From Mya arenaria (lineage: Eukaryota; Mollusca; Bivalvia; Myida; Myidae), in contig NC_069131.1 in assembly GCF_026914265.1 (NCBI RefSeq), positions 8,882,001-8,946,000 on the forward strand: 64,000 nucleotides of DNA, in the 5' to 3' direction. Below the pieces are notes generated by a model. The model saw only the letters and a program-made list of their open reading frames with translations. It had not been told where the DNA came from and did no database searches. This document shows, one piece after another, positions 1-64,000 of the stretch. Position numbers and translations under genes: made by a program. Within the stretch, counting starts at the first letter, position 1. Each line of letters starts with the position of its first letter.

Positions 1-902
1 GCAGTAACATGCAGCGGCTCCAGAAGCAAAAACAACAACAACAAATATAAAAGCCATAGAAACACGACAGTGACTTGAATTGATATAGATATGTTAGTAA
101 CAGGCTAAGTGGGGGGGGGGGGGGTCAATATTTTACAGATAAAATCGGGGGGTCATTATTTTATAAGGGGAGTCAGTATTTTATAGAAAATGGTCATTAT
201 TTTATATAAAATAATGACCGGGGGGTCATTATTCTATGGGGGTCACTTTACAACGTTACACCGGTCCTTTCTTTAATGATTGTATTAGTGACCAGTCTGT
301 TCGAAATTGTTGTTTTTGTCAGTATTTGGTAATATAATGACTTTAATATATCATTTAAGACCAAACACTGAGTCAAATTCCTGTAGTTAAATGCTGCACA
401 ATTTTCAGCATTTGCGGGTGGGGTAAGATTTTTACACCACATGTAGATTTTCTAGCAGATTGTTTTGCCAGTGACATTATTATGCAGGGTGATGGGACTT
501 TATGGGCGAGTGATTGTTGAGGTCGCTCCTTGGCGGACTATTGATATGATACTGAAACATTATTTGTGCCCTTCCTATGACATTTTAGAATAGAAAAGAA
601 GTTCGTTTTCGCGGTCACATGCCCACCTGACTGTCGATAAACATCACGTGGTCTTCTATCCAAATAAACTAAATTTTACACGGCACCTTGTTAATGGACC
701 GATCTGTATGCAAATGACAGGATAAAAATGTTTATCAAAATCAGTTTCGTGCACATGATAACTTAAATACTATCTCATCAACTGAATATAAACATAAAAT
801 ATATTTCTCTTTTTTATAACGTGTCATCAATCCCGTTAATTGGTTATAAATACGCAGAAAGTCAATTCTGCAGTGCCATAGATCTTAGTATAATACATAA
901 AT

Positions 903-907
<5 letters not shown>
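1..907. other. Host intergenic DNA with G-rich low-complexity start
   Basis: No gene was recognised. Positions 111-240 hold a run of G and several degenerate repeats of a GGGGTCATTATTTTAT-like unit. The rest is AT-rich unique sequence without a convincing open frame. Confidence 0.6.
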
Positions 908-940
<33 letters not shown>

Positions 941-979
941 GCGTGTGCGTGTGCGTGCGCGTGCGTGTGCGTGCGCGCT
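908..979. repeat. GT/GTGC microsatellite
   Basis: A pure GT run grades into GTGCGT units. It creates artificial Cys-Val or His-Thr reading frames on both strands that should not be read as protein. It lies just upstream of the first fibrinogen-domain exon. Confidence 0.95.
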
Positions 980-1037
980 TGTGTTAAAGCTTGTCCATTC
1001 TATTATTTTTGTCTGTTTCATGCTAAAATAACGACAG

Positions 1038-1247
1038 ATCCTGAAGCGGTTTATGATTTAACGGTATTCCTACGTTCAGGTTTACAACTGCTGAGCGAGT
1101 TTACTACCAGGGGAGATCTCAATGAACTGCGTGTTGATGTTGACATAGTTAACGGCACGAAGTCGTTCGATATCTATCGTCCATTCAGCGTAGCAGCAGG
1201 GCCAGATTACACGGCGCAACTCGGCAGCAGAGTTGGCTCTCATGCAC
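1038..1247 (+). CDS. Fibrinogen-related domain protein, internal exon
   Basis: This exon encodes the middle of a fibrinogen C-terminal domain (FReD). The readable stretch includes NELRVDVDIVNGT and FSVAAGPDYTAQLG, matching the family pattern LRVDLxDWNGT...YSxFxVGxExxxYxLxVG. The chosen 3' end is a good donor (C then GTAGGT at 1248), which gives a phase 1 junction. That phase fits the acceptor at 2874-2875 and would read through as ALYPMNLDINGSKFST, the expected continuation of a FReD. The acceptor AG at 1036-1037 is less certain because the microsatellite lies just upstream. FReD proteins are secreted lectin-like recognition factors, greatly expanded in molluscs. Exons further upstream are outside the window or unrecognised. 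Confidence 0.72.
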
Positions 1248-2875
1248 GTAGGTTATCTTATGAAACTGACCGTGTGTACGTCCGTAACTCGATACTCTGA
1301 AGTTTTTCTAACGGAGCAAAAGGGTGTATCAAGCAAAACAATCATTAATCTTTAAAAAATGCGTATCAATCGTCTGTTGTTTACATTTTGCATCCAAAAT
1401 GGTAGCTATCACATGTTGTAGTAAGTTGACCTCGAATATGTTTGACCTTGAACTATACTTCACAACATAAGTTTGTGCACAGTATTTTTCATTTTAAAGT
1501 TGTTAATTTGTATAACTTGTTTTAGCTGTTTCAAAGTATATTTAAGTTGTAACTAAATATTTACATATTTGCCATACTGTCACTTTAAAGTTACTGATCA
1601 CCACAAGAGCGGCAAAGGAATGTATCATAATAATGGCTTTAACATGGATACAAACGGATAAATGCACCCATCATGAATCCTAGCTGGTATCACTGGCCAA
1701 AGTCTGAATGACCCTCATATGACCTGCCTAGGCTGAAATGTGTATAAAGTTATGATAAATGAGAGTCAATTATGTTTCAATTAAGTTACCTGTAGATAAA
1801 ATTCATAAATATTAGTATAAGCAATGTACCCTATTTTGGTGCGCTTGTAATGTTGTGCACTATACTTAGAAAACGGAAGGGCATAGGTTTTTGGCCCTGG
1901 TAGTCATGTTAAATCTGGCAGACGAAAACAACACAATTTCAAACAAGTGTTTTACACGTAAAATTATTCTTAATCAATGGTTTAATATGGCATTAATTAA
2001 AAATGACTAACTGGTGTTGTTTCAAATACAAATGAAGTCTTTTTTTTTAAATGAAGTTCTCTGACAGTTCGTGCAATCGAAGTGTTTTACATCTTTTCAG
2101 TGGGCGGTTGAAAACAGGATGTGGTCGAAAATAGGTTGTGTCGGGATATTATCTGGGACCAATATAAATATTCCTAGATTATACAGTCAATGGCTGATGG
2201 TTAAAAGCTTGTGCCTAGCACTTTGTGTGGTATATTAAACGGGATATACAGAAATATTTAGCTTTACTTGTGATGGGATCTTCCTCATCCCATTATGTTT
2301 GGGGATTATTTAAAGTGACACTCTTATTCAAAGGCAATTAATACACATGCATAAAAACATAAATTTTGAGTGATAAACCTTAAACTTCTTACTAAATAAT
2401 GTATGTATGGAAAATATTTATAACTGATAACAATTTTGTAACCGTGTATTTAATAGTTGAAAACGCAAAAATATTAAATGATTGATGAATGCTAAAAGAA
2501 TTACTGTGATCTACTATAGTCTCATAAGGTAGAAATACCGTGTTTTATGCACATTTCTTTCAAATTAAACTCGTTATCCTTCATTAGAACAATTGTTTTC
2601 GACATTTATTCATCCTTTTTGGAATATTAAACAATGGTATTATTTGTGGTAAATCTTATTTGAGAGTAAGAGTGCATCTTTAATATGGTTTATGTGTAGA
2701 GGAAGAATATTTCAATATCATACCGATGCAAACATTACAAACACGTTTATTTGGTCTTGACGGACAATTCACGTTGGGTTGGGGACTGCTATATGATCAG
2801 TCTACAAATATAAAATATACCTCGCGACCCACGCGAAATAATGCATGCTTTATTTTTTATACTATTTCATTTTAG
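1248..2875 (+). other. Intron of the fibrinogen-domain gene
   Basis: About 1.6 kb of AT-rich sequence between donor GTAGGT and acceptor TTTTAG. I see no open frame or recognisable repeat in it. Confidence 0.6.
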
Positions 2876-3111
2876 TGTATCCAATGAACCTCGACATCAA
2901 CGGGTCAAAATTCAGCACGTACGATCACGATATGGACATTAATCAATTACATAACTGTGCCAAGGAAGAAAAAGGCGGCTGGTGGTACAAAGCATGTTAC
3001 TATTCCAATCTGAACGGAGACTACCACCACGGCATGTTGTATTCCACCTTTACAACAAATTGGCAAAAGCATTATTTAAAGGCAAGCAAAATGATGTTCC
3101 GTGCTTTCTAG
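2876..3111 (+). CDS. Fibrinogen-related domain protein, terminal exon
   Basis: This is the last exon of the same FReD gene. It begins in phase 1 after TTTTAG and reads NGSKFSTYDHDMD, then NCAKEEKGGWWYKACYYSNL, then NGDYHH. This matches the C-terminal FReD signature: the FSTxDxDxD calcium loop, the conserved disulfide Cys pair (NCA...KAC) and GGWWY. It ends at TAG 3109-3111 after a short tail (MMFRAF). The calcium-loop aspartates and both cysteines are present, so the domain could fold. It is a host gene with no visible link to the viral element. Confidence 0.85.
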
Positions 3112-4079
3112 CAATGCCCTTTGATTCAATGTCAAAGTTTGCAAATATAAATGGAAATGAATATCCTCTTGTATTGATACATGTGGTATTGGCGTTTCTT
3201 TTAATTGATGAATTAACTTGTGTGCATTGTACAGGCTTGGATTGTTAGTCGCCGTCGACTCTTTGTTTTCCTTTATTCAGGCCCCAATTTCCCGGAGGGT
3301 TTTAAGCGTAACACATTAGTAACTTATTTTATTAAGCCGATTTTCTTATTTAATCTTGATTTTACTATATTAAAATGGGTTTAATGTGATTCCCTTGCCG
3401 ATATTTTCTATCAACCCAAAAGCTCTTAAGAATGTAAATATTACACAAATTATACTAAAACAATATGAACGCGTTATATAAAATCCTCTTTATAGAGAGG
3501 TTACATATATAAAAATGCAAATGTTGTTATGTCTGCAAAGTTTCAACAGAACTTTAGCAAAAGTGGCGATAATTTTAATCAAATACTTGTTTTTTTCTTG
3601 CCTTTAAGACAGCAAATCAACTAACTGATTTATCAAATAGCAAATTTATCCATTCCTGCCATTGTGTGCATTTAAAGAAAACAATATTCTTACATAAAAG
3701 AGCAATTACAAGTCCCTTTTTTTGTAAATAAGATTTACAGAAGAAACAAAAGCAGAAATAAATGCTCGTAATGAAAACAAAACCTGTCTCAGAATGTTCA
3801 GGTTAATAGGTATTTTTGTATATAAAGTTTCCAAACTTGTTCATACCTAAAAAACTTTTATATTATCGTGATATCATTTATAGTCCTTCTACGATAGTAG
3901 AACAACGGTCACCACAGTGAAACAAAAGAAAAATCTATGATGCAATGAAAAGTTTACCTTTCTATATGAGCCTAATAACCGAAACCAAGTAAACTTAATG
4001 AAACGTTTCTCTTCGTTCTGTGTAAATCTGCAGGAAGACACTTTAACATATTATTATTTGCATGTTATATTTTGTTTAC
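3112..4079. other. Host intergenic DNA, nothing recognised
   Basis: AT-rich unique sequence after the fibrinogen gene. I see no coding, RNA or repeat signal that I can support. Confidence 0.5.
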
Positions 4080-4645
4080 TCTTACCTTTTCCATACTTTC
4101 CGCAAGTATACATAATTCTTTGGTTGTATTATAACCTTGAGTGAGAGACTGTGAAATCTACCTTTACCTTTTAACAGGGCATACATGATTCTCTGGTTAT
4201 TATACCCTTATGTGGAAGACCGCGATATATTGTTTAACCCTTAAACCGAGGATGCATTATTCTTTGGTTGTACATCATTGTGTGAGGAACCGCGAAATCT
4301 ACTTTAACCTTTTAACCTAGGATACATAATTCAATGGTTGTATACCCTTCTGTGGCAGACCGCAAAATCTACATACATACATACATAATTCTTTCGTTGT
4401 TGGAGGGACCGCGAAATCTATTTTAACCCTTTAACCGAGGATACATGATTCTTAGGTTATACACCATTATGTAAGGGATCCTATATCTACATTGACCCTT
4501 TACCCGAAGATATATAATTCTTAGGTTGTAAACCTTTTGTGTGAGGGATCCGAAATCTACATTGACCCTTTAACGGGGGATACATACTTCTTTGTGTATA
4601 TACCCTTGTGTGAGGGACCCGCAATTTACATTGTCTCTTAATCCG
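4080..4645. repeat. Minisatellite, left part
   Basis: Degenerate tandem units of about 85-90 bp share the blocks GGTTGTATACCCTT, GTGAGGGACCGCGAAATCTA and AACCCTTTAACCGAGGATA. The same array resumes at about 5236-5640, so a later insertion split it. Confidence 0.85.
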
Positions 4646-4649
4646 AGGA

Positions 4650-5235
4650 TAATAAGTATCTTCCATGGCCGAGAGTGTACGAAAGGTTCATACCGACCCG
4701 AGCGTAGGGTGTTTTGCGGAAACGAGGTCTACCGAGTAACCGTAAAACACCATGCGCGAGGGTTGGGATGAACCTATCTTACCCGAGCGACTTTGGAAGA
4801 TGCTTTTTGTCCCACCTCAGTTATACAAAATTAAGTAAAAAAGTATGTTTGCCGGAACTCTTTTATGCGCAGTGAAAATACACGCGTATGTATATGCGAT
4901 ATTTCGTGGTTGTCATGGATATGCGCGCAGTGATTTAGATTGTTAATTATCAAATCGGTCTTTAAATAGTCCAGAGGGAGTTTAGCCTTATTTCTTGAAA
5001 GTTGCGTGAACACATTTTTATGGTGACATTTGAAGCGAGAAATAATTAATTAGCATTCTAAATATTGCCACAAGACAAGGTTTCTATGATGTTACAGACG
5101 ACAGTCTTCAACAAGGGAGGTAATTACAACGTGATGATCATTTAAAAAAAGTTCCATACGGGTACTTGTTTTATCTTTGCCCGTGGGCAAGATAAGAATT
5201 TCTAATATGGTTAAATATTTGGATCTACTTATCTG
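4650..5235. mobile_element. Foldback/MITE-like insertion in the minisatellite
   Basis: The left ~147 bp (4658-4801) folds on itself: ATCTTCC at 4658 pairs with GGAAGAT at 4795-4801, GGTTCAT pairs with ATGAACC, and GTGTTTT pairs with AAAACAC. The right part is non-coding and ends near a second palindrome around CCCGTGGGC at about 5180-5192. The element interrupts the minisatellite, which supports insertion. I recall hairpins of this kind as abundant in bivalve genomes, but could not check. No transposase frame is present. Confidence 0.6.
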
Positions 5236-5640
5236 AGTAGGGAGAAACATATTTATTTGGTTGTATACCCTTGTGTGAGAAATCTACACTGTCCCTTTAA
5301 CCGAGGATTCATAATTCTTTTGTTGTATACCCTTCTGTGAGGGACCGCGAAATCTACTTTAACCCTTTAACCGAGGATTCATAATTCTTTGGTTGTATAC
5401 CCTTGTGTGACGGACCGCGAAATCTACTTTAACCTTTTACCCGAGGATTCATACTTCTTTGGTTGTATTAAACCCTTCTGTGAGGGACCGCGAAATCTTC
5501 TTTAACCCTTTAACCGTTTATACATAATTCTTTGGTTGTATAACATTGTGTGAGGGACTGCCAAATCTGCTCCAACCTTACAACTGAGGAAACATAATTC
5601 TTTGGTTGTATACCCTTGTGTGAGGGACCTTTATGAGAAA
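5236..5640. repeat. Minisatellite, right part
   Basis: A continuation of the 85-90 bp tandem unit seen at 4080-4645. Four to five copies are recognisable by the repeated GAGGGACCGCGAAATCT block. Confidence 0.85.
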
Positions 5641-5748
5641 CTTTACTTGTTGAAATAAGTTTAAAGGCACACAACATATAACATTACATATCTATAACCC
5701 CATTTATATTATGTAATTTTAACATCGAGTATTGATGCGTGTAATGGA

Positions 5749-6540
5749 GTGGTTGTTTTGAAATACACGAGTATTCATATGTCCGATTTTGTATTTACCG
5801 TGTTTATTGGCGTTATTTATAAAATGGCAGCATTAGAAGTAAAGCTCTCAAAACGCATATGCATCATGCGAAAGCTAAAATTCCGTTTGGACAGAAAATG
5901 TCTAGAAAATATCTTTTTTTCATACATTCGCCCAATTCTTGAATATGCTGATACAGTCTGGGATTATTGTACAGACTACGAAAAAAATGAACTTCAAAAG
6001 ATCCAAAATGAGGCCGGTAGAATCGTGTGTGGGGCTACAAAGCTAATATCTAGTTATGTTTTTCATAAGGAACTGTGCTGGCCTACTCTTTCAGAAAGAC
6101 GACTCAATCACAAACTATGTCTCTTCTATAAAATGAACAACGGCCTTGTACCTGAGTATTTATCATCCCTTACACCCCAAACTGTTGGTTCTCGGAATTA
6201 TCCACTACGCAATGCATCTAATACAAGAACGGTTATGTCACGTACTAGTTCTTACTTTTTCTCTTTCCGTCCTTCTTCTGTACGTGCATGGAATGAACTT
6301 TCTCGGGATGTGCGGGGCAGCCCTTCTATTGCTTCTTTCAAGAGATCTATTTCAAATCAATCTTCAGTCTGCCCTCCATACTATTACAACGGTAGCCGTC
6401 GCTTGCAGGTACTCCAAACTCGTTGTAGTGCCCTTAACTATCACCTGTTTTGTAAAAACATGATAATTTCTGCTCTATGCGAATGTGGGGAAGTTGAAAG
6501 AAGCACTCACTTTTTCCTGCATTGTCCCTTAATCACCATA
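5749..6540 (+). mobile_element. LINE, 5'-truncated 3' end of the ORF2 reverse transcriptase
   Basis: The open frame encodes the C-terminal tail of a non-LTR retrotransposon reverse transcriptase (Jockey/CR1-like group). It reads SYIRPILEYADTVWDYCTDYEKNELQ, shortened here, then IQNEAGRIVCGAT, LFYKMNNGLVPEYL and SVRAWNELSRDVRGSPS, ending in a zinc-knuckle-like CECGEVERSTHFFLHC. The catalytic RT core and endonuclease are absent, as expected from 5' truncation on insertion. The coding sense breaks at about 6535, where a second LINE in the opposite orientation begins. Confidence 0.85.
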
Positions 6541-7056
6541 TGCACTACAATCAAGGTTAACATGAGACTCATTTTCTACAGTATCACAAAAAGGGCATTT
6601 TCTAGCTTCAATAGGTAGGTTCTCATATCTTCCAGTTTCAATTCGTAGAGGAGCTACACCACATTTACATTTACTCAACGTCGACCTATGCTGCAGCGGC
6701 ATGATTATTTTACAATATTTTTCTGTACCAAATTCAGTTTTCAACAAACAGTATGTACGCAATTTGTTGCGCGCTCTACCTGTACCAATTCTTCTATTAG
6801 TCTGAGCCAACCAACCCTGCTCAAACTGATGCAGCAACAAATCCTCTACTTGACTTAAAATAACATGTTTAGATATAGCGGTTTTATTACTGCCATAAAT
6901 ATCCAGGTTCAGAGAGCATAGTTTCTGCTTCACTAAATAAAACCAGTTACGACATGAGTTACTCCCTTTTGCAACAGCCCAGACTGCAATACATTTATTG
7001 AGCCGTGGAAAGGGTCGACCAGTACGTACAAATAGATTTCCACTGTCGGACTTCAA
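6529..7056 (-). mobile_element. Second LINE 3' end, opposite orientation
   Basis: A minus-strand frame encodes another reverse-transcriptase C-terminus of a different LINE lineage. Readable blocks are RNKLRTYCLLKTEFGTEKY, APLRIETGRYENLP and a terminal CPFCDTVENESHV zinc knuckle. This is the pattern of the post-RT region in many invertebrate non-LTR elements. It meets the plus-strand LINE tail to tail at about 6535. The RT core is missing. Confidence 0.8.
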
Positions 7057-7369
7057 TTGGCAACTACCCCATTTCCCCTATGAATGCAGCATTGGTACTA
7101 TATTTACCCTCACCATGGAAAACCCGCATGACCCTGTTAAATACAGCATTTATAAAATAAAAGGACTTATTACCATACGTATGTATACCTGTCGTTCTTA
7201 GACTTTGGGGGAAATGTTGTATCTATTTGTCAGTGTGAAAATGACGGCTAAGAGTTGTATATGACAAGTGTGACTATAAGTTACAATTGTGGTTATTAGA
7301 TTGAATAAGGATTTAAGGCGAGATGTTCAACAGAGTAGTTGAAATTGACTGTTATGATACTATAAGAAA

Positions 7370-7466
7370 AAAACGTGTGTGTGTGTGTGCGTGCGTGCGT
7401 AGGTGCGCGCGTGCGTGCTTGCGTGTGTACGTTCGTGCGTGCGTGCGTGCGTGCGTGCGTGTGTGT
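7370..7466. repeat. GTGC microsatellite
   Basis: GT and GTGC units, mostly GTGCGTGC. Reading frames across it are artefacts of the repeat. Confidence 0.9.
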
Positions 7467-8188
7467 ACCGTCAAATTGACATCGGTAACGTTGAGTTTAA
7501 AGTTTTTTGTTTTTCTTTCATTTGTCAAATTAACATCGGTAACACTGAGTTTAAAGTTGTTCGTTTTTCTTACATTTATTGCTCATTACACTGATTTAAT
7601 AGCTACGTTTCAATTTCAACGTTCAAACATTCGTCTCAATGATTTTGGCGTTTAATTGAATATATAAGTTAAACGACGATTCTTTTTTATTCAGTACAAT
7701 ATCCTAGTTATAATCATACGCTACAACAGACAAACAAATGAGTTTTCTCACAGCATTTTGAAACTATCAAAGATCAACAAGATGAACAAGCACTTAAAAT
7801 AACAAAAGCCGGATACAATTATACATAGAATATCACACGAACAAGCCCAGTAAACAAACCAATAGTATAAACCTTTTTGGAGATAAAAGGTTATTGTCCA
7901 AATTACTCGTAATGAGTGACACCCGGATACACCAAAAACCGATTTGATTTAAATGTGGATTATTTCATTTGGCGTATTGCATATACCGACCAACTGTATG
8001 CACTTGAGTTGTCGTTTAACTTATATATGTGTATCACTTTAGTTAATAAAACAATGTGTGTTTTTGAATATTTCATTGTGTCTATCATATATAAGTCATA
8101 TATTCGAAACAAATGTTTTCTAATAGTATTTCATTAGATGTAGATAAACCCTCACATAAAAGTACATAAATAAAACGAAAACGATTGG
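7467..8188. other. Host intergenic DNA
   Basis: A short direct repeat of a GTCAAATTGACATCGGTAAC-like segment occurs at about 7468 and 7526. Otherwise I see nothing. Confidence 0.5.
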
Positions 8189-8196
8189 CTTTTAAT

Positions 8197-8883
8197 AAGG
8201 GCTGCAACAATATATCGATATACCGATATATACCGGTAAACTGTTTAAGATATTGTATTGTTGATGTAAATGTTTTCAAAAAAAGTAAACAATACGTGAA
8301 AAGCAAACGTCAACACTTTGAACAACGAAACACAGAAAACGCAGTCGTCGTTAAGTAAGGAAAAGGCACATGTGCTCTCTTAAATGGCAAAATGGTTTCA
8401 AATTAAGATATGGATACTTCCGCACGTTAGAGTTATATTTTTTGTTTATTTAAATCAAATTTTGCACTTTAGTACGGCCAGCAAATTTGGTACACCTCGA
8501 ATTATATCGTACTATCAATAATTTCATAACAATGGCAGACGTCCGTGAGAGTGAATTCGTTCGAAATCCCAACGAAAAAAGCGTTGAATGGGAACATTTT
8601 TCCAAAGATAGTGTTGGTCAATGTTTTACCTCAACTGTTTCTATAATCATTTGAATGTTTCAATGACAGATCAGTGCAAAAGATTAAATTGAAAATAAAT
8701 GTTCCCATTTTATGTACTGATACCTTTATTTTATCTGTACTATTAAAATTCACTTTTAAGTAACAGAAGACCTATTTTATTTCAATTCATAAGATCTTGC
8801 CATATTATGCAATAAATTTCAATATGGGTTTTGGATATTGCAATGTATTGCAATACGGTATTTGGCATATTGTGGCAGCCCTA
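8197..8883. mobile_element. Non-autonomous hAT-type MITE
   Basis: The ends form an imperfect terminal inverted repeat: AAGGGCTGCAACAATAT at the left against TAGGGCTGCCACAATAT (reverse complement) at the right. An 8 bp direct repeat CTTTTAAT flanks it at 8189-8196 and 8884-8891, the target duplication length typical of hAT transposons. The 687 bp interior has no transposase, so it would have been mobilised in trans. Confidence 0.88.
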
Positions 8884-8891
8884 CTTTTAAT

Positions 8892-9399
8892 TGCATATAG
8901 GTACAAATTTAACAAGTTCTTTCCCGAGAATGTCGGGAAAAAGCTCATTGAGCTAATGCTTCTTGTAAGCATTTACCCGTCTTGAAAATAAGGATTCTCT
9001 TATCTTATATCAGGAATGACACAAACGTCTGCGTATCAATATGTATTTTGTTAAAACCCTGAATTTTGCAATAACCCTGTCACTTGAAGTGTTTATGGCT
9101 ATTTCTGTTTAAGACGTTTCACATAAATTTTAATATGAATTAGTTAAGTGATTATTAGTGTTCTGTTTTCACACAAAAGTAGATATTAATTTACAGAAAG
9201 TTGAGAGTTTTGGAATAGAAACCATTAACACCATTCAGAAAATATTGCTTCATTTGTTTCCATTTAAGAACAGTAACGCCTATATGTTTTTATATTTCTT
9301 TAATTGTTTAACTGGAGGGAATCTTTGTTTGCAACATTCCACAATAAAATCATTTCACATCCAATTTGCACCATAAGTTGCTTGGTCTAGAGTCCTTAG
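8892..9399. other. Host intergenic DNA
   Basis: No supported feature. Short open frames here have no recognisable domain. Confidence 0.5.
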
Positions 9400-12145
9400 A
9401 CGAGAGAGAAAGTCATGCTTAAAATCACTTACATAAATGTTTTTAAATCTTCTTTAAGTCACGCTTGGAATCACTTACATCAATGTTTTTAAAGTTCTAT
9501 AAGTCACGCTTAGAATCACTTACATCAATGTTTTTAAAGTTCTATAAGTCACGCTTATAATCACTTACATCAATGTTTTTAAAGTTATATAAGTCACGCT
9601 TAGAATCACTAACATCAATGTTTTTAAAGTTCTATAAGTCACGCTTGGAATCACTTACATCAATGTTTTTAAAGTTCTATAAGTCACGCTTAGAATCACT
9701 TACATCAATGTTTTTAAAGTTCTATAAGTCACGCTTAGAATAACTTACATCAATGTTTTTAAAGTTCTATAAGTCACGCTTAGAATAACTTACATCAATG
9801 TTTTTAAAGTTCTATAAGTCACGCTTAGAATCACTTACATCAATGTTTTTAAAGTTATATAAGTCACGCTTAGAATCACTAACATCAATGTTTTTAAAGT
9901 TCTATAAGTCACGCTTATAATCACTTACATCAATGTTTTTAAAGTTCTATAAGTCACGCTTAGAATCACTTACATCAATGTTTTTAAAGTTCTATAAGTC
10001 ACGCTTAGAATCACTTACATCAATGTTTTTAAAGTTCTATAAGTCACGCTTATAATCACTTACATCAATGTTTTTAAAGCTTCTATAAGTCATGCTAAGA
10101 ATAACTTACATCAATGTTTTTAAAGCCTCTATAAGTCATGCTAAGAATAACTTACATCAATGTTTTAAAGCTTCTGTAAGTCATGCTAAGAATAACTTAC
10201 ATCAATGTTTTTAAAGTTCTATAAGTCACGCTTATAATCACTTACATCAATGTTTTTAAAGCTTCTATAAGTCATGCTAAGAATAACTTACATCAATGTT
10301 TTTAAAGTTCTATAAGTCACGCTTATAATCACTTACATCAATGTTTTTAAAGCTTCTATAAGTCATGCTAAGAATAACTTAAATCAATGTTTTTAAAGTT
10401 CTATAAGTCACGCTTATAATCACTTACATCAATGTTTTTAAAGTTCTATAACTCATGCTTATAATCACTTACATCAATGTTTTTAAAGCTTCTATAAGTC
10501 ATGCTAAGAATAACTTACATCAATGTTTTAAAGCTTCTATAAGTCATGCTAAGAATAACTTGCATCAATGTTTTTAAAGCTTCTATAAGTCACGCTTATA
10601 ATCACTTACATCAATGTTTTTAAAGCTTCTATAAGTCATGCTAAGAATAACTTACATCAATGTTTTTAAAGTTCTATAAGTCACGCTTATAATCACTTAC
10701 ATCAATGTTTTTAAAGCTTCTATAAGTCATGCTAAGAATAACTTAAATCAATGTTTTTAAAGCTTCTATAAGTCACGCTTATAATCACTTACATCAATGT
10801 TTTTAAAGTTCTATAAGTCATGCTTATAATCACTTACATCAATGTTTTTAAAGCTTCTATAAGTCATGCTAAGAATAACTTAAATCAATGTTTTTAAAGT
10901 TCTATAAGTCACGCTTATAATCACTTACATCAATGTTTTTAAAGTTCTATAAGTCACGCTTAGAATCACTTACATCAATGTTTTTAAAGCTTCTATAAGT
11001 CATGCTAAGAATAACTTACATCAATGTTTTTAAAGTTCTATAAGTCACGCTTATAATCACTTACATCAATGTTTTTAAAGCTTCTATAAGTCATGCTAAG
11101 AATAACTTACATCAATGTTTTTAAAGTTCTATAAGTCACGCTTATAATCACTTACATCAATGTTTTTAAAGCTTCTATAAGTCATGCTAAGAATAACTTA
11201 AATCAATGTTTTTAAAGCTTCTATAAGTCACGCTAAAAATCACTTACATCAATGTTTTTAAAGCTTCTATAAGTCATGCTAAGAATAACTCACATCAATG
11301 TTTTTAAAGCTTCAATAAGTCATGCTAAGAATAACTAACATCAATGTTTTAAAGCTTCTATAAGTCATGCTAAGAATAACTAACATCAATGTTTTTAAAG
11401 CATTTATAAGTCATGCTAAGAATAACTAACATCAATGTTTTTAAAGCTTCTATAAGTCATGCTAAGAATAACTTACATCAATGTTTTAAAGCTTCTATAA
11501 GTCATGCTAAGAATAACTTACATCAATGTTTTTAAAGTTCTATAAGTCACGCTTATAATCACTTACATCAATGTTTTTAAAGCTTCTATAAGTCATGCTA
11601 AGAATAACTTACATCAATGTTTTTAAAGTTCTATAAGTCACGCTTATAATCACTTACATCAATGTTTTTAAAGCTTTTATAAGTCATGCTAAGAATAACT
11701 AACATCAATGTTTTTAAAGTTCTATAAGTCACGCTTATAATCACTTACATCAATGTTTTAAAGCTTCTATAAGTCATGCTAAGAATAACTTACATCAATG
11801 TTTTTAAAGTTCTATAAGTCACGCTTATAATCACTTACATCAATGTTTTTAAAGCTTCTATAAGTCATGCTAAGAATAACTTAAATTCAATGTTTTTAAA
11901 GCTTCTATAAGTCATGCTAAGAATAACTCACATCAATGTTTTTAAAGCTTCTATAAGTCATGCTAAGAATAACTAACATCAATGTTTTTAAAGCCTCTAT
12001 AAGTCATGCTAAGAATAACTAACATCAATGTTTTTAAAGCTTCTATAAGTCATGCTAAGAATAACTTACATCAATGTTTTTAAAGCTTCTATAAGTCATG
12101 CTAAGAATAACTAACATCAATGTTTTAAAGCTTCTATAAGTAAAC
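9400..12145. repeat. 45 bp satellite array (~60 units)
   Basis: Tandem units of about 45 bp have the core CTATAAGTCACGCTTA, then TCACTTACATCAATG and TTTTTAAAG. Two main variants exist: one with CACGCTTATAATCAC and one with CATGCTAAGAATAAC. They alternate over long parts of the array, so there is a higher-order repeat. The left third is mostly the first variant and the right end mostly the second. It ends ten or so bases before the viral element. Confidence 0.95.
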
Positions 12146-12199
12146 CTCTGTACTTTATACAACCCGATATCGGCGATGAGTGCGTTTAGTCCCACGAGG

Positions 12200-12375
12200 G
12201 TGAAAATGAAAATGACGAATGTGAAAATTGAGAATGAAAATTGAGAATGAAAATTGAGAATGAAAATCGAAAATGAAAATTGAGAATGAAAATTGAGAAT
12301 GAAAATTGAAAATGAAAATTGAAAATCATCAGAGAAAATGAAAATTGAAAATGAAAATTGAAAATCATCAGAGAA
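12200..12375. repeat. GAAAATTGAGAAT-type simple repeat
   Basis: Twelve-base units GAAAATTGAGAAT/GAAAATTGAAAAT repeat, with two ATCATCAGAGAAAA inserts. Copy B has the same array at 44150-44315 with a different number of units. Phe/Ser-rich frames on the minus strand are repeat artefacts. Confidence 0.9.
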
Positions 12376-12498
12376 AAAAAATGAGCGTCTTGGTATCAGA
12401 TACAAAAACAAAGTAATTTATTTCAAGTTTTATTTTTTATTTTGTGAAACAAGATAATTGTCACAATAAATCGAAAACTTTCTTCAACCACGTCAGGG

Positions 12499-12798
12499 TT
12501 AGCCGGCCAAGATTGCAAGATTTTCAAATCGGTGGAAGAAACATGACAAACAATAGTTTCTCATTCGCACTTTTGGTGGCGTTCCATTAGCCTTACAATC
12601 ATTACAGTACCACACATACTTAAAACAGTTTTGGCAGTAGCCAGCTGGAGGGAAAATGTTCAAAAGATCATGTCGTTGACAAGGTTCTAACGTAAAGACT
12701 CCAGCACAACACAATTGGCATTCCCAACAGAACCTTTTGAAATAATCATTGTATTGTAGTCCAGCAAACCCAACGATGTCAGTATATCGTTTTGCCAT
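12499..12798 (-). CDS. Small cysteine-rich putative zinc-binding protein
   Basis: A 99 aa protein starting MAKRYTDIVGF. It has a dense Cys pattern: CWECQLCC at about residues 24-31, then CQRHDLL, YCQNCFKYVWYCNDCK and YCLSCFFH. The spacing of CxxC pairs suggests two or three zinc sites, but no named domain matches. An AATAAA on the coding strand lies within about 80 bp after the stop. It is the first gene inside the left end of the element and is duplicated at 44442-44741 with a few amino acid changes, which suggests a real gene. Function unknown. Confidence 0.65.
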   Translation of the reverse strand: MAKRYTDIVGFAGLQYNDYFKRFCWECQLCCAGVFTLEPCQRHDLLNIFPPAGYCQNCFKYVWYCNDCKANGTPPKVRMRNYCLSCFFHRFENLAILAG

Positions 12799-13050
12799 AG
12801 TAAGTGAAGTGTGAATAGTACAGTCCCCGCTGTATTAATAGTTTGAAGTGCTCTAAAAAGCGTATACATTAGTTCTCGAACTTGCATTCAACAACTTTGC
12901 AAACCAATGTTAGAAATTTGAGCTAACTAGCGTATTGCGGCTGTCTACAGCATAGCTGTGTAAATCAGAACTGGTAGTGTTTGAGTGATTAACACAGTTC
13001 ACCTTTCTATGTAAATGAAATAAACAGAAAGCAAAAATACAAATAATTGT
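12799..13050. other. Intergenic spacer
   Basis: Non-coding spacer with a small palindrome around CTACAGCATAGCTGTGTA. It holds the upstream region of the Cys-rich gene and the 3' end of the RING gene. Confidence 0.4.
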
Positions 13051-13644
13051 TTATGATTTATTCATAAGATATTTTCCAACAATAGCCGATCTACAAATGT
13101 GACATTCGCTGCTGGTAATGGAGCATGACTGACAAGATAAATGTCCACATGGGATAAACACAATACACTTTTTGTTTGTAACACAACTTGTACAAATGTT
13201 TTTTTCGTCGATTTGTCGTTGCAACTCTGCTTCCCTGCTGAGAAGATTGCGCAAAAGGGATGTTAGTGGGTTTGTTTTACGCAAGATCTTGGATACCGAT
13301 CGGATTTTGGATAAAATGTCAATTTCTTTCTCCCTGCCACAACGTTCTGATATTTTGTTCAACTCAATTTTGTAGTTTTTGAAGTCACGTTTAATTTCTC
13401 TGGCTAGTGGTAAAACTCTATTTGTTTTGTCTTGCTCGCTCATCTTGCTAGGAGGTTTTTCTGAAGAAGCTATCTTATGAAGTGATTTTACACTTTTACG
13501 AATTAATGGCAAAAGTTTTCTTAAGACGCCAGATACGTGTTTGCTGTTATTTACTACGATAGTTTTCATGTACAACACCTGAGTTTCACTGTGTTCCATA
13601 CGATCTGCCAAATTGCTTATTAAGCTTAAAGTTGTGTTTGACAT
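13051..13644 (-). CDS. RING-finger protein 1 (putative E3 ubiquitin ligase)
   Basis: About 197 aa from the Met in MSNTTLSLISNLADRMEHSE. I prefer this start because the paralogue at 14866 begins at the equivalent MSDTTLSLISNLADR; a longer frame upstream has no counterpart. The N-terminal ~145 residues are helical and Lys-rich. The last ~49 residues are a RING-HC finger of the IAP type: CTSC, then PCGHLSCQSC and CHICRS. Such proteins transfer ubiquitin from an E2; viral ones often target host defence proteins. TGAATAAATC at the end places the stop inside the polyadenylation signal. It is divergent from the coiled-coil gene at 13873. Confidence 0.78.
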   Translation of the reverse strand: MSNTTLSLISNLADRMEHSETQVLYMKTIVVNNSKHVSGVLRKLLPLIRKSVKSLHKIASSEKPPSKMSEQDKTNRVLPLAREIKRDFKNYKIELNKISERCGREKEIDILSKIRSVSKILRKTNPLTSLLRNLLSREAELQRQIDEKNICTSCVTNKKCIVFIPCGHLSCQSCSITSSECHICRSAIVGKYLMNKS

Positions 13645-13815
13645 GTTTGATATCAACTGAATGAATGGATTAAATAATTGATGAATGAAACTCGAGTAAT
13701 AAGAGCTTGAAATTATAATGCAATGAAAACACTGATTCGTTTTGTTTTCAACAATGATCATCATAATCTCATTTCATTGGATAAACACTTGTGCATTATA
13801 AAAGTTTAATCGTAT

Positions 13816-13828
13816 GATATAAAAGCTC
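13816..13828 (+). promoter_or_regulatory. TATA box for the coiled-coil gene
   Basis: GATATAAAAGCTC lies about 45-55 bp before the ATG at 13873. Comparable TATA sequences precede several other genes of the element at similar spacing. Confidence 0.5.
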
Positions 13829-13872
13829 ATATTCTACATTATGGGTATTCCTTAGCTGCAATACGTAGAGAG

Positions 13873-14445
13873 ATGGCTAACGAATATAGATATAGCACAT
13901 CTATTCCCCAGTATGAGAACAAGACAAACACACTACTTCAGAAATATCTCAAGTACTGTTCGAAAAATGTACCAACTCATGTTCGTACAAGTTTGACAAA
14001 GGAACTCGAATACCTTGGACAATGTTCGAAAGTACAGACAATCAACAATATGAATATGGTCGTTATGGCACATAGAAGGCAGAAAATAACATTAGAAAGA
14101 GAAATCAAATTTCTAAAACAAGAAGGCCAGCATTCTTCTAAAGCGATTCGAAAAACACAGCATCTGCTTAGAGAGCACAAGCGACACATACGGAAACTAA
14201 AGGGAATTCTTCAACGAGTCACAAATGAAGTAGTCAAAAGCGATTTGAGCATCCCAGTTTGCAGAAGGGATTTGAACACCCCAGTTTGCAAGGAGGATTC
14301 GAACATCCCAGTTTGTAGAAGGGATTTGAGTTACCATTCCGATACTGATGATACTGGTGATAATGATGAGACACTGTCTGTGGCAATGAATTGGGGTGAC
14401 GAACTTTTTGACCAGCCACCGAACGAAGAAACCCCCAGCGTATAA
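13873..14445 (+). CDS. Coiled-coil protein with short peptide repeats
   Basis: 190 aa starting MANEYRYSTSIPQYENK. Residues ~60-120 are strongly helical and basic (LEREIKFLKQEGQHSS, LLREHKRHIRKLKGIL) and probably form a coiled coil. Residues ~125-152 hold three tandem copies of a peptide close to (S/N)IPVCRRDL. The tail is acidic (SDTDDTGDNDETL). AATAAA follows at about 14494. The gene sits between two RING paralogues, both on the other strand. No family recognised; duplicated at 45813-46385. Confidence 0.65.
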   Translation: MANEYRYSTSIPQYENKTNTLLQKYLKYCSKNVPTHVRTSLTKELEYLGQCSKVQTINNMNMVVMAHRRQKITLEREIKFLKQEGQHSSKAIRKTQHLLREHKRHIRKLKGILQRVTNEVVKSDLSIPVCRRDLNTPVCKEDSNIPVCRRDLSYHSDTDDTGDNDETLSVAMNWGDELFDQPPNEETPSV

Positions 14446-14865
14446 CTTTTGAAAAATGTTCTGTTTCAATGAAACGCAAATTATGTAACGATTTCAAAAT
14501 AAAACCTTTCATACCACTTATTTTTGCTTCTCGTTCTTTGATTATTATTTTGTCATACAAATTGTTGAATAACACATCGATAAATGGAAAATATCCGAAG
14601 ACTAAAATCACAGCCTTTGATTTGAAAATAAAATAAAATCTGAACATGAAGTTATGTATCAGCAACTAAACAAATTTTCCAATATACTTAAGTTACAGTT
14701 ATCATACGTTCCCAAATTGTTTATTTTGAAAACAATAACGTTTTACGAGATATTTTTCATCTACTAAAAACCAGTATCTCATTCTTCTTAAAGGGAGGTA
14801 ATAGCATTAATAACACAGTGAAGAAACAAAATTGAAAACAAGTACAGAGGAATATATTTTACAAT
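14446..14865. other. Intergenic spacer
   Basis: Contains the AATAAA of the preceding gene and otherwise AT-rich DNA. Minus-strand frames here are shadows of the coiled-coil gene. Confidence 0.4.
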
Positions 14866-15474
14866 TTATTCATAAATTTGATATTTTCCGATAACAACAG
14901 TTCGGCAAAAATAGCATTTACTAGTTTTGATTGAACATGCATGACAAGTCAAATGGCCACAAGGCGTAAACACAATACACTTTTTGTCCGTAACACAAAT
15001 TTGACAAATGTTTTTTTCATCGTTTTGTAGTTGCAACTCTTGTCGCGTTTCTTCTTTCATGCTGAGGTGATGCCAGAGAAGGTCTCCTAGTGTGGTGGTC
15101 TTTCGAAATATCTTGGATACTAATCGCATGTCAGCCAAAATGTTAACTTCTTTCTCCCTACCACAGCGCTGTGAAATGTTGTTCAAGTCTGTTTTTAAAT
15201 TTTTCAAGTCATTTTTTAGCTTTTGAACCTGTGACAATAGGTCTCCGGTCTTCTGTTTCGGTTTACACATCTTGTTTGGAGGTTTAATGGAAATCGCTGT
15301 ATTTTGCAATATTTTCACACATTTGTGAAGTAGTGAAAGAAATTTTCTTAGCACGTCCAAAGTGCGCTTGCTACTTCGCGTACTAATGAATATCTTTATT
15401 TGCTGCAAGTCAGATTCACAGTGTTTTACACGATCTGCCAAATTGCTAATTAAGCTTAACGTTGTATCTGACAT
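14866..15474 (-). CDS. RING-finger protein 2, paralogue of RING 1
   Basis: About 202 aa from MSDTTLSLISNLADRVKHCE. It is homologous over its full length to the protein at 13051-13644: same opening, the shared block RCGREKEVNIL, and the same C-terminal RING (CQICVTDKKC, then PCGHLTCHACSI and CYFCRTVVIGK). An extra METRQELQLQN-like segment precedes the RING. The stop is again overlapped by ATGAATAAAT, giving a tight polyadenylation signal. The pair arose by tandem duplication within the repeat. The copy in repeat B is broken. Confidence 0.78.
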   Translation of the reverse strand: MSDTTLSLISNLADRVKHCESDLQQIKIFISTRSSKRTLDVLRKFLSLLHKCVKILQNTAISIKPPNKMCKPKQKTGDLLSQVQKLKNDLKNLKTDLNNISQRCGREKEVNILADMRLVSKIFRKTTTLGDLLWHHLSMKEETRQELQLQNDEKNICQICVTDKKCIVFTPCGHLTCHACSIKTSKCYFCRTVVIGKYQIYE

Positions 15475-15889
15475 GTTTGACTTCAACTCAAGAATGAATA
15501 AATGACTGAGAAGTGAAGATTATAAGAGCTTGAAATTATAATGCAAAGGAAACATGAGTTTTTTCTTATGTTTGAAGATTTTGAAAAATATGAGATGAAA
15601 TTTAAAAATTGCTTTCACGTGAAAGTGAAGTGAGCTTTGCAGTTTGAAGCATTTCAAAAGACGAAAGTCTTCATGATGCTTAAATTATGTTTCACTCAAT
15701 CGTTGCATAACTATTGAAATTTCTGATATACAACTAATGCTTCTAATTTCAGTTTATGTTTTTATTCAAAATGTAAGCAGATAACAAAGTACAAACATGC
15801 ATAGTATTCATAACATTGCAAACATATCAATATACATAATTATACACAATTGTTTTCATGAAATCAAACACAAGCAAATGTTTACAATT
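15475..15889. other. Upstream region of RING 2
   Basis: Contains TATAAGAGCTTGAAATTATA at about 15520-15540, a sequence also found in front of RING 1, so the promoter was duplicated with the gene. No open frame is supported. Confidence 0.45.
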
Positions 15890-16960
15890 GTTATAATGTC
15901 AAACATTCAATGTGAAAAGTATTTTTGTTATGCAATGTGGTCACTCCCTGTTTTTCATCCAGACTTGTGACTGGCATTGGTCAGGTTACCCACGGCATCA
16001 GCGAGGTCGGAAAATGGTAACTCTGAGCCAGAAACCTATTTTCCTAGTGTCATACACTACGCAAAATCAGCACCCATTAGAGGCCTTCCAGGCGACCTTC
16101 TACAATTTGTTACACCTATAATGTAGAGTGCTGGACTACTCGGGTGTAACAAACGGGGTATTGCTGACTCGTTGTAGGCACAACGCCGAACTTATGATCT
16201 CAGATACATGAATGGCTATACTGAAGCAAGAATCGAGTGCTACAGCCGCATAGATCGATCAGTGAACGATTGGAAATATGCGATCAACTTCAAGTACCCA
16301 AAACCACAAGCTAGGCTCGAAAACTCGTAGACTTATTTCTCTTTTGATCTAAGAGAAGGCTACAGAGTTCACTTTCAAACACACCTCTTAAGCACAAAGA
16401 GGCATATTTGCTCGCTTTACTTGCAGGCAGGAAATGCTAACTTTAATCTCAGAAAGCATTTCCTTTTATGTATCGCAACTTCTGAGCAAAGAAGCGATTG
16501 AAGTTTGAATTTTGAATTTTGAAAAAAACTGAGGCAACGCTAAAGGCAGTTACTCGACAAGGCACACTTAGGAATAAGCATCCGATTGCTTGTGTTTTCC
16601 TCTCTCTTTGTAAAGACTGTGTGGAGTGTCGGACCACAGCGATACATCGAGGTTGCCACTCCCTATTTTTCATTGCCTGTAGCGCGACATGATGACCATG
16701 AGCGGTTCCTAGTATTGGTACTGTACATCACCTTACACCAATACTAAGCTGGTCTAACGACACCTCCATACTCATGGTAGCCTCTCAAATTTTACTTTTA
16801 CCAAAATGTTTTTGCGAAGTTGACAAAATCATTGCATTGCATCCAAGACCGTAGCATATTGAGCAATGAGAAACAAATCTCGTCGAAGCTATACTTCTAT
16901 GCTCATGCTACCAGACGCAAATAACAAATCACTTGCCAAAATCGCTTTTTGTATATGATC
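15890..16960. ncRNA. Hairpin-rich non-coding block (possible structured RNA or miRNA cluster)
   Basis: A 1.1 kb block less AT-rich than its neighbours, with no good frame but many perfect short inverted repeats. Examples are TTTGTTACACC 16106-16116 with 16143-16153 (11 bp); CGTTGT/ACAACG 16170-16185; TTCTCTT/AAGAGAA 16337-16357; CCTCTT/AAGAGG 16384-16402; AGGAAATGCT/AGCATTTCCT 16429-16464 (10 bp); TAGTATTGGT/ACCAATACTA 16710-16746. Loops of 4-26 nt would fit RNA stem-loops. The last hairpin is conserved at 19175-19211. No transcript evidence; strand unknown. Confidence 0.35.
16531..16800. repeat. Dispersed 265 bp module, copy 1 in repeat A
   Basis: From GGCAACGCTAAAGGCAGTTA to the CTCATGGTAGCCT block. 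A second copy lies at 18999-19262, on the other side of the AT-rich array. The TAGTATTGG...CCAATACTA hairpin is kept in both. Copies in repeat B are at about 48472-48740 and 52578-52840. Confidence 0.85.
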
Positions 16961-17444
16961 TAATGGCTATCACAGAGAATGATCGTATTCGTCAGGCGAT
17001 GTCAAAGTGATCGACAACATGAGCTGGCCAGACTCAAGAGCGAAAAACTATGAGGTATCGCGACATACGGTTCTCATGTTCAAACCAGAAGGTCAAAAAA
17101 CCTCTCAGATATTTTCTCTGTATCTCTGATGCACCAAGTTCATAGTGCGAGGAGAAATCTGAGAAGTTCAAACCCACTTTGGGCTCCCAGCAGACTAACA
17201 GCACTTCTGAGCTAAGAGCTTGCTACTGGAATGACGAATATTGAAAAATGTGGAGCTTATATACCCGATGGCCAAAATTAATGCGCATCGCATTATAATT
17301 GTGCATAAATGGTTAGGACTATTTTTTTTACCGTTTTTATTTATACGCTCATATGAAATAGTTCCAGAATTATCACTTGATTCCGCATTATTATTGTACA
17401 AATGGCTCGAGATTTTGAAATCTGTGAATGAAGTAGTTTTTCTA
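16961..17444. other. Non-coding spacer
   Basis: No supported gene. It leads from the hairpin-rich block into the AT-rich array. Confidence 0.4.
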
Positions 17445-18560
17445 TGAAGATTATGTGAAATTAGTTTCAGCAAAATATCATTTTTTTTCAAGTTTCATGG
17501 ACTTGGTGGAATTTGTGCATATGGCTTATGATTGTGAGATCTGTGAGATTTGCTGCAAATGTAGATTTGTTGAATTTGATCATTATGAAGATTTTATTTT
17601 TTTCATGAAATCTTGTGTGAACGCCAGCCTCAGAAAGATATCAATTTTTTCATGTTTCATGGACTTAGCTGCATGTTTTGTGCATATGGCTTATGATTGT
17701 GAGATTTGTAATTTTTTGAGAGATTTGCATGAGCCTATAATTTTTTCAACATTATGAAGATTTTATTTTTTTCATGAAATCTTGTGTGAACGCCAGTTTC
17801 ACTAAGATACCAATTTTTCATGTTTCATGGACTTAGCTGCATGTTTTGTGCATATGGCTTATGATTGTGAGATCTGTGAGATTTGCATGTGCCTATAATT
17901 TTTTGAAAGATTTGCATGAGCCTATAATTTTTTGGGTAAATGAAGCCTATAATTTTTTTTTGAAATCTTGAGATCCCGCGTTAATTTCTAGATTTTCAAC
18001 AATATGAAGATTTTATTTTTTTTCTCATGAAAACTGGTGTGAACGCTAGTTTCAGAGCACAAATGTTGAAGGTTTTGAAATCTGAGTGTTTGAGTGAGTT
18101 TTATGAAGCCTATAATTTTTGAAGAATGTAGCCTATAGTTCGATATTTGAAATCTTGAGTTCCAACGTTAATTTCTAGATTTTCAAAATATTCGAATGTT
18201 CAGACCATAGAATTGTCATTCAGAGTTCTTGTGATGTATGATTGTTGATATCATGAAGATTTTAACTTTTTCGTGAAATCTTGTGTGAACGCCAGTGTCA
18301 GTAAATTATCAATTTTTCAGGTTTCATGGACGTGGGTCCACATTATTGAAATTTGTCATTTTTTTGAAGGAGTTGCATGAGCCTATAATTTTGAATAAAT
18401 GGAGCCTATAATTTTTTTATGAAATCTTGAGATACCTCGTTAATTTCTAGATTATGAACATTATGAAGATTTGATTTTTTTTCATGAAGTATTGTGTGAA
18501 ATAAAGCCTATAGTTCGTTTTTTGAAATCTTGAGATCTCTCGTCAACTTCTAGATTTTCA
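17445..18560. repeat. AT-rich tandem array, short form
   Basis: Degenerate units of roughly 115-230 bp are built from the blocks CTTGTGTGAACGCCAGTTTC, TTTCATGGACTTG, TGTGCATATGGCTTATGATT, GAGCCTATAATTTTTT and ATTATGAAGATTTTATTTTT. The equivalent array in repeat B (49385-52110) has more than twice as many units. Isolated copies of the same blocks occur at about 32480-32760 in the unique region. Confidence 0.85.
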
Positions 18561-18998
18561 CAATTTTTCACAATTTTTCACAATTTTCGATGCATATTTT
18601 TTTGTTGAGAGCATGAAATTACAATTCAGAGTTGCATTATTTTTGTACATATGGCTTATGATCGTGAGATTTAACATGTTTGAAAATAAAAAAGAAGCTT
18701 TTTCATACAATCTCATGTTTGATTTTTAAATTTCAACACAGCAGAATTTGTGAATTTGCTGTTCATGTTTTGCATTATTTTTGTACATCTGAGTATTTTT
18801 TTGAAAAATGAAAAATGCTGCTGACAAAATGTTGAAATGTTGAATGTTTGTGTGATATGTGTATTTCGAGCCATTTTTTTTTGAAGTATAACGCCAGTGG
18901 CTGTTATCTTCAAGCATTAAAAGGGAAACCTAATTTTCATCGTAACCCTATTATGTGGTCCTAACCTAGTTTTATTTGTTCACAAATTTGAAAATAAA

Positions 18999-19262
18999 GG
19001 CAACGCCAAAGGCAGTTACTCGACAAGGCACACTTAGGAAGAAGCATCCGATTGCCTATATTTCCCCTCTCATTGTAAAGACTGTGTGGAGTGTCGGACC
19101 ACGGCAATACAAAGAGGTTGCCACTCCCTATTTTTCATTGCCTGTAGCGTGACATGGTGAACATGAGCGGTTCCTAGTATTGGCACTGTACACCACCTTA
19201 CACCAATACTAAGCTGGTCTAACGACACCTCCATACTCATGCTAGCCTTTAAATTACTTTTG
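18999..19262. repeat. Dispersed 265 bp module, copy 2 in repeat A
   Basis: Nearly the same sequence as 16531-16800, including the hairpin at 19175-19211 (9 bp stem). The stem is conserved while the loop has changed. Confidence 0.85.
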
Positions 19263-19398
19263 CCAAATGATCTTGCTGAACGAAAACATTGCCACATATC
19301 AATGTTCGGTCGTTCAAGAGGAATGTTTGTGATGAATGAAGTTTTGCACTTCGAAACCAAACTAAGAATGCAATGAGCCTAGTACATTTCACTTGTAT

Positions 19399-19815
19399 TT
19401 CACAACGCATCTACATTCTAACATTTTTTTTAAAAATTGCTTGATCTTGCAATTTTGATTTCAATTTTCATTCAAGCTGAACTTTATATATAGACATTGA
19501 CAAAACAACAGGTTCGCATCTTAAACCGCCGCATAAAGGACAGTGAGAAACGAATCTCGTCGACCCATGCTGGCACGAGCAAACAAATCATTTTGTCAAC
19601 AGCATTTCACAACGCATCTACATTCTAACATTTTTTTTTTAAAAAGTGCTTGATCTTGCAATATTGATTTCAATTTTCATTCAAGCTGAACTTTATAGAC
19701 ATTGACAAAACAACAGGCTTGCATCTTAAACCGCCGCATAAAGGACAGCGAGAAACGAATCTCGTCGACCCATGCTGGCACGAGCAAACAAATCATTTTG
19801 TCAACAGCATTTCAC
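19399..19815. repeat. Two tandem ~207 bp units with conserved hairpins
   Basis: The units start CACAACGCATCTACATTC at 19401 and 19608. Each ends in a GC-richer core: AACCGCCGCATAAAGGACAG, then GAGAAACGAATCTC and GTCGACCCATGCTGGCACGA. GAGA/TCTC and CTCGT/ACGAG can pair in alternative stems. A related GAGAAACAAATCTCGTCGA also occurs at about 16868. Confidence 0.75.
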
Positions 19816-20180
19816 AAAAATGAAACATTTTAAAATGCAGTGCAAATTTTGCTCTTGTGCACACTATCAAAATGTTTACCATTTTACTAAGTTATGTTCC
19901 AACCAATATCGTAATCAATATGACAAGACCAAAGCTTAATAAATTTATGAATTACAAGCAGCATTACTGCTAAAATTTTGTTCAATCACAAATGTTCCTC
20001 GGTTTCAGCCGTGACCAAGTCTGGCTGTTTCTCATAAAAAAAATATAGTGAAAAACCGTTTGACTGTGGTTTCATTGAAAAAAATCGACAGACCAAAATG
20101 TAACCAATTTTATGAAAAAAATGTGTTATCTTTCGTGAACAATACTTTGGATGGCCAAAAAAAATAACAACAGTACTCAC

Positions 20181-20203
20181 AATAGCAAACAAGACCCGCG
20201 TTA
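20181..20203 (-). other. Possible 23 bp micro-exon
   Basis: On the minus strand the acceptor CTTACCCCAG precedes a 23 bp stretch that ends at the consensus donor GTGAGT. It could be the last-but-one exon of the minus-strand transcript described at 22146-24345. Very small; treat as speculative. Confidence 0.25.
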
Positions 20204-20263
20204 CTGGGGTAAGCAAGACAGCACAAACATTAAAAGCAAACAGATAAATCAGTATTTCTCCAT

Positions 20264-20569
20264 TTAAATTTCATTTTCGAATGATTTACTGTATGATAAA
20301 TTTTCAATGTTCATGTAAAACACGAAATACAAGTGTTGGAGAATTACTGATAAACAAAAAGCAACGGTACAAAGCACATATAATACAAACAATATTTTAA
20401 AACGAACAAGTGTGGATAGGTATCTTTTTTCAAATAAACAATGACATTTCAAATGGATCGACGAATTCTGTCTGCTGTCTTCTGTCGGATCCCCTGTGTA
20501 TGGCATCTCATCTGAAAAAATGAAATGAAACGTGTAAAAGACGAAACATTCATACATACAATAGCACAT
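20264..20569 (-). CDS. Small putative membrane protein, possibly an exon
   Basis: 101 aa frame, or about 80 aa if translation starts at MPYTGDPTEDSRQN. A hydrophobic stretch FKILFVLYVLCTVAFCLSVI would span a membrane once, after a basic segment. TTTTTTCAG followed by ATGAG at 20511 is a strong acceptor, so this may be the 3' coding exon of a spliced minus-strand transcript rather than a stand-alone gene. No family recognised. The same frame occurs at 53849-54148. Confidence 0.4.
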   Translation of the reverse strand: MCYCMYECFVFYTFHFIFSDEMPYTGDPTEDSRQNSSIHLKCHCLFEKRYLSTLVRFKILFVLYVLCTVAFCLSVILQHLYFVFYMNIENLSYSKSFENEI

Positions 20570-20898
20570 TAATGTTTACTCTGGTAAATTTTGGTTTCAT
20601 TTATAACATTGGACTTGCAGTGAGTTGTAAATGCTTAGTCTTAAAACATATTAACCTTTATCTCAGTTTTGATTTACAAATGACAGAGCAGTACACTAAC
20701 AACGTGCTTAAAATTATGATTTTTTTGACAACTTTTCAATTTTTTCAAAATTTTTGACTTTGGATTTTCACCATAGCGCATTCGCGTTTTAGCTATATAC
20801 CTACCAAAGCGCATTTGCGTTTAAGCGATGTAGTTTTTTCACGCTGAGTACCCCCCTTATGAAACTTTTTTTTACATTGAATTTAGAACGATTTAGTT

Positions 20899-21098
20899 GA
20901 CTCACAAAATTAGGCACACAAAGTGACGATGTACAAGTATTTTGGGGTGACGAGCTTTTTGGTTCGCTCGCCCGACCAAACAAAAACACTTTTAGTATAT
21001 ATATAAGTCTTTTTGTTTGGCCGGGCGAGGTAACCAAAAAGCTCGTCACCCTAAATTATTTGTACATCGTCACCTGGTTTGCTTAAATTTGTGAGTCG
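20899..21098. repeat. ~200 bp palindrome with TATATATA centre (A1); candidate replication origin
   Basis: The left arm runs TGACTCACAAAATTAGGCAC, then GTGACGAGCTTTTTGGTT, then CGCTCGCCCG. It is mirrored by the right arm CGGGCGAGGTAACC, AAAAAGCTCGTCACCC and GTGAGTCG. The centre is TATATATATAAG at about 20994. Just upstream are two related elements, AGCGCATTCGCGTTTTAGC and AGCGCATTTGCGTTTAAGC (20775-20826). Long palindromes with an AT-rich centre beside repeated protein-binding sites are how herpesvirus origins are built; that role is inference. Confidence 0.85.
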
Positions 21099-21104
21099 AT
21101 TTGT

Positions 21105-21480
21105 CATAAAGAGAGTAAAATGTATGATAAGATGCTTAGCATCTTCAAATAATTTGACATTCATCTTTTGGTTTGACAATAAAATGAGTAAAATTTATGA
21201 TAAATTGTTTAGCATCTGTAAATAATTTGACATTCATCTTTTGGTTTAACAAATAATAGAGTGAAATGTATGACAAATGCTAAATATCATGAATCGATTC
21301 AAGACATGACATTTAGCATTTGGTTTGACAAATAATAAAGTGAAATGTATGATAAACTGCTTAGCATCTGTAAATAATTTGACGTTCATCTTTTGGTTTG
21401 ACAAATAATAGAGTGAAATGTTTGATAAATGCTCAGTATCATGAATCGCTTTGATATTCATCAATTTGTTTTACTAATGA
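21105..21480. repeat. Iterated ~75-80 bp repeats beside palindrome A1
   Basis: Four to five units are built from TTTGACATTCATCTTTTGGT, TTTGACAAATAATAGAGTGA and AATGTATGACAAATGCTAAA. The same units flank the other palindromes. They look like iterons. Confidence 0.8.
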
Positions 21481-21641
21481 ACAAATAATGTCATATGGTT
21501 TGACAAAAAAGTAGATTGAAATACCATTCATTTGTGATGTTTTACACTTGTGAAATGCAGATCGAATGCATTATTTTTGTGCATATTTAATATGTAACGC
21601 ATACTTAATATCATTACAAAACTTGAAACCTACAGCAATTT

Positions 21642-22025
21642 ATGATCTGTACAATGGAGAGACTTAACCGCAAAATTAAAAGAATTGCCATTCTTGAGGC
21701 TAGACTTGCTGTACTCAAAACAGAGTTACAGTCAGAACTGGAGCAGCTGAACAATTCCAATGACATGACAATGAACTATGGTTCAAAAACATTATCACCT
21801 GTACAAACTGAGGTTGAAGACTGGGGTGACTGCGTAAGGACTTCAGAAATCATCAGCGAGGAGGACTGGGAATCTGAAGCAAACAGGCAGCCCTTCACTC
21901 TTGGTGGGACATTCTGCAAAACGAGAAAATCTACAAACTGGGAAAACAGATGCCCTGTTTGTTTCTCAAAAAACTGTGGACATAAAGTGAACAGATGTTT
22001 GTTCAGAGAAGCCGCAACTCAGTGA
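21642..22025 (+). CDS. Coiled-coil protein with C-terminal zinc knuckle
   Basis: 127 aa; MERLNRKIKRIAILEARLAV begins a ~35 residue coiled coil rich in Leu and charged residues. The middle is acidic (VEDWGDCVRTSEIISEEDWE). The C-terminus has CPVCFSKNCGHKVNRC, a compact Cys/His cluster that could bind one or two zinc ions. The start could be the first Met or MERLN four codons on. AATAAA follows at about 22120. It lies between the two palindromes of the repeat. Family unknown. Confidence 0.6.
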   Translation: MICTMERLNRKIKRIAILEARLAVLKTELQSELEQLNNSNDMTMNYGSKTLSPVQTEVEDWGDCVRTSEIISEEDWESEANRQPFTLGGTFCKTRKSTNWENRCPVCFSKNCGHKVNRCLFREAATQ

Positions 22026-22145
22026 TTTATATTCTACATTATTGTTGTATGTACCATATAACACTCGATGAACAAGTTCAAAAACTTTTTATCATATACA
22101 ACTGGATAAACAAGTTAAAAAATAAATAAGCACTTTGTATTTTAC

Positions 22146-24345
22146 CTCGTGTTGTTTTACTTCAATGTCCCGAAACCATTTAAACGAACAACTTCCACTG
22201 AGGTCAGACCAGCCATACAGAGCTGAAAAAACAAAACATTTCTGTTGAAAAATGAAAACATCAATGAGTGAGTAAAATAAGAACAATACTTGTTCAATTT
22301 GTTTGCCACCAAAAACATGAATCTTAAATGATCTTGTTTTCCCTGCCAGATGATATACAATAAAACTTAACAATATAAGCTTCAACTCACTAATTTTCAT
22401 TTACTAAATATGAACACTGGCTAATTAACTTCTATTAAGTCTTTGACCACCAAAGAATATTTGCAGTGAGTTGTAAATGCTTAGTCTCAAAACATATAAA
22501 CCATTCTTTCAGTTTTCATTTACAAATAATAGAGCAGAACACTAACAATGTGCTTAAAATTATGATTTATTTGACAACTTTTCATTTTTTTCAAAATTTT
22601 TGACTTTGGATTTTCACCATAGCGCATTCGTTTTTTAGCTATATACTTACCAAAGCGCATTTGCGTTTAAGCGATGTAGTTTTTTCACACTGAGTACCCC
22701 CCTTATGAAACTTTTTTTTACATTGAATTTAGAACGATTTAGTTGACTCACAAAATTAGGCACACAAAGTGACGATGTACAAGTATTTTGGGGTGACGAG
22801 CTTTTTGGTTCGCTCGCCCGGCCAAACTAAAACACTTTTAGTATATATATAAGTCTTTTTGTTTGGCCGGGCGAGGTAACCAAAAAGCTCGTCACCCTAA
22901 ATGATTTGTACATTGTCACCTGGTTTGCTTAAATTTGTGAGTCGATTTGTCATAAAAAGAGTAAAATGTATGATAAATGCTTAGCATCTTCAAATAATTT
23001 GACATTCATCTTTTGGTTTGACAAATAATATAGTGAAATGTATGACACATGCTAAATATCATGAATGGATTTGACACTTAGCATTTGGTTTGACAACTGA
23101 AAGAGTGAAATGTATGACAAATGCTAAATGTCATGAATCTGACACATAGCTGTAATTTTGCTACCATAATGTGAAATAAGTACAAAGAGCAAAATCAAAT
23201 CATGTTGGTTCAGTGTTTCAGTATATTAAAGTACCAAGATGAGTTAACTTTACTGTTCATTGTAACTTTGAGATTTGTTTCTGATGAAATTTGGTGAAAT
23301 TACTTACTTGTTATTGACAGAGCAGAACACACTGCATATTGGGTGAGCTTCAGGTTATATAGGCTAGGTTACTCCTCACAACTCTGAAACAAAACATTTT
23401 ATCAACAAAACTGCACATATTGCTTGTTAGTTTTTTACATTTTTCATTCCATTAAAAGCATGGCTAAGTGCACATTTCATCCACATCAACAATGTTGAAA
23501 TAATCCTGAAAACAAAATACTTCCTACATACAAACAGAAACAGAAAAACTGTTCACATGCAGAAGGTATTATGTTCCCAACATTTCTTATCATTCACAAC
23601 AGGAACAAAATTATGCATTTATGGCATTGGTAGATATCAAACACAAACTGAAAATTTATCTAATAGCAGTTCAATGTAATAAATCAAACACAGTGTCTGT
23701 TATTAGATAAATTATCAGTTTATAAAAATTATTCCAAGCATATTTCCAAACAGACTAAGCACTGAGATTATGATATGACAGTTCAATTCATGGAATTAAT
23801 TTTCAGCGATTTTACTTACTTGTAAATGTACTTTCTTGGGTACTGCCTTCAACCATTTTGATCACCAGCTTTCTGACACACAGGACGACTGCATCTGAAC
23901 TGCCGTCTCTGGTTTAAAAAAAATAATTTTCAACATATTTTTCAAACAAAGAAATAGAAGAAGATATTTATCAATCTTGCATGATTTGTCATTTCTTATT
24001 TCTGTCAGTTTGGTCCCTAAACAAAGTTAAAATCATTCAAAATATGACATAAACAAGACAAGAGATATGAATTAACACTGCTTACTATGTTTTTCAACAT
24101 ATCTAGCCGAGAATTAAAGTTTCTAAAATCGGCTTCGAGAATGTTCGAAACATTCTAAAACGAGCTGGGAGCAATTTCTTTTGACATAAGTTTTTACGTA
24201 ATTCAATGCACACATCGACAAAACTTGTTGGTAATATGATACATCATATATTTAGACACAATTTCTCATAAAACTTTTAAACATTCATGTCATACTTACC
24301 GCAGGAAAGCTGGAAATACGACCTTCACAATTTATTTTTCAAGAT
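22146..24345 (-). ncRNA. Predicted multi-exon minus-strand transcript
   Basis: A series of consensus splice sites lies on the minus strand. Exon ends at donors are 24300 (GCG/GTAAGT), 24086 (ATA/GTAAGC), 23820 (CAA/GTAAGT), 23308 (CAA/GTAAGT) and 22146 (GAG/GTAAAA). Acceptor-defined exon starts are 23908 (ACCAG), 23505 (TTTTCAG), 23393 (GTTTCAG) and 22222 (TTTTTTCAG). A further acceptor at 20511 could extend it. The upstream exons are short (80-90 bp) and closed in most frames, so at least the 5' part is probably untranslated. The promoter candidate is at 24341-24400. The same arrangement is present in repeat B. Confidence 0.45.
22744..22944. repeat. Palindrome A2, same family as A1
   Basis: The same ~200 bp inverted repeat with centre TATATATATAAG at about 22846. 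It is preceded by the paired AGCGCATTCG/AGCGCATTTG elements at about 22620-22670 and followed by two or three iterated units to about 23120. Confidence 0.85.
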
Positions 24346-24400
24346 GGCCGACCAGCGCACAGCGAGAACTCTGCAATATGACGTCATACATATCACGTCA
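24341..24400 (-). promoter_or_regulatory. CRE/YY1-type promoter for the spliced transcript
   Basis: Within 60 bp are AAGATGGCCG (YY1-like, 24341-24350), a perfect CRE palindrome TGACGTCA (24379-24386) and a second half-match TCACGTCA (24393-24400). The predicted first exon lies directly downstream on the minus strand. No TATA box is near it. Factor names come from consensus motifs known in animals. Confidence 0.45.
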
Positions 24401-24637
24401 TATCATTCCATGAATTGCATTATTTATTTATTTTTTAAACTTTTACGAAAATAAAGAAAATACACTCATTAAAAATAATTTAAAATTATCTTAATCATGT
24501 ATTATGTATCGTTTTATGAAATTAAACAATAGGAAAAAAAAGTTTGTTCATTTTCAGAAAAACGAAATCGAAAGTAGAAATATTTTCTGAAATTGGAAAT
24601 GTTTAAAACCTCGTAAAATCATTTATATCTCTTGTAT

Positions 24638-24853
24638 ATGCATAAACCCGGCTTGATTCAATCGCGAACACATTATAGAAACTATAACTACCAAGGTCGT
24701 ACCTTCAAACACAGAAAATATCCCAAATTTTACACACAAAGAGTATTGTTTACATGGTTCAACCGTATCCAAGTGAATACGACAGACAACACTTTCCCTT
24801 ATAATAATCAGCTCAGTATAGCTTGTACCGAAAATCGTAACATTATTCTGTGA
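24638..24853 (+). CDS. Small ORF, basic, unrecognised
   Basis: About 71 aa from MHKPGLIQSRTHYRNYNYQG. It is rich in Tyr, Arg and Asn, with no domain. The only support is that the frame is also open in repeat B (58220-58435), which is weak because the copies are nearly identical. Confidence 0.2.
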   Translation: MHKPGLIQSRTHYRNYNYQGRTFKHRKYPKFYTQRVLFTWFNRIQVNTTDNTFPYNNQLSIACTENRNIIL

Positions 24854-24869
24854 TTGTTTTACTTTATTT

Positions 24870-25119
24870 CATGTTTTATTTTGCTTAAGTATCGTACTTT
24901 GTAGCATTTTACGATACATTCTGTGTATCTTTGAGGAGTTATGCATAGCGATTTGCACATATATATATGACCATATGACCATTACTCGTTTGATAACTAT
25001 GAGCAAGCATAGTTGTTCTTGAAGCTTAAGTGATCCAACTAGATTACTATAGATAAACACAATAAAACAAACAGTTCATACATTTTATTTTGTTACTATC
25101 ATTGTCTGTTCATCACTCA
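24870..25119. other. Spacer
   Basis: AT-rich DNA with no supported feature. Confidence 0.4.
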
Positions 25120-25558
25120 ATTTATTGTTAAAACTGTTTTGGCACAAATGCCTCCCACGCCTGGCGAAGAACTGGCGAAGTGCTTCGTGATTCTCATTTT
25201 CTCACTGTTGTCGCTGGTGCTGAGATCTTCAACACTTGTAAGTTTTGTCAACACTCGACAGTCTTCTTGCACAAACACACAAACAGGGGTACAGTTCAGG
25301 GCACTGATGGCTTGGGGCTCTCTGTTCTGCTTTCTGTTCAGCCTCTCCGTTTTTGAAACAAATCAAACACGGATATAGTTTCGGACACGTGTGGATTTCA
25401 ATTGCCATATTGATGTTTGCATTCAATTGCACACTGTCCATGTTTTTCTGTTTTGCATCAGACCTTCTGAGCAACTTCTTCAAACACGTTTTGATGATTT
25501 TCTTGATTCCCATAATTTGTATATATACTAGATCAGTAGGTTTTGACAAGTATGACAT
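25120..25558 (-). pseudogene. Zinc-binding protein with two CPxLYPCLxC motifs (copy A, broken)
   Basis: The copy A version of the gene seen whole at 58714-59157. The first CPKLYPCLICFKNGE motif and the basic N-terminus are readable. The copy appears broken, with a few breaks in its C-terminal half. Confidence 0.5.
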
Positions 25559-25826
25559 GAGAAGAAAAGATAAGTTTATATATGAACTATATTCGTTCCA
25601 CTCATTGCATTATTTTAAGCCATGGACCATGCAATCTACAATGCTAGGTACAGTGCTTGCTACTATGTTACTATGCTTCTATTTTTCAATCGAGATAAAA
25701 CAAACAATCAAATTGCATTTCAACGCATTTATTCAAAGTTAAAACATCAAAACAATTGTTTGAACCTTTTCATTCGGAAAGCACTTAATGAAGTATCATC
25801 ATGTTTGAGCGGATTGAAAACTAATG

Positions 25827-26177
25827 TCAATTCTTGTTTTCGCTCACAAAAATACTTGGTTCAATTTCGTCAATTTTTACTTCCTCGTCTACGGTCTCAA
25901 TGTCTTCAAAATTATCACTATCATAACAGTAACCGTCACAAACGCAGCAATTTCTCATATAACAAACTGCCCCGTCTGGGTTGTCATCTTGCATGGATTC
26001 GATTTCGCTCGATTTTTGTTCTTCAGCATCTCGCAAATAATCTTCTGCCATCTCCATCATTTTTTCATATTCATTGATATCATTCATGGGTTGCTGAGAA
26101 CAAGATTCGCTTTTTTGCTCGTTTTCACTGGTGTTCTCACAAGGCGTTGTTTGCTGTGTCGATGCTTGACTGGACAT
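25827..26177 (-). CDS. Acidic small protein with MAEDYLRDA motif
   Basis: 116 aa starting MSSQASTQQTTPCENTSENE. It is acidic and Gln/Ser-rich at first, with the motif MAEDYLRDAEEQ at about residues 43-54, then a short Cys cluster CYMRNCCVCDGYCYD and an acidic tail. The same MAEDYLRDA motif occurs in the protein at 27521-28063, so they are relatives or share an interaction peptide. A TATA-like TTATAATAAG (26221-26230) lies about 45 bp upstream, divergent from the gene at 26313. Function unknown. Confidence 0.6.
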   Translation of the reverse strand: MSSQASTQQTTPCENTSENEQKSESCSQQPMNDINEYEKMMEMAEDYLRDAEEQKSSEIESMQDDNPDGAVCYMRNCCVCDGYCYDSDNFEDIETVDEEVKIDEIEPSIFVSENKN

Positions 26178-26220
26178 AATTGTTTGAGAATGTGTATGAC
26201 AAGTAACAAATTTTCAGCCC

Positions 26221-26272
26221 TTATAATAAGAATAAAATAATTCACTAGTAAATCGCATTCCATGATATAAAT
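26221..26272. promoter_or_regulatory. Divergent promoter region
   Basis: CTTATTATAA on the minus strand (26221-26230) serves the acidic gene. GATATAAATC on the plus strand (about 26263-26272) serves the coiled-coil gene, each about 40-50 bp from its ATG. Confidence 0.4.
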
Positions 26273-26312
26273 CGAAAATAAAACTGACATTGAACTCGCT
26301 CACAATAGAAAT

Positions 26313-26771
26313 ATGACGGACATAAGCAACCTTAATTTACAAATTACCGGCTTCGTAGCGAGACTATGTATGGGTGATAACAAGCACGAGTCTACGTTCA
26401 AAGAAATCGTCTCGATACTTGACAATATCGAAAAAACATTTCTGCAAAACAAACTGGAAACGACCGAGTATCGCAAGAAATGTGGCGCACTACAGCAAAA
26501 GGTGTTTAGGTTGATCAGAGAGAACGATCGGTATAAGCAAACTCATGTGCACAACTCGAATACGGACGATAGTCAACTATTGCAGGACGAAGTTACACGC
26601 TTGACATTGAATCTGTCACAGCTGACTGCGGAAAACAATCAGCTTAAGCAAAATAACACGGCATTGGAAGACGAAGTTTTGCGCTTGAAATCTCAAACAG
26701 ACAACCTGCAATCCTTAGACGAAGCTGCCTGTATGGAACTATTCAACGAAAACACTCAAGATTTTTCATGA
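26313..26771 (+). CDS. Coiled-coil / leucine-zipper-like protein
   Basis: 152 aa starting MTDISNLNLQITGFVARLCM. Residues ~40-75 are helical. Residues ~85-140 form a long heptad-containing helix with Leu or Val at repeated positions (LLQDEVTRLTLNLSQLTAEN, then LKQNNTALEDEVLRLKSQ), which should dimerise. There is no basic DNA-binding region directly before it, so this is not a clear bZIP. AATAAA follows at about 26815. Identical at the protein level in copy B (59911-60369). Confidence 0.65.
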   Translation: MTDISNLNLQITGFVARLCMGDNKHESTFKEIVSILDNIEKTFLQNKLETTEYRKKCGALQQKVFRLIRENDRYKQTHVHNSNTDDSQLLQDEVTRLTLNLSQLTAENNQLKQNNTALEDEVLRLKSQTDNLQSLDEAACMELFNENTQDFS

Positions 26772-26849
26772 ATTACTTTACTTCTGCCACTTACAAGTGA
26801 ATATTACGAAGTTCAATAAAAAGCAATTTCAAAGCATTCGTTTTTTATG

Positions 26850-27224
26850 TTAATATTTTGTTATCCTAAGTCTTAGAAACGCAAATCTCAGTACGTTTTG
26901 CTTAAACTGTTCTCTTGCGCTTTGCTTGATTCTGGCCAGATAATCTTTTCCTTCTGAGTTACCCAATCTTTTGTAGTAACGTTTAATGTTTCTTCTATTC
27001 ATTTTTCGTGCCGGGTGGTTTATCCAACAAGCGGGACAAAAGCCGTTGTATTTATCAAAACAGCTTGGACACGCGGAATGTTCGAATGCACATTGTTTCA
27101 TAACGAGCAAGCGATAGTCAATGTTACTGTAGCCACCGCACCAATGACAAGCTCTGAAACGTTTTCCGAGTCTCTTATCATACGAAATACATTTTGAGTT
27201 TTTTTTACCGTTGTTGTGAGCCAT
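26850..27224 (-). CDS. RING-like zinc protein, paralogue 1
   Basis: 124 aa starting MAHNNGKKNSKCISYDKRLG. A cross-brace-like pattern CHWC, then CAFEHSACPSC and CPAC fits the spacing of a RING-HC finger (C-x2-C ... C-x3-H-x2-C-x2-C-x7-C-x2-C). A basic helical region follows (KRYYKRLGNSEGKDYLARIK). The gene at 28799/62431 is a clear paralogue. Role as an E3 ligase is plausible but not shown. Confidence 0.62.
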   Translation of the reverse strand: MAHNNGKKNSKCISYDKRLGKRFRACHWCGGYSNIDYRLLVMKQCAFEHSACPSCFDKYNGFCPACWINHPARKMNRRNIKRYYKRLGNSEGKDYLARIKQSAREQFKQNVLRFAFLRLRITKY

Positions 27225-27520
27225 ACTTTATTTAAAAGGTTCAAAAATATTTCACTAATATAGTGTCAAGTCAATTTCATTCAGTTTATGTAATTCAAAT
27301 GTTTTGACAACAGTAACATGGCAAGTCTTAACCGTTGGTGACACAATAAACTATTGTCTATATTTGCTGCGTTTACCACATTTACGAAAACACAAGACAA
27401 AGAATATTTCATTTTTTCATGTTTATTTTACAATTGAATCGTTATCTACAAAAACTTGAAACATCATAACACACTAAATGTCTCCAAAGTCCTGATACTC
27501 AGAGTCCCCAGGTTCATTGT
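27225..27520. other. Spacer with 3' ends
   Basis: Contains an AAATAAAG TATA-like sequence for the RING-like gene at about 27228 and the 3' region of the acidic gene (TTTATT at about 27420). No frame supported. Confidence 0.4.
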
Positions 27521-28063
27521 TCATAAGTATGGTTTTATCGTTTCCCACATATAGCCTATGTGCTTCAACAGAAAATCGTTTAGAATCTCAGGTTCAGCAT
27601 AATCGTTTGAACTGTGTCTCAGTGCTGTCCTCGCTTCTTCCGTCTCACAATACTTGATCTCTCTGTACATTTCAACGCACCTCCTGATCTGGTCTGCCTC
27701 ATATTTTGACTCCTGAATATTGTATATTTGTTCAAGTATTTTCGCAACTTTATCATGATCCAAAGGGGAAGCCGGCGAAGAATTTTCAAGATCATCGCTA
27801 AAATTCCCATCCTCGATATCGTCATCATCTGAAAGGACAACAGCTGTAGCTTCATCTTTTCCTTCCCATGCCTTGAACCTCTTCCTTATCGGGCTAGCAG
27901 GTGGAGTAAGAACGTCTGCTTTTACTTTTACTGCGCTGAATTCTTTCTCATCCATGCTCACATCCATACAAGACTCTGCCGCATCTCGCAAATAGTCTTC
28001 TGCCATTGCTTGTAGTTTTTCGTCTTCAGTTGAGTAGTGCTGAGGAGATGATTTGCTTGACAT
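27521..28063 (-). CDS. Acidic protein with MAEDYLRDA motif and PPASP segment
   Basis: About 180 aa from MSSKSSPQHYSTEDEKLQ; I chose this Met because it aligns with MSSQAST of the gene at 25827. The order is MAEDYLRDAAES near residue 21, a KADVLTPPASPIRKRFKAW segment that looks like a proline-directed phosphosite next to basic residues, an acidic run (LSDDDDIEDGNFSDDL), and a C-terminal helical part (AKILEQIYNIQESKYEADQI). TATTATAAG at 28109-28117 lies about 45 bp upstream. It could be a nuclear regulatory protein; no family recognised. Confidence 0.6.
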   Translation of the reverse strand: MSSKSSPQHYSTEDEKLQAMAEDYLRDAAESCMDVSMDEKEFSAVKVKADVLTPPASPIRKRFKAWEGKDEATAVVLSDDDDIEDGNFSDDLENSSPASPLDHDKVAKILEQIYNIQESKYEADQIRRCVEMYREIKYCETEEARTALRHSSNDYAEPEILNDFLLKHIGYMWETIKPYL

Positions 28064-28207
28064 GTTGTAGATTGTAGATTGTTTGTAACCAGTGCACAAT
28101 TTGGAGACCTTATAATAGCAAAAAAATAATTCATCGATATTACTTTCATATTGGTTTTATGTTCATTTATTTCAAATAGAAGCACATTGTAGCTTTTTGC
28201 ATAAATA

Positions 28208-28720
28208 TCAAACAAGATCCATACAGTCATTGTCCTTGTCAAACATACCAACTCTCATCGATTCGGTTTGCTGGGGGGAGGTATTGCTGTATTCTATTTT
28301 CTGTCTTTTTACAATGTTATCCATCTCACCATTTTCCACTTTTCTTTTCATTCCCGCATTGGAACTGGAATCGTTTAAATCCATCTGCGGTTTGAACATT
28401 TCATAATAATTCATGAACATTTCCTTATCCAACATATCAACACTCATCGATTCGGTTTGTTGCGGTAAGGTATTGCTGTTGTCTGATTTCTGTGTTTTTA
28501 CGGTGTTAGCCAGCTCATCCATCTCACAGTTCATGGCATTGGAATCATTCAAATCCATCTTCTGTCTGTACAATTTACAGTCGTCGCACTGGCAGTTATC
28601 GATACAGTCATAATAATTCAATCTGAAAAGGATACAGTCATAATAATTCAATCTGAAAAACTTACAGTCGTCACACTGGCAGTTGTTTGTCATGATCTCT
28701 TTGCAGTTTGGTTTTGCCAT
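28208..28720 (-). CDS. Repeat-built Cys-rich protein
   Basis: About 170 aa from MAKPNCKEIMTNNCQCDDCK. The protein is assembled from internal repeats: CKEIM, CQCDDCK twice, FRLNYYDCI twice (three times in copy B), MDLNDS twice and PQQTESM twice. A basic MKRKVENGEMDNIVKRQK segment could be a nuclear localisation signal. GGTATAAAAGC lies at 28773-28784, about 55 bp upstream. The differing repeat number between copies A and B shows the coding repeats change by slippage while keeping the frame. Confidence 0.55.
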   Translation of the reverse strand: MAKPNCKEIMTNNCQCDDCKFFRLNYYDCILFRLNYYDCIDNCQCDDCKLYRQKMDLNDSNAMNCEMDELANTVKTQKSDNSNTLPQQTESMSVDMLDKEMFMNYYEMFKPQMDLNDSSSNAGMKRKVENGEMDNIVKRQKIEYSNTSPQQTESMRVGMFDKDNDCMDLV

Positions 28721-28798
28721 GATCTCTTTGCAGTTTGGCTTTGCAGTATTTTGCAATGTTTTGCAGTCTTTTGCTTTTATACCAATTAGAGCTTTGCA

Positions 28799-29211
28799 TT
28801 ACAAAAAGGCGAACATCAACACGTCACTTTTGAACTTTTCCCTTGTGCTTTTCTTAATGGTGGCGAGGTAATCATGCCTCATCTCTCTCAATAACCAGTC
28901 GTTAGTTTCTATTTTACCCAATTTCTTGTAGTATCGTTTCCTTTCCTTAATGTGTGCTAACGCAACTGGATGGTTCAACCAACAAGCAGGACAAGAGCCA
29001 TTGTATTTATCGAAACAGCTTGGACACGCGGAATGTTCGAACACACAGTTTTTCATAACGAGTAGGAGATAGTCAATGTTACTGTAACCACCACACCACT
29101 CACAACATCGAAAACGTTTTCCGAATCTCTTATCATACGAATAGTTTGACGTGTTTACATGTTTGACATGTTTGACATGTTTGGATCTGTATCGGCTGTA
29201 TCGGCTGTCAT
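28799..29211 (-). CDS. RING-like zinc protein, paralogue 2 (copy A)
   Basis: Homologous to the gene at 26850: YDKRFGKRFRCCEWCGGYSN, then NCVFEHSACPSCFDKYNG and CPACWLNHP, followed by a basic helical tail ending DVLMFAFL. The zinc ligands are all present. The 5' end differs from that of copy B (62431-62844), so this copy may not be whole and its start is uncertain. Confidence 0.5.
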
Positions 29212-29279
29212 ATGTATGTTTGTGTGTTTGTGTATGTGTGCATGAGTTCTTTGTAGCCACCACAAATAATGGAATACAG

Positions 29280-29335
29280 AAAACGGGGGTGAAAATAAGG
29301 GGGGGGGATTTTCAACAAGGGGGGGGGGCCTTTTC
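29280..29335. promoter_or_regulatory. G-tract / A-T / G-tract segment near the repeat end
   Basis: Three G runs (5, 9-10 and 10 bases) are separated by TGAAAATAA and ATTTTCAACAA. The segment lies about 80 bp inside the end of repeat A and is repeated with longer G runs at about 62925-62973 in copy B. It could form a quadruplex. The layout recalls the G-run/A-T-run/G-run pac1 packaging signal near herpesvirus termini, which is only an analogy. Confidence 0.35.
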
Positions 29336-29471
29336 TATCAGCCTATTTCCCCAAGTCCATTCCATTTCCATTTTCATTTTTCAAACATCAAAACAAAACT
29401 TCACAGTTTGCTCTGTGTAAACGCGCAGTTGACTGTGGTTTGGTCCCATCCGATGTAGCCATTTAATGCCA

Positions 29472-30401
29472 TCACAATAGAGCCTGTACTCTGCCTGTGA
29501 TTTTCTTCCGACACATGGAACAATTTGACAGGATGTTGGCACACACTCTGCAGCAAAACAGATGCCCACAAGGCAAAAGTACCATGTCTACGAGACCGTC
29601 AAAACAAATTTTGCACTGTCTTCGTTCATCAAGGTTTGTGTCTTGTTCATGGTTTTCAGATGGTTCGTGCTTTACATTCGTTTCGAGCAAAATGTTACAA
29701 ATGTCATTGATTTCATAACTCTTTTCACTGCCGTATGTTCTGCGAAAGACCAGTTTGGCGTTACTAATATCCTCGATGCGAAACCCAAATTCAAGTAGGA
29801 TTTTGTCAATATTTTGTTGTTCTGAAATGCATACCAGAGGTACATTTCTTGTTTCAAATCCAGCAGCAAAGGGACATTCTGGGCTGAAACGATAATGAAC
29901 ATTTGGGATTCGGTCTTCTGGCTTCCAGTCAGAAAAACATTTTCGACAAAACACACACTGAACGCGATCCCCAGTGTGTTGGTAAATGAATCCATTTTTT
30001 GCCAACTCTTCTTGACTTATCACAGATTTCCAATCTCTATACGTTTCGAGTCGTGCTGACTCGCTGAAAAATTGTCTGTAAAAGGGATCAGGATCATATG
30101 CATCGTCATCTTCTTCGTTAATAAGATCTTCAGATTCCATGTTATGTGTTAACTTACAATTGGGGAAAAAACGTGCATGTTCATTTTCTGGGACTTCTCC
30201 TCGCTCCCACGAGTGTAAATGATTTCCGCAAAAATAACAAGTTACTTCATCACGAAAACCGGTAAAAAACAATCCTGCTTTTGCCAAGTCAACTGGATCA
30301 ATGAAATCGATCGACCAAGCACTATATGTTGCTAATCGAGCAGTGAAATTATCATATTCTTGATGTTTTGGAATCGATACTTGTTTGAAAGAATACTCCA
30401 T
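29472..30401 (-). CDS. Inhibitor of apoptosis protein, BIR-BIR-RING, intronless
   Basis: 309 aa, whole. BIR1 (about residues 20-88) ends CYFCGNHLHSWERGE, then ENEHARFFPNC. BIR2 (about 110-175) has CVFCRKCFSDWKPEDRIP and HYRFSPEC. Both carry the CxxC...H...C zinc set. The C-terminal RING (about 262-305) reads CKICFDGLVDMVLLPCGHLF, then CCRVC and CSMCRKKI. BIR domains bind caspases or IAP antagonists, and the RING ubiquitinates them, blocking apoptosis. The lack of introns and the two-BIR layout match viral IAPs of the baculovirus kind. It is the first gene in the unique region next to repeat A. TATAAAC at about 30425 lies just upstream. Confidence 0.93.
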   Translation of the reverse strand: MEYSFKQVSIPKHQEYDNFTARLATYSAWSIDFIDPVDLAKAGLFFTGFRDEVTCYFCGNHLHSWERGEVPENEHARFFPNCKLTHNMESEDLINEEDDDAYDPDPFYRQFFSESARLETYRDWKSVISQEELAKNGFIYQHTGDRVQCVFCRKCFSDWKPEDRIPNVHYRFSPECPFAAGFETRNVPLVCISEQQNIDKILLEFGFRIEDISNAKLVFRRTYGSEKSYEINDICNILLETNVKHEPSENHEQDTNLDERRQCKICFDGLVDMVLLPCGHLFCCRVCANILSNCSMCRKKITGRVQALL

Positions 30402-30557
30402 TGTAACAAATGATACGTTCTGTTTATAGCCATATATATAGTGTTATTTTTCTCTCTTCATCATCTGATAATGAGACAAAACCGAAATATCAGGTTTATT
30501 GGTTTATTATGTTTGAAAATCACAAACAATGGAAAAAACAACAATTTGTGAATAATA

Positions 30558-31229
30558 TCAAAGCCATGGAAATTTATCAGGGTATGAACCTCCTACTTTG
30601 CGTAGAGCAATGTGCTCTGCGAGTTGACTGATTGATTGAGGATAGTCAGGTTGTTGAGCCTTAAGCTTCCGTGATTCTTTATATGCTTTTTTCATATCGA
30701 GATATTGGTACAGATACTTCAATTGACACATACGATTGACAATCCATTCTGGAGTTTGTTCTTTGATTTCCCCTCTGATATACCTCTGACAGAGAGTACT
30801 GTCGTCTCGGAGCTCGAGGCCACTCTGAGATAAAAGATATCTCAGATGTGAATGTCTCTGTTCTTGTCTCTGTTGTGATTTAGCTTGGCGGATAGCGATG
30901 CGTTTTTCTCGTTTATGCTTTAATATTTTCAAGATCTCGGTCGGGTCATCAGAACCATATTTCTTACTCACTATTGCCTGTATATCATCTCGATTGTATA
31001 GTTTTTGTGACGCGGACTTGACGAATGGTACTTTCAAAAGGTCTGTCACAGAAAGGAAAAAGTCTTGTTTAGCTTTGGTAGCACACACATATTTATCATC
31101 ATCGAACTTAGGCTTCAACGATTTTACATTTGTTTTCACCTCGGACGTGCGAACTTCATTTTGTCTCTTTTCCCTTTGAGGTAATTTACTATTTTCAAAT
31201 ATCACTAATCCTCCATTGCTACAATGCAT
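30558..31229 (-). CDS. Putative XPA C-terminal-fold protein
   Basis: About 223 aa from MHCSNGGLVIFENSKLPQRE. Residues ~45-100 read YVCATKAKQDFFLSVTDLLK, then PFVKSASQKLYNRDDIQAIV and SKKYGSDDP. I recognise this as like the XPA C-terminal DNA-binding fold pattern (TKxxAKxxYxLtxxDL...pMxLYxxxDVxxxaxxKyG). The rest is basic and Gln/Arg-rich, and the C-terminus is helical. Such a domain could bind DNA junctions during repair or replication. The first ~20 residues resemble the end of the neighbouring Rep-like module. Assignment is from memory of the family and moderate at best. Confidence 0.45.
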   Translation of the reverse strand: MHCSNGGLVIFENSKLPQREKRQNEVRTSEVKTNVKSLKPKFDDDKYVCATKAKQDFFLSVTDLLKVPFVKSASQKLYNRDDIQAIVSKKYGSDDPTEILKILKHKREKRIAIRQAKSQQRQEQRHSHLRYLLSQSGLELRDDSTLCQRYIRGEIKEQTPEWIVNRMCQLKYLYQYLDMKKAYKESRKLKAQQPDYPQSISQLAEHIALRKVGGSYPDKFPWL

Positions 31230-31468
31230 TTTGCTCTTCACTGGTCTTTCCTCGCTGGTTCGATATGTGCTTTATCTCCTACATCTCTTTTGACGCCAGT
31301 GAAGGTTTTTCCGCTTCCCTGGTAGTAAATATAACCTCGTAACCGTACTTCATTATCTCCAATTACTTTGCAAATGATGATATATTTACATTTAATATCT
31401 TTTAGTTTTTTTAAATCATCTTCGTTGTAATCGTTCATTGTAAAGCAATATCCTCTTTTTTGTGTCAT
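31150..31468 (-). pseudogene. CRESS-DNA virus Rep-like HUH endonuclease module (broken)
   Basis: From MTQKRGYCFTMNDYNEDD the sequence follows the start of circovirus-like Rep proteins: motif I (CFTLNNY-type), then KYIIICKVIGDNEVRLRGYI where Reps have the HUH strand (HLQG-type), then VKRDVGDKAHIEPAR, like the VKxxL...AHxExARG stretch. The resemblance to the following YCSK region seems to carry on into the adjoining gene, so the module is not whole (about one break). The histidines of the metal site are degenerate. Reps nick DNA to start rolling-circle replication; this copy is unlikely to be active. Confidence 0.6.
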
Positions 31469-31559
31469 TCTGATTACAATTGACAATCAAAAGCAATTGC
31501 ACTAGCCTTACATACCATTTCTGTTAAATACTTTTTGAAAACAAACATAATTCATATCA

Positions 31560-32350
31560 TAATTTATTTCACACCAATGTGACACTTAGCATTTGTCATA
31601 CATTTCACTCTATTATTTGTCATTCCAAATGATGAATGTGAAATCGATAATGACACTGAGCATTTATCAAACATTTCACTTTATTTATTGTCAAACCAAA
31701 TGCTAAGTGTCAAATCGATTCATGACACTGAGCATTTGTCATACATTTCACTCTATTATTTGTCAAACCAAAAGATGAATGTCAAATTATTTACAGATGC
31801 TAAACAGTTTATCATACATTTCACTCTTATTATTTGTCAAACCAAAAGATGAATGTCAAATTATTTGAAGATGCTAAGCATCTTATCATACATTTTACTC
31901 TCTTTATGACAAATCGACTCACAAATTTAAGCAAACCAGGTGACGATGTACAAATAATTTAGGGTGACGAGCTTTTTGGTTACCTCGCCCGCCAAACAAA
32001 AGACTTATATATATACTTAAGTGTTTTAGTTTGGTCGGGCGAGCGAACCAAAAAGCTCGTCACCCAAAATATTGTACATCGTCACTTTGTGTGCTAATTT
32101 TGAGATTCAAATAAATCGTTCTAAATTCAATGTAAAAAAAAGTTTCATAAGGGGGGTACTCAGCGTGAAAAAACTACATCGCTTAAACGCAAATGCGCTT
32201 TGGTAAGTATATAGCTAAAAAACGAATGCGCTATGGTGAAAATCCAAAGTCAAAAATTTTGAAAAATTGAAAAGTTGTCAAATAAATCATAATTTTAAGC
32301 ACATTGTTAGTGTACTGCTCTATCTTTTGTAAATCAAAAGTACATCATCC
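31560..32350. repeat. Iterated repeats with palindrome U1, reverse orientation
   Basis: Iterated units (31570-31910) lead into a ~200 bp palindrome (31914-32110, TATATATATAC centre) and the AGCGCAT elements (32190-32235). It is in the opposite orientation to the copies in repeats A and B. Confidence 0.85.
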
Positions 32351-32870
32351 AATATGAATAGAGTATTCGTCCATTTGTAGATCAACTTGAAAAAATGTCC
32401 AAATGTAAACCATCACAACTCATTGATGTTTCACTTTATTTTTTGTCATGCCAAATAGCCACAGATTGTCTCATCATTATCAATATGAAGATTTTTATTT
32501 GTTTTCAAATCTTGTGTGAACGCCAGTTTCATGGACTTGATACAATGAGTAAAATCTTTGAAAATAAAAATGGAACATGAACATTTTGTATTTCATGAAA
32601 TTTTCAGCACATAAAAAAATCAAAGGACTGAAAGCAATATGACAATGTTACTTGTTTTTAAATCTTGTGTGAACGCCAGTTTCATTGACTTGACACAATG
32701 AGTAAAATCTTTGAGAATAAAAATGGAATATGAACATTTTGCATTTCATGAAATTTTCATCTCCTAGAAAAAACATGCAGATCATTAAGGTTTATCTGAC
32801 AGAAAATAGAATGAGATACCATTCATTTGTGAAAATTAAGAAATCGTCGCGAATGAATAAATCATTTTTC
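32351..32870. other. Non-coding DNA with stray AT-array units
   Basis: Holds two copies of the CTTGTGTGAACGCCAGTTTC and AATCTTTGA-AATAAAAATGGAA blocks, matching the AT-rich arrays of repeats A and B. Confidence 0.6.
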
Positions 32871-33671
32871 ATTAGTAAAACAAATTGATGAATATCAAAG
32901 CGATTCATGATACTGAGCATTTATCAAACATTTCACTTTATTATTGTCAAACCAAATGCTAAGTGTCAAATCGATTCATGACATGAGCATTTCATCATAC
33001 ATTTCACTCTATTATTTGTCAAACCAAAAATGAATGTCAAATTATTACAGATGCTAAACAGTTATCATAAATTTTACTCATTTTATTTGTCAAACCAAAA
33101 GATGAATGTCAAATTATTTGAAGATGCTAAGCATCTTATCATACATTTTACTCTCTTTATGACAAATCGACTCACAAATTGAAGCAAACCAGGTGACGAT
33201 GTACAAATAATTTAGGGTGACGAGCTTTTTGGTTACCTCGCCCGGCCAAACAAAAAGACTTATATATATACTTAAAGTGTTTTAGTTTGGCCGGGCGAGC
33301 GAACCAAAAAGCTCGTCACCCCAAAATACTTGTACATCGTCACTTTGTGTGCCTAATTTTGTGAGTCAACTAAATCGTTCTAAATTCAATGTAAAAAAAA
33401 GTTTCATAAGGGGGGTACTCAGCGTGAAAAAACTACATCGCTTAAACGCAAATGCGCTTTGGTAAGTATATAGCTAAAAAACGAATGCGCTATGGTGAAA
33501 ATCCAAAGTCAAAAATTTTGAAAAAATTGAAAAGTTGTCAAATAAATCATAATTTTAAGCACATTGTTAGTGTACTGCTCTATCTTTTGTAAATCAAAAG
33601 TACATCATCCAATATGAATAGAGTATTCGTCCATTTGTAGATCAACTTGAAAAAATGTCCAAATGTAAACC
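32871..33671. repeat. Iterated repeats with palindrome U2, tandem copy of U1
   Basis: The palindrome at 33168-33368 and its flanks repeat 31560-32411 in the same orientation, about 1.26 kb further on. The copy runs up to the sequence gap at the same motif (AAATGTAAACC) that occurs at 32401-32411. Confidence 0.85.
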
Positions 33672-33771
33672 NNNNNNNNNNNNNNNNNNNNNNNNNNNNN
33701 NNNNNNNNNNNNNNNNNNNNNNNNNNNNNNNNNNNNNNNNNNNNNNNNNNNNNNNNNNNNNNNNNNNNNNN
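33672..33771. other. Assembly gap of 100 N
   Basis: Exactly 100 N, so a gap of unknown size. It interrupts a tandem repeat, so sequence is probably missing here. Confidence 0.99.
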
Positions 33772-34151
33772 CCTGACATATTCTTTTACTGAATCGGTAT
33801 ATATCTCATAGCCATTATAGAAACTTGTGTTCTTTCCTTTTGTTCCCATTCGTATGATTTTTTTCTCGCCCATACCGATCATGATCCCTTTTTACGAGAT
33901 AAATTTCAAGCATATGTAAAACGGTGTAACACTTAACTCCAAAATTAGTAGGTCTTTTTTCTTCATCGTATATCCAGGCATAAACTGTGGTATTATCGGG
34001 CGGGTATAACGTCAATAAAGTATGGTTTATCGTCATGTTTGTCGAGTAAACGATCTGATAATTGTTTCATTGTTTCTTCAAATATCCAACGTGTTCGTCT
34101 TTCTAATGACAATTGAGAGGAAATTATATTATCGTACATCAAATCAGCCAT
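33772..34151 (-). pseudogene. Unrecognised gene remnant next to the gap
   Basis: Minus-strand coding sequence starting MADLMYDNIISSQLSLERRT, with later readable pieces (TTVYAWIYDEEKRPTNFGVK). It is broken in about two places and runs into the gap, so its length is unknown. No family recognised. Confidence 0.4.
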
Positions 34152-34189
34152 AATTATAGTTTCTTTAAATGTTAACCATTTAACGTTGC

Positions 34190-34980
34190 ATATTCATATA
34201 GTATTTTTTAGCCATTGATGTTCGCACAATTCGTGTAAAGTCGGTCGTTTAGTATGGTCGGGTTCTAAGCAATATTTGATGAAATCTTTCGCGTCATCCG
34301 AGAGAAGATTGAAGTTACTTTTTTGATTCGAACGACAGACCCGGCTTGTAAGATTTCCAGGGTACATCTCCGAGCAGAGTAGAATATGTCAAAATCCCAA
34401 ATGTCCATACAATGCTTTTCATTGGATAACATTTACCTTTCAAGCATTCCGGTGCTAGATATGCCATTGTTCCTTCATTACTACATTCAACCCATTCTTG
34501 AGAAGTTTGCACACAAAATCCCATATCACAAAGTTCAATTTCCATGGTGTGAGGATCAACCAAAATGTTTTCTTCTTTAAGATCCATTTGAATCAATCCG
34601 ACTCTGCTCTGCATATTGTACAGAATATCAAGAATGTTTCGAAGGATGTCTTTGCATTTGTTCTCCTCTGGTTCGTGCTTTACAAGAAAGTCAAACAGAT
34701 CTGTAGGTTTCCTTTCAAAAACCATGTAGTATGTACCCAGAGTCTCTGGAAGTGGTTCACATGTGTAATGGAAATCGAGCATTTTATTTATCCCCCGAAG
34801 ACGTTGTAATCTAATGTTATTAACGATTTCTCTCGGAACATGACTCAGTGTTTTGTCCCATTTTGCAATCTTTACCACCAGTTCACGGTCATTAATCCTT
34901 GTTGGTGTCGAGTATATATCCCCATTGCCACCAGATATTATTTTGGACCTAAGTGGATATCTATTAAGAAAATACGACAT
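34190..34980 (-). pseudogene. Serine/threonine protein kinase remnant (PIM-like)
   Basis: Most of a kinase domain from MSYFLNRYPLRSKIISGGNG. A glycine loop, the ATP lysine (VVKIAKW), MDLKEENILVD in place of HRDxKxxN, CDMGF in place of DFG, APECLKG and a C-lobe ending near HTKRPTLHELCEHQWL are all visible. It is broken (about one break). Its closest relative in the window is the whole kinase at 42873-43661; the two share the layout of PIM-type kinases. It sits between inverted copies of the palindrome repeat. Confidence 0.75.
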
Positions 34981-35039
34981 GATTACATCAAAATACTATA
35001 ATTTGATTCGGTGATGAACAAATATATAATTGTTAGCAA

Positions 35040-35740
35040 TTTTATTTTTTCATTAGATTTATTTATGTACGATAAATGCTTAGTCTCAAAACATATTAAC
35101 CATTCTCTCAGTTTTGATTTGCAAATGACAGAGCAATACACTAACAATGTGCTTAAAAATTATGATTTATTTGACAACTTTTCAATTTTTTCAAAATTTT
35201 TGACTTTGGATTTTCACCATAGCGCATTCGTTTTTTAGCTATATACCTACCAAAGCGCATTTGCGTTTAAGCGATGTAGTTTTTTCACGCTGAGTACCCC
35301 CCTTATGAAACTTTTTTTTACATTGAATTTAGAACGATTTAGTTGACTCAAAATTAGGCACACAAAGTGACGATGTACAAGTATTTTGGGGTGACGAGCT
35401 TTTTGGTTCGCTCGCCCGCCAAACAAAAACACTTTTAGTAATATATAAGTCTTTTTGTTTGGCCGGGCGAGGTAACCAAAAAGCTCGTCACCCTAATATA
35501 TTTGTACATCGTCACCTGGTTTGCTTAAATTTGTGAGTCGATTTGTCATAAAGAGAGTAAAATGTATGATAAGATGCTTAGCATCTTCAAATAATTTGAC
35601 ATTCATCTTTTGGTTTGACAAATAATAAGAGTGAAATGTATGATAAACGGCTTAGCATCTGTAAATAATTTGACATTCATCTTTTGGTTTGACAAATAAT
35701 AGAGTGAAATGTATGACAAATGCTAAATGTCAATAAACAA
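35040..35740. repeat. Iterated repeats with palindrome U3, forward orientation
   Basis: The palindrome at 35344-35540 has AGCGCAT elements before it (35221-35272) and iterated units after it (to about 35735). It is inverted relative to U1/U2, so the gap and kinase remnant lie between inverted repeats. Confidence 0.85.
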
Positions 35741-35797
35741 TTATAATGAGCTAATAATTTGTTCATGCAACTTAATAAATGTTAGCGCTATAAATTT

Positions 35798-38700
35798 ATG
35801 TTTGTATATGACGGTGGAATGGATATATTTTATGTACACGATATCACATCAGCTAACGTAAAAATAAGGAGATCGCTAGCTATATTTCCAAGAACAAGAT
35901 TGATACCAGTGATATTTCAAGCGATGTTGTTTCACATATCATTGAAAATCCCGACAAGTCTACAGAAGTTATATTCATACAATGTTACAAGTACTCGGGC
36001 GAGGGTAAAGTTTTGCAAGATCAAAAGTATCTAGTCAGTGTGATCGGTGAAAAATACACTCATTATGTGGAAGATAAAAACGGGAAATTCGTTTACTCAA
36101 TACCGTCAGCAAATGAATACGATTTCAAGCAATGTGGCTTTAAACAGAGGCGTTTTACACAAGAAGCGTATTTTTCTGAACGCGAGAGTAGTAAACGAGT
36201 CGACGAACTGTATACACGTGGTGAAACCGTTTATGGAAATTCTCATAAATTTGTAAATGAGTTTTGTTACAACTTATACGAGGAATATTTGGAGCAGCTG
36301 GACTTCAAAGGAAGACTGTTTGACATGGCATCTCTTCGGTCGAAAAGCAATTGCTATGAAATGCCACTTTTTATGAATTCTACTTTTATTGAGAGTGAAT
36401 TTGTTTTTTTCGGTCGTGCAGAAGAGATAACGATTATCGATGATTCGTCAGTAAGTGACTTTTTCTACGCACACAAAACACTGTCATTTGATATTGAAAC
36501 GGTTTTGATTGACGAACATTCAAAAAAGATCATGGATAAAATCATTCAAATAAGTGTGATATTCCAAGAAGGAGAATCGATCAAAAGATGTATAGGAATA
36601 ACGATCGGTAATGTGATCCAGGATTCGAACTATTATAATTTTGATGAATTCTTAGGTTTTTCTCAAATGTGTGGAGATGCCGGTGTCTGAGGTGTATTGC
36701 GTCAGCTCAGAAAATGAACTGATCTTAAAGTTCATTGAAATTATACAAGAAGTAAACCCCGATTACTTGTGCGGGTATAATATCGTAGGCTATGATTTAC
36801 CGATCCTCTTTCAAGCTTCAGATAGGCACAAGATTGATTTATTTGACGAGCTTTCCAGTTTCATACATTGGACATACGATAAGAAATCGGTAAAAGATGT
36901 TCTTAGCGATATTCAGAAAAATACGACAGCACAATGCTCTTCTGCGATGGAAAACAATCAACTTTTCCAATTGAGTTTGAACCTTTTTCCTGGCATGTTG
37001 TTAAACGATTTATTTCGATGTCACAAAGGTGAAAAACTTGATGAGTTGGCAAAGAGTGAATTGGGTATGGGAAAGGAAGATGTCTGTCATTCCGAAATAG
37101 CCAGTTATTTCTACGATAGCGTAAACAGTCGAAGTAAATTGTTAAGATACAATTTTAAAGATTCGTTATTATGTGGGGCGTTACTCAACACCAGTGACAA
37201 CTTTTCTTCCTACAAGTTTTTCATTGCTGCTTCATATAATACCAAGATTCCACAGTCCGAATTTTTCGATATGAAGAAAACGCCACTTTTGACTCCAATG
37301 TTCTACTACGCTTATAACGACACGGTATGTTACAGGACATGAAAATCAAGCCAAAATGGAAAAACGATCAGATTGTAATAAGAGAGCTTCTCATGTACTT
37401 CATATTTGAAGACAAAAGTGTACGACATCCAAAGACATATGAGATCATAGATAAATTTGATTCGGGAGAAATCAAAACCAAAACAGTAAACACGCAATTT
37501 GATTTCCACCAAAAGCTGGATTCTTGCCAAAGGTTAGATCTCTTTGAAGCGATCGACGTCTTGAAGCGACAATTTGAGGTGGTGAAACAAAAGAACAAAA
37601 AGCATGGCAAAACTTGCTATACTCTGACCCACTTGTTGCTTTACATTCGATATTTGAATGAACCGGTGGAATACTCTTATGATATCAGCTCTATCATTCA
37701 AGATTACTACAAAGTGAAAAAACTTGGAAGGTATGCACCGGTAGATGTTTCTAAGAGGGTCCCGAAAAGAAAGAATATCATGCAAAAGGAAAATGAGCTC
37801 ACATTTTGTCTCGAGCATTTCATTTCCTATCTGGTTGGAAGAAATATTTCCTCGACACATACAATACATCAGTTGGCATTAGATTTTGTGAAAAAAGAAC
37901 TGAAAAATACTAGATTAAAGGATGAAATAGCTCCCTTTGGAGTATATCTCAATGGGGGAATGAGTGATACATTGCAAAGAGAATTGAGATCTCTACTAAC
38001 TAACTAACTTGCGAGATGGAGTGGAGACGAGACGGTTTCGAGACAGATCAGCCCCAGAAACATTTTGTGAGGAATGTTTGGGTATTATCAGCAAAAACTT
38101 TTTGTTAAAATTTGATGATATCAAAAGCCAATATGACGGAGCATTTGTCTACCTGCCAAACCCTGGAGTGGAATTAGAAAAGCCTGTGGCATGTTTGGAC
38201 TTTTCTTCTATGTACCCTTCGATTGGCATCTGTTATAATGTAGGTCAAGAAACGATGCTTTCGAAAGCAACCATTTTAAAAAACGGATTGCAGCCTGGTG
38301 ACGACTATGAAACAGTAAACATATTTTCACGAGACGATTACAAAGCCGTAGACATTAAAAGTATTTCTAATGGGGAAGCTTCAAGAAATTTTGTCAATTC
38401 ATGACGCCTAAACATGCAAAATCTATACTCTGTCAGGTTTGGAAAGATCTTCTCACAAAACGGATGTACTATAAGAGTAAAATTGGGACATTCGCCAAAG
38501 AGGAGGACAACAAACGAGTGAAAGAAATCAGCGACACATACAAAATTATTGCTAATTCACTTTACGGTCTTTTCCAAACATGGGACATTGGAAAATTAGT
38601 GCCGCTGTCACTTCTGTAGGCCGCCAACATATTCAGAGTGTGGCTGCAGACATAAACAAAACTCACAGAAGCACAACTGTCTACGGAGATACTGATTCTG

Positions 38701-39640
38701 TCATGTTTCATTTTAATTATTCATCCCAAGAGCTTTGTAACATGTACCAAAGTGGCGAATTGCATTCTCTTGGTTGGATCAATGAGGGAGACAATGAAGA
38801 AAATAAACAAGTATTCTGCAGATCATTACAAGCAGGGATGCATAATTACAGCTGCTATTTCAAAGCACATAGCGCATAATTGAACCAGAGTTTTGTGGAA
38901 GAACCTGATAAAGCAATTTACAAACCACCTAGTAAGCTTGAGCACGAAAAGGTGATGTTGCCATTTGCTATATACCAGCAAAAGTTACTTTGCTAGAATA
39001 ATGGATACAACTGTAGAGAAGAGCAGTCATCATAACGAAGGGTCTCGAGTACAAAAACGAGAACGGTCTTGCAAGCAACTTACGAAGTCGAGAGTATGAT
39101 GTTCAAGATCTCTTACATCGAAATCCATGTACATGGAACACTTACAAACTCTGTCACGAAATAATATCGGATCTTATTACAGGGAAAATTGACTTAAACA
39201 AAATATCTTCTCGCAAGAAGATAACAGTTACCGGTTACAAACTCGAGAGTGATAAGAAGACGCGGGTGTTCAGTTATTCAAGCGTATGAAGGCCAGAGGA
39301 GAAATTGTAGAGACGGGAGTTTGGAAAAGATCAGTTTACGAGTCGTAAAAGTAGAAACCAGGAGGATAAATCGAGGGTCAAGTACGAAACAATAGAGTTT
39401 CTTCAGAAAAAGCAACGTCTCGGGAAGACCTTCAACTGAACAAAAAGAAATTTCAAAACAGATCCTAAACGAAGTCATCAAAATCATGAAAGTCCTTCAT
39501 CCGACGCAAACATTTGCCGAATTTCAAAATTTGAGGCATTTAAAAATTTCAGCTCAGCTACCGAGTTCAGAAATGTTTTCTAATTTCAACGACCAGAGGA
39601 AGACAAAAGAAGCATTTACCAATTATACAAAATAGAAAGG
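35798..39640 (+). pseudogene. Family B DNA polymerase with 3'-5' exonuclease (broken)
   Basis: A replicative viral-type polymerase spread over about 3.8 kb. Exonuclease motifs are Exo I SFDIET (36484-36501), Exo II YNIVGYD (36775-36795) and Exo III YNFKD (37148-37162). Polymerase motifs are A LDFSSMYPS (about 38195-38221), B KIIANSLYG (38542-38568) and C YGDTDS (38682-38699). These place it with herpesvirus, nimavirus and similar nuclear DNA virus polymerases and cellular delta-type enzymes. I saw no long insertions of the protein-primed type found in Polintons. The gene is broken in about six or more places. The end is uncertain; similarity fades after about 39000. Confidence 0.9.
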
Positions 39641-39645
39641 TCACA

Positions 39646-39774
39646 ATGAATGATACACTTCTCAATCACTTTGACGTTGCTGCTAAGTTGAAGGCTAGGA
39701 AAAGAAAAGGAGACTCTTTGAAAGGCCAGTCGAAACAAAAAAAAGTTAAAACAGACCGTGCTGCAGTTCTCTAG
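39646..39774 (+). CDS. Small basic ORF after the polymerase
   Basis: 42 aa, starting MNDTLLNHFDVAAKLKARKR and ending in a Lys-rich tail. DTLLNHFD loosely recalls a clamp-binding (PIP-like) peptide. It might be an independent small gene or belong to the 3' end of the polymerase region; I cannot tell. Confidence 0.25.
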   Translation: MNDTLLNHFDVAAKLKARKRKGDSLKGQSKQKKVKTDRAAVL

Positions 39775-39828
39775 CTTGTAAATTCTAATATTTTTGTGAC
39801 AACGTGATTGTATTTATGAACAATAAAA

Positions 39829-40059
39829 ATGATTATAGCACTGTTTGTGATTTCGGTTTTCATTCAACTTTCATTTGGTGGGAATTGCATCTGTTCGTTA
39901 TATTTAGTGAAGAAAATACAGTCGGTTTTGAATACAATGGACGTTGCTACTACATGCGTCATAAAAGACCTAGCTGACTATAGATCTTCACCAGTTACTG
40001 AATTTCGCAATGAAACTGTATTACACTTATTCCAAATAGCTGCTGGGGTTCCGAGATAA
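39829..40059 (+). CDS. Small putative secreted protein
   Basis: 76 aa. MIIALFVISVFIQLSFGGNC has the hydrophobic core and small-residue end of a signal peptide. The rest (CSLYLVKKIQSVLNTMDVAT onward) has one N-glycosylation site (NET) and a few Cys. No family. AATAAAAATG at the start overlaps a possible polyadenylation signal of the upstream region. Confidence 0.4.
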   Translation: MIIALFVISVFIQLSFGGNCICSLYLVKKIQSVLNTMDVATTCVIKDLADYRSSPVTEFRNETVLHLFQIAAGVPR

Positions 40060-40332
40060 ATTTAATGTTAGTGTTGTATCGGTTCACTTTAAGAAGATGC
40101 AAGACTAGGGGTACTGGGAAAACACTTTTATTTACCTTCTTATGACTTAAACCTTGTTCGATCTGCTGCAATAGTCTGCAGTCTAAAATCATATTTGATG
40201 ATATCCATATGTTGGCGTATTGACTTCGTATTCAAATTCTACCACACTAATCGGTTCTTTAGATTAACATAATTCAATAACGAATCTGAAATGAGAAGTA
40301 ATTAATTTCATTTTTTTCATCAGTTAACAGGT

Positions 40333-40950
40333 ATGAACAGATCACTGGAGTTTAAACAAAATGCCGTAAATATCTTGGCCGAAAGTAAACGTACTGTTAG
40401 ATCAGTTGCGAGGAACTGGGCATTCCACGAACAACTCTCTCATCATGGGTGGCAAAGCAAATTACACCACCGAAGCATGAACTTATTTCGGGTCTGGAAA
40501 AGTATATATTTGAAAGAATTCAATGTGAAAAGAGCAATAGTCAACAAATACAAATTCAAAATAAAAGAGATCGCACTGCTTACTGCTAATGAGCTAACAT
40601 TAAAACGTTTTCTGCATCAAGATCCTGGATTCAAAGATTTCGACAAAGTATGCAGATCTTCTTGAAAATAAACACAAGGATCATATCTGTGTTCTGTGTA
40701 AAACAACGATCATTTAATGGTGAAGGGCACAAATGTGGACACTATTTTTGTTGCGAATCATGTCTCATGACATATCTCACATGTTGATAGTACAGAAAAT
40801 AAACTGTTTCGCTGTCTGGTGTGTAACAGGCGAGATGTCGATATTCTAGGTACTTTACCAAGTTTTGTTATAACAAATCATAAATGTTTCAGTTTCTCAT
40901 TATTTATTGACAAAAGTTTGTATAACTATCATGTTGATCGTACTTTTTCA
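40333..40950 (+). pseudogene. RING-finger protein remnant
   Basis: A basic N-terminal part from MNRSLEFKQNAVNILAESKR is followed by RING-like pieces: HICVLCKTT, a GHYF-type Cys/His core and FRCLVCNRR-like sequence near 40830. These match the start, middle and end of a RING finger. Broken in about three places. Probably a fourth RING gene type of the element. Confidence 0.5.
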
Positions 40951-41071
40951 TAAAATATGTCATCCTTCAGTAATGCGCAATCAAACCGATGCGATATGGG
41001 CTATGTTTATCGTTACACGCAAGTGAAACATATATTTGTCAGTAATAAATGTTTTGAATATCAAATATACG

Positions 41072-41395
41072 ATGCATGCTAGGATTCCGAATAGCCTTCT
41101 GAGGAAATTGGAAATGAAACACGGCGATGATCGCGACAGTATAGGGTCCGATGTTTTTGACATCTGGTATCCAGTCGCCAACCGATTTTGTAGTAACCAG
41201 ACGCTAGGTCAACTGCTTGCCTTCGCTTGCTGGGTTTCGTTTCACAGAGATATTTTTCAACAGTTTAGAGAGAGATACATTGCATTTAAATTTGCATTCA
41301 ATCATTCACGATGAAGACCTCTTATGGGCAGTATCAGAGGATATCAGAAAACATTTGAAGAAAAGATTTGGGAAAAAACAATATAAAGCATAATC
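41072..41395 (+). pseudogene. Small helical protein, possibly Bcl-2-like
   Basis: Coding sequence from MHARIPNSLLRKLEMKHGDD. The stretch NQTLGQLLAFACWVSFHRDI resembles the BH1 region of Bcl-2 proteins (NWGRxxAxxxF...). A coding-like basic tail (HLKKRFGKKQYKA) lies before TAA at about 41390. It seems to have about one break. A Bcl-2-like inhibitor would suit a genome with two IAPs, but the match is short and I hold it weakly. Confidence 0.3.
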
Positions 41396-41417
41396 GACAT
41401 TTTTTTATAAAATAAAC

Positions 41418-41723
41418 ATGACGTACTATTGCAATTGCTGTCTTCAAACACATCAGATATCGGACTTGTCACAATACAATTTTTCAGAAGATGAACAAGC
41501 CATGGTAGCAAAAAGTATTGCAAATAAAACCGAAGTATGTTTTTTTTGCAAAAGACATATTGCGACAGAACATAAAAAAATGTGCAATGTCATTTCAAAA
41601 TTTGTGAACAATATAACAAAAACATTAAACAGTTATTCTCTGTATGGCGATTCTCTCCGACATTCAATCAGACACGACATTACTTCACTCCAAAATGAAA
41701 TGAAAATAAAATATGAAACTTAA
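41418..41723 (+). CDS. Small Cys-rich putative zinc-binding protein
   Basis: 101 aa starting MTYYCNCCLQTHQISDLSQY. Two Cys clusters, CNCC near the start and CFFCKRHIATEHKKMC at about 41-56, could build one zinc site. The C-terminal half is helical. AATAAA precedes it at about 41410 and AAATAAAATATG overlaps its end. Unknown family. Confidence 0.5.
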   Translation: MTYYCNCCLQTHQISDLSQYNFSEDEQAMVAKSIANKTEVCFFCKRHIATEHKKMCNVISKFVNNITKTLNSYSLYGDSLRHSIRHDITSLQNEMKIKYET

Positions 41724-41749
41724 ACAGTATTTTTGTTTTGTCGATATTA

Positions 41750-42465
41750 TTAATGATTTGATGTCTTATATACACCATCGTCATCCATCTCCGAATATTC
41801 GGCAAATTGACATTTGACTAAGCCCAATATATCTTTGCGACAAATAGGGCATTGACTGTTGGCGTGAGCACACTGTGGACAAGTTACAATATGCCCACAA
41901 GGAAGGAAGATCACATCGGCAAGACATTCAAGACAAATTTTGCAATTTTGCTTATCCTTCAGGTTTTGATTTTCTTCTTGCAATGCTTCTAGATCAGTTT
42001 CTAGCCCATTTGATGGACTATCTTGGGATTGTTCAGTTACACAGCAAGAACCAGAACCAGCAGTATAGTTTATCGCCATACTTGGATCGTCTTCCATCTC
42101 CATCAGAATTGACATAAGATCGCTCGCTTGAAACTGCGAATTCGGACCTTCTCTTTCACTGTATATTCTAGCAGCTATGCGTATCCAATCCATGTGGTAA
42201 CCAAACTCGGCCGCTGCTTCCATGGCTGTTTCTTGGCGTGAAATTGATGATTCCTGTTCATCGGATTGGTTTACCTTTTCCTTTTGTTTTGATATGGATG
42301 GCTGTTCACCCAGCCTTGCTTTTTCAACGTAATCTTTTCCCTTACAAATAACGATATGCGGACACGTTGGAAACCATCTCGCATGTTCATACATCGGATC
42401 ATCACCGATCTCCCAATGTTTTAGTCCCCCGCCGCAATGGTAACAACGGACAGCATCACCCACAC
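41750..42465 (-). CDS. IAP 2, exon 2 (BIR C-terminal half, UBA, RING)
   Basis: After the acceptor TTTCTTTGTAG the frame reads GVGDAVRCYHCGGGLKHWEI, then DDPMYEHARWFPTC, which completes a BIR zinc site. It continues with AAEFGYHMDWIRIAARIYSE, a UBA-like ubiquitin-binding segment (about residues 155-200 of the protein), and ends in a RING: CKICLECLADVIFLPCGHIV, then CPQCAHANSQCPICRKDI. The BIR-UBA-RING order is that of cellular cIAP/BIRC proteins, notably expanded in bivalves. It blocks caspases and ubiquitinates signalling partners. About 296 aa with exon 1. Confidence 0.9.
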
Positions 42466-42545
42466 CTACAAAGAAAACAAAAGCATTGATAAAGACCAAA
42501 GAACATTTCACAATCGTAAAAATTCAATTGTATAATTCGTAATAC
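42466..42545 (-). other. 80 bp intron inside the BIR of IAP 2
   Basis: Donor TCAG/GTATTA and acceptor TTTGTAG/GTGTG flank an 80 bp insert in phase 1, at the Gly of YSG/VGDAV. Removing it, as splicing would, gives the standard BIR spacing. Animal BIR genes often have an intron near this site. Confidence 0.85.
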
Positions 42546-42720
42546 CTGAGTATACTAGGCCAGCAGAAACTAATTCCTTCACGTCAATGTGACTATCATC
42601 TGGCCACGGTGTTGATGATTCTGTGAAGGATTCCAATCGTTTTGTTGGTATTGCATAGTTTGGAAATTTTGGCTTCGTGGTGAAGATGCCCAGTGATGTA
42701 GGTGTTACCTTACTTGCCAT
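42546..42720 (-). CDS. IAP 2, exon 1 (BIR N-terminal half)
   Basis: Starts MASKVTPTSLGIFTTKPKFP and carries the first half of the BIR: RLESFTESSTPWPDDSHIDV, then KELVSAGLVYS. Arg at the start of the RLxxF motif and the LVxAGxxYSG strand are classical. The intron follows at once. Confidence 0.9.
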
Positions 42721-42784
42721 ATTTGCTTACTTATTTCGTAAAGTGTTCATTGACATCAGATATAGTTTAAAATGGTTTCATTAT

Positions 42785-42826
42785 ATTTGTGATCACGTGA
42801 TTTTATATTTTGCGTATAAAGGGGAC
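42785..42826. promoter_or_regulatory. Divergent promoter between IAP 2 and the kinase
   Basis: A perfect E-box palindrome ATCACGTGAT (within 42790-42801) lies between the two divergent genes. GTATAAAGGGG at about 42815-42825 is a TATA box about 50 bp before the kinase ATG. Confidence 0.5.
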
Positions 42827-42872
42827 TGAAACAGAACTCCAGTCATCATTTGCGTCTCAAACTCGAGCCAAT

Positions 42873-43661
42873 ATGTCGTCTCTGTTTACTCGTATAAGTA
42901 AAGGTCATTTTCTGGGAAAGGGTGGAAATGGAAAGGTGTTTGAGGCACATAGCAAGAACGGTGACAAGCAGCTTGTCGTAAAACAAGGTCGGTGGTGGAG
43001 TCAACATTGCGAAACCCCGCCAGAGATAGCTAACACTTGCCTTATGCAACAGATGGGCGTACGAGGTATCAACCACATGGTCGATTGTGAGATTTACCAT
43101 GACAAGACCAAAAATGGAGCGAGCAATTACAGCGTGGTATTTGAAAGAATGCCAATGGACCTATTTACCTATGTGGAAAAGTTTGATATCCCTGAGCCTG
43201 TGGTGAAAGACATTATGTGGCAAATCATTGTGATTCTTTGTGAAATGGACAGCAAGTGCCAATTGATGCACATGGACATGAAACCAGAGAATGTGTTGAT
43301 CGATCCAGACACCATAGAAGTTCGCCTATGTGATTTAGAGTTTTGCGTGCCAACTGATGACGAGTGCATATCTTTGAAATCATATGAAGTTTCCACACCT
43401 GCCTATCGTGCTCCTGAGAGACAGTTTAAGGTATGCTTCCCTCGTAAGTCTACAGTCTGGTCACTTGGTATAATGGCCTATGAGATGTTACACGATGACG
43501 TTCCGTGGGAATCGTACGTCATTGAAAAAGGAGCTGCGCTTAAGTTTGGGACCAATGTTTCGGAACAGTATATCAACTTTGTCTTGGCATGCCTAGAGCC
43601 CATCCCCAGTGAAAGACCTGAAGTCTCAGCTCTACTACAACATCAATGGTTGTGTGACTGA
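42873..43661 (+). CDS. Serine/threonine protein kinase, PIM-like, whole
   Basis: 262 aa from MSSLFTRISKGHFLGKGGNG. Glycine loop GKGGNGKV (residues 15-22), ATP lysine Lys37 (LVVKQ), catalytic loop HMDMKPEN (Asp135, Lys137, Asn140), metal-binding Asp154 in CDLEF instead of DFG, APE at 180-182, and a C-lobe with PWESY and PSERPEVSALLQHQWL. All key catalytic residues are present, although the DFG glycine is replaced. The start at 42873 is chosen because it follows the TATA box and fits the kinase N-lobe; an upstream in-frame Met adds an unconserved tail. Likely phosphorylates host or viral proteins. Confidence 0.88.
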   Translation: MSSLFTRISKGHFLGKGGNGKVFEAHSKNGDKQLVVKQGRWWSQHCETPPEIANTCLMQQMGVRGINHMVDCEIYHDKTKNGASNYSVVFERMPMDLFTYVEKFDIPEPVVKDIMWQIIVILCEMDSKCQLMHMDMKPENVLIDPDTIEVRLCDLEFCVPTDDECISLKSYEVSTPAYRAPERQFKVCFPRKSTVWSLGIMAYEMLHDDVPWESYVIEKGAALKFGTNVSEQYINFVLACLEPIPSERPEVSALLQHQWLCD

Positions 43662-43799
43662 CGCATCAAGATAGATGTATTTTGTGATAGTACCTTTCTG
43701 ATTTCAAACATATTAAACATAGCGTTGAAACTACAACTTCTTTTATCTTTATTGTTCATGATAATTGTTCAGCAATTGTTCTCGAAAAAGCAAGCTTTC

Positions 43800-44085
43800 T
43801 TTTACAGCTAACTTTATCGCGGAAATTCGACAGAGCAATCTTTTTCAGCTAACTTTAACGTAGAAAATCGACTGAGCTTTAATTGTTAGCTAACTTTATC
43901 GTGGAAATGCGCAAAAGCTTTAATTTTTAGCTAACTTTATCGTGGAAATGCGCAAAAGCTTTAATTTCTAGCTAACTTTATCGTGGAAATGCGCAAAAGC
44001 TTTAATTTCTAGCTAACTTTATCGTGGAAATGCGCAAAAGCTTTAATTTCTAGCTAACTTTATCGTGGAAATGCGCAAAAGCTTA
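43800..44085. repeat. ~43 bp tandem repeat at the right end of the unique region
   Basis: Units of about 43 bp: GCTAACTTTATCGTGGAAAT, then GCGCAAAAGCTTTAATTTC. The last four are almost identical; the first two or three are diverged. The array stops exactly where repeat B starts. Confidence 0.92.
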
Positions 44086-44149
44086 ATACAACCCGATATC
44101 GGCGATGAGTGCGTTTAGTCCCACGAGGATATTGTTTGAAAATGACGAA

Positions 44150-44315
44150 TGTGAAAGACGAATGTGAAAATTGAGAATGAAAATTGAGAATGAAAATTGA
44201 GAATGAAAATTGAGAATGAAAATTGAGAATGAAAATTGAGAATGAAAATTGAGAATGAAAATTGAAAATGAAAATTGAAAATCATCAGAGAAAATGAAAA
44301 TTGAAAATCATCAGA
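44150..44315. repeat. GAAAATTGAGAAT-type simple repeat, copy B
   Basis: Counterpart of 12200-12375, with a more uniform run of GAAAATTGAGAAT units. Confidence 0.9.
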
Positions 44316-44441
44316 GAAAAAAATGAGCGTCTTGGTATCAGATACAAAAACAAAGTAATTTATTTCAAGTTTTTATTTTTTATTTTGTGAAACAAGATAA
44401 TTGTCACAATCAATCGAAAACTTTCTTCAACCACGTCAGGG

Positions 44442-44741
44442 TTAGCCGGCCAAGATTGCAAGATTTTCAAATCGGTGGAAGAAACATGACAAACAATAGT
44501 TTCTCATTCGCACTTTTGGTGGCGTTTCATCAGCCTTACAATCATTACAGTACCACACATATCGAAAACAGTTTTGGCAGTAGCCAGCTGGAGGGAAAAT
44601 GTTCAAAAGATCATGTCGTTGACAAGGTTCTAACGTAAAGACTCCAGCACAACACAATTGACATTCCCAACAGAATCTTTTGAAATAATCATTGTACTGT
44701 AGTCCAGCAAACCCAACGATGTCAGTATATCGTTTTGCCAT
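44442..44741 (-). CDS. Small cysteine-rich putative zinc-binding protein (copy B)
   Basis: 99 aa, the second copy of 12499-12798. All cysteines are kept while a few other residues differ (for example NCFRYVWYCNDCKADE against NCFKYVWYCNDCKANG). Differences that spare the cysteines are consistent with a functional protein, although the number is small. Confidence 0.65.
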   Translation of the reverse strand: MAKRYTDIVGFAGLQYNDYFKRFCWECQLCCAGVFTLEPCQRHDLLNIFPPAGYCQNCFRYVWYCNDCKADETPPKVRMRNYCLSCFFHRFENLAILAG

Positions 44742-44990
44742 AGTTAGTGAAAAGTACAGTCACTGCTGTATGTTTAAATAGTTTGAAGTACTCTAAAAAG
44801 CGTATACATTATTTCTCGAACTTGCATTCAACAACTTTGCAAACCAATGTTAGAAATTTGAGCTAACTAGCGTATTGCGGCTGTCTACAGCATAGCTGTG
44901 TAAATCAGAACTGGTAGTGTTTGAGTGATTAACACAGTTCACCTTTCTATGTAAATGAAATAAACAGAAAGCAAAAATACAAATAATTGT

Positions 44991-45584
44991 TTATGATTTA
45001 TTCATAAGATATTTTCCAACAATAGCCGATCTACAAATGTGACATTCGCTGCTGGTAATGGAGCATGACTGACAAGATAAATGTCCACATGGGATAAACA
45101 CAATACACTTTTTGTTTGTAACACAACTTGTACAAATGTTTTTTTCGTCGATTTGTCGTTCCAACTCTGCTTCCCTGCTGAGAAGATTGCGCAAAAGGGA
45201 TGTTAGTGGGTTTGTTTTACGCAAGATCTTGGATACCGATCGGATTTTGGATAAAATGTCAATTTCTTTCTCCCTGCCACAACGTTCTGATATTTTGTTC
45301 AACTCAATTTTGTAGTTTTTGAAGTCACGTTTAATTTCTCTGGCTAGTGGTAAAACTCTATTTCTTTTGTCTTGCTCGCTCATCTTGCTAGGAGGTTTTT
45401 CTGAAGAAGCTATCTTATGAAGTGATTTTACACTTTTACGAATTAATGGCAAAAGTTTTCTGAAGACGCCAGATACGTGTTTGCTGTTATTTACTACGAT
45501 AGTTTTCATGTACAACACCTGAGTTTCACTGTGTTCCATACGATCTGCCAAATTGCTTATTAAGCTTAAAGTTGTGTTTGACAT
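44991..45584 (-). CDS. RING-finger protein 1 (copy B)
   Basis: About 197 aa, the second copy of 13051-13644. RING ligands CTSC, PCGHLSCQSC and CHICRS are unchanged. Three or so amino acid differences lie outside the RING (for example GVFRKLL and LERQIDE). Confidence 0.78.
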   Translation of the reverse strand: MSNTTLSLISNLADRMEHSETQVLYMKTIVVNNSKHVSGVFRKLLPLIRKSVKSLHKIASSEKPPSKMSEQDKRNRVLPLAREIKRDFKNYKIELNKISERCGREKEIDILSKIRSVSKILRKTNPLTSLLRNLLSREAELERQIDEKNICTSCVTNKKCIVFIPCGHLSCQSCSITSSECHICRSAIVGKYLMNKS

Positions 45585-45812
45585 GTTTGATATCAACTGA
45601 ATGAATGGATTAAATAATTGATGAATGAAACTCGAGTAATAAGAGCTTGAAATTATAATGCAATGAAAACACTGATTCGTTTTGTTTTCAACAATGATCA
45701 TCATAATCTCATTTCATTGGATAAACACTTGTGCATTATAAAAGTTTAATCGTATGATATAAAAGCTCATATTCTATATTATGGGTATTCCTTAGCTGCA
45801 ATACGTAGAGAG

Positions 45813-46385
45813 ATGGCTAACGAATATAGATATAGCACATCTATTCCCCAGTATGAGAACAAAACAAACACACTACTTCAGAAATATCTCAAGTACTGTT
45901 CGAAAAATGTACCAACTCATGTTCGTACAAGTTTGACAAAGGAACTCGAATACCTTGGACAATGTTCGAAAGTACAGACAATCAACAATATGAATATGGT
46001 CGTTATGGCACATAGAAGGCAGAAAATAACATTAGAAAGAGAAATCAAATTTCTAAAACAAGAAGGCCAGCATTCTTCTAAAGCGATTCGAAAAACACAG
46101 CATCTGCTTAGAGAGCACAAGCGACACATACGGAAACTAAAGGGAATTCTTCAACGAGTCACAAATGAAGTAGTCAAAAGCGATTTGAGCATCCCAGTTT
46201 GCAGAAGGGATTTGAACACCCCAGTTTGCAAGAAGGATTCGAACATCCCAGTTTGTAGAAGGGATTTGAGTTACCATTCCGATACTGATGATACTGGTGA
46301 TAATGATGAGACACTGTCTGTGGCAATGAATTGGGGTGACGAACTTTTTGACCAGCCACCGAACGAAGAAACCCCCAGCGTATAA
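45813..46385 (+). CDS. Coiled-coil protein with short peptide repeats (copy B)
   Basis: 190 aa, the same protein as 13873-14445 with one visible change in the repeat block (CKKDSNIPVC against CKEDSNIPVC). Confidence 0.65.
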   Translation: MANEYRYSTSIPQYENKTNTLLQKYLKYCSKNVPTHVRTSLTKELEYLGQCSKVQTINNMNMVVMAHRRQKITLEREIKFLKQEGQHSSKAIRKTQHLLREHKRHIRKLKGILQRVTNEVVKSDLSIPVCRRDLNTPVCKKDSNIPVCRRDLSYHSDTDDTGDNDETLSVAMNWGDELFDQPPNEETPSV

Positions 46386-46805
46386 ACTTTTGAAAAATGT
46401 TCTGTTTCAATGAAACGCAAATTATGTAACGATTTCAAAATAAAACCTTTCATACCACTTATTTTTGCTTCTCGTTCTTTGATTATTATTTTGTCATACA
46501 AATTGTTGAATAACACATCGATAAATGGAAAATACCCGAAGACTAAAATCACAGCCTTTGATTTGAAAATAAATAAAATCTGAACATGAAGTTATGTATC
46601 AGCAACTAAACAAATTTTCCAATATACTTAAGTTACAGTTATCATACGTTCCCAAATTGTTTATTTTGAAAACAATAACGTTTTACGAGATATTTTTCAT
46701 CTACTAAAAACCAGTATCTCATTCTTCTTAAAGGGAGGTAATAGCATTAATAACACCGTGAAGAAACAAAATTGAAAACAAGTACAGAGGAATATATTTT
46801 ACAAT

Positions 46806-47415
46806 TTATTCATAAATTTGATATTTTCCGATAACAACAGTTCGGCAAAAATAGCATTTACTAGTTTTGATTGAACATGCATGACAAGTCAAATGGCCAC
46901 AAGGCGTAAACACAATACACTTTTTGTCCGTAACACAAATTTGACAAATGTTTTTTTTCATCGTTTTGTAGTTGCAACTCTTGTCGCGTTTCTTCTTTCA
47001 TGCTGAGGTGATGCCAGAGAAGGTCTCCTAGTGTGGTGGTCTTTCGAAATATCTTGGATACTAATCGCATGTCAGCCAAAATGTTAACTTCTTTCTCCCT
47101 ACCACAGCGCTGTGAAATGTTGTTCAAGTCTGTTTTTAAATTTTTCAAGTCATTTTTTAGCTTTTGAACCTGTGACAATAGGTCTCCGGTCTTCTGTTTC
47201 GGTTTACACATCTTGTTTGGAGGTTTAATGGAAATCGCTGTATTTTGCAATATTTTCACACATTTGTGAAGTAGTGAAAGAAATTTTCTTAGCACGTCCA
47301 AAGTGCGCTTGCTACTTCGCGTACTAATGAATATCTTTATTTGCTGCAAGTCAGATTCACAGTGTTTTACACGATCTGCCAAATTGCTAATTAAGCTTAA
47401 CGTTGTATCTGACAT
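46806..47415 (-). pseudogene. RING-finger protein 2 (copy B, broken)
   Basis: Counterpart of 14866-15474. The N-terminal helical part is readable and unchanged. This copy is broken (about one break), while copy A looks whole. Confidence 0.7.
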
Positions 47416-47829
47416 GTTTGACTTCAACTCAAGAATGAATAAATGACTGAGAAGTGAAGATTATAAGAGCTTGAAATTATAATGCAAAGGAAACATGAGT
47501 TTTTCTTATGTTTGAAGATTTTGAAAAATATGAGATGAAATTTAAAAATTGCTTTCACGTGAAAGTGAAGTGAGCTTTGCAGTTTGAAGCATTTCAAAAG
47601 ACGAAAGTCTTCATGATGCTTAAATTTTGTTTCACTCAATCGTTGCATAACTATTGAAATTTCTGATATACAACTAATGCTTCTAATTTCAGTTTATGTT
47701 TTATTCAAAATGTAAGCAGATAACAAAGTACAAACATGCATAGTATTCATAACATTGCAAACATATCAATATACATAATTATACACAATTGTTTTCATGA
47801 AATCAAACACAAGCAAATGTTTACAATTG

Positions 47830-48900
47830 TTATAATGTCAAACATTCAATGTGAAAAGTATTTTTGTTATGCAATGTGGTCACTCCCTGTTTTTCATCCA
47901 GACTTGTGACTGGCATTGGTCAGGTTACCCACGGCATCAGCGAGGTCGGAAAATGGTAACTCTGAGCCAGAAACCTATTTTCCTAGTGTCATACACTACG
48001 CAAAATCAGCACCCATTAGAGGCCTTCCAGGCGACCTTCTACAATTTGTTACACCTATAATGTAGAGTGCTGGACTACTCGGGTGTAACAAACGGGGTAT
48101 TGCTGACTCGTTGTAGGCACAACGCCGAACTTATGGTCTCAGATACATGAATGGCTATACTGAAGCAAGAATCGAGTGCTACAGCCGCATAGATCGATCA
48201 GTGAACGATTGGAAATATGCGATCAACTTCAAGTACCCAAAACCACAAGCTAGGCTCGAAAACTCGTAGACTTATTTCTCTTTTGATCTAAGAGAAGGCT
48301 ACAGAGTTCACTTTCAAACACACCTCTTAAGCACATAGAGGCATATTTGCTCGCTTTACTTGCAGGCAGGAAATGCTAACTTTAATCTCAGAAAGCATTT
48401 CCTTTTATGTATCGCAACTTCTGAGCAAAGAAGCGATTGAAGTTTGAATTTTGAATTTTGAAAAAAACTGAGGCAACGCTAAAGGCAGTTACTCGACAGG
48501 GCACACTTAGGAATAAGCATCCGATTGCTTGTGTTTTCCTCTCTCTTTGTAAAGACTGTGTGGAGTGTCGGACCACAGCGATACATCGAGGTTGCCACTC
48601 CCTATTTTTCATTGCCTGTAGCGCGACATGATGACCATGAGCGGTTCCTAGTATTGGTACTGTACATCACCTTACACCAATACTAAGCTGGTCTAACGAC
48701 ACCTCCATACTCATGGTAGCCTCTCAAATTTTACTTTTGCCAAAATGTTTTTGCGAAGTTGACAAAATCATTGCATTGCATCCAAGACCGTAGCATATTG
48801 AGCAATGAGAAACAAATCTCGTCGAAGCTATACTTCTATGCTCATGCTACCAGACGCAAATAACAAATCACTTGCCAAAATCGCTTTTTGTATATGATCT
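47830..48900. ncRNA. Hairpin-rich non-coding block (copy B)
   Basis: Counterpart of 15890-16960 with the same inverted repeats, including TTTGTTACACC/GGTGTAACAAA and TAGTATTGGT/ACCAATACTA. Single-base differences from copy A that I noticed fall outside the stems. Confidence 0.35.
48472..48740. repeat. Dispersed 265 bp module, copy 1 in repeat B
   Basis: Counterpart of 16531-16800. Confidence 0.85.
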
Positions 48901-49384
48901 AATGGCTATCACAGAGAATGATCGTATTCGTCAGGCGATGTCAAAGTGATCGACAACATGAGCTGGCCAGACTCAAGAGCGAAAAACTATGAGGTATCGC
49001 GACATACGGTTCTCATGTTCAAACCAGAAGGTCAAAAAACCTCTCAGATATTTTCTCTGTATCTCTGATGCACCAAGTTCATAGTGCGAGGAGAAATCTG
49101 AGAAGTTCAAACCCACTTTGGGCTCCCAGCAGACTAACAGCACTTCTGAGCTAAGAGCTTGCTACTGGAATGACGAATATTGAAAAATGTGGAGCTTATA
49201 TACCCGATGGCCAAAATTAATGCGCATCGCATTATAATTGTGCATAAATGGTTAGGACTATTTTTTTTACCGTTTTTATTTATACGCTCATATGAAATAG
49301 TTCCAGAATTATCACTTGATTCCGCATTATTATTGTACAAATGGCTCGAGATTTTGAAATCTGTGAATGAAGTAGTTTTTCTAT

Positions 49385-52110
49385 GAAGATTATGTGAAAT
49401 CAGTTTCAGTAAAATATCATTTTTTTCAAGTTTCATGGACTTGGTGGAATTTGTGCATATAGCTTATGATTATGAGATCTGTGAGATTTGCTGCAAATGT
49501 CGATTTGTTGAATTTGATCATTATGAAGATTTTATTTTTTTCATGAAATCTTGTGTGAACGCCAGTTTCAGTAAAATATCATTTTTTTCAAGTTTCATGG
49601 ACTTGGTGGAATTTGTGCATATAGCTTATGATTGTGAGATCTGTGAGATTTGCTGCAAATGTAGATTTGTTGAATTTGATCATTATGAAGATTTTATTTT
49701 TTTCATGAAATCTTGTGTGAACGCCAGTTTCAGTAAGATACCAATTTTTCATGTTTCATGAACTTGGTGTTTTTTGTGCATATAGCTTATGATTGTGAGA
49801 TCTGTGAGATTTGCTGCAAATGTTGATTTGTTGAATTTGAACATTATGAAGATTTTATTTTTTTCATGAAATCTTGTGTGAACGCCAGTTTCAGTAAGAT
49901 ACCAATTTTTCATGTTTCATGAACTTGGTGTTTTTTGTGCATATAGCTTATGATTGTGAGATCTGTGAGATTTGCTGCAAATGTTGATTTGTTGAATTTG
50001 AACATTATGAAGATTTTATTTTTTTCATGAAATCTTGTGTGAACGCCAGTCTCAGAAAGATATCAATTTTTCAAGTTTCATGGACTTGATGCTGCATTTT
50101 TGTGCATATTGCTTATGATTGTGAAATTTGTAATGTTTTGAGAGATTTGCATGAGCCTATAATTTTTTGAAAGATTTGCATGAGCCTTTATTTTTTTCAT
50201 GAAATGAAGCCTATAATTTTCAACACTATGAAGATTTGATTTTTTTCATGAGATCTTGTGTGAACGCCAGTTTCAGTAAAATATCAATTTTTCAAGTTTC
50301 ATGGACTTGGTGTTTTTTTGTGCATATAGCTTATGATTGTGAGATTTGTATTTTTTTGAGAGATTTGCATGAGCCTATAATTTTTTCAACATTATGAAGA
50401 TTTTATTTTTTTCATGAAATCTTGTGTGAACGCCAGTTTCAGTAAAATATCAATTTTTCATGTTTCATGGACTTAGCTGCATGTTTTGTGCATATGGCTT
50501 ATGATTGTGAGATTTGTAATTTTTTGAGAGATTTGCATGAGCCTATAATTTTTTCAACATTATGAAGATTTGATTTTTTACATGAAAATCTTGTGTGAAC
50601 GCCAGCCTCCGAAAGATATCAATTTTTCATGTTTCATGGACTTGATGCTGCATTTTTGTGCATATGGCTTATGATTGTGAGATCTGTAATTTTTTGAGAG
50701 ATATGCATGTGCCTATAATTTTTTGAAAGATTTGCATGAGCCTATAATTTTTTGAATAAATGAAGCCTATAATTTTCAACACTATGAAGATTTGATTTTT
50801 TTCATGAGATCTTGTGTGAACGCCAGCCTCAGAAAGATATCAATTTTTCATGTTTCATCGACTTAGCTGCATTTTTTTGTGCATACGGCTTATGATTGTG
50901 GGATTTGTATTTTTTTGAGAGATTTGCATGAGCCTATAATTTTTTGAATAAATGAAACCTATAATTTTCAACACTATGAAGATTTGATTTTTTTTTCATG
51001 AGATCTTGTGTGAACGCCAGTTTCAGTAAGATATCAATTTTTCAAGTTTCATGGACTTGGTGTTTTTTGTGCATATAGCTTATGATTGTGAGATTTGTAA
51101 TTTTTTGAGAGGTTTGCATGAGCCTATAATTTTTTGAATAAATGAAGCCTATAATTTTTTTTTGGAATCTTGAGATCACGCGTTAATTTCTAGATTTTCG
51201 ACAATATGAAGATTTTAATTTTTTTCTCATGAAAACTGGTATGAACGCTAGTTTCAGAGCACAAATGTTGAAGGTATGGCTTATGATTGTGAGATTTGTA
51301 ATTTTTTGAGAGATTTGTATGAGCCTATAATTTTTCAACAATATGAAGATTTGATTTTTTTCATGAGACATTGTGTGAACGCCAGTCTCAGAAAGATATC
51401 AATTTTTCATGTTTCATGGACTTAGCTGCATGTTTTGTGCATATGGCTTATGATTGTGAGATCTGTGAGATTTGCATGTGTAATAATTTTTTGAAAGATT
51501 TGCATGAGCCTATAATTGTTTGGGTAAATGAAGCCTATAATTTTTTTTTGAAATCTTGAGATCACGCGTTAATTTCTAGATTTTCAACAATATGAAGATT
51601 TTAATTTTTTTCTCATGAAAACTGGTGGGAACGCTAGTTTCAGAGCACAAATGTTGAAGGTTTTGAAATCTGAGTGTTTGAGTGAGTTTTATGAAACCTA
51701 TAATTTTTGAAGAATGTAGCCTATAGTTCGATTTTTGAAATCTTGAGATCCAACGTTCAAAATATTCGAATGTTCAGACCATAGAATTGTCATTCAGAGT
51801 TCTTATGATGTATGATTGTTGATATCATGAAGATTTTAACTTTTTCGTGAAATCTTGTGTGAACGCCAGTGTCAGTAAATTATCAATTTTTCAGGTTTCA
51901 TGGACGTGGGTCCACATTATTGAAATTTGTTATTTTTTTGAAGGAGTTGCATGAGCCTATAATTTTGAATAAATGGAGCCTATAATTTTTTTATGAAATC
52001 TTGAGATACCTCGTTAATTTCTAGATTATGAACATTATGAAGATTTGATTTTTTTTTCATGAAGTATTGTGTGAAATAAAGCCTATAGTTCGTTTTTTTT
52101 GAAATCTTGA
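49385..52110. repeat. AT-rich tandem array, expanded form
   Basis: The same blocks as 17445-18560 but about 2.7 kb long. From 49385 to 50040 there are four or five very similar units of about 150-160 bp, which look like a recent expansion. Beyond that the units are more mixed. Phe/Cys-rich frames here come from the repeat. Confidence 0.88.
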
Positions 52111-52577
52111 GATCTCTCGTCAACTTCTAGATTTTCACAATTTTTTCACAATTTTTCACAATTTTCGATGCATATTTTTTTGTTGAGAGCATGAAATTAC
52201 AATTCAGAGTTGCATTATTTTTGTACATATGGCTTATGATTGTGATATCTCAATTGTTTGAAAATAAAAAAGAAGCTTTTTCATACAATCTCAGGTTTGA
52301 TTTTGTTAAATTTCAACACAGCAGAATTTGTGAATTTGCTGTTCATGTTTTGCATTATTTTTGTACATCTGAGTATTTTTTTGAAAAAATGAAAAATGTT
52401 GCAGATAAAATGTTGAAATGTTGAATGTTTGTGTGATATGTGTATTTCGAGCCATTTTTTTTGAAGTATAACGCCAGTGGCTGTTATCTTCAAGCATTAA
52501 AAGGGAAACCTAATTTTCATCGTAACCCTATTATGTGGTCCTAACCTAGTTTTATTTGTTCACAAATTTGAAAATAA

Positions 52578-52840
52578 AGGCAACGCCAAAGGCAGTTACT
52601 CGACAAGGCACACTTAGGAAGAAGCATCCGATTGCCTATGTTTCCCCTCTCATTGTAAAGACTGTGTGGAGTGTCGGACCACGGCGATACAAAGAGGTTG
52701 CCACTCCCTATTTTTCATTGCCTGTAGCGTGACATGGTGAACATGAGCGGTTCCTAGTATTGGCACTGTACACCACCTTACACCAATACTAAGCTGGTCT
52801 AACGACACCTCCATACTCATGCTAGCCTTTAAATTACTTT
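52578..52840. repeat. Dispersed 265 bp module, copy 2 in repeat B
   Basis: Counterpart of 18999-19262. Confidence 0.85.
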
Positions 52841-52979
52841 TGCCAAATCATTTTGCTGAACGAAAACATTGCCACATATCAATGTTCGGTCGTTCAAGAG
52901 GAATGTTTGTGATGAATGAAGTTTTGCACTTCGAAACCAAACTAAGAATGCAATGAGCCTAGTACATTTCACTTGTATT

Positions 52980-53395
52980 TCACAACGCATCTACATTCTA
53001 ACATTTTTTTTTTAAAAAGTGCTTGATCTTGCAATATTGATTTCAATTTTCATTCAAGCTGAACTTTATAGACATTGACAAAACAACAGGCTTGCATCTT
53101 AAACCGCCGCATAAAGGACAGCGAGAAACGAATCTCGTCGACCCATGCTGGCACGAGCAAACAAATCATTTTGTCAACAGCATTTCACAACGCATCTACA
53201 TTCTAACATTTTTTTTTTAAAAAGTGCTTGATCTTGCAATATTGATTTCAATTTTCATTCAAGCTGAACTTTCTAGACATTGACAAAACAACAGGCTTGC
53301 ATCTTAAACCGCCGCATAAAGGACAGCGAGAAACGAATCTCGTCGACCCATGCTGGCACGAGCAAACAAATCATTTTGTCAACAGCATTTCACAA
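52980..53395. repeat. Two tandem ~207 bp units with conserved hairpins (copy B)
   Basis: Counterpart of 19399-19815. The two units are more alike here than in copy A, which suggests recent homogenisation within copy B. Confidence 0.75.
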
Positions 53396-53848
53396 AAATG
53401 AAACATTTTAAAATGCAGTGCAAATTTTGCTCTTGTGCACACAATCGAAATGTTAACCATATTACCAAGTTATGTTCCAACCAATATCGTAATCAATATG
53501 ACAAGACCAAAGCTTAATAAATTTATGAATTACAAGCAGCATTACTGCTAAAATTTTGTTCAATCACAAATGTTCCTCGGTTTCAGCCGTGACCAAGTCT
53601 GGCTGTTTCTCATAAAAAAAATATAGTGAAAAACCGTTTGACTGTGGTTTCATTGAAAAAAATCGACAGACCAAAATGTAACCAATTTTATGAAAAAAAT
53701 GTGTTATCTTTCGTGAACAATACTTTGGATGGCCAAAAAAAATAACAACAGTACTCACAATAGCAAACAAGACCCGCGTTACTGGGGTAAGCAAGACAGC
53801 ACAAACATTAAAAGCAAACAGATAAATCAGTATTTCTCCATTTAAATT

Positions 53849-54148
53849 TCATTTTCGAAATGATTTACTGTATGATAAATTTTCAATGTTCATGTAAAAC
53901 ACGAAATACAAGTGTTGGAGAATTACTGATAAACAAAAAGCAACGGTACAAAGCACATATAATACAAACAATATTTTAAAACGAACAAGTGTGGATAGGT
54001 ATCTTTTTTCAAATAAACAATGACATTTCAAATGGATCGACGAATTCTGTCTGCTGTCTTCTGTCGGATCCCCTGTGTATGGCATCTCATCTGAAAAAAT
54101 GAAATGAAACGTGTAAAAGACGAAACATTCATACATACAATAGCACAT
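53849..54148 (-). CDS. Small putative membrane protein or exon (copy B)
   Basis: Counterpart of 20264-20569. The same hydrophobic segment and the same TTTTTTCAG/ATGAG acceptor are present. The C-terminal few residues differ. Confidence 0.4.
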   Translation of the reverse strand: MCYCMYECFVFYTFHFIFSDEMPYTGDPTEDSRQNSSIHLKCHCLFEKRYLSTLVRFKILFVLYVLCTVAFCLSVILQHLYFVFYMNIENLSYSKSFRK

Positions 54149-54476
54149 TAATGTTTACTCTGGTAAATTTTGGTTTCATTTATAACATTGGACTTGCAGT
54201 GAGTTGTAAATGCTTAGTCTTAAAACATATTAACCTTTATCTCAGTTTTGATTTACAAATGACAGAGCAGTACACTAACAACGTGCTTAAAATTATGATT
54301 TTTTTGACAACTTTTCAATTTTTTCAAAATTTTTGACTTTGGATTTTCACCATAGCGCATTCGCGTTTTAGCTATATACCTACCAAAGCGCATTTGCGTT
54401 TAAGCGATGTAGTTTTTTCACGCTGAGTACCCCCCTTATGAAACTTTTTTTTACATTGAATTTAGAACGATTTAGT

Positions 54477-54677
54477 TGACTCACAAAATTAGGCACACAA
54501 AGTGACGATGTACAAGTATTTTGGGGTGACGAGCTTTTTGGTTCGCTCGCCCGACCAAACAAAAACACTTTTAGTATATATATAAGTCTTTTTGTTTGGC
54601 CGGGCGAGGTAACCAAAAAGCTCGTCACCCTAAATTATTTGTACATCGTCACCTGGTTTGCTTAAATTTGTGAGTCG
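54477..54677. repeat. Palindrome B1, candidate replication origin
   Basis: Counterpart of palindrome A1, with the same TATATATATAAG centre, AGCGCAT elements upstream and iterated units to about 55060 downstream. Confidence 0.85.
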
Positions 54678-55221
54678 ATTTGTCATAAAGAGAGTAAAAT
54701 GTATGATAAGATGCTTAGCATCTTCAAATAATTTGACATTCATCTTTTGGTTTGACAAATAAAATGAGTAAAATTTATGATAAATTGTTTAGCATCTGTA
54801 AATAATTTGACATTCATCTTTTGGTTTAACAAATAATAGAGTGAAATGTATGACAAATGCTAAATATCATGAATCGATTCAAGACATGACATTTAGCATT
54901 TGGTTTGACAAATAATAAAGTGAAATGTATGATAAACTGCTTAGCATCTGTAAATAATTTGACGTTCATCTTTTGGTTTGACAAATAATAGAGTGAAATG
55001 TTTGATAAATGCTCAGTATCATGAATCGCTTTGATATTCATCAATTTGTTTTACTAATGAACAAATAATGTCATATGGTTTGACAAAAAAGTAGATTGAA
55101 ATACCATTCATTTGTGATGTTTTACACTTGTGAAATGCAGATCGAATGCATTATTTTTGTGCATATTTAATATGTAACGCATACTTAATATCATTACAAA
55201 ACTTGAAACCTACAGCAATTT

Positions 55222-55605
55222 ATGATCTGTACAATGGAGAGACTTAACCGCAAAATTAAAAGAATTGCCATTCTTGAGGCTAGACTTGCTGTACTCAAAA
55301 CAGAGTTACAGTCAGAACTGGAGCAGCTGAACAATTCCAATGACATGACAATGAACTATGGTTCAAAAACATTATCACCTGTACAAACTGAGGTTGAAGA
55401 CTGGGGTGACTGCGTAAGGACTTCAGAAATCATCAGCGAGGAGGACTGGGAATCTGAAGCAAACAGGCAGCCCTTCACTCTTGGTGGGACATTCTGCAAA
55501 ACGAGAAAATCTACAAACTGGGAAAACAGATGCCCTGTTTGTTTCTCAAAAAACTGTGGACATAAAGTGAACAGATGTTTGTTCAGAGAAGCCGCAACTC
55601 AGTGA
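55222..55605 (+). CDS. Coiled-coil protein with C-terminal zinc knuckle (copy B)
   Basis: 127 aa, the same protein as 21642-22025. Confidence 0.6.
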   Translation: MICTMERLNRKIKRIAILEARLAVLKTELQSELEQLNNSNDMTMNYGSKTLSPVQTEVEDWGDCVRTSEIISEEDWESEANRQPFTLGGTFCKTRKSTNWENRCPVCFSKNCGHKVNRCLFREAATQ

Positions 55606-55725
55606 TTTATATTCTACATTATTGTTGTATGTACCATATAACACTCGATGAACAAGTTCAAAAACTTTTTATCATATACAACTGGATAAACAAGTTAAAA
55701 AATAAATAAGCACTTTGTATTTTAC

Positions 55726-57925
55726 CTCGTGTTGTTTTACTTCAATGTCCCGAAACCATTTAAACGAACAACTTCCACTGAGGTCAGACCAGCCATACAG
55801 AGCTGAAAAAACAAAACATTTCTGTTGAAAAATGAAAACATCAATGAGTGAGTAAAATAAGAACAATACTTGTTCAATTTGTTTGCCACCAAAAACATGA
55901 ATCTTAAATGATCTTGTTTTCCCTGCCAGATGATATACAATAAAACTTAACAATATAAGCTTCAACTCACTAATTTTCATTTACTAAATATGAACACTGG
56001 CTAATTAACTTCTATTAAGTCTTTGACCACCAAAGAATATTTGCAGTGAGTTGTAAATGCTTAGTCTCAAAACATATAAACCATTCTTTCAGTTTTCATT
56101 TACAAATAATAGAGCAGAACACTAACAATGTGCTTAAAATTATGATTTATTTGACAACTTTTCATTTTTTTCAAAATTTTTGACTTTGGATTTTCACCAT
56201 AGCGCATTCGTTTTTTAGCTATATACTTACCAAAGCGCATTTGCGTTTAAGCGATGTAGTTTTTTCACACTGAGTACCCCCCTTATGAAACTTTTTTTTA
56301 CATTGAATTTAGAACGATTTAGTTGACTCACAAAATTAGGCACACAAAGTGACGATGTACAAGTATTTTGGGGTGACGAGCTTTTTGGTTCGCTCGCCCG
56401 GCCAAACTAAAACACTTTTAGTATATATATAAGTCTTTTTGTTTGGCCGGGCGAGGTAACCAAAAAGCTCGTCACCCTAAATGATTTGTACATTGTCACC
56501 TGGTTTGCTTAAATTTGTGAGTCGATTTGTCATAAAAAGAGTAAAATGTATGATAAATGCTTAGCATCTTCAAATAATTTGACATTCATCTTTTGGTTTG
56601 ACAAATAATATAGTGAAATGTATGACACATGCTAAATATCATGAATGGATTTGACACTTAGCATTTGGTTTGACAACTGAAAGAGTGAAATGTATGACAA
56701 ATGCTAAAAGTCATGAATCTGAAACATAGCTGTAGTTTTGCTACCATTATGTGAAATAAGTACAAAGAGCAAAATCAAATCATGATGGTTCAGTGTTTCA
56801 GTATATATTAAAGTACCAAGATGAGTTAACTTTACTGTTCATTGTAACTTTGAGATTTGTTTCTGATGAAATTTGGTGAAATTACTTACTTGTTATTGAC
56901 AGAGCAGAACACACTGCATATTGGGTGAGCTTCAGGTTATATAGGCTAGGTTACTCCTCACAACTCTGAAACAAAACATTTTATCAACAAAACTGCACAT
57001 ATTGCTTGTTAGTTTTTTACATTTTTCATTCCATTAAAAGCATGGCTAAGTGCACATTTCATCCACATCAACAATGTTGAAATAATCCTGAAAACAAAAT
57101 ACTTCCTACATACAAACAGAAACAGAAAAACTGTTCACATGCAGAAGGTATTATGTTCCCAACATTTCTTATCATTCACAACAGGAACAAAATTATGCAT
57201 TTATGGCATTGGTAGATATCAAACACAAACTGAAAATTTATCTAATAGCAGTTCAATGTAATAAATCAAACACAGTGTCTGTTATTAGATAAATTATCAG
57301 TTTATAAAAATTATTCCAAGCATATTTCCAAACAGACTAAGCACTGAGATTATGATATGACAGTTCAATTCATGGAATTAATTTTCAGCGATTTTACTTA
57401 CTTGTAAATGTACTTTCTTGGGTACTGCCTTCAACCATTTTGATCACCAGCTTTCTGACACACAGGACGACTGCATCTGAACTGCCGTCTCTGGTTTAAA
57501 AAAAATAATTTTCAACATATTTTTCAAACAAAGAAATAGAAGAAGATATTTATCAATCTTGCATGATTTGTCATTTCTTATTTCTGTCAGTTTGGTCCCT
57601 AAACAAAGTTAAAATCATTCAAAATATGACATAAACAAGACAAGAGATATGAATTAACACCGCTTACTATGTTTTTCAACATATCTAGCCGAGAATTAAA
57701 GTTTCTAAAATCGGCTTCGAGAATGTTCGAAACATTCTAAAACGAGCTGGGAGCAATTTCTTTTGACATAAGTTTTTACGTAATTCAATGCACACATCGA
57801 CAAAACATGTTGGTAATATGATACATCATATATTTAGACACAATTTCTCATAAAACTTTTAAACATTCATGTCATACTTACCGCAGGAAAGCTGGAAATA
57901 CGACCTTCACAATTTATTTTTCAAG
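55726..57925 (-). ncRNA. Predicted multi-exon minus-strand transcript (copy B)
   Basis: The donors and acceptors described for 22146-24345 are all present here, with the same spacing to within a few bases. Confidence 0.45.
56324..56523. repeat. Palindrome B2
   Basis: Counterpart of palindrome A2. Confidence 0.85.
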
Positions 57926-57985
57926 ATGGCCGACCAGCGCACAGCGAGAACTCTGCAATATGACGTCATACATATCACGTCATAT
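57924..57985 (-). promoter_or_regulatory. CRE/YY1-type promoter (copy B)
   Basis: The same AAGATGGCCG, TGACGTCA and TCACGTCA elements as at 24341-24400. Confidence 0.45.
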
Positions 57986-58219
57986 CATTCCATGAATTGC
58001 ATTATTTATTTATTTTTGAACTTTTACGAAAATAAAGAAAATACACTCATTAAAAATAATTTAAAATTATCTTAATCATGTATTATGTATCGTTTTATGA
58101 AATTAAACAATAGGAAAAAAAAAGTTTGTTCATTTTCAGAAAAACGAAATCGAAAGTAGAAATATTTTCTGAAATTGGAAATGTTTAAAACCTCGTAAAA
58201 TCATTTATATCTCTTGTAT

Positions 58220-58435
58220 ATGCATAAACCCGGCTTGATTCAATCGCGAACACATTATAGAAACTATAACTACCAAGGTCGTACCTTCAAACACAGAAAA
58301 TATCCCAAATTTTACACACAAAGAGTATTGTTTACATGGTTCAACCGTATCCAAGTGAATACGACAGACAACACTTTCCCTTATAATAATCAGCTCAGTA
58401 TAGCTTGTACCGAAAATCGTAACATTATTCTGTGA
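58220..58435 (+). CDS. Small ORF, basic, unrecognised (copy B)
   Basis: The same frame as 24638-24853. No domain. Confidence 0.2.
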   Translation: MHKPGLIQSRTHYRNYNYQGRTFKHRKYPKFYTQRVLFTWFNRIQVNTTDNTFPYNNQLSIACTENRNIIL

Positions 58436-58713
58436 TTGTTTTACTTTATTTCATGTTTTATTTTGCTTAAGTATCGTACTTTGTAGCATTTTACGATACA
58501 TTCTGTGTATCTTTGAGGAGTTATGCATAGCGATTTGCACATATATATATGACTATATGACCATTACTCGTTTGATAACTATGAGCAAGCATAGTTGTTC
58601 TTGAAGCTTAAGTGATTCCAACTAGATTACTATAGATAAACACAATAAAATACGAACAGTTCATACATTTTATTTTGTTACTAATCATTGTCTGTTCATC
58701 ACTCAATTTATTG

Positions 58714-59157
58714 TTAAAACTGTTTTGGCACAAACTGTCTCCCACGCCTGGCGAAGAACTGGCGAAGTGCTTCGTGATTCTCATTTTTCTCACTGTTGTC
58801 GCTGGTGCTGAGATCTTCAACACGCTTGTAACAGCACATTTTGTCAACACTCGACAAGTCTTCTTGCAGCAAACACATCAAACAGGGGTACAGTTCAGGG
58901 CACTGATGGCTTGGGGCTCTCTGTTCTGCTTTCTGTTCAGCCTCTCCGTTTTTGAAACAAATCAAACACGGATATAGTTTCGGACACGTGTGGATTTCAA
59001 TTGCCATATTGATGTTTGCATTCAATTGCACACTGTCCATGTTTTTCTGTTTTGCATCAGACCTTCTGAGCAACTTCTTCAAACACGTTTTGATGATTTT
59101 CTTGATTCCCATAATTTGTATATATACTAGATCAGTAGGTTTTGACATGTATGACAT
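58714..59157 (-). CDS. Zinc-binding protein with two CPxLYPCLxC motifs
   Basis: 147 aa, apparently whole in this copy. A basic N-terminus (MGIKKIIKTCLKKLLRRSDA) is followed by two matching motifs about 32 residues apart: CPKLYPCLICFKNGE and CPELYPCLMCLLQED. Each offers three cysteines; together they could bind zinc, or mediate a repeat-type interaction. The tail ends QFFARRGRQFVPKQF. The start could be MSYM or the Met of MGIKK. No family recognised. The copy A version is broken. Confidence 0.55.
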   Translation of the reverse strand: MSYMSKPTDLVYIQIMGIKKIIKTCLKKLLRRSDAKQKNMDSVQLNANINMAIEIHTCPKLYPCLICFKNGEAEQKAEQRAPSHQCPELYPCLMCLLQEDLSSVDKMCCYKRVEDLSTSDNSEKNENHEALRQFFARRGRQFVPKQF

Positions 59158-59424
59158 GAGAAGAAAAGATAAGTTTATATATGAACTATATTCGTTCCAC
59201 TCATTGCATTATTTTAAGCCATGGACCATGCAATCTACAATGCTAGGTACAGTGCTTGCTACTATGTTACTATGCTTCTAGTTTTCAATCGAGATAAACA
59301 AACAATCAAATTGCATTTCAACGCATTTATTCAAAGTTAAAACATCAAAACAATTGTTTGAACCTTTTCATTCGGAAAGCACTTAATGAAGTATCATCAT
59401 GTTTGAGCGGATTGAAAACTAATG

Positions 59425-59775
59425 TCAATTCTTGTTTTCGCTCACAAAAATACTTGGTTCAATTTCGTCAATTTTTACTTCCTCGTCTACGGTCTCAATG
59501 TCTTCAAAATTATCACTATCATAACAGTAACCGTCACAAACGCAGCAATTTCTCATATAACAAACTGCCCCGTCTGGGTTGTCATCTTGCATGGATTCGA
59601 TTTCGCTCGATTTTTGTTCTTCAGCATCTCGCAAATAATCTTCTGCCATCTCCATCATTTTTTCATATTCATTGATATCATTCATGGGTTGCTGAGAACA
59701 AGATTCGCTTTTTTGCTCGTTTTCACTGGTGTTCTCACAAGGCGTTGTTTGCTGTGTCGATGCTTGACTGGACAT
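59425..59775 (-). CDS. Acidic small protein with MAEDYLRDA motif (copy B)
   Basis: 116 aa, identical as far as I can see to 25827-26177. Confidence 0.6.
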   Translation of the reverse strand: MSSQASTQQTTPCENTSENEQKSESCSQQPMNDINEYEKMMEMAEDYLRDAEEQKSSEIESMQDDNPDGAVCYMRNCCVCDGYCYDSDNFEDIETVDEEVKIDEIEPSIFVSENKN

Positions 59776-59910
59776 AATTGTTTGAGAATGTGTATGACAA
59801 GTAACAAATTTTCAGCCCTTATAATAAGAATAAAATAATTCACTAGTAAATCGCATTCCATGATATAAATCGAAAATAAAACTGACATTGAACTCGCTCA
59901 CAATAGAAAT

Positions 59911-60369
59911 ATGACGGACATAAGCAACCTTAATTTACAAATTACCGGCTTCGTAGCGAGACTATGTATGGGTGATAACAAGCACGAGTCTACGTTCAAA
60001 GAAATCGTCTCGATACTTGACAATATCGAAAAAACATTTCTGCAAAACAAACTGGAAACGACCGAGTATCGCAAGAAATGTGGCGCACTACAGCAAAAGG
60101 TGTTCAGGTTGATCAGAGAGAACGATCGGTATAAGCAAACTCATGTGCACAACTCGAATACGGACGATAGTCAACTATTGCAGGACGAAGTTACACGCTT
60201 GACATTGAATCTGTCACAGCTGACTGCGGAAAACAATCAGCTTAAGCAAAATAACACGGCATTGGAAGACGAAGTTTTGCGCTTGAAATCTCAAACAGAC
60301 AACCTGCAATCCTTAGACGAAGCTGCCTGTATGGAACTATTCAACGAAAACACTCAAGATTTTTCATGA
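59911..60369 (+). CDS. Coiled-coil / leucine-zipper-like protein (copy B)
   Basis: 152 aa, the same protein as 26313-26771. One silent base difference was noticed. Confidence 0.65.
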   Translation: MTDISNLNLQITGFVARLCMGDNKHESTFKEIVSILDNIEKTFLQNKLETTEYRKKCGALQQKVFRLIRENDRYKQTHVHNSNTDDSQLLQDEVTRLTLNLSQLTAENNQLKQNNTALEDEVLRLKSQTDNLQSLDEAACMELFNENTQDFS

Positions 60370-60447
60370 ATTACTTTACTTCTGCCACTTACAAGTGAAT
60401 GTTACGAAGTTCAATAAAAAGCAATTTCAAAGCATTCGTTTTTTATG

Positions 60448-60822
60448 TTAATATTTTGTTATCCTAAGTCTTAGAAACGCAAATCTCAGTACGTTTTGCT
60501 TAAACTGTTCTCTTGCGCTTTGCTTGATTCTGGCCAGATAATCTTTTCCTTCTGAGTTACCCAATCTTTTGTAGTAACGTTTAATGTTTCTTCTATTCAT
60601 TTTTCGTGCCGGGTGGTTTATCCAACAAGCGGGACAAAAGCCGTTGTATTTATCAAAACAGCTTGGACACGCGGAATGTTCGAATGCACATTGTTTCATA
60701 ACGAGCAAGCGATAGTCAATGTTACTGTAGCCACCGCACCAATGACAAGCTCTGAAACGTTTTCCGAGTCTCTTATCATACGAAATACATTTTGAGTTTT
60801 TTTTACCGTTGTTGTGAGCCAT
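60448..60822 (-). CDS. RING-like zinc protein, paralogue 1 (copy B)
   Basis: 124 aa, the same protein as 26850-27224. Confidence 0.62.
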   Translation of the reverse strand: MAHNNGKKNSKCISYDKRLGKRFRACHWCGGYSNIDYRLLVMKQCAFEHSACPSCFDKYNGFCPACWINHPARKMNRRNIKRYYKRLGNSEGKDYLARIKQSAREQFKQNVLRFAFLRLRITKY

Positions 60823-61118
60823 ACTTTATTTAAAAGGTTCAAAAATATTTCACTAATATAGTGTCAAGTCAATTTCATTCAGTTTATGTAATTCAAATGT
60901 TTTGACAACAGTAACATGGCAAGTCTTAGCCGTTGGTGACACAATAAACTATTGTCTATATTTGCTGCGTTTACCACATTTACGAAAACACAAGACAAAG
61001 AATATTTCATTTTTTCATGTTTATTTTACAATTGAATCGTTATCTACAAAAACTTGAAACATCATAACACACTAAATGTCTCCAAAGTCCTGATACTCAG
61101 AGTCCCCAGGTTCATTGT

Positions 61119-61661
61119 TCATAAGTATGGTTTTATCGTTTCCCACATATAGCCTATGTGCTTCAACAGAAAATCGTTTAGAATCTCAGGTTCAGCATAA
61201 TCGTTTGAACTGTGTCTCAGTGCTGTCCTCGCTTCTTCCGTCTCACAATACTTGATCTCTCTGTACATTTCAACGCACCTCCTGATCTGGTCTGCCTCAT
61301 ATTTTGACTCCTGAATATTGTATATTTGTTCAAGTATTTTCGCAACTTTATCATGATCCAAAGGGGAAGCCGGCGAAGAATTTTCAAGATCATCGCTAAA
61401 ATTCCCATCCTCGATATCGTCATCATCTGAAAGGACAACAGCTGTAGCTTCATCTTTTCCTTCCCATGCCTTGAACCTCTTCCTTATCGGGCTAGCAGGT
61501 GGAGTAAGAACGTCTGCTTTTACTTTTACTGCGCTGAATTCTTTCTCATCCATGCTCACATCCATACAAGACTCTGCCGCATCTCGCAAATAGTCTTCTG
61601 CCATTGCTTGTAGTTTTTCGTCTTCAGTTGAGTAGTGCTGAGGAGATGATTTGCTTGACAT
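61119..61661 (-). CDS. Acidic protein with MAEDYLRDA motif and PPASP segment (copy B)
   Basis: About 180 aa from MSSKSSPQHY, the same protein as 27521-28063. Confidence 0.6.
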   Translation of the reverse strand: MSSKSSPQHYSTEDEKLQAMAEDYLRDAAESCMDVSMDEKEFSAVKVKADVLTPPASPIRKRFKAWEGKDEATAVVLSDDDDIEDGNFSDDLENSSPASPLDHDKVAKILEQIYNIQESKYEADQIRRCVEMYREIKYCETEEARTALRHSSNDYAEPEILNDFLLKHIGYMWETIKPYL

Positions 61662-61805
61662 GTTGTAGATTGTAGATTGTTTGTAACCAGTGCACAATTT
61701 GGAGACCTTATAATAGCAAAAAAATAATTCATCGATATTACTTTCATATTGGTTTTATGTTCATTTATTTCAAATAGAAGCACATTGTAGCTTTTTGCAT
61801 AAATA

Positions 61806-62348
61806 TCAAACAAGATCCATACAGTCATTGTCCTTGTCAAACATACCAACTCTCATCGATTCGGTTTGCTGGGGGGAGGTATTGCTGTATTCTATTTTCT
61901 GTCTTTTTACAATGTTATCCATCTCACCATTTTCCACTTTTCTTTTCATTCCCGCATTGGAACTGGAATCGTTTAAATCCATCTGCGGTTTGAACATTTC
62001 ATAATAATTCATGAACATTTCCTTATCCAACATATCAACACTCATCGATTCGGTTTGTTGCGGTAAGGTATTGCTGTTGTCTGATTTCTGTGTTTTTACG
62101 GTGTTAGCCAGCTCATCCATCTCACAGTTCATGGCATTGGAATCATTCAAATCCATCTTCTGTCTGTACAATTTACAGTCGTCGCACTGGCAGTTATCGA
62201 TACAGTCATAATAATTCAATCTGAAAAGGATACAGTCATAATAATTCAATCTGAAAAGGATACAGTCATAATAATTCAATCTGAAAAACTTACAGTCGTC
62301 ACACTGGCAGTTGTTTGTCATGATCTCTTTGCAGTTTGGTTTTGCCAT
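61806..62348 (-). CDS. Repeat-built Cys-rich protein (copy B)
   Basis: About 180 aa. As 28208-28720 but with three copies of the ten-residue FRLNYYDCIL unit instead of two, so it is ten residues longer and still in frame. Confidence 0.55.
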   Translation of the reverse strand: MAKPNCKEIMTNNCQCDDCKFFRLNYYDCILFRLNYYDCILFRLNYYDCIDNCQCDDCKLYRQKMDLNDSNAMNCEMDELANTVKTQKSDNSNTLPQQTESMSVDMLDKEMFMNYYEMFKPQMDLNDSSSNAGMKRKVENGEMDNIVKRQKIEYSNTSPQQTESMRVGMFDKDNDCMDLV

Positions 62349-62430
62349 GATCTCTTTGCAGTTTGGCTTTGCAGTCTTTTGCAATGTTTTGCAGTCTTTT
62401 GCTTTTATACCAATTAGAGCTTTCTTTGCA

Positions 62431-62844
62431 TTACAAAAAGGCGAACATCAACACGTCACTTTTGAACTTTTCCCTTGTGCTTTTCTTAATGGTGGCGAGG
62501 TAATCATGCCTCATCTCTCTCAATAACCAGTCGTTAGTTTCTATTTTACCCAATTTCTTGTAGTATCGTTTCCTTTCCTTAATGTGTGCTAACGCAACTG
62601 GATGGTTCAACCAACAAGCAGGACAAGAGCCATTGTATTTATCGAAACAGCTTGGACACGCGGAATGTTCGAACACACAGTTTTTCATAACGAGTAGGAG
62701 ATAGTCAATGTTACTGTAACCACCACACCACTCACAACATCGAAAACGTTTTCCGAATCTCTTATCATACGAATAGTTTGACGTGTTTAACATGTTTGAC
62801 ATGTTTGACATGTTTGGATCTGTATCGGCTGCATCGGCTGTCAT
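62431..62844 (-). CDS. RING-like zinc protein, paralogue 2 (copy B)
   Basis: 137 aa from MTADAADTDPNMSNMSNMLN. The C-terminal ~110 residues are homologous to the gene at 60448/26850: CCEWCGGYSN, CVFEHSACPSC and CPACW zinc ligands, then a basic helix. I prefer this Met because the frame upstream of it runs through simple repeats and the G-tract region. The start region differs in copy A. Confidence 0.58.
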   Translation of the reverse strand: MTADAADTDPNMSNMSNMLNTSNYSYDKRFGKRFRCCEWCGGYSNIDYLLLVMKNCVFEHSACPSCFDKYNGSCPACWLNHPVALAHIKERKRYYKKLGKIETNDWLLREMRHDYLATIKKSTREKFKSDVLMFAFL

Positions 62845-62924
62845 ATTGTTTGTTTGTGTGTTTGTGTGTTTGTATGTGTGCATGAGTTCTTTGTAGCCAC
62901 CACAAATAATGGAATACAGAAAAC

Positions 62925-62973
62925 GGGGGTGAAAATAAGGGGGGGGGATTTTCAACAAGGGGGGGGGGGGGGC
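62925..62973. promoter_or_regulatory. G-tract / A-T / G-tract segment near the repeat end (copy B)
   Basis: Counterpart of 29280-29335, with a longer last G run (12). It lies about 80 bp inside the right end of the element. Confidence 0.35.
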
Positions 62974-63055
62974 CTTTTCTATCAGCCTATTTCCCCAAGT
63001 CCATTCCATTTCCATTTTCATTTTTCAAACATCAAAACAAAACTTCACAGTTTGC

Positions 63056-63400
63056 CTTTATTAATTTGGACATCCGATATCATCTGGAAGCCAGTTATAG
63101 CACGATCCACTCTAAGATCACAGATAAGTTGAAGGATTTTCCAAAAAGGCTACAAGGATAAAAAAAGGTTTATTGTTTTGGTGAAACAGGTTGGCTTGAG
63201 GAAAAGATCAATATTTCAAATATTTCACAGATAACCTTGAGAGTTCGTTTTTTTCAGAAAAAGCACACGTACCTGCCCCCCGCTTGCCTCCTTCTTTATC
63301 TTAATGTCATCTACCACATTTTCCATTAGCGTTTAGATTTCACTTACCTGCTTGAGGATAAAATGCAACCAGCCAGATCGGTCTAACCGAAAATATTGCA
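63056..63400. other. Host flank, upstream of a secreted-peptide gene
   Basis: Begins CTTTATTAATTTGGACATCC directly after the element. No frame is supported. It probably contains the distal promoter of the gene starting at 63451. Confidence 0.5.
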
Positions 63401-63407
63401 TATAAGG
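63401..63407 (+). promoter_or_regulatory. TATA box of the secreted-peptide gene
   Basis: TATAAGG lies 44-50 bp before the ATG at 63451, compatible with a short 5' leader. Confidence 0.6.
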
Positions 63408-63450
63408 CGACGTGAATGATCTCTTGGCTCATTCATCCGGATTAGTCAAA

Positions 63451-63520
63451 ATGCTTCGTTTTCTTGTATTGGGACTATTCGTGTCGGTTTTTTTATCGTT
63501 TCCTTCTGTGAGGGCCGACG
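63451..63520 (+). CDS. Signal-peptide exon of a small secreted protein
   Basis: Codes for MLRFLVLGLFVSVFLSFPSV followed by RAD and one base of the next codon. It has a short basic start, a long hydrophobic core and a polar end, hence a signal peptide. The donor G/GTATGT follows at 63521. Many invertebrate antimicrobial or shell-matrix peptides begin with such an exon, but the mature part lies beyond the window. Confidence 0.65.
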
Positions 63521-63738
63521 GTATGTTTGAGTCTTTCTTCTTTTTTATCAAAAATGAAAAATATTTCTTGATTGTATCATAATTTTAACACCAGCGACGA
63601 TGCATCAAGATCGTTATCAAATGACTTATTAATAATAATAATACGATTTCAAAGAGAAATGCTATATGTGCATGATGTCTTTTATGTTTGTTGTATATTT
63701 GTGACTTATTTATTTTTATGTTAATAATGATATACTCT

Positions 63739-64000
<262 letters not shown>

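Follow-up and report, generated by a model that had tools for sequence, protein, structure and literature searches.

The window, a 64,000-nucleotide stretch of the Mya arenaria genome, contains two long direct repeats on the same strand, R1 (12158..29411, +) and R2 (44087..63055, +), which enclose a unique region, U (29412..44086, +), broken by a 100-N placeholder gap (33672..33771). Self-BLAST paired 12153-17886 with 44082-49814 and 17463-29411 with 51019-63055; R2 was delimited from these matches and from its alignment to R1, and the ends of R1 are common to other genomic copies. Homology starts at TACAACCCGATATCGG (12158 / 44087) and stops at CAGTTTGC (29411 / 63055). Leaving out two minisatellites, the left 13-bp one and a VNTR (17463-17960 vs 49376-51643), R1 and R2 differ at 81 of 16,400 aligned positions (0.49%) and by 39 indels. 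This bears out an earlier sequence-only reading, which had described near-identical repeats in the same orientation and had placed their boundaries correctly within a base or two. As it had also proposed, host-type DNA begins exactly at the outer repeat ends, and at E 1e-3 neither flank (12.2 kb and 0.9 kb) has any DNA in common with R or U. A target-site duplication, CTTTAT, borders the whole R1-U-R2 arrangement, at 12153..12158, where the final T doubles as the first base shared by the R copies, and as an exact match at 63056..63061. The chance of such a match is 0.8% at the slop allowed, and neither R1 alone nor R2 alone is surrounded by a duplication in the window.

Two families of dispersed repeats are common to R and U and missing from the flanks. 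A repeat combining a palindrome of about 200 bp with 73-bp tandem units lies at 20615..21489 (+), with further palindromic copies at 22461-23177, 31580-32411(-), 32861-33671(-), 35073-35732, 54194-55069 and 56041-56757; one copy was folded (z -16.4), and none occurs in the flanks. At its right end U carries a 41-bp minisatellite (43792..44084), whose last unit precedes R in five other copies too; a supposed kinship with a 91-bp minisatellite outside R1 was rejected as not beyond chance. Near the right end of R, 83-116 bp from it, paired G tracts (29299..29328; R2: 62939-62972) are the sole G/C runs of at least 7 in the window other than 111-124, and by analogy they may be pac1-like. CpG content gave no separation of element from host, and Rfam at gathering thresholds and a tRNA search yielded nothing.

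Genes of the unique region and the repeats

The family B DNA polymerase that had been recognised in U is present (35786..39632, +), broken into four domain-bearing pieces in changing frames, with probable outer limits taken from adjacent open pieces. Its Pfam matches are PF03104 (1.6e-10) and PF00136 (4.2e-10), PF03175 reaching only 0.024. The top PDB match of the exonuclease piece is herpesvirus UL30 (2.2e-6), and that of the palm piece is Pol delta (7.1e-7). A protein-database search with a polymerase piece, which cannot retrieve full-length relatives there, returned no relatives, nor did six probes from the element in IMG/VR. Single-sequence models, with pLDDT 33.5 for a polymerase piece and 43.2 for P0009, were too poor for searching.

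An inhibitor of apoptosis (IAP) with two BIR domains and a RING (29472..30401, -; 309 aa, open; BIR 4.8e-33) keeps its 309-aa frame in five of the eight copies examined, and its closest named relative comes from a scallop. A second IAP (41753..42720, -) has a RING and a BIR that a short likely intron (GT...AG) interrupts, the probable splice being placed by eye. A protein with a circovirus-Rep-like domain (30558..31486, -; PF02407 at 5.9e-4, below cut-off; PDB Rep at 7.4e-4) is broken in frame here and forms a single 303-aa frame in seven of the eight copies examined, its C-terminus being without known relatives. Two protein kinases, one broken in frame (34197..34995, -) and one open (42873..43661, +; 262 aa), share 39% identity. 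In the repeats, a 237-aa RING protein (13051..13764, -; R2 copy 44991-45704) is accompanied by its paralogue (14866..15474, -; R2 copy 46861-47415, 184 aa), and RING genes occur in both R and U. A match to an origin-binding-like helicase fell below the cut-off and had no counterpart in PDB. The Pfam scan covered ORFs of R and U in the window and of sister copies and detected neither a transposase nor an integrase in them; in about 137 R1/U ORF pieces it gave no domain of a reverse transcriptase or integrase.

A dispersed family with recurrent ends

The R1-U-R2 arrangement is not single, identical R ends lying at dozens of other genomic places. The U-left probe found 22 copies genome-wide and the polymerase probe seven, and at least 39 R right ends were counted among the matches listed (40 of 176 candidates scored). 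CAGTTTGC forms the right end in all 20 copies fetched, where homology to R1 stops at 29411-29415, and each of the 38 other right ends among the matches listed falls within probe bases 339-357, base 340 being the end of R. Since independent sites share these ends, the R ends are regarded as true termini. An R right end stands directly before U-left in 21 of the 22 U-left copies, the exception (C5:75294361) having none among the matches listed, and divergence of U-left among eight copies is 0-0.86%.

These recurrent ends separate the two forms that had been offered for the element. A genome with huge terminal repeats agrees with them. Insertion of more than one unit length of a circular or concatemeric viral genome, with R as mere overlap, is improbable and largely refuted, since random overlap would vary the limits of R by site, whereas the limits are identical in every copy tested. 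At 55.75-55.90 Mb on C9, R and U copies form an array; this array and an R-R head-to-tail junction on C9 (L012) are nevertheless still compatible with such an insertion.

The left end was found in 14 copies, nine of which are solo R in host DNA and five of which have a U end to the left of R. Exact target-site duplications of 6-7 bp (CAAATAT, GAAGGGT, TTAACAT, TCGTTT and GAGAAT) surround five of the nine solo copies and are absent from four, and mismatched flank pairings, used as a control, gave a duplication of at least 5 bp in 1 of 72. A TTACTCT flank pair on C12, 139 kb apart, was considered as one insertion and dropped because the sequence after the middle R is host-like; a 92% copy of that sequence, starting at the R end, lies elsewhere on C12.

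Duplications at solo copies, the R-R junction on C9 and the outnumbering of U by R right ends would also be expected if R were an independent 15-22 kb transposon and R-U-R a composite, with a herpesvirus segment caught between two R insertions as in an IS-flanked composite transposon. This origin is unlikely, however, given that the two dispersed repeat families and the RING genes are shared by R and U, that U contacts R at identical bases in the copies compared, and that the ORF scan recognised no transposase in R; solo copies made by recombination would, moreover, give an identical picture.

The lengths of about 51 kb for the element and 14.7 kb for U, as initially read, are not measured sizes, because the gap lies within U. 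Elsewhere U extends over 20.0 kb (gapped) in one copy and 58.6 kb in another on C9, and in a C12 copy (L049) about 4 kb, itself N-gapped, separates the repeat to the left of the gap from the sequence that follows the window gap. N gaps interrupt U in the window and in three of the six U stretches fetched, and this retrovirus-like family also shows how readily such elements get shortened in assemblies. The gap and an R divergence that could be allelic might suggest an assembly artefact, one R being an allelic duplicate joined over the Ns, but the duplication across the outer ends and the recurrence of both junctions, R-U and U-R, at further loci with different host flanks make this extremely improbable. 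The polymerase probe is missing from the long-U copy on C9, and consequently no single complete copy was traced.

Herpesvirus terminase and a proposed life cycle

A herpesvirus terminase (PF02499, 4.9e-17) was identified as a 713-aa open frame in three places of the genome, and the same search of control genomes found none in 14. The one copy scanned, L056, carries both DNA_pack_N/C domains (1.3e-18 and 7.2e-14, the latter for DNA_pack_N). Three of the four terminase matches in the genome are 32.5-35.2 kb from a U-left, inside U of the family; none was seen in the window, and none nearby in 19 of the 22 U-left copies. This herpesvirus gene belongs to sister copies outside the window and, with the target-site duplications, strengthens the original view of a DNA-virus-like element. 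Another group of large DNA viruses with IAPs, kinases and PolB, such as the endogenous nimaviruses of crustaceans, was weighed: passages of PMC10871703 and PMC7016691 describe intron-bearing BIR-RING genes and PolB in what are called giant transposable elements. It is very improbable, as the terminase lies in three sister copies, the first IAP has its best named relative in a scallop, and the nimavirus insertions described there lie in 28S rDNA or in microsatellites, telomeric ones among them, with no obvious target-site duplication in one virus.

The window element is very probably one copy of an endogenous herpesvirus-like family whose complete form is R-U-R. The best reading of the family is an endogenous Herpesvirales lineage with long direct terminal repeats, inserted precisely, multiplied in the germ line and often reduced to solo R. 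A complete element would consist of two directly oriented R copies of 15-22 kb, one at either end, and a U bearing herpesvirus replication and packaging genes alongside host-like genes (IAPs, kinases, RING, OTU). A putative recombinase or transposase would link the outer end of each R to staggered cuts, and germ-line multiplication of the copies appears to be recent. If the two R copies recombine, U may be deleted and a solo R left behind, as for retroviral LTRs, and exchange between R copies could also yield arrays in head-to-tail order. Replication may start at the palindromic repeats, perhaps as origins read by the weakly matched origin-binding-like helicase, and the window copy has presumably lost part of U, by deletion or at the assembly gap. 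Counterpoints to this reading include the solo copies missing a duplication, the many U-left copies with no terminase match nearby, the C9 copy that has a long U but no polymerase probe match, the ORF scan that turned up no transposase or integrase, the sub-threshold origin-binding match and the preference of the palm piece for Pol delta. Whether the lineage now spreads by itself in the germ line and lives as LTR elements do, inserting by its two long direct repeat ends, duplicating 6-7 bp of target through its own or a captured enzyme and leaving 15-22 kb solo repeats, is an even call.

Significance and relation to known systems

Dispersal through an animal genome by means of long identical ends, in the manner of a retrovirus, is rarely seen in a large DNA virus, and to our knowledge endogenous herpesviruses are themselves rare. 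Described cases are an integrated lancelet genome, a telomere-ended sturgeon virus (PMC12031113) and piggyBac fusions in fish (PMC10175614). No family of the present kind appeared in the titles and abstracts searched on endogenous and mollusc herpesviruses, alloherpesvirus repeats, nimaviruses and giant transposons. If the LTR-like life is true, retrovirus-like genome colonisation evolved in a large dsDNA virus without a piggyBac partner. A multicopy mollusc family with retrovirus-like ends would provide a datable record of invertebrate herpesviruses and would let the precise insertion of a large DNA virus be studied in a natural system.

The layout, first thought to match no described family, resembles the R-U-R of those Alloherpesviridae whose terminal repeats are long and direct. 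In one strain of ictalurid herpesvirus 1, the 134-kb genome has a 97,333-bp unique region between direct repeats of 18,580 bp (PMC6460021), and PMC3230846 gives terminal direct repeats in five of six evaluated alloherpesvirus genomes and terminal repeats of up to 22 kb in CyHV3. Ictalurid herpesvirus 1 is, however, a free fish virus, whereas the Mya arenaria element is a dispersed genomic family.

Malacoherpesviridae and the lancelet BelcheriHV-1 share BIR and RING genes, PolB and terminase with the element, which has two BIR-RING genes (passages of PMC5552708, PMC12373286 and PMC2994540). The same passages report herpesvirus integration in lancelets, BelcheriHV-1 being one integrated genome, and PMC5552708 reports that, among herpesviruses, a confident BIR domain comes from Malacoherpesviridae alone, which sets the element apart from the fish viruses. 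The malacoherpesvirus layout, given in PMC11092209 as TRL-UL-IRL-X-IRS-US-TRS, has inverted repeats, whereas those of the element are direct and terminal; the wording 'direct repeat' is absent from the searched text on BelcheriHV-1. Acipenserid herpesvirus 3 of lake sturgeon, according to excerpts of PMC12031113, occupies several germline sites with head-to-tail copies, but ends in telomere-like TTAGGG arrays, none of which occurs in tandem in the window.

Teratorn, a medaka herpesvirus-piggyBac fusion, is likewise an endogenous herpesvirus-type giant mobile element with target-site duplications, but PMC10175614 describes it as having a piggyBac transposase, with inverted ends of 18 bp and TTAA sites. 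The Mya arenaria element instead has long direct repeats and non-TTAA duplications of 6-7 bp, with no piggyBac ends and no transposase in the scanned ORFs. Mavericks/Polintons have a protein-primed PolB (DNA_pol_B_2), an integrase and inverted ends, whereas this element has a PF00136/PF03104-type polymerase, direct ends and no integrase in the scanned ORFs. LTR retrotransposons and endogenous retroviruses share its long direct terminal repeats, short target-site duplication and solo-repeat forms; the element differs from them in being without reverse transcriptase or integrase in the R1/U ORF pieces scanned and in having 15-22 kb repeats that carry genes of their own.

Architecture of the window copy

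Both the near-identical direct repeats and the family B polymerase region between them, which the sequence-only reading had claimed, were found (R1, 12158-29411; R2, 44087-63055). If the left 13-bp minisatellite and a VNTR are set aside, R1 and R2 differ at 81 of 16,400 bases, and these differences are unevenly spread, 48 of the 81 lying in window kilobases 12, 18 and 19. R is limited on the left by TACAACCCGATATCGG and on the right by CAGTTTGC. The flanks look, as had been proposed, host-like in content and have no DNA in common with R or U, the region between the repeats; they include a fibrinogen-C piece (2842-3108), a signal-peptide-like first exon recognised by eye at 63451, and an ORF (5779-6618) with no Pfam matches, which to our eye resembles the terminal part of a LINE reverse transcriptase. 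Two repeat families are common to R and U. A 91-bp satellite array (9410-12141) stops 16 bp short of R1 on the host side, and a 41-bp array in U stops 2 bp short of R2. Within R, 16515-16815 and 18984-19276 form a duplicated segment, 89% identical. Paired G tracts near the right end of R presumably recall herpesvirus pac1 sites.

U (29412-44086) is broken by exactly 100 N adjoining a duplicated palindromic repeat, and its size is therefore not measured; the 14.7 kb previously assigned to a unique region cannot be taken as a measured length. The palindromes are about 200 bp long, and the one copy folded gave a z of -16.4; they may serve as origins, and they could instead be fold-back elements. 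Past the palindromic repeats, the DNA of sister copies runs into more ORFs, including some of 290, 366 and 483 aa. Among 10 of these scanned, one matched an OTU protease (3.8e-5, above the cut-off) and another matched a herpesvirus origin-binding protein below the cut-off (0.0029), with no matches in a PDB search. In a copy on contig C12 (L049), about 4 kb, including another N gap, precedes the counterpart of the sequence beyond the window's gap (33772 onward), and the whole U spans 20.0 kb as assembled. The long C9 copy had no match to the polymerase probe, and none of the copies traced is complete end to end.

A dispersed family with precise ends

Probe searches covered the 1.216-Gb genome in 18 contigs, with the window at C10:8882001-8946000; copy counts are lower bounds wherever only part of the candidates was scored. 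The U-left probe identified 22 copies at 95-100% identity, plus three fragments of a diverged copy on C3, while the polymerase probe identified 7 copies (one partial), the U-right probe 12 copies and a 68% fragment on C5, and the R right end at least 39 places, from 40 of 176 candidates scored. Among the matches listed, 21 of the 22 U-left copies have an R right end directly ahead of them, and none was listed for the copy at C5:75294361. Eight copies are 0-0.86% apart over U-left, and this low divergence therefore points to a recent spread of the family. At C3:89277877-89322117, a pair of polymerase-bearing U right ends stands back to back in opposite orientation, with U-left pieces, 74-85% diverged, between them in an inverted arrangement.

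Twenty R right ends without an adjoining U-left match were fetched from 55 match rows representing the best 40 of 187 candidates. All 20 contain CAGTTTGC, with homology to R1 stopping at 29411-29415. In the genome-wide listing, matches at 38 of 38 other R right ends break off between probe bases 339 and 357, the end of R being base 340. When the left end was sought in 7-kb stretches upstream of the same 20 copies, it was located in 14 and not found for L010, L012, L015, L017, L025 and L028; in L012, R is joined head-to-tail to R (one copy). Five of the 14 have the end of U (41-bp minisatellite) ahead of R, as in the window, and nine have other DNA on both sides, representing solo R of 15.3-21.9 kb. 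Exact 6-7 bp duplications flank five of these nine, none being seen at the other four; mismatched pairings of flanks reached at least 5 bp in 1 of 72. In the window, CTTTAT pairs the left of R1 with the right of R2 (chance 0.8% at that slop), and neither R1 alone nor R2 alone has a flanking duplication.

The family is characterised by precise ends, dispersal, solo forms and, in roughly half the sites that could be tested, target-site duplications. R termini would have been integrated at staggered cuts by a putative enzyme, solo R may have formed by recombination, and arrays could derive from exchange between R copies or from the insertion of concatemers.

At C12:59299383-59438269 (L023, L055, L021), TTACTCT occurs both on the left side of one R and, 139 kb away, on the right side of another. 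Host-like sequence follows the R that lies between these two, and the locus is probably rearranged or duplicated. The host-like sequence next to the middle R has a 92% copy at C12:59495555-59496323, which starts where R ends and is an empty-site-like paralogue.

Herpesvirus terminase, polymerase and other genes

Four matches to the herpesvirus packaging terminase were found in this genome; the 14 control genomes had none. Three of the matches, open over 713 aa, are 32.5-35.2 kb away from one of this family's U-left copies, placing a herpesvirus packaging gene within U in three copies; L056, the one scanned, carries both domains of the terminase and has a protein kinase beside it. The remaining 19 U-left copies have no such match, and most copies are therefore incomplete. 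The fourth match, C5:74319908-74326325 (L059), has a 446-aa frame with a kinase and lies near the 68% U-end match; it represents a diverged relative and a second lineage. Against solved structures, the exonuclease piece of the polymerase best matched herpesvirus UL30 (2.2e-6), and the palm piece best matched Pol delta (7.1e-7), with herpesvirus at 0.02.

Other genes of the element encode two IAPs, kinases, several RING proteins and a protein in which one domain resembles circovirus Rep. The first IAP has a full 309-aa frame in five of eight copies examined, and the best named IAP relative is from Mizuhopecten, which makes a molluscan host likely, although the argument is weak because IAP genes can be captured. 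The kinases at 42873-43661 and 34318-34995 carry DLE or DMG at the site of DFG, the usual kinase motif with a role in activity, and both are possibly atypical or inactive. The Rep-like domain is a weak match (Pfam 5.9e-4, below the cut-off; PDB 7.4e-4). In circovirus Rep, the tyrosine of the YC motif and PH have catalytic roles; in the PDB alignment, histidine replaces this tyrosine and PH ahead of LQG has no counterpart. The protein occupies one 303-aa frame in seven of eight copies examined; in the window its frame is broken. A 293-aa open version, 99% identical (P0009, source lgn), occurs on a public contig of 2438 bp.

Comparison with known systems

The sequence-only reading had claimed that no described family it could name has such a layout at this size. 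Ictalurid herpesvirus 1 has a 97,333-bp unique region and 18,580-bp direct repeats (PMC6460021), a layout equal to that of the element, and the claim is not supported. Malacoherpesviruses have inverted repeats (PMC11092209), in contrast to the direct repeats seen here, and Teratorn (PMC10175614) differs from the element in its inverted ends of 18 bp and its TTAA sites. The element resembles LTR elements in its way of working, yet it is not an LTR element.
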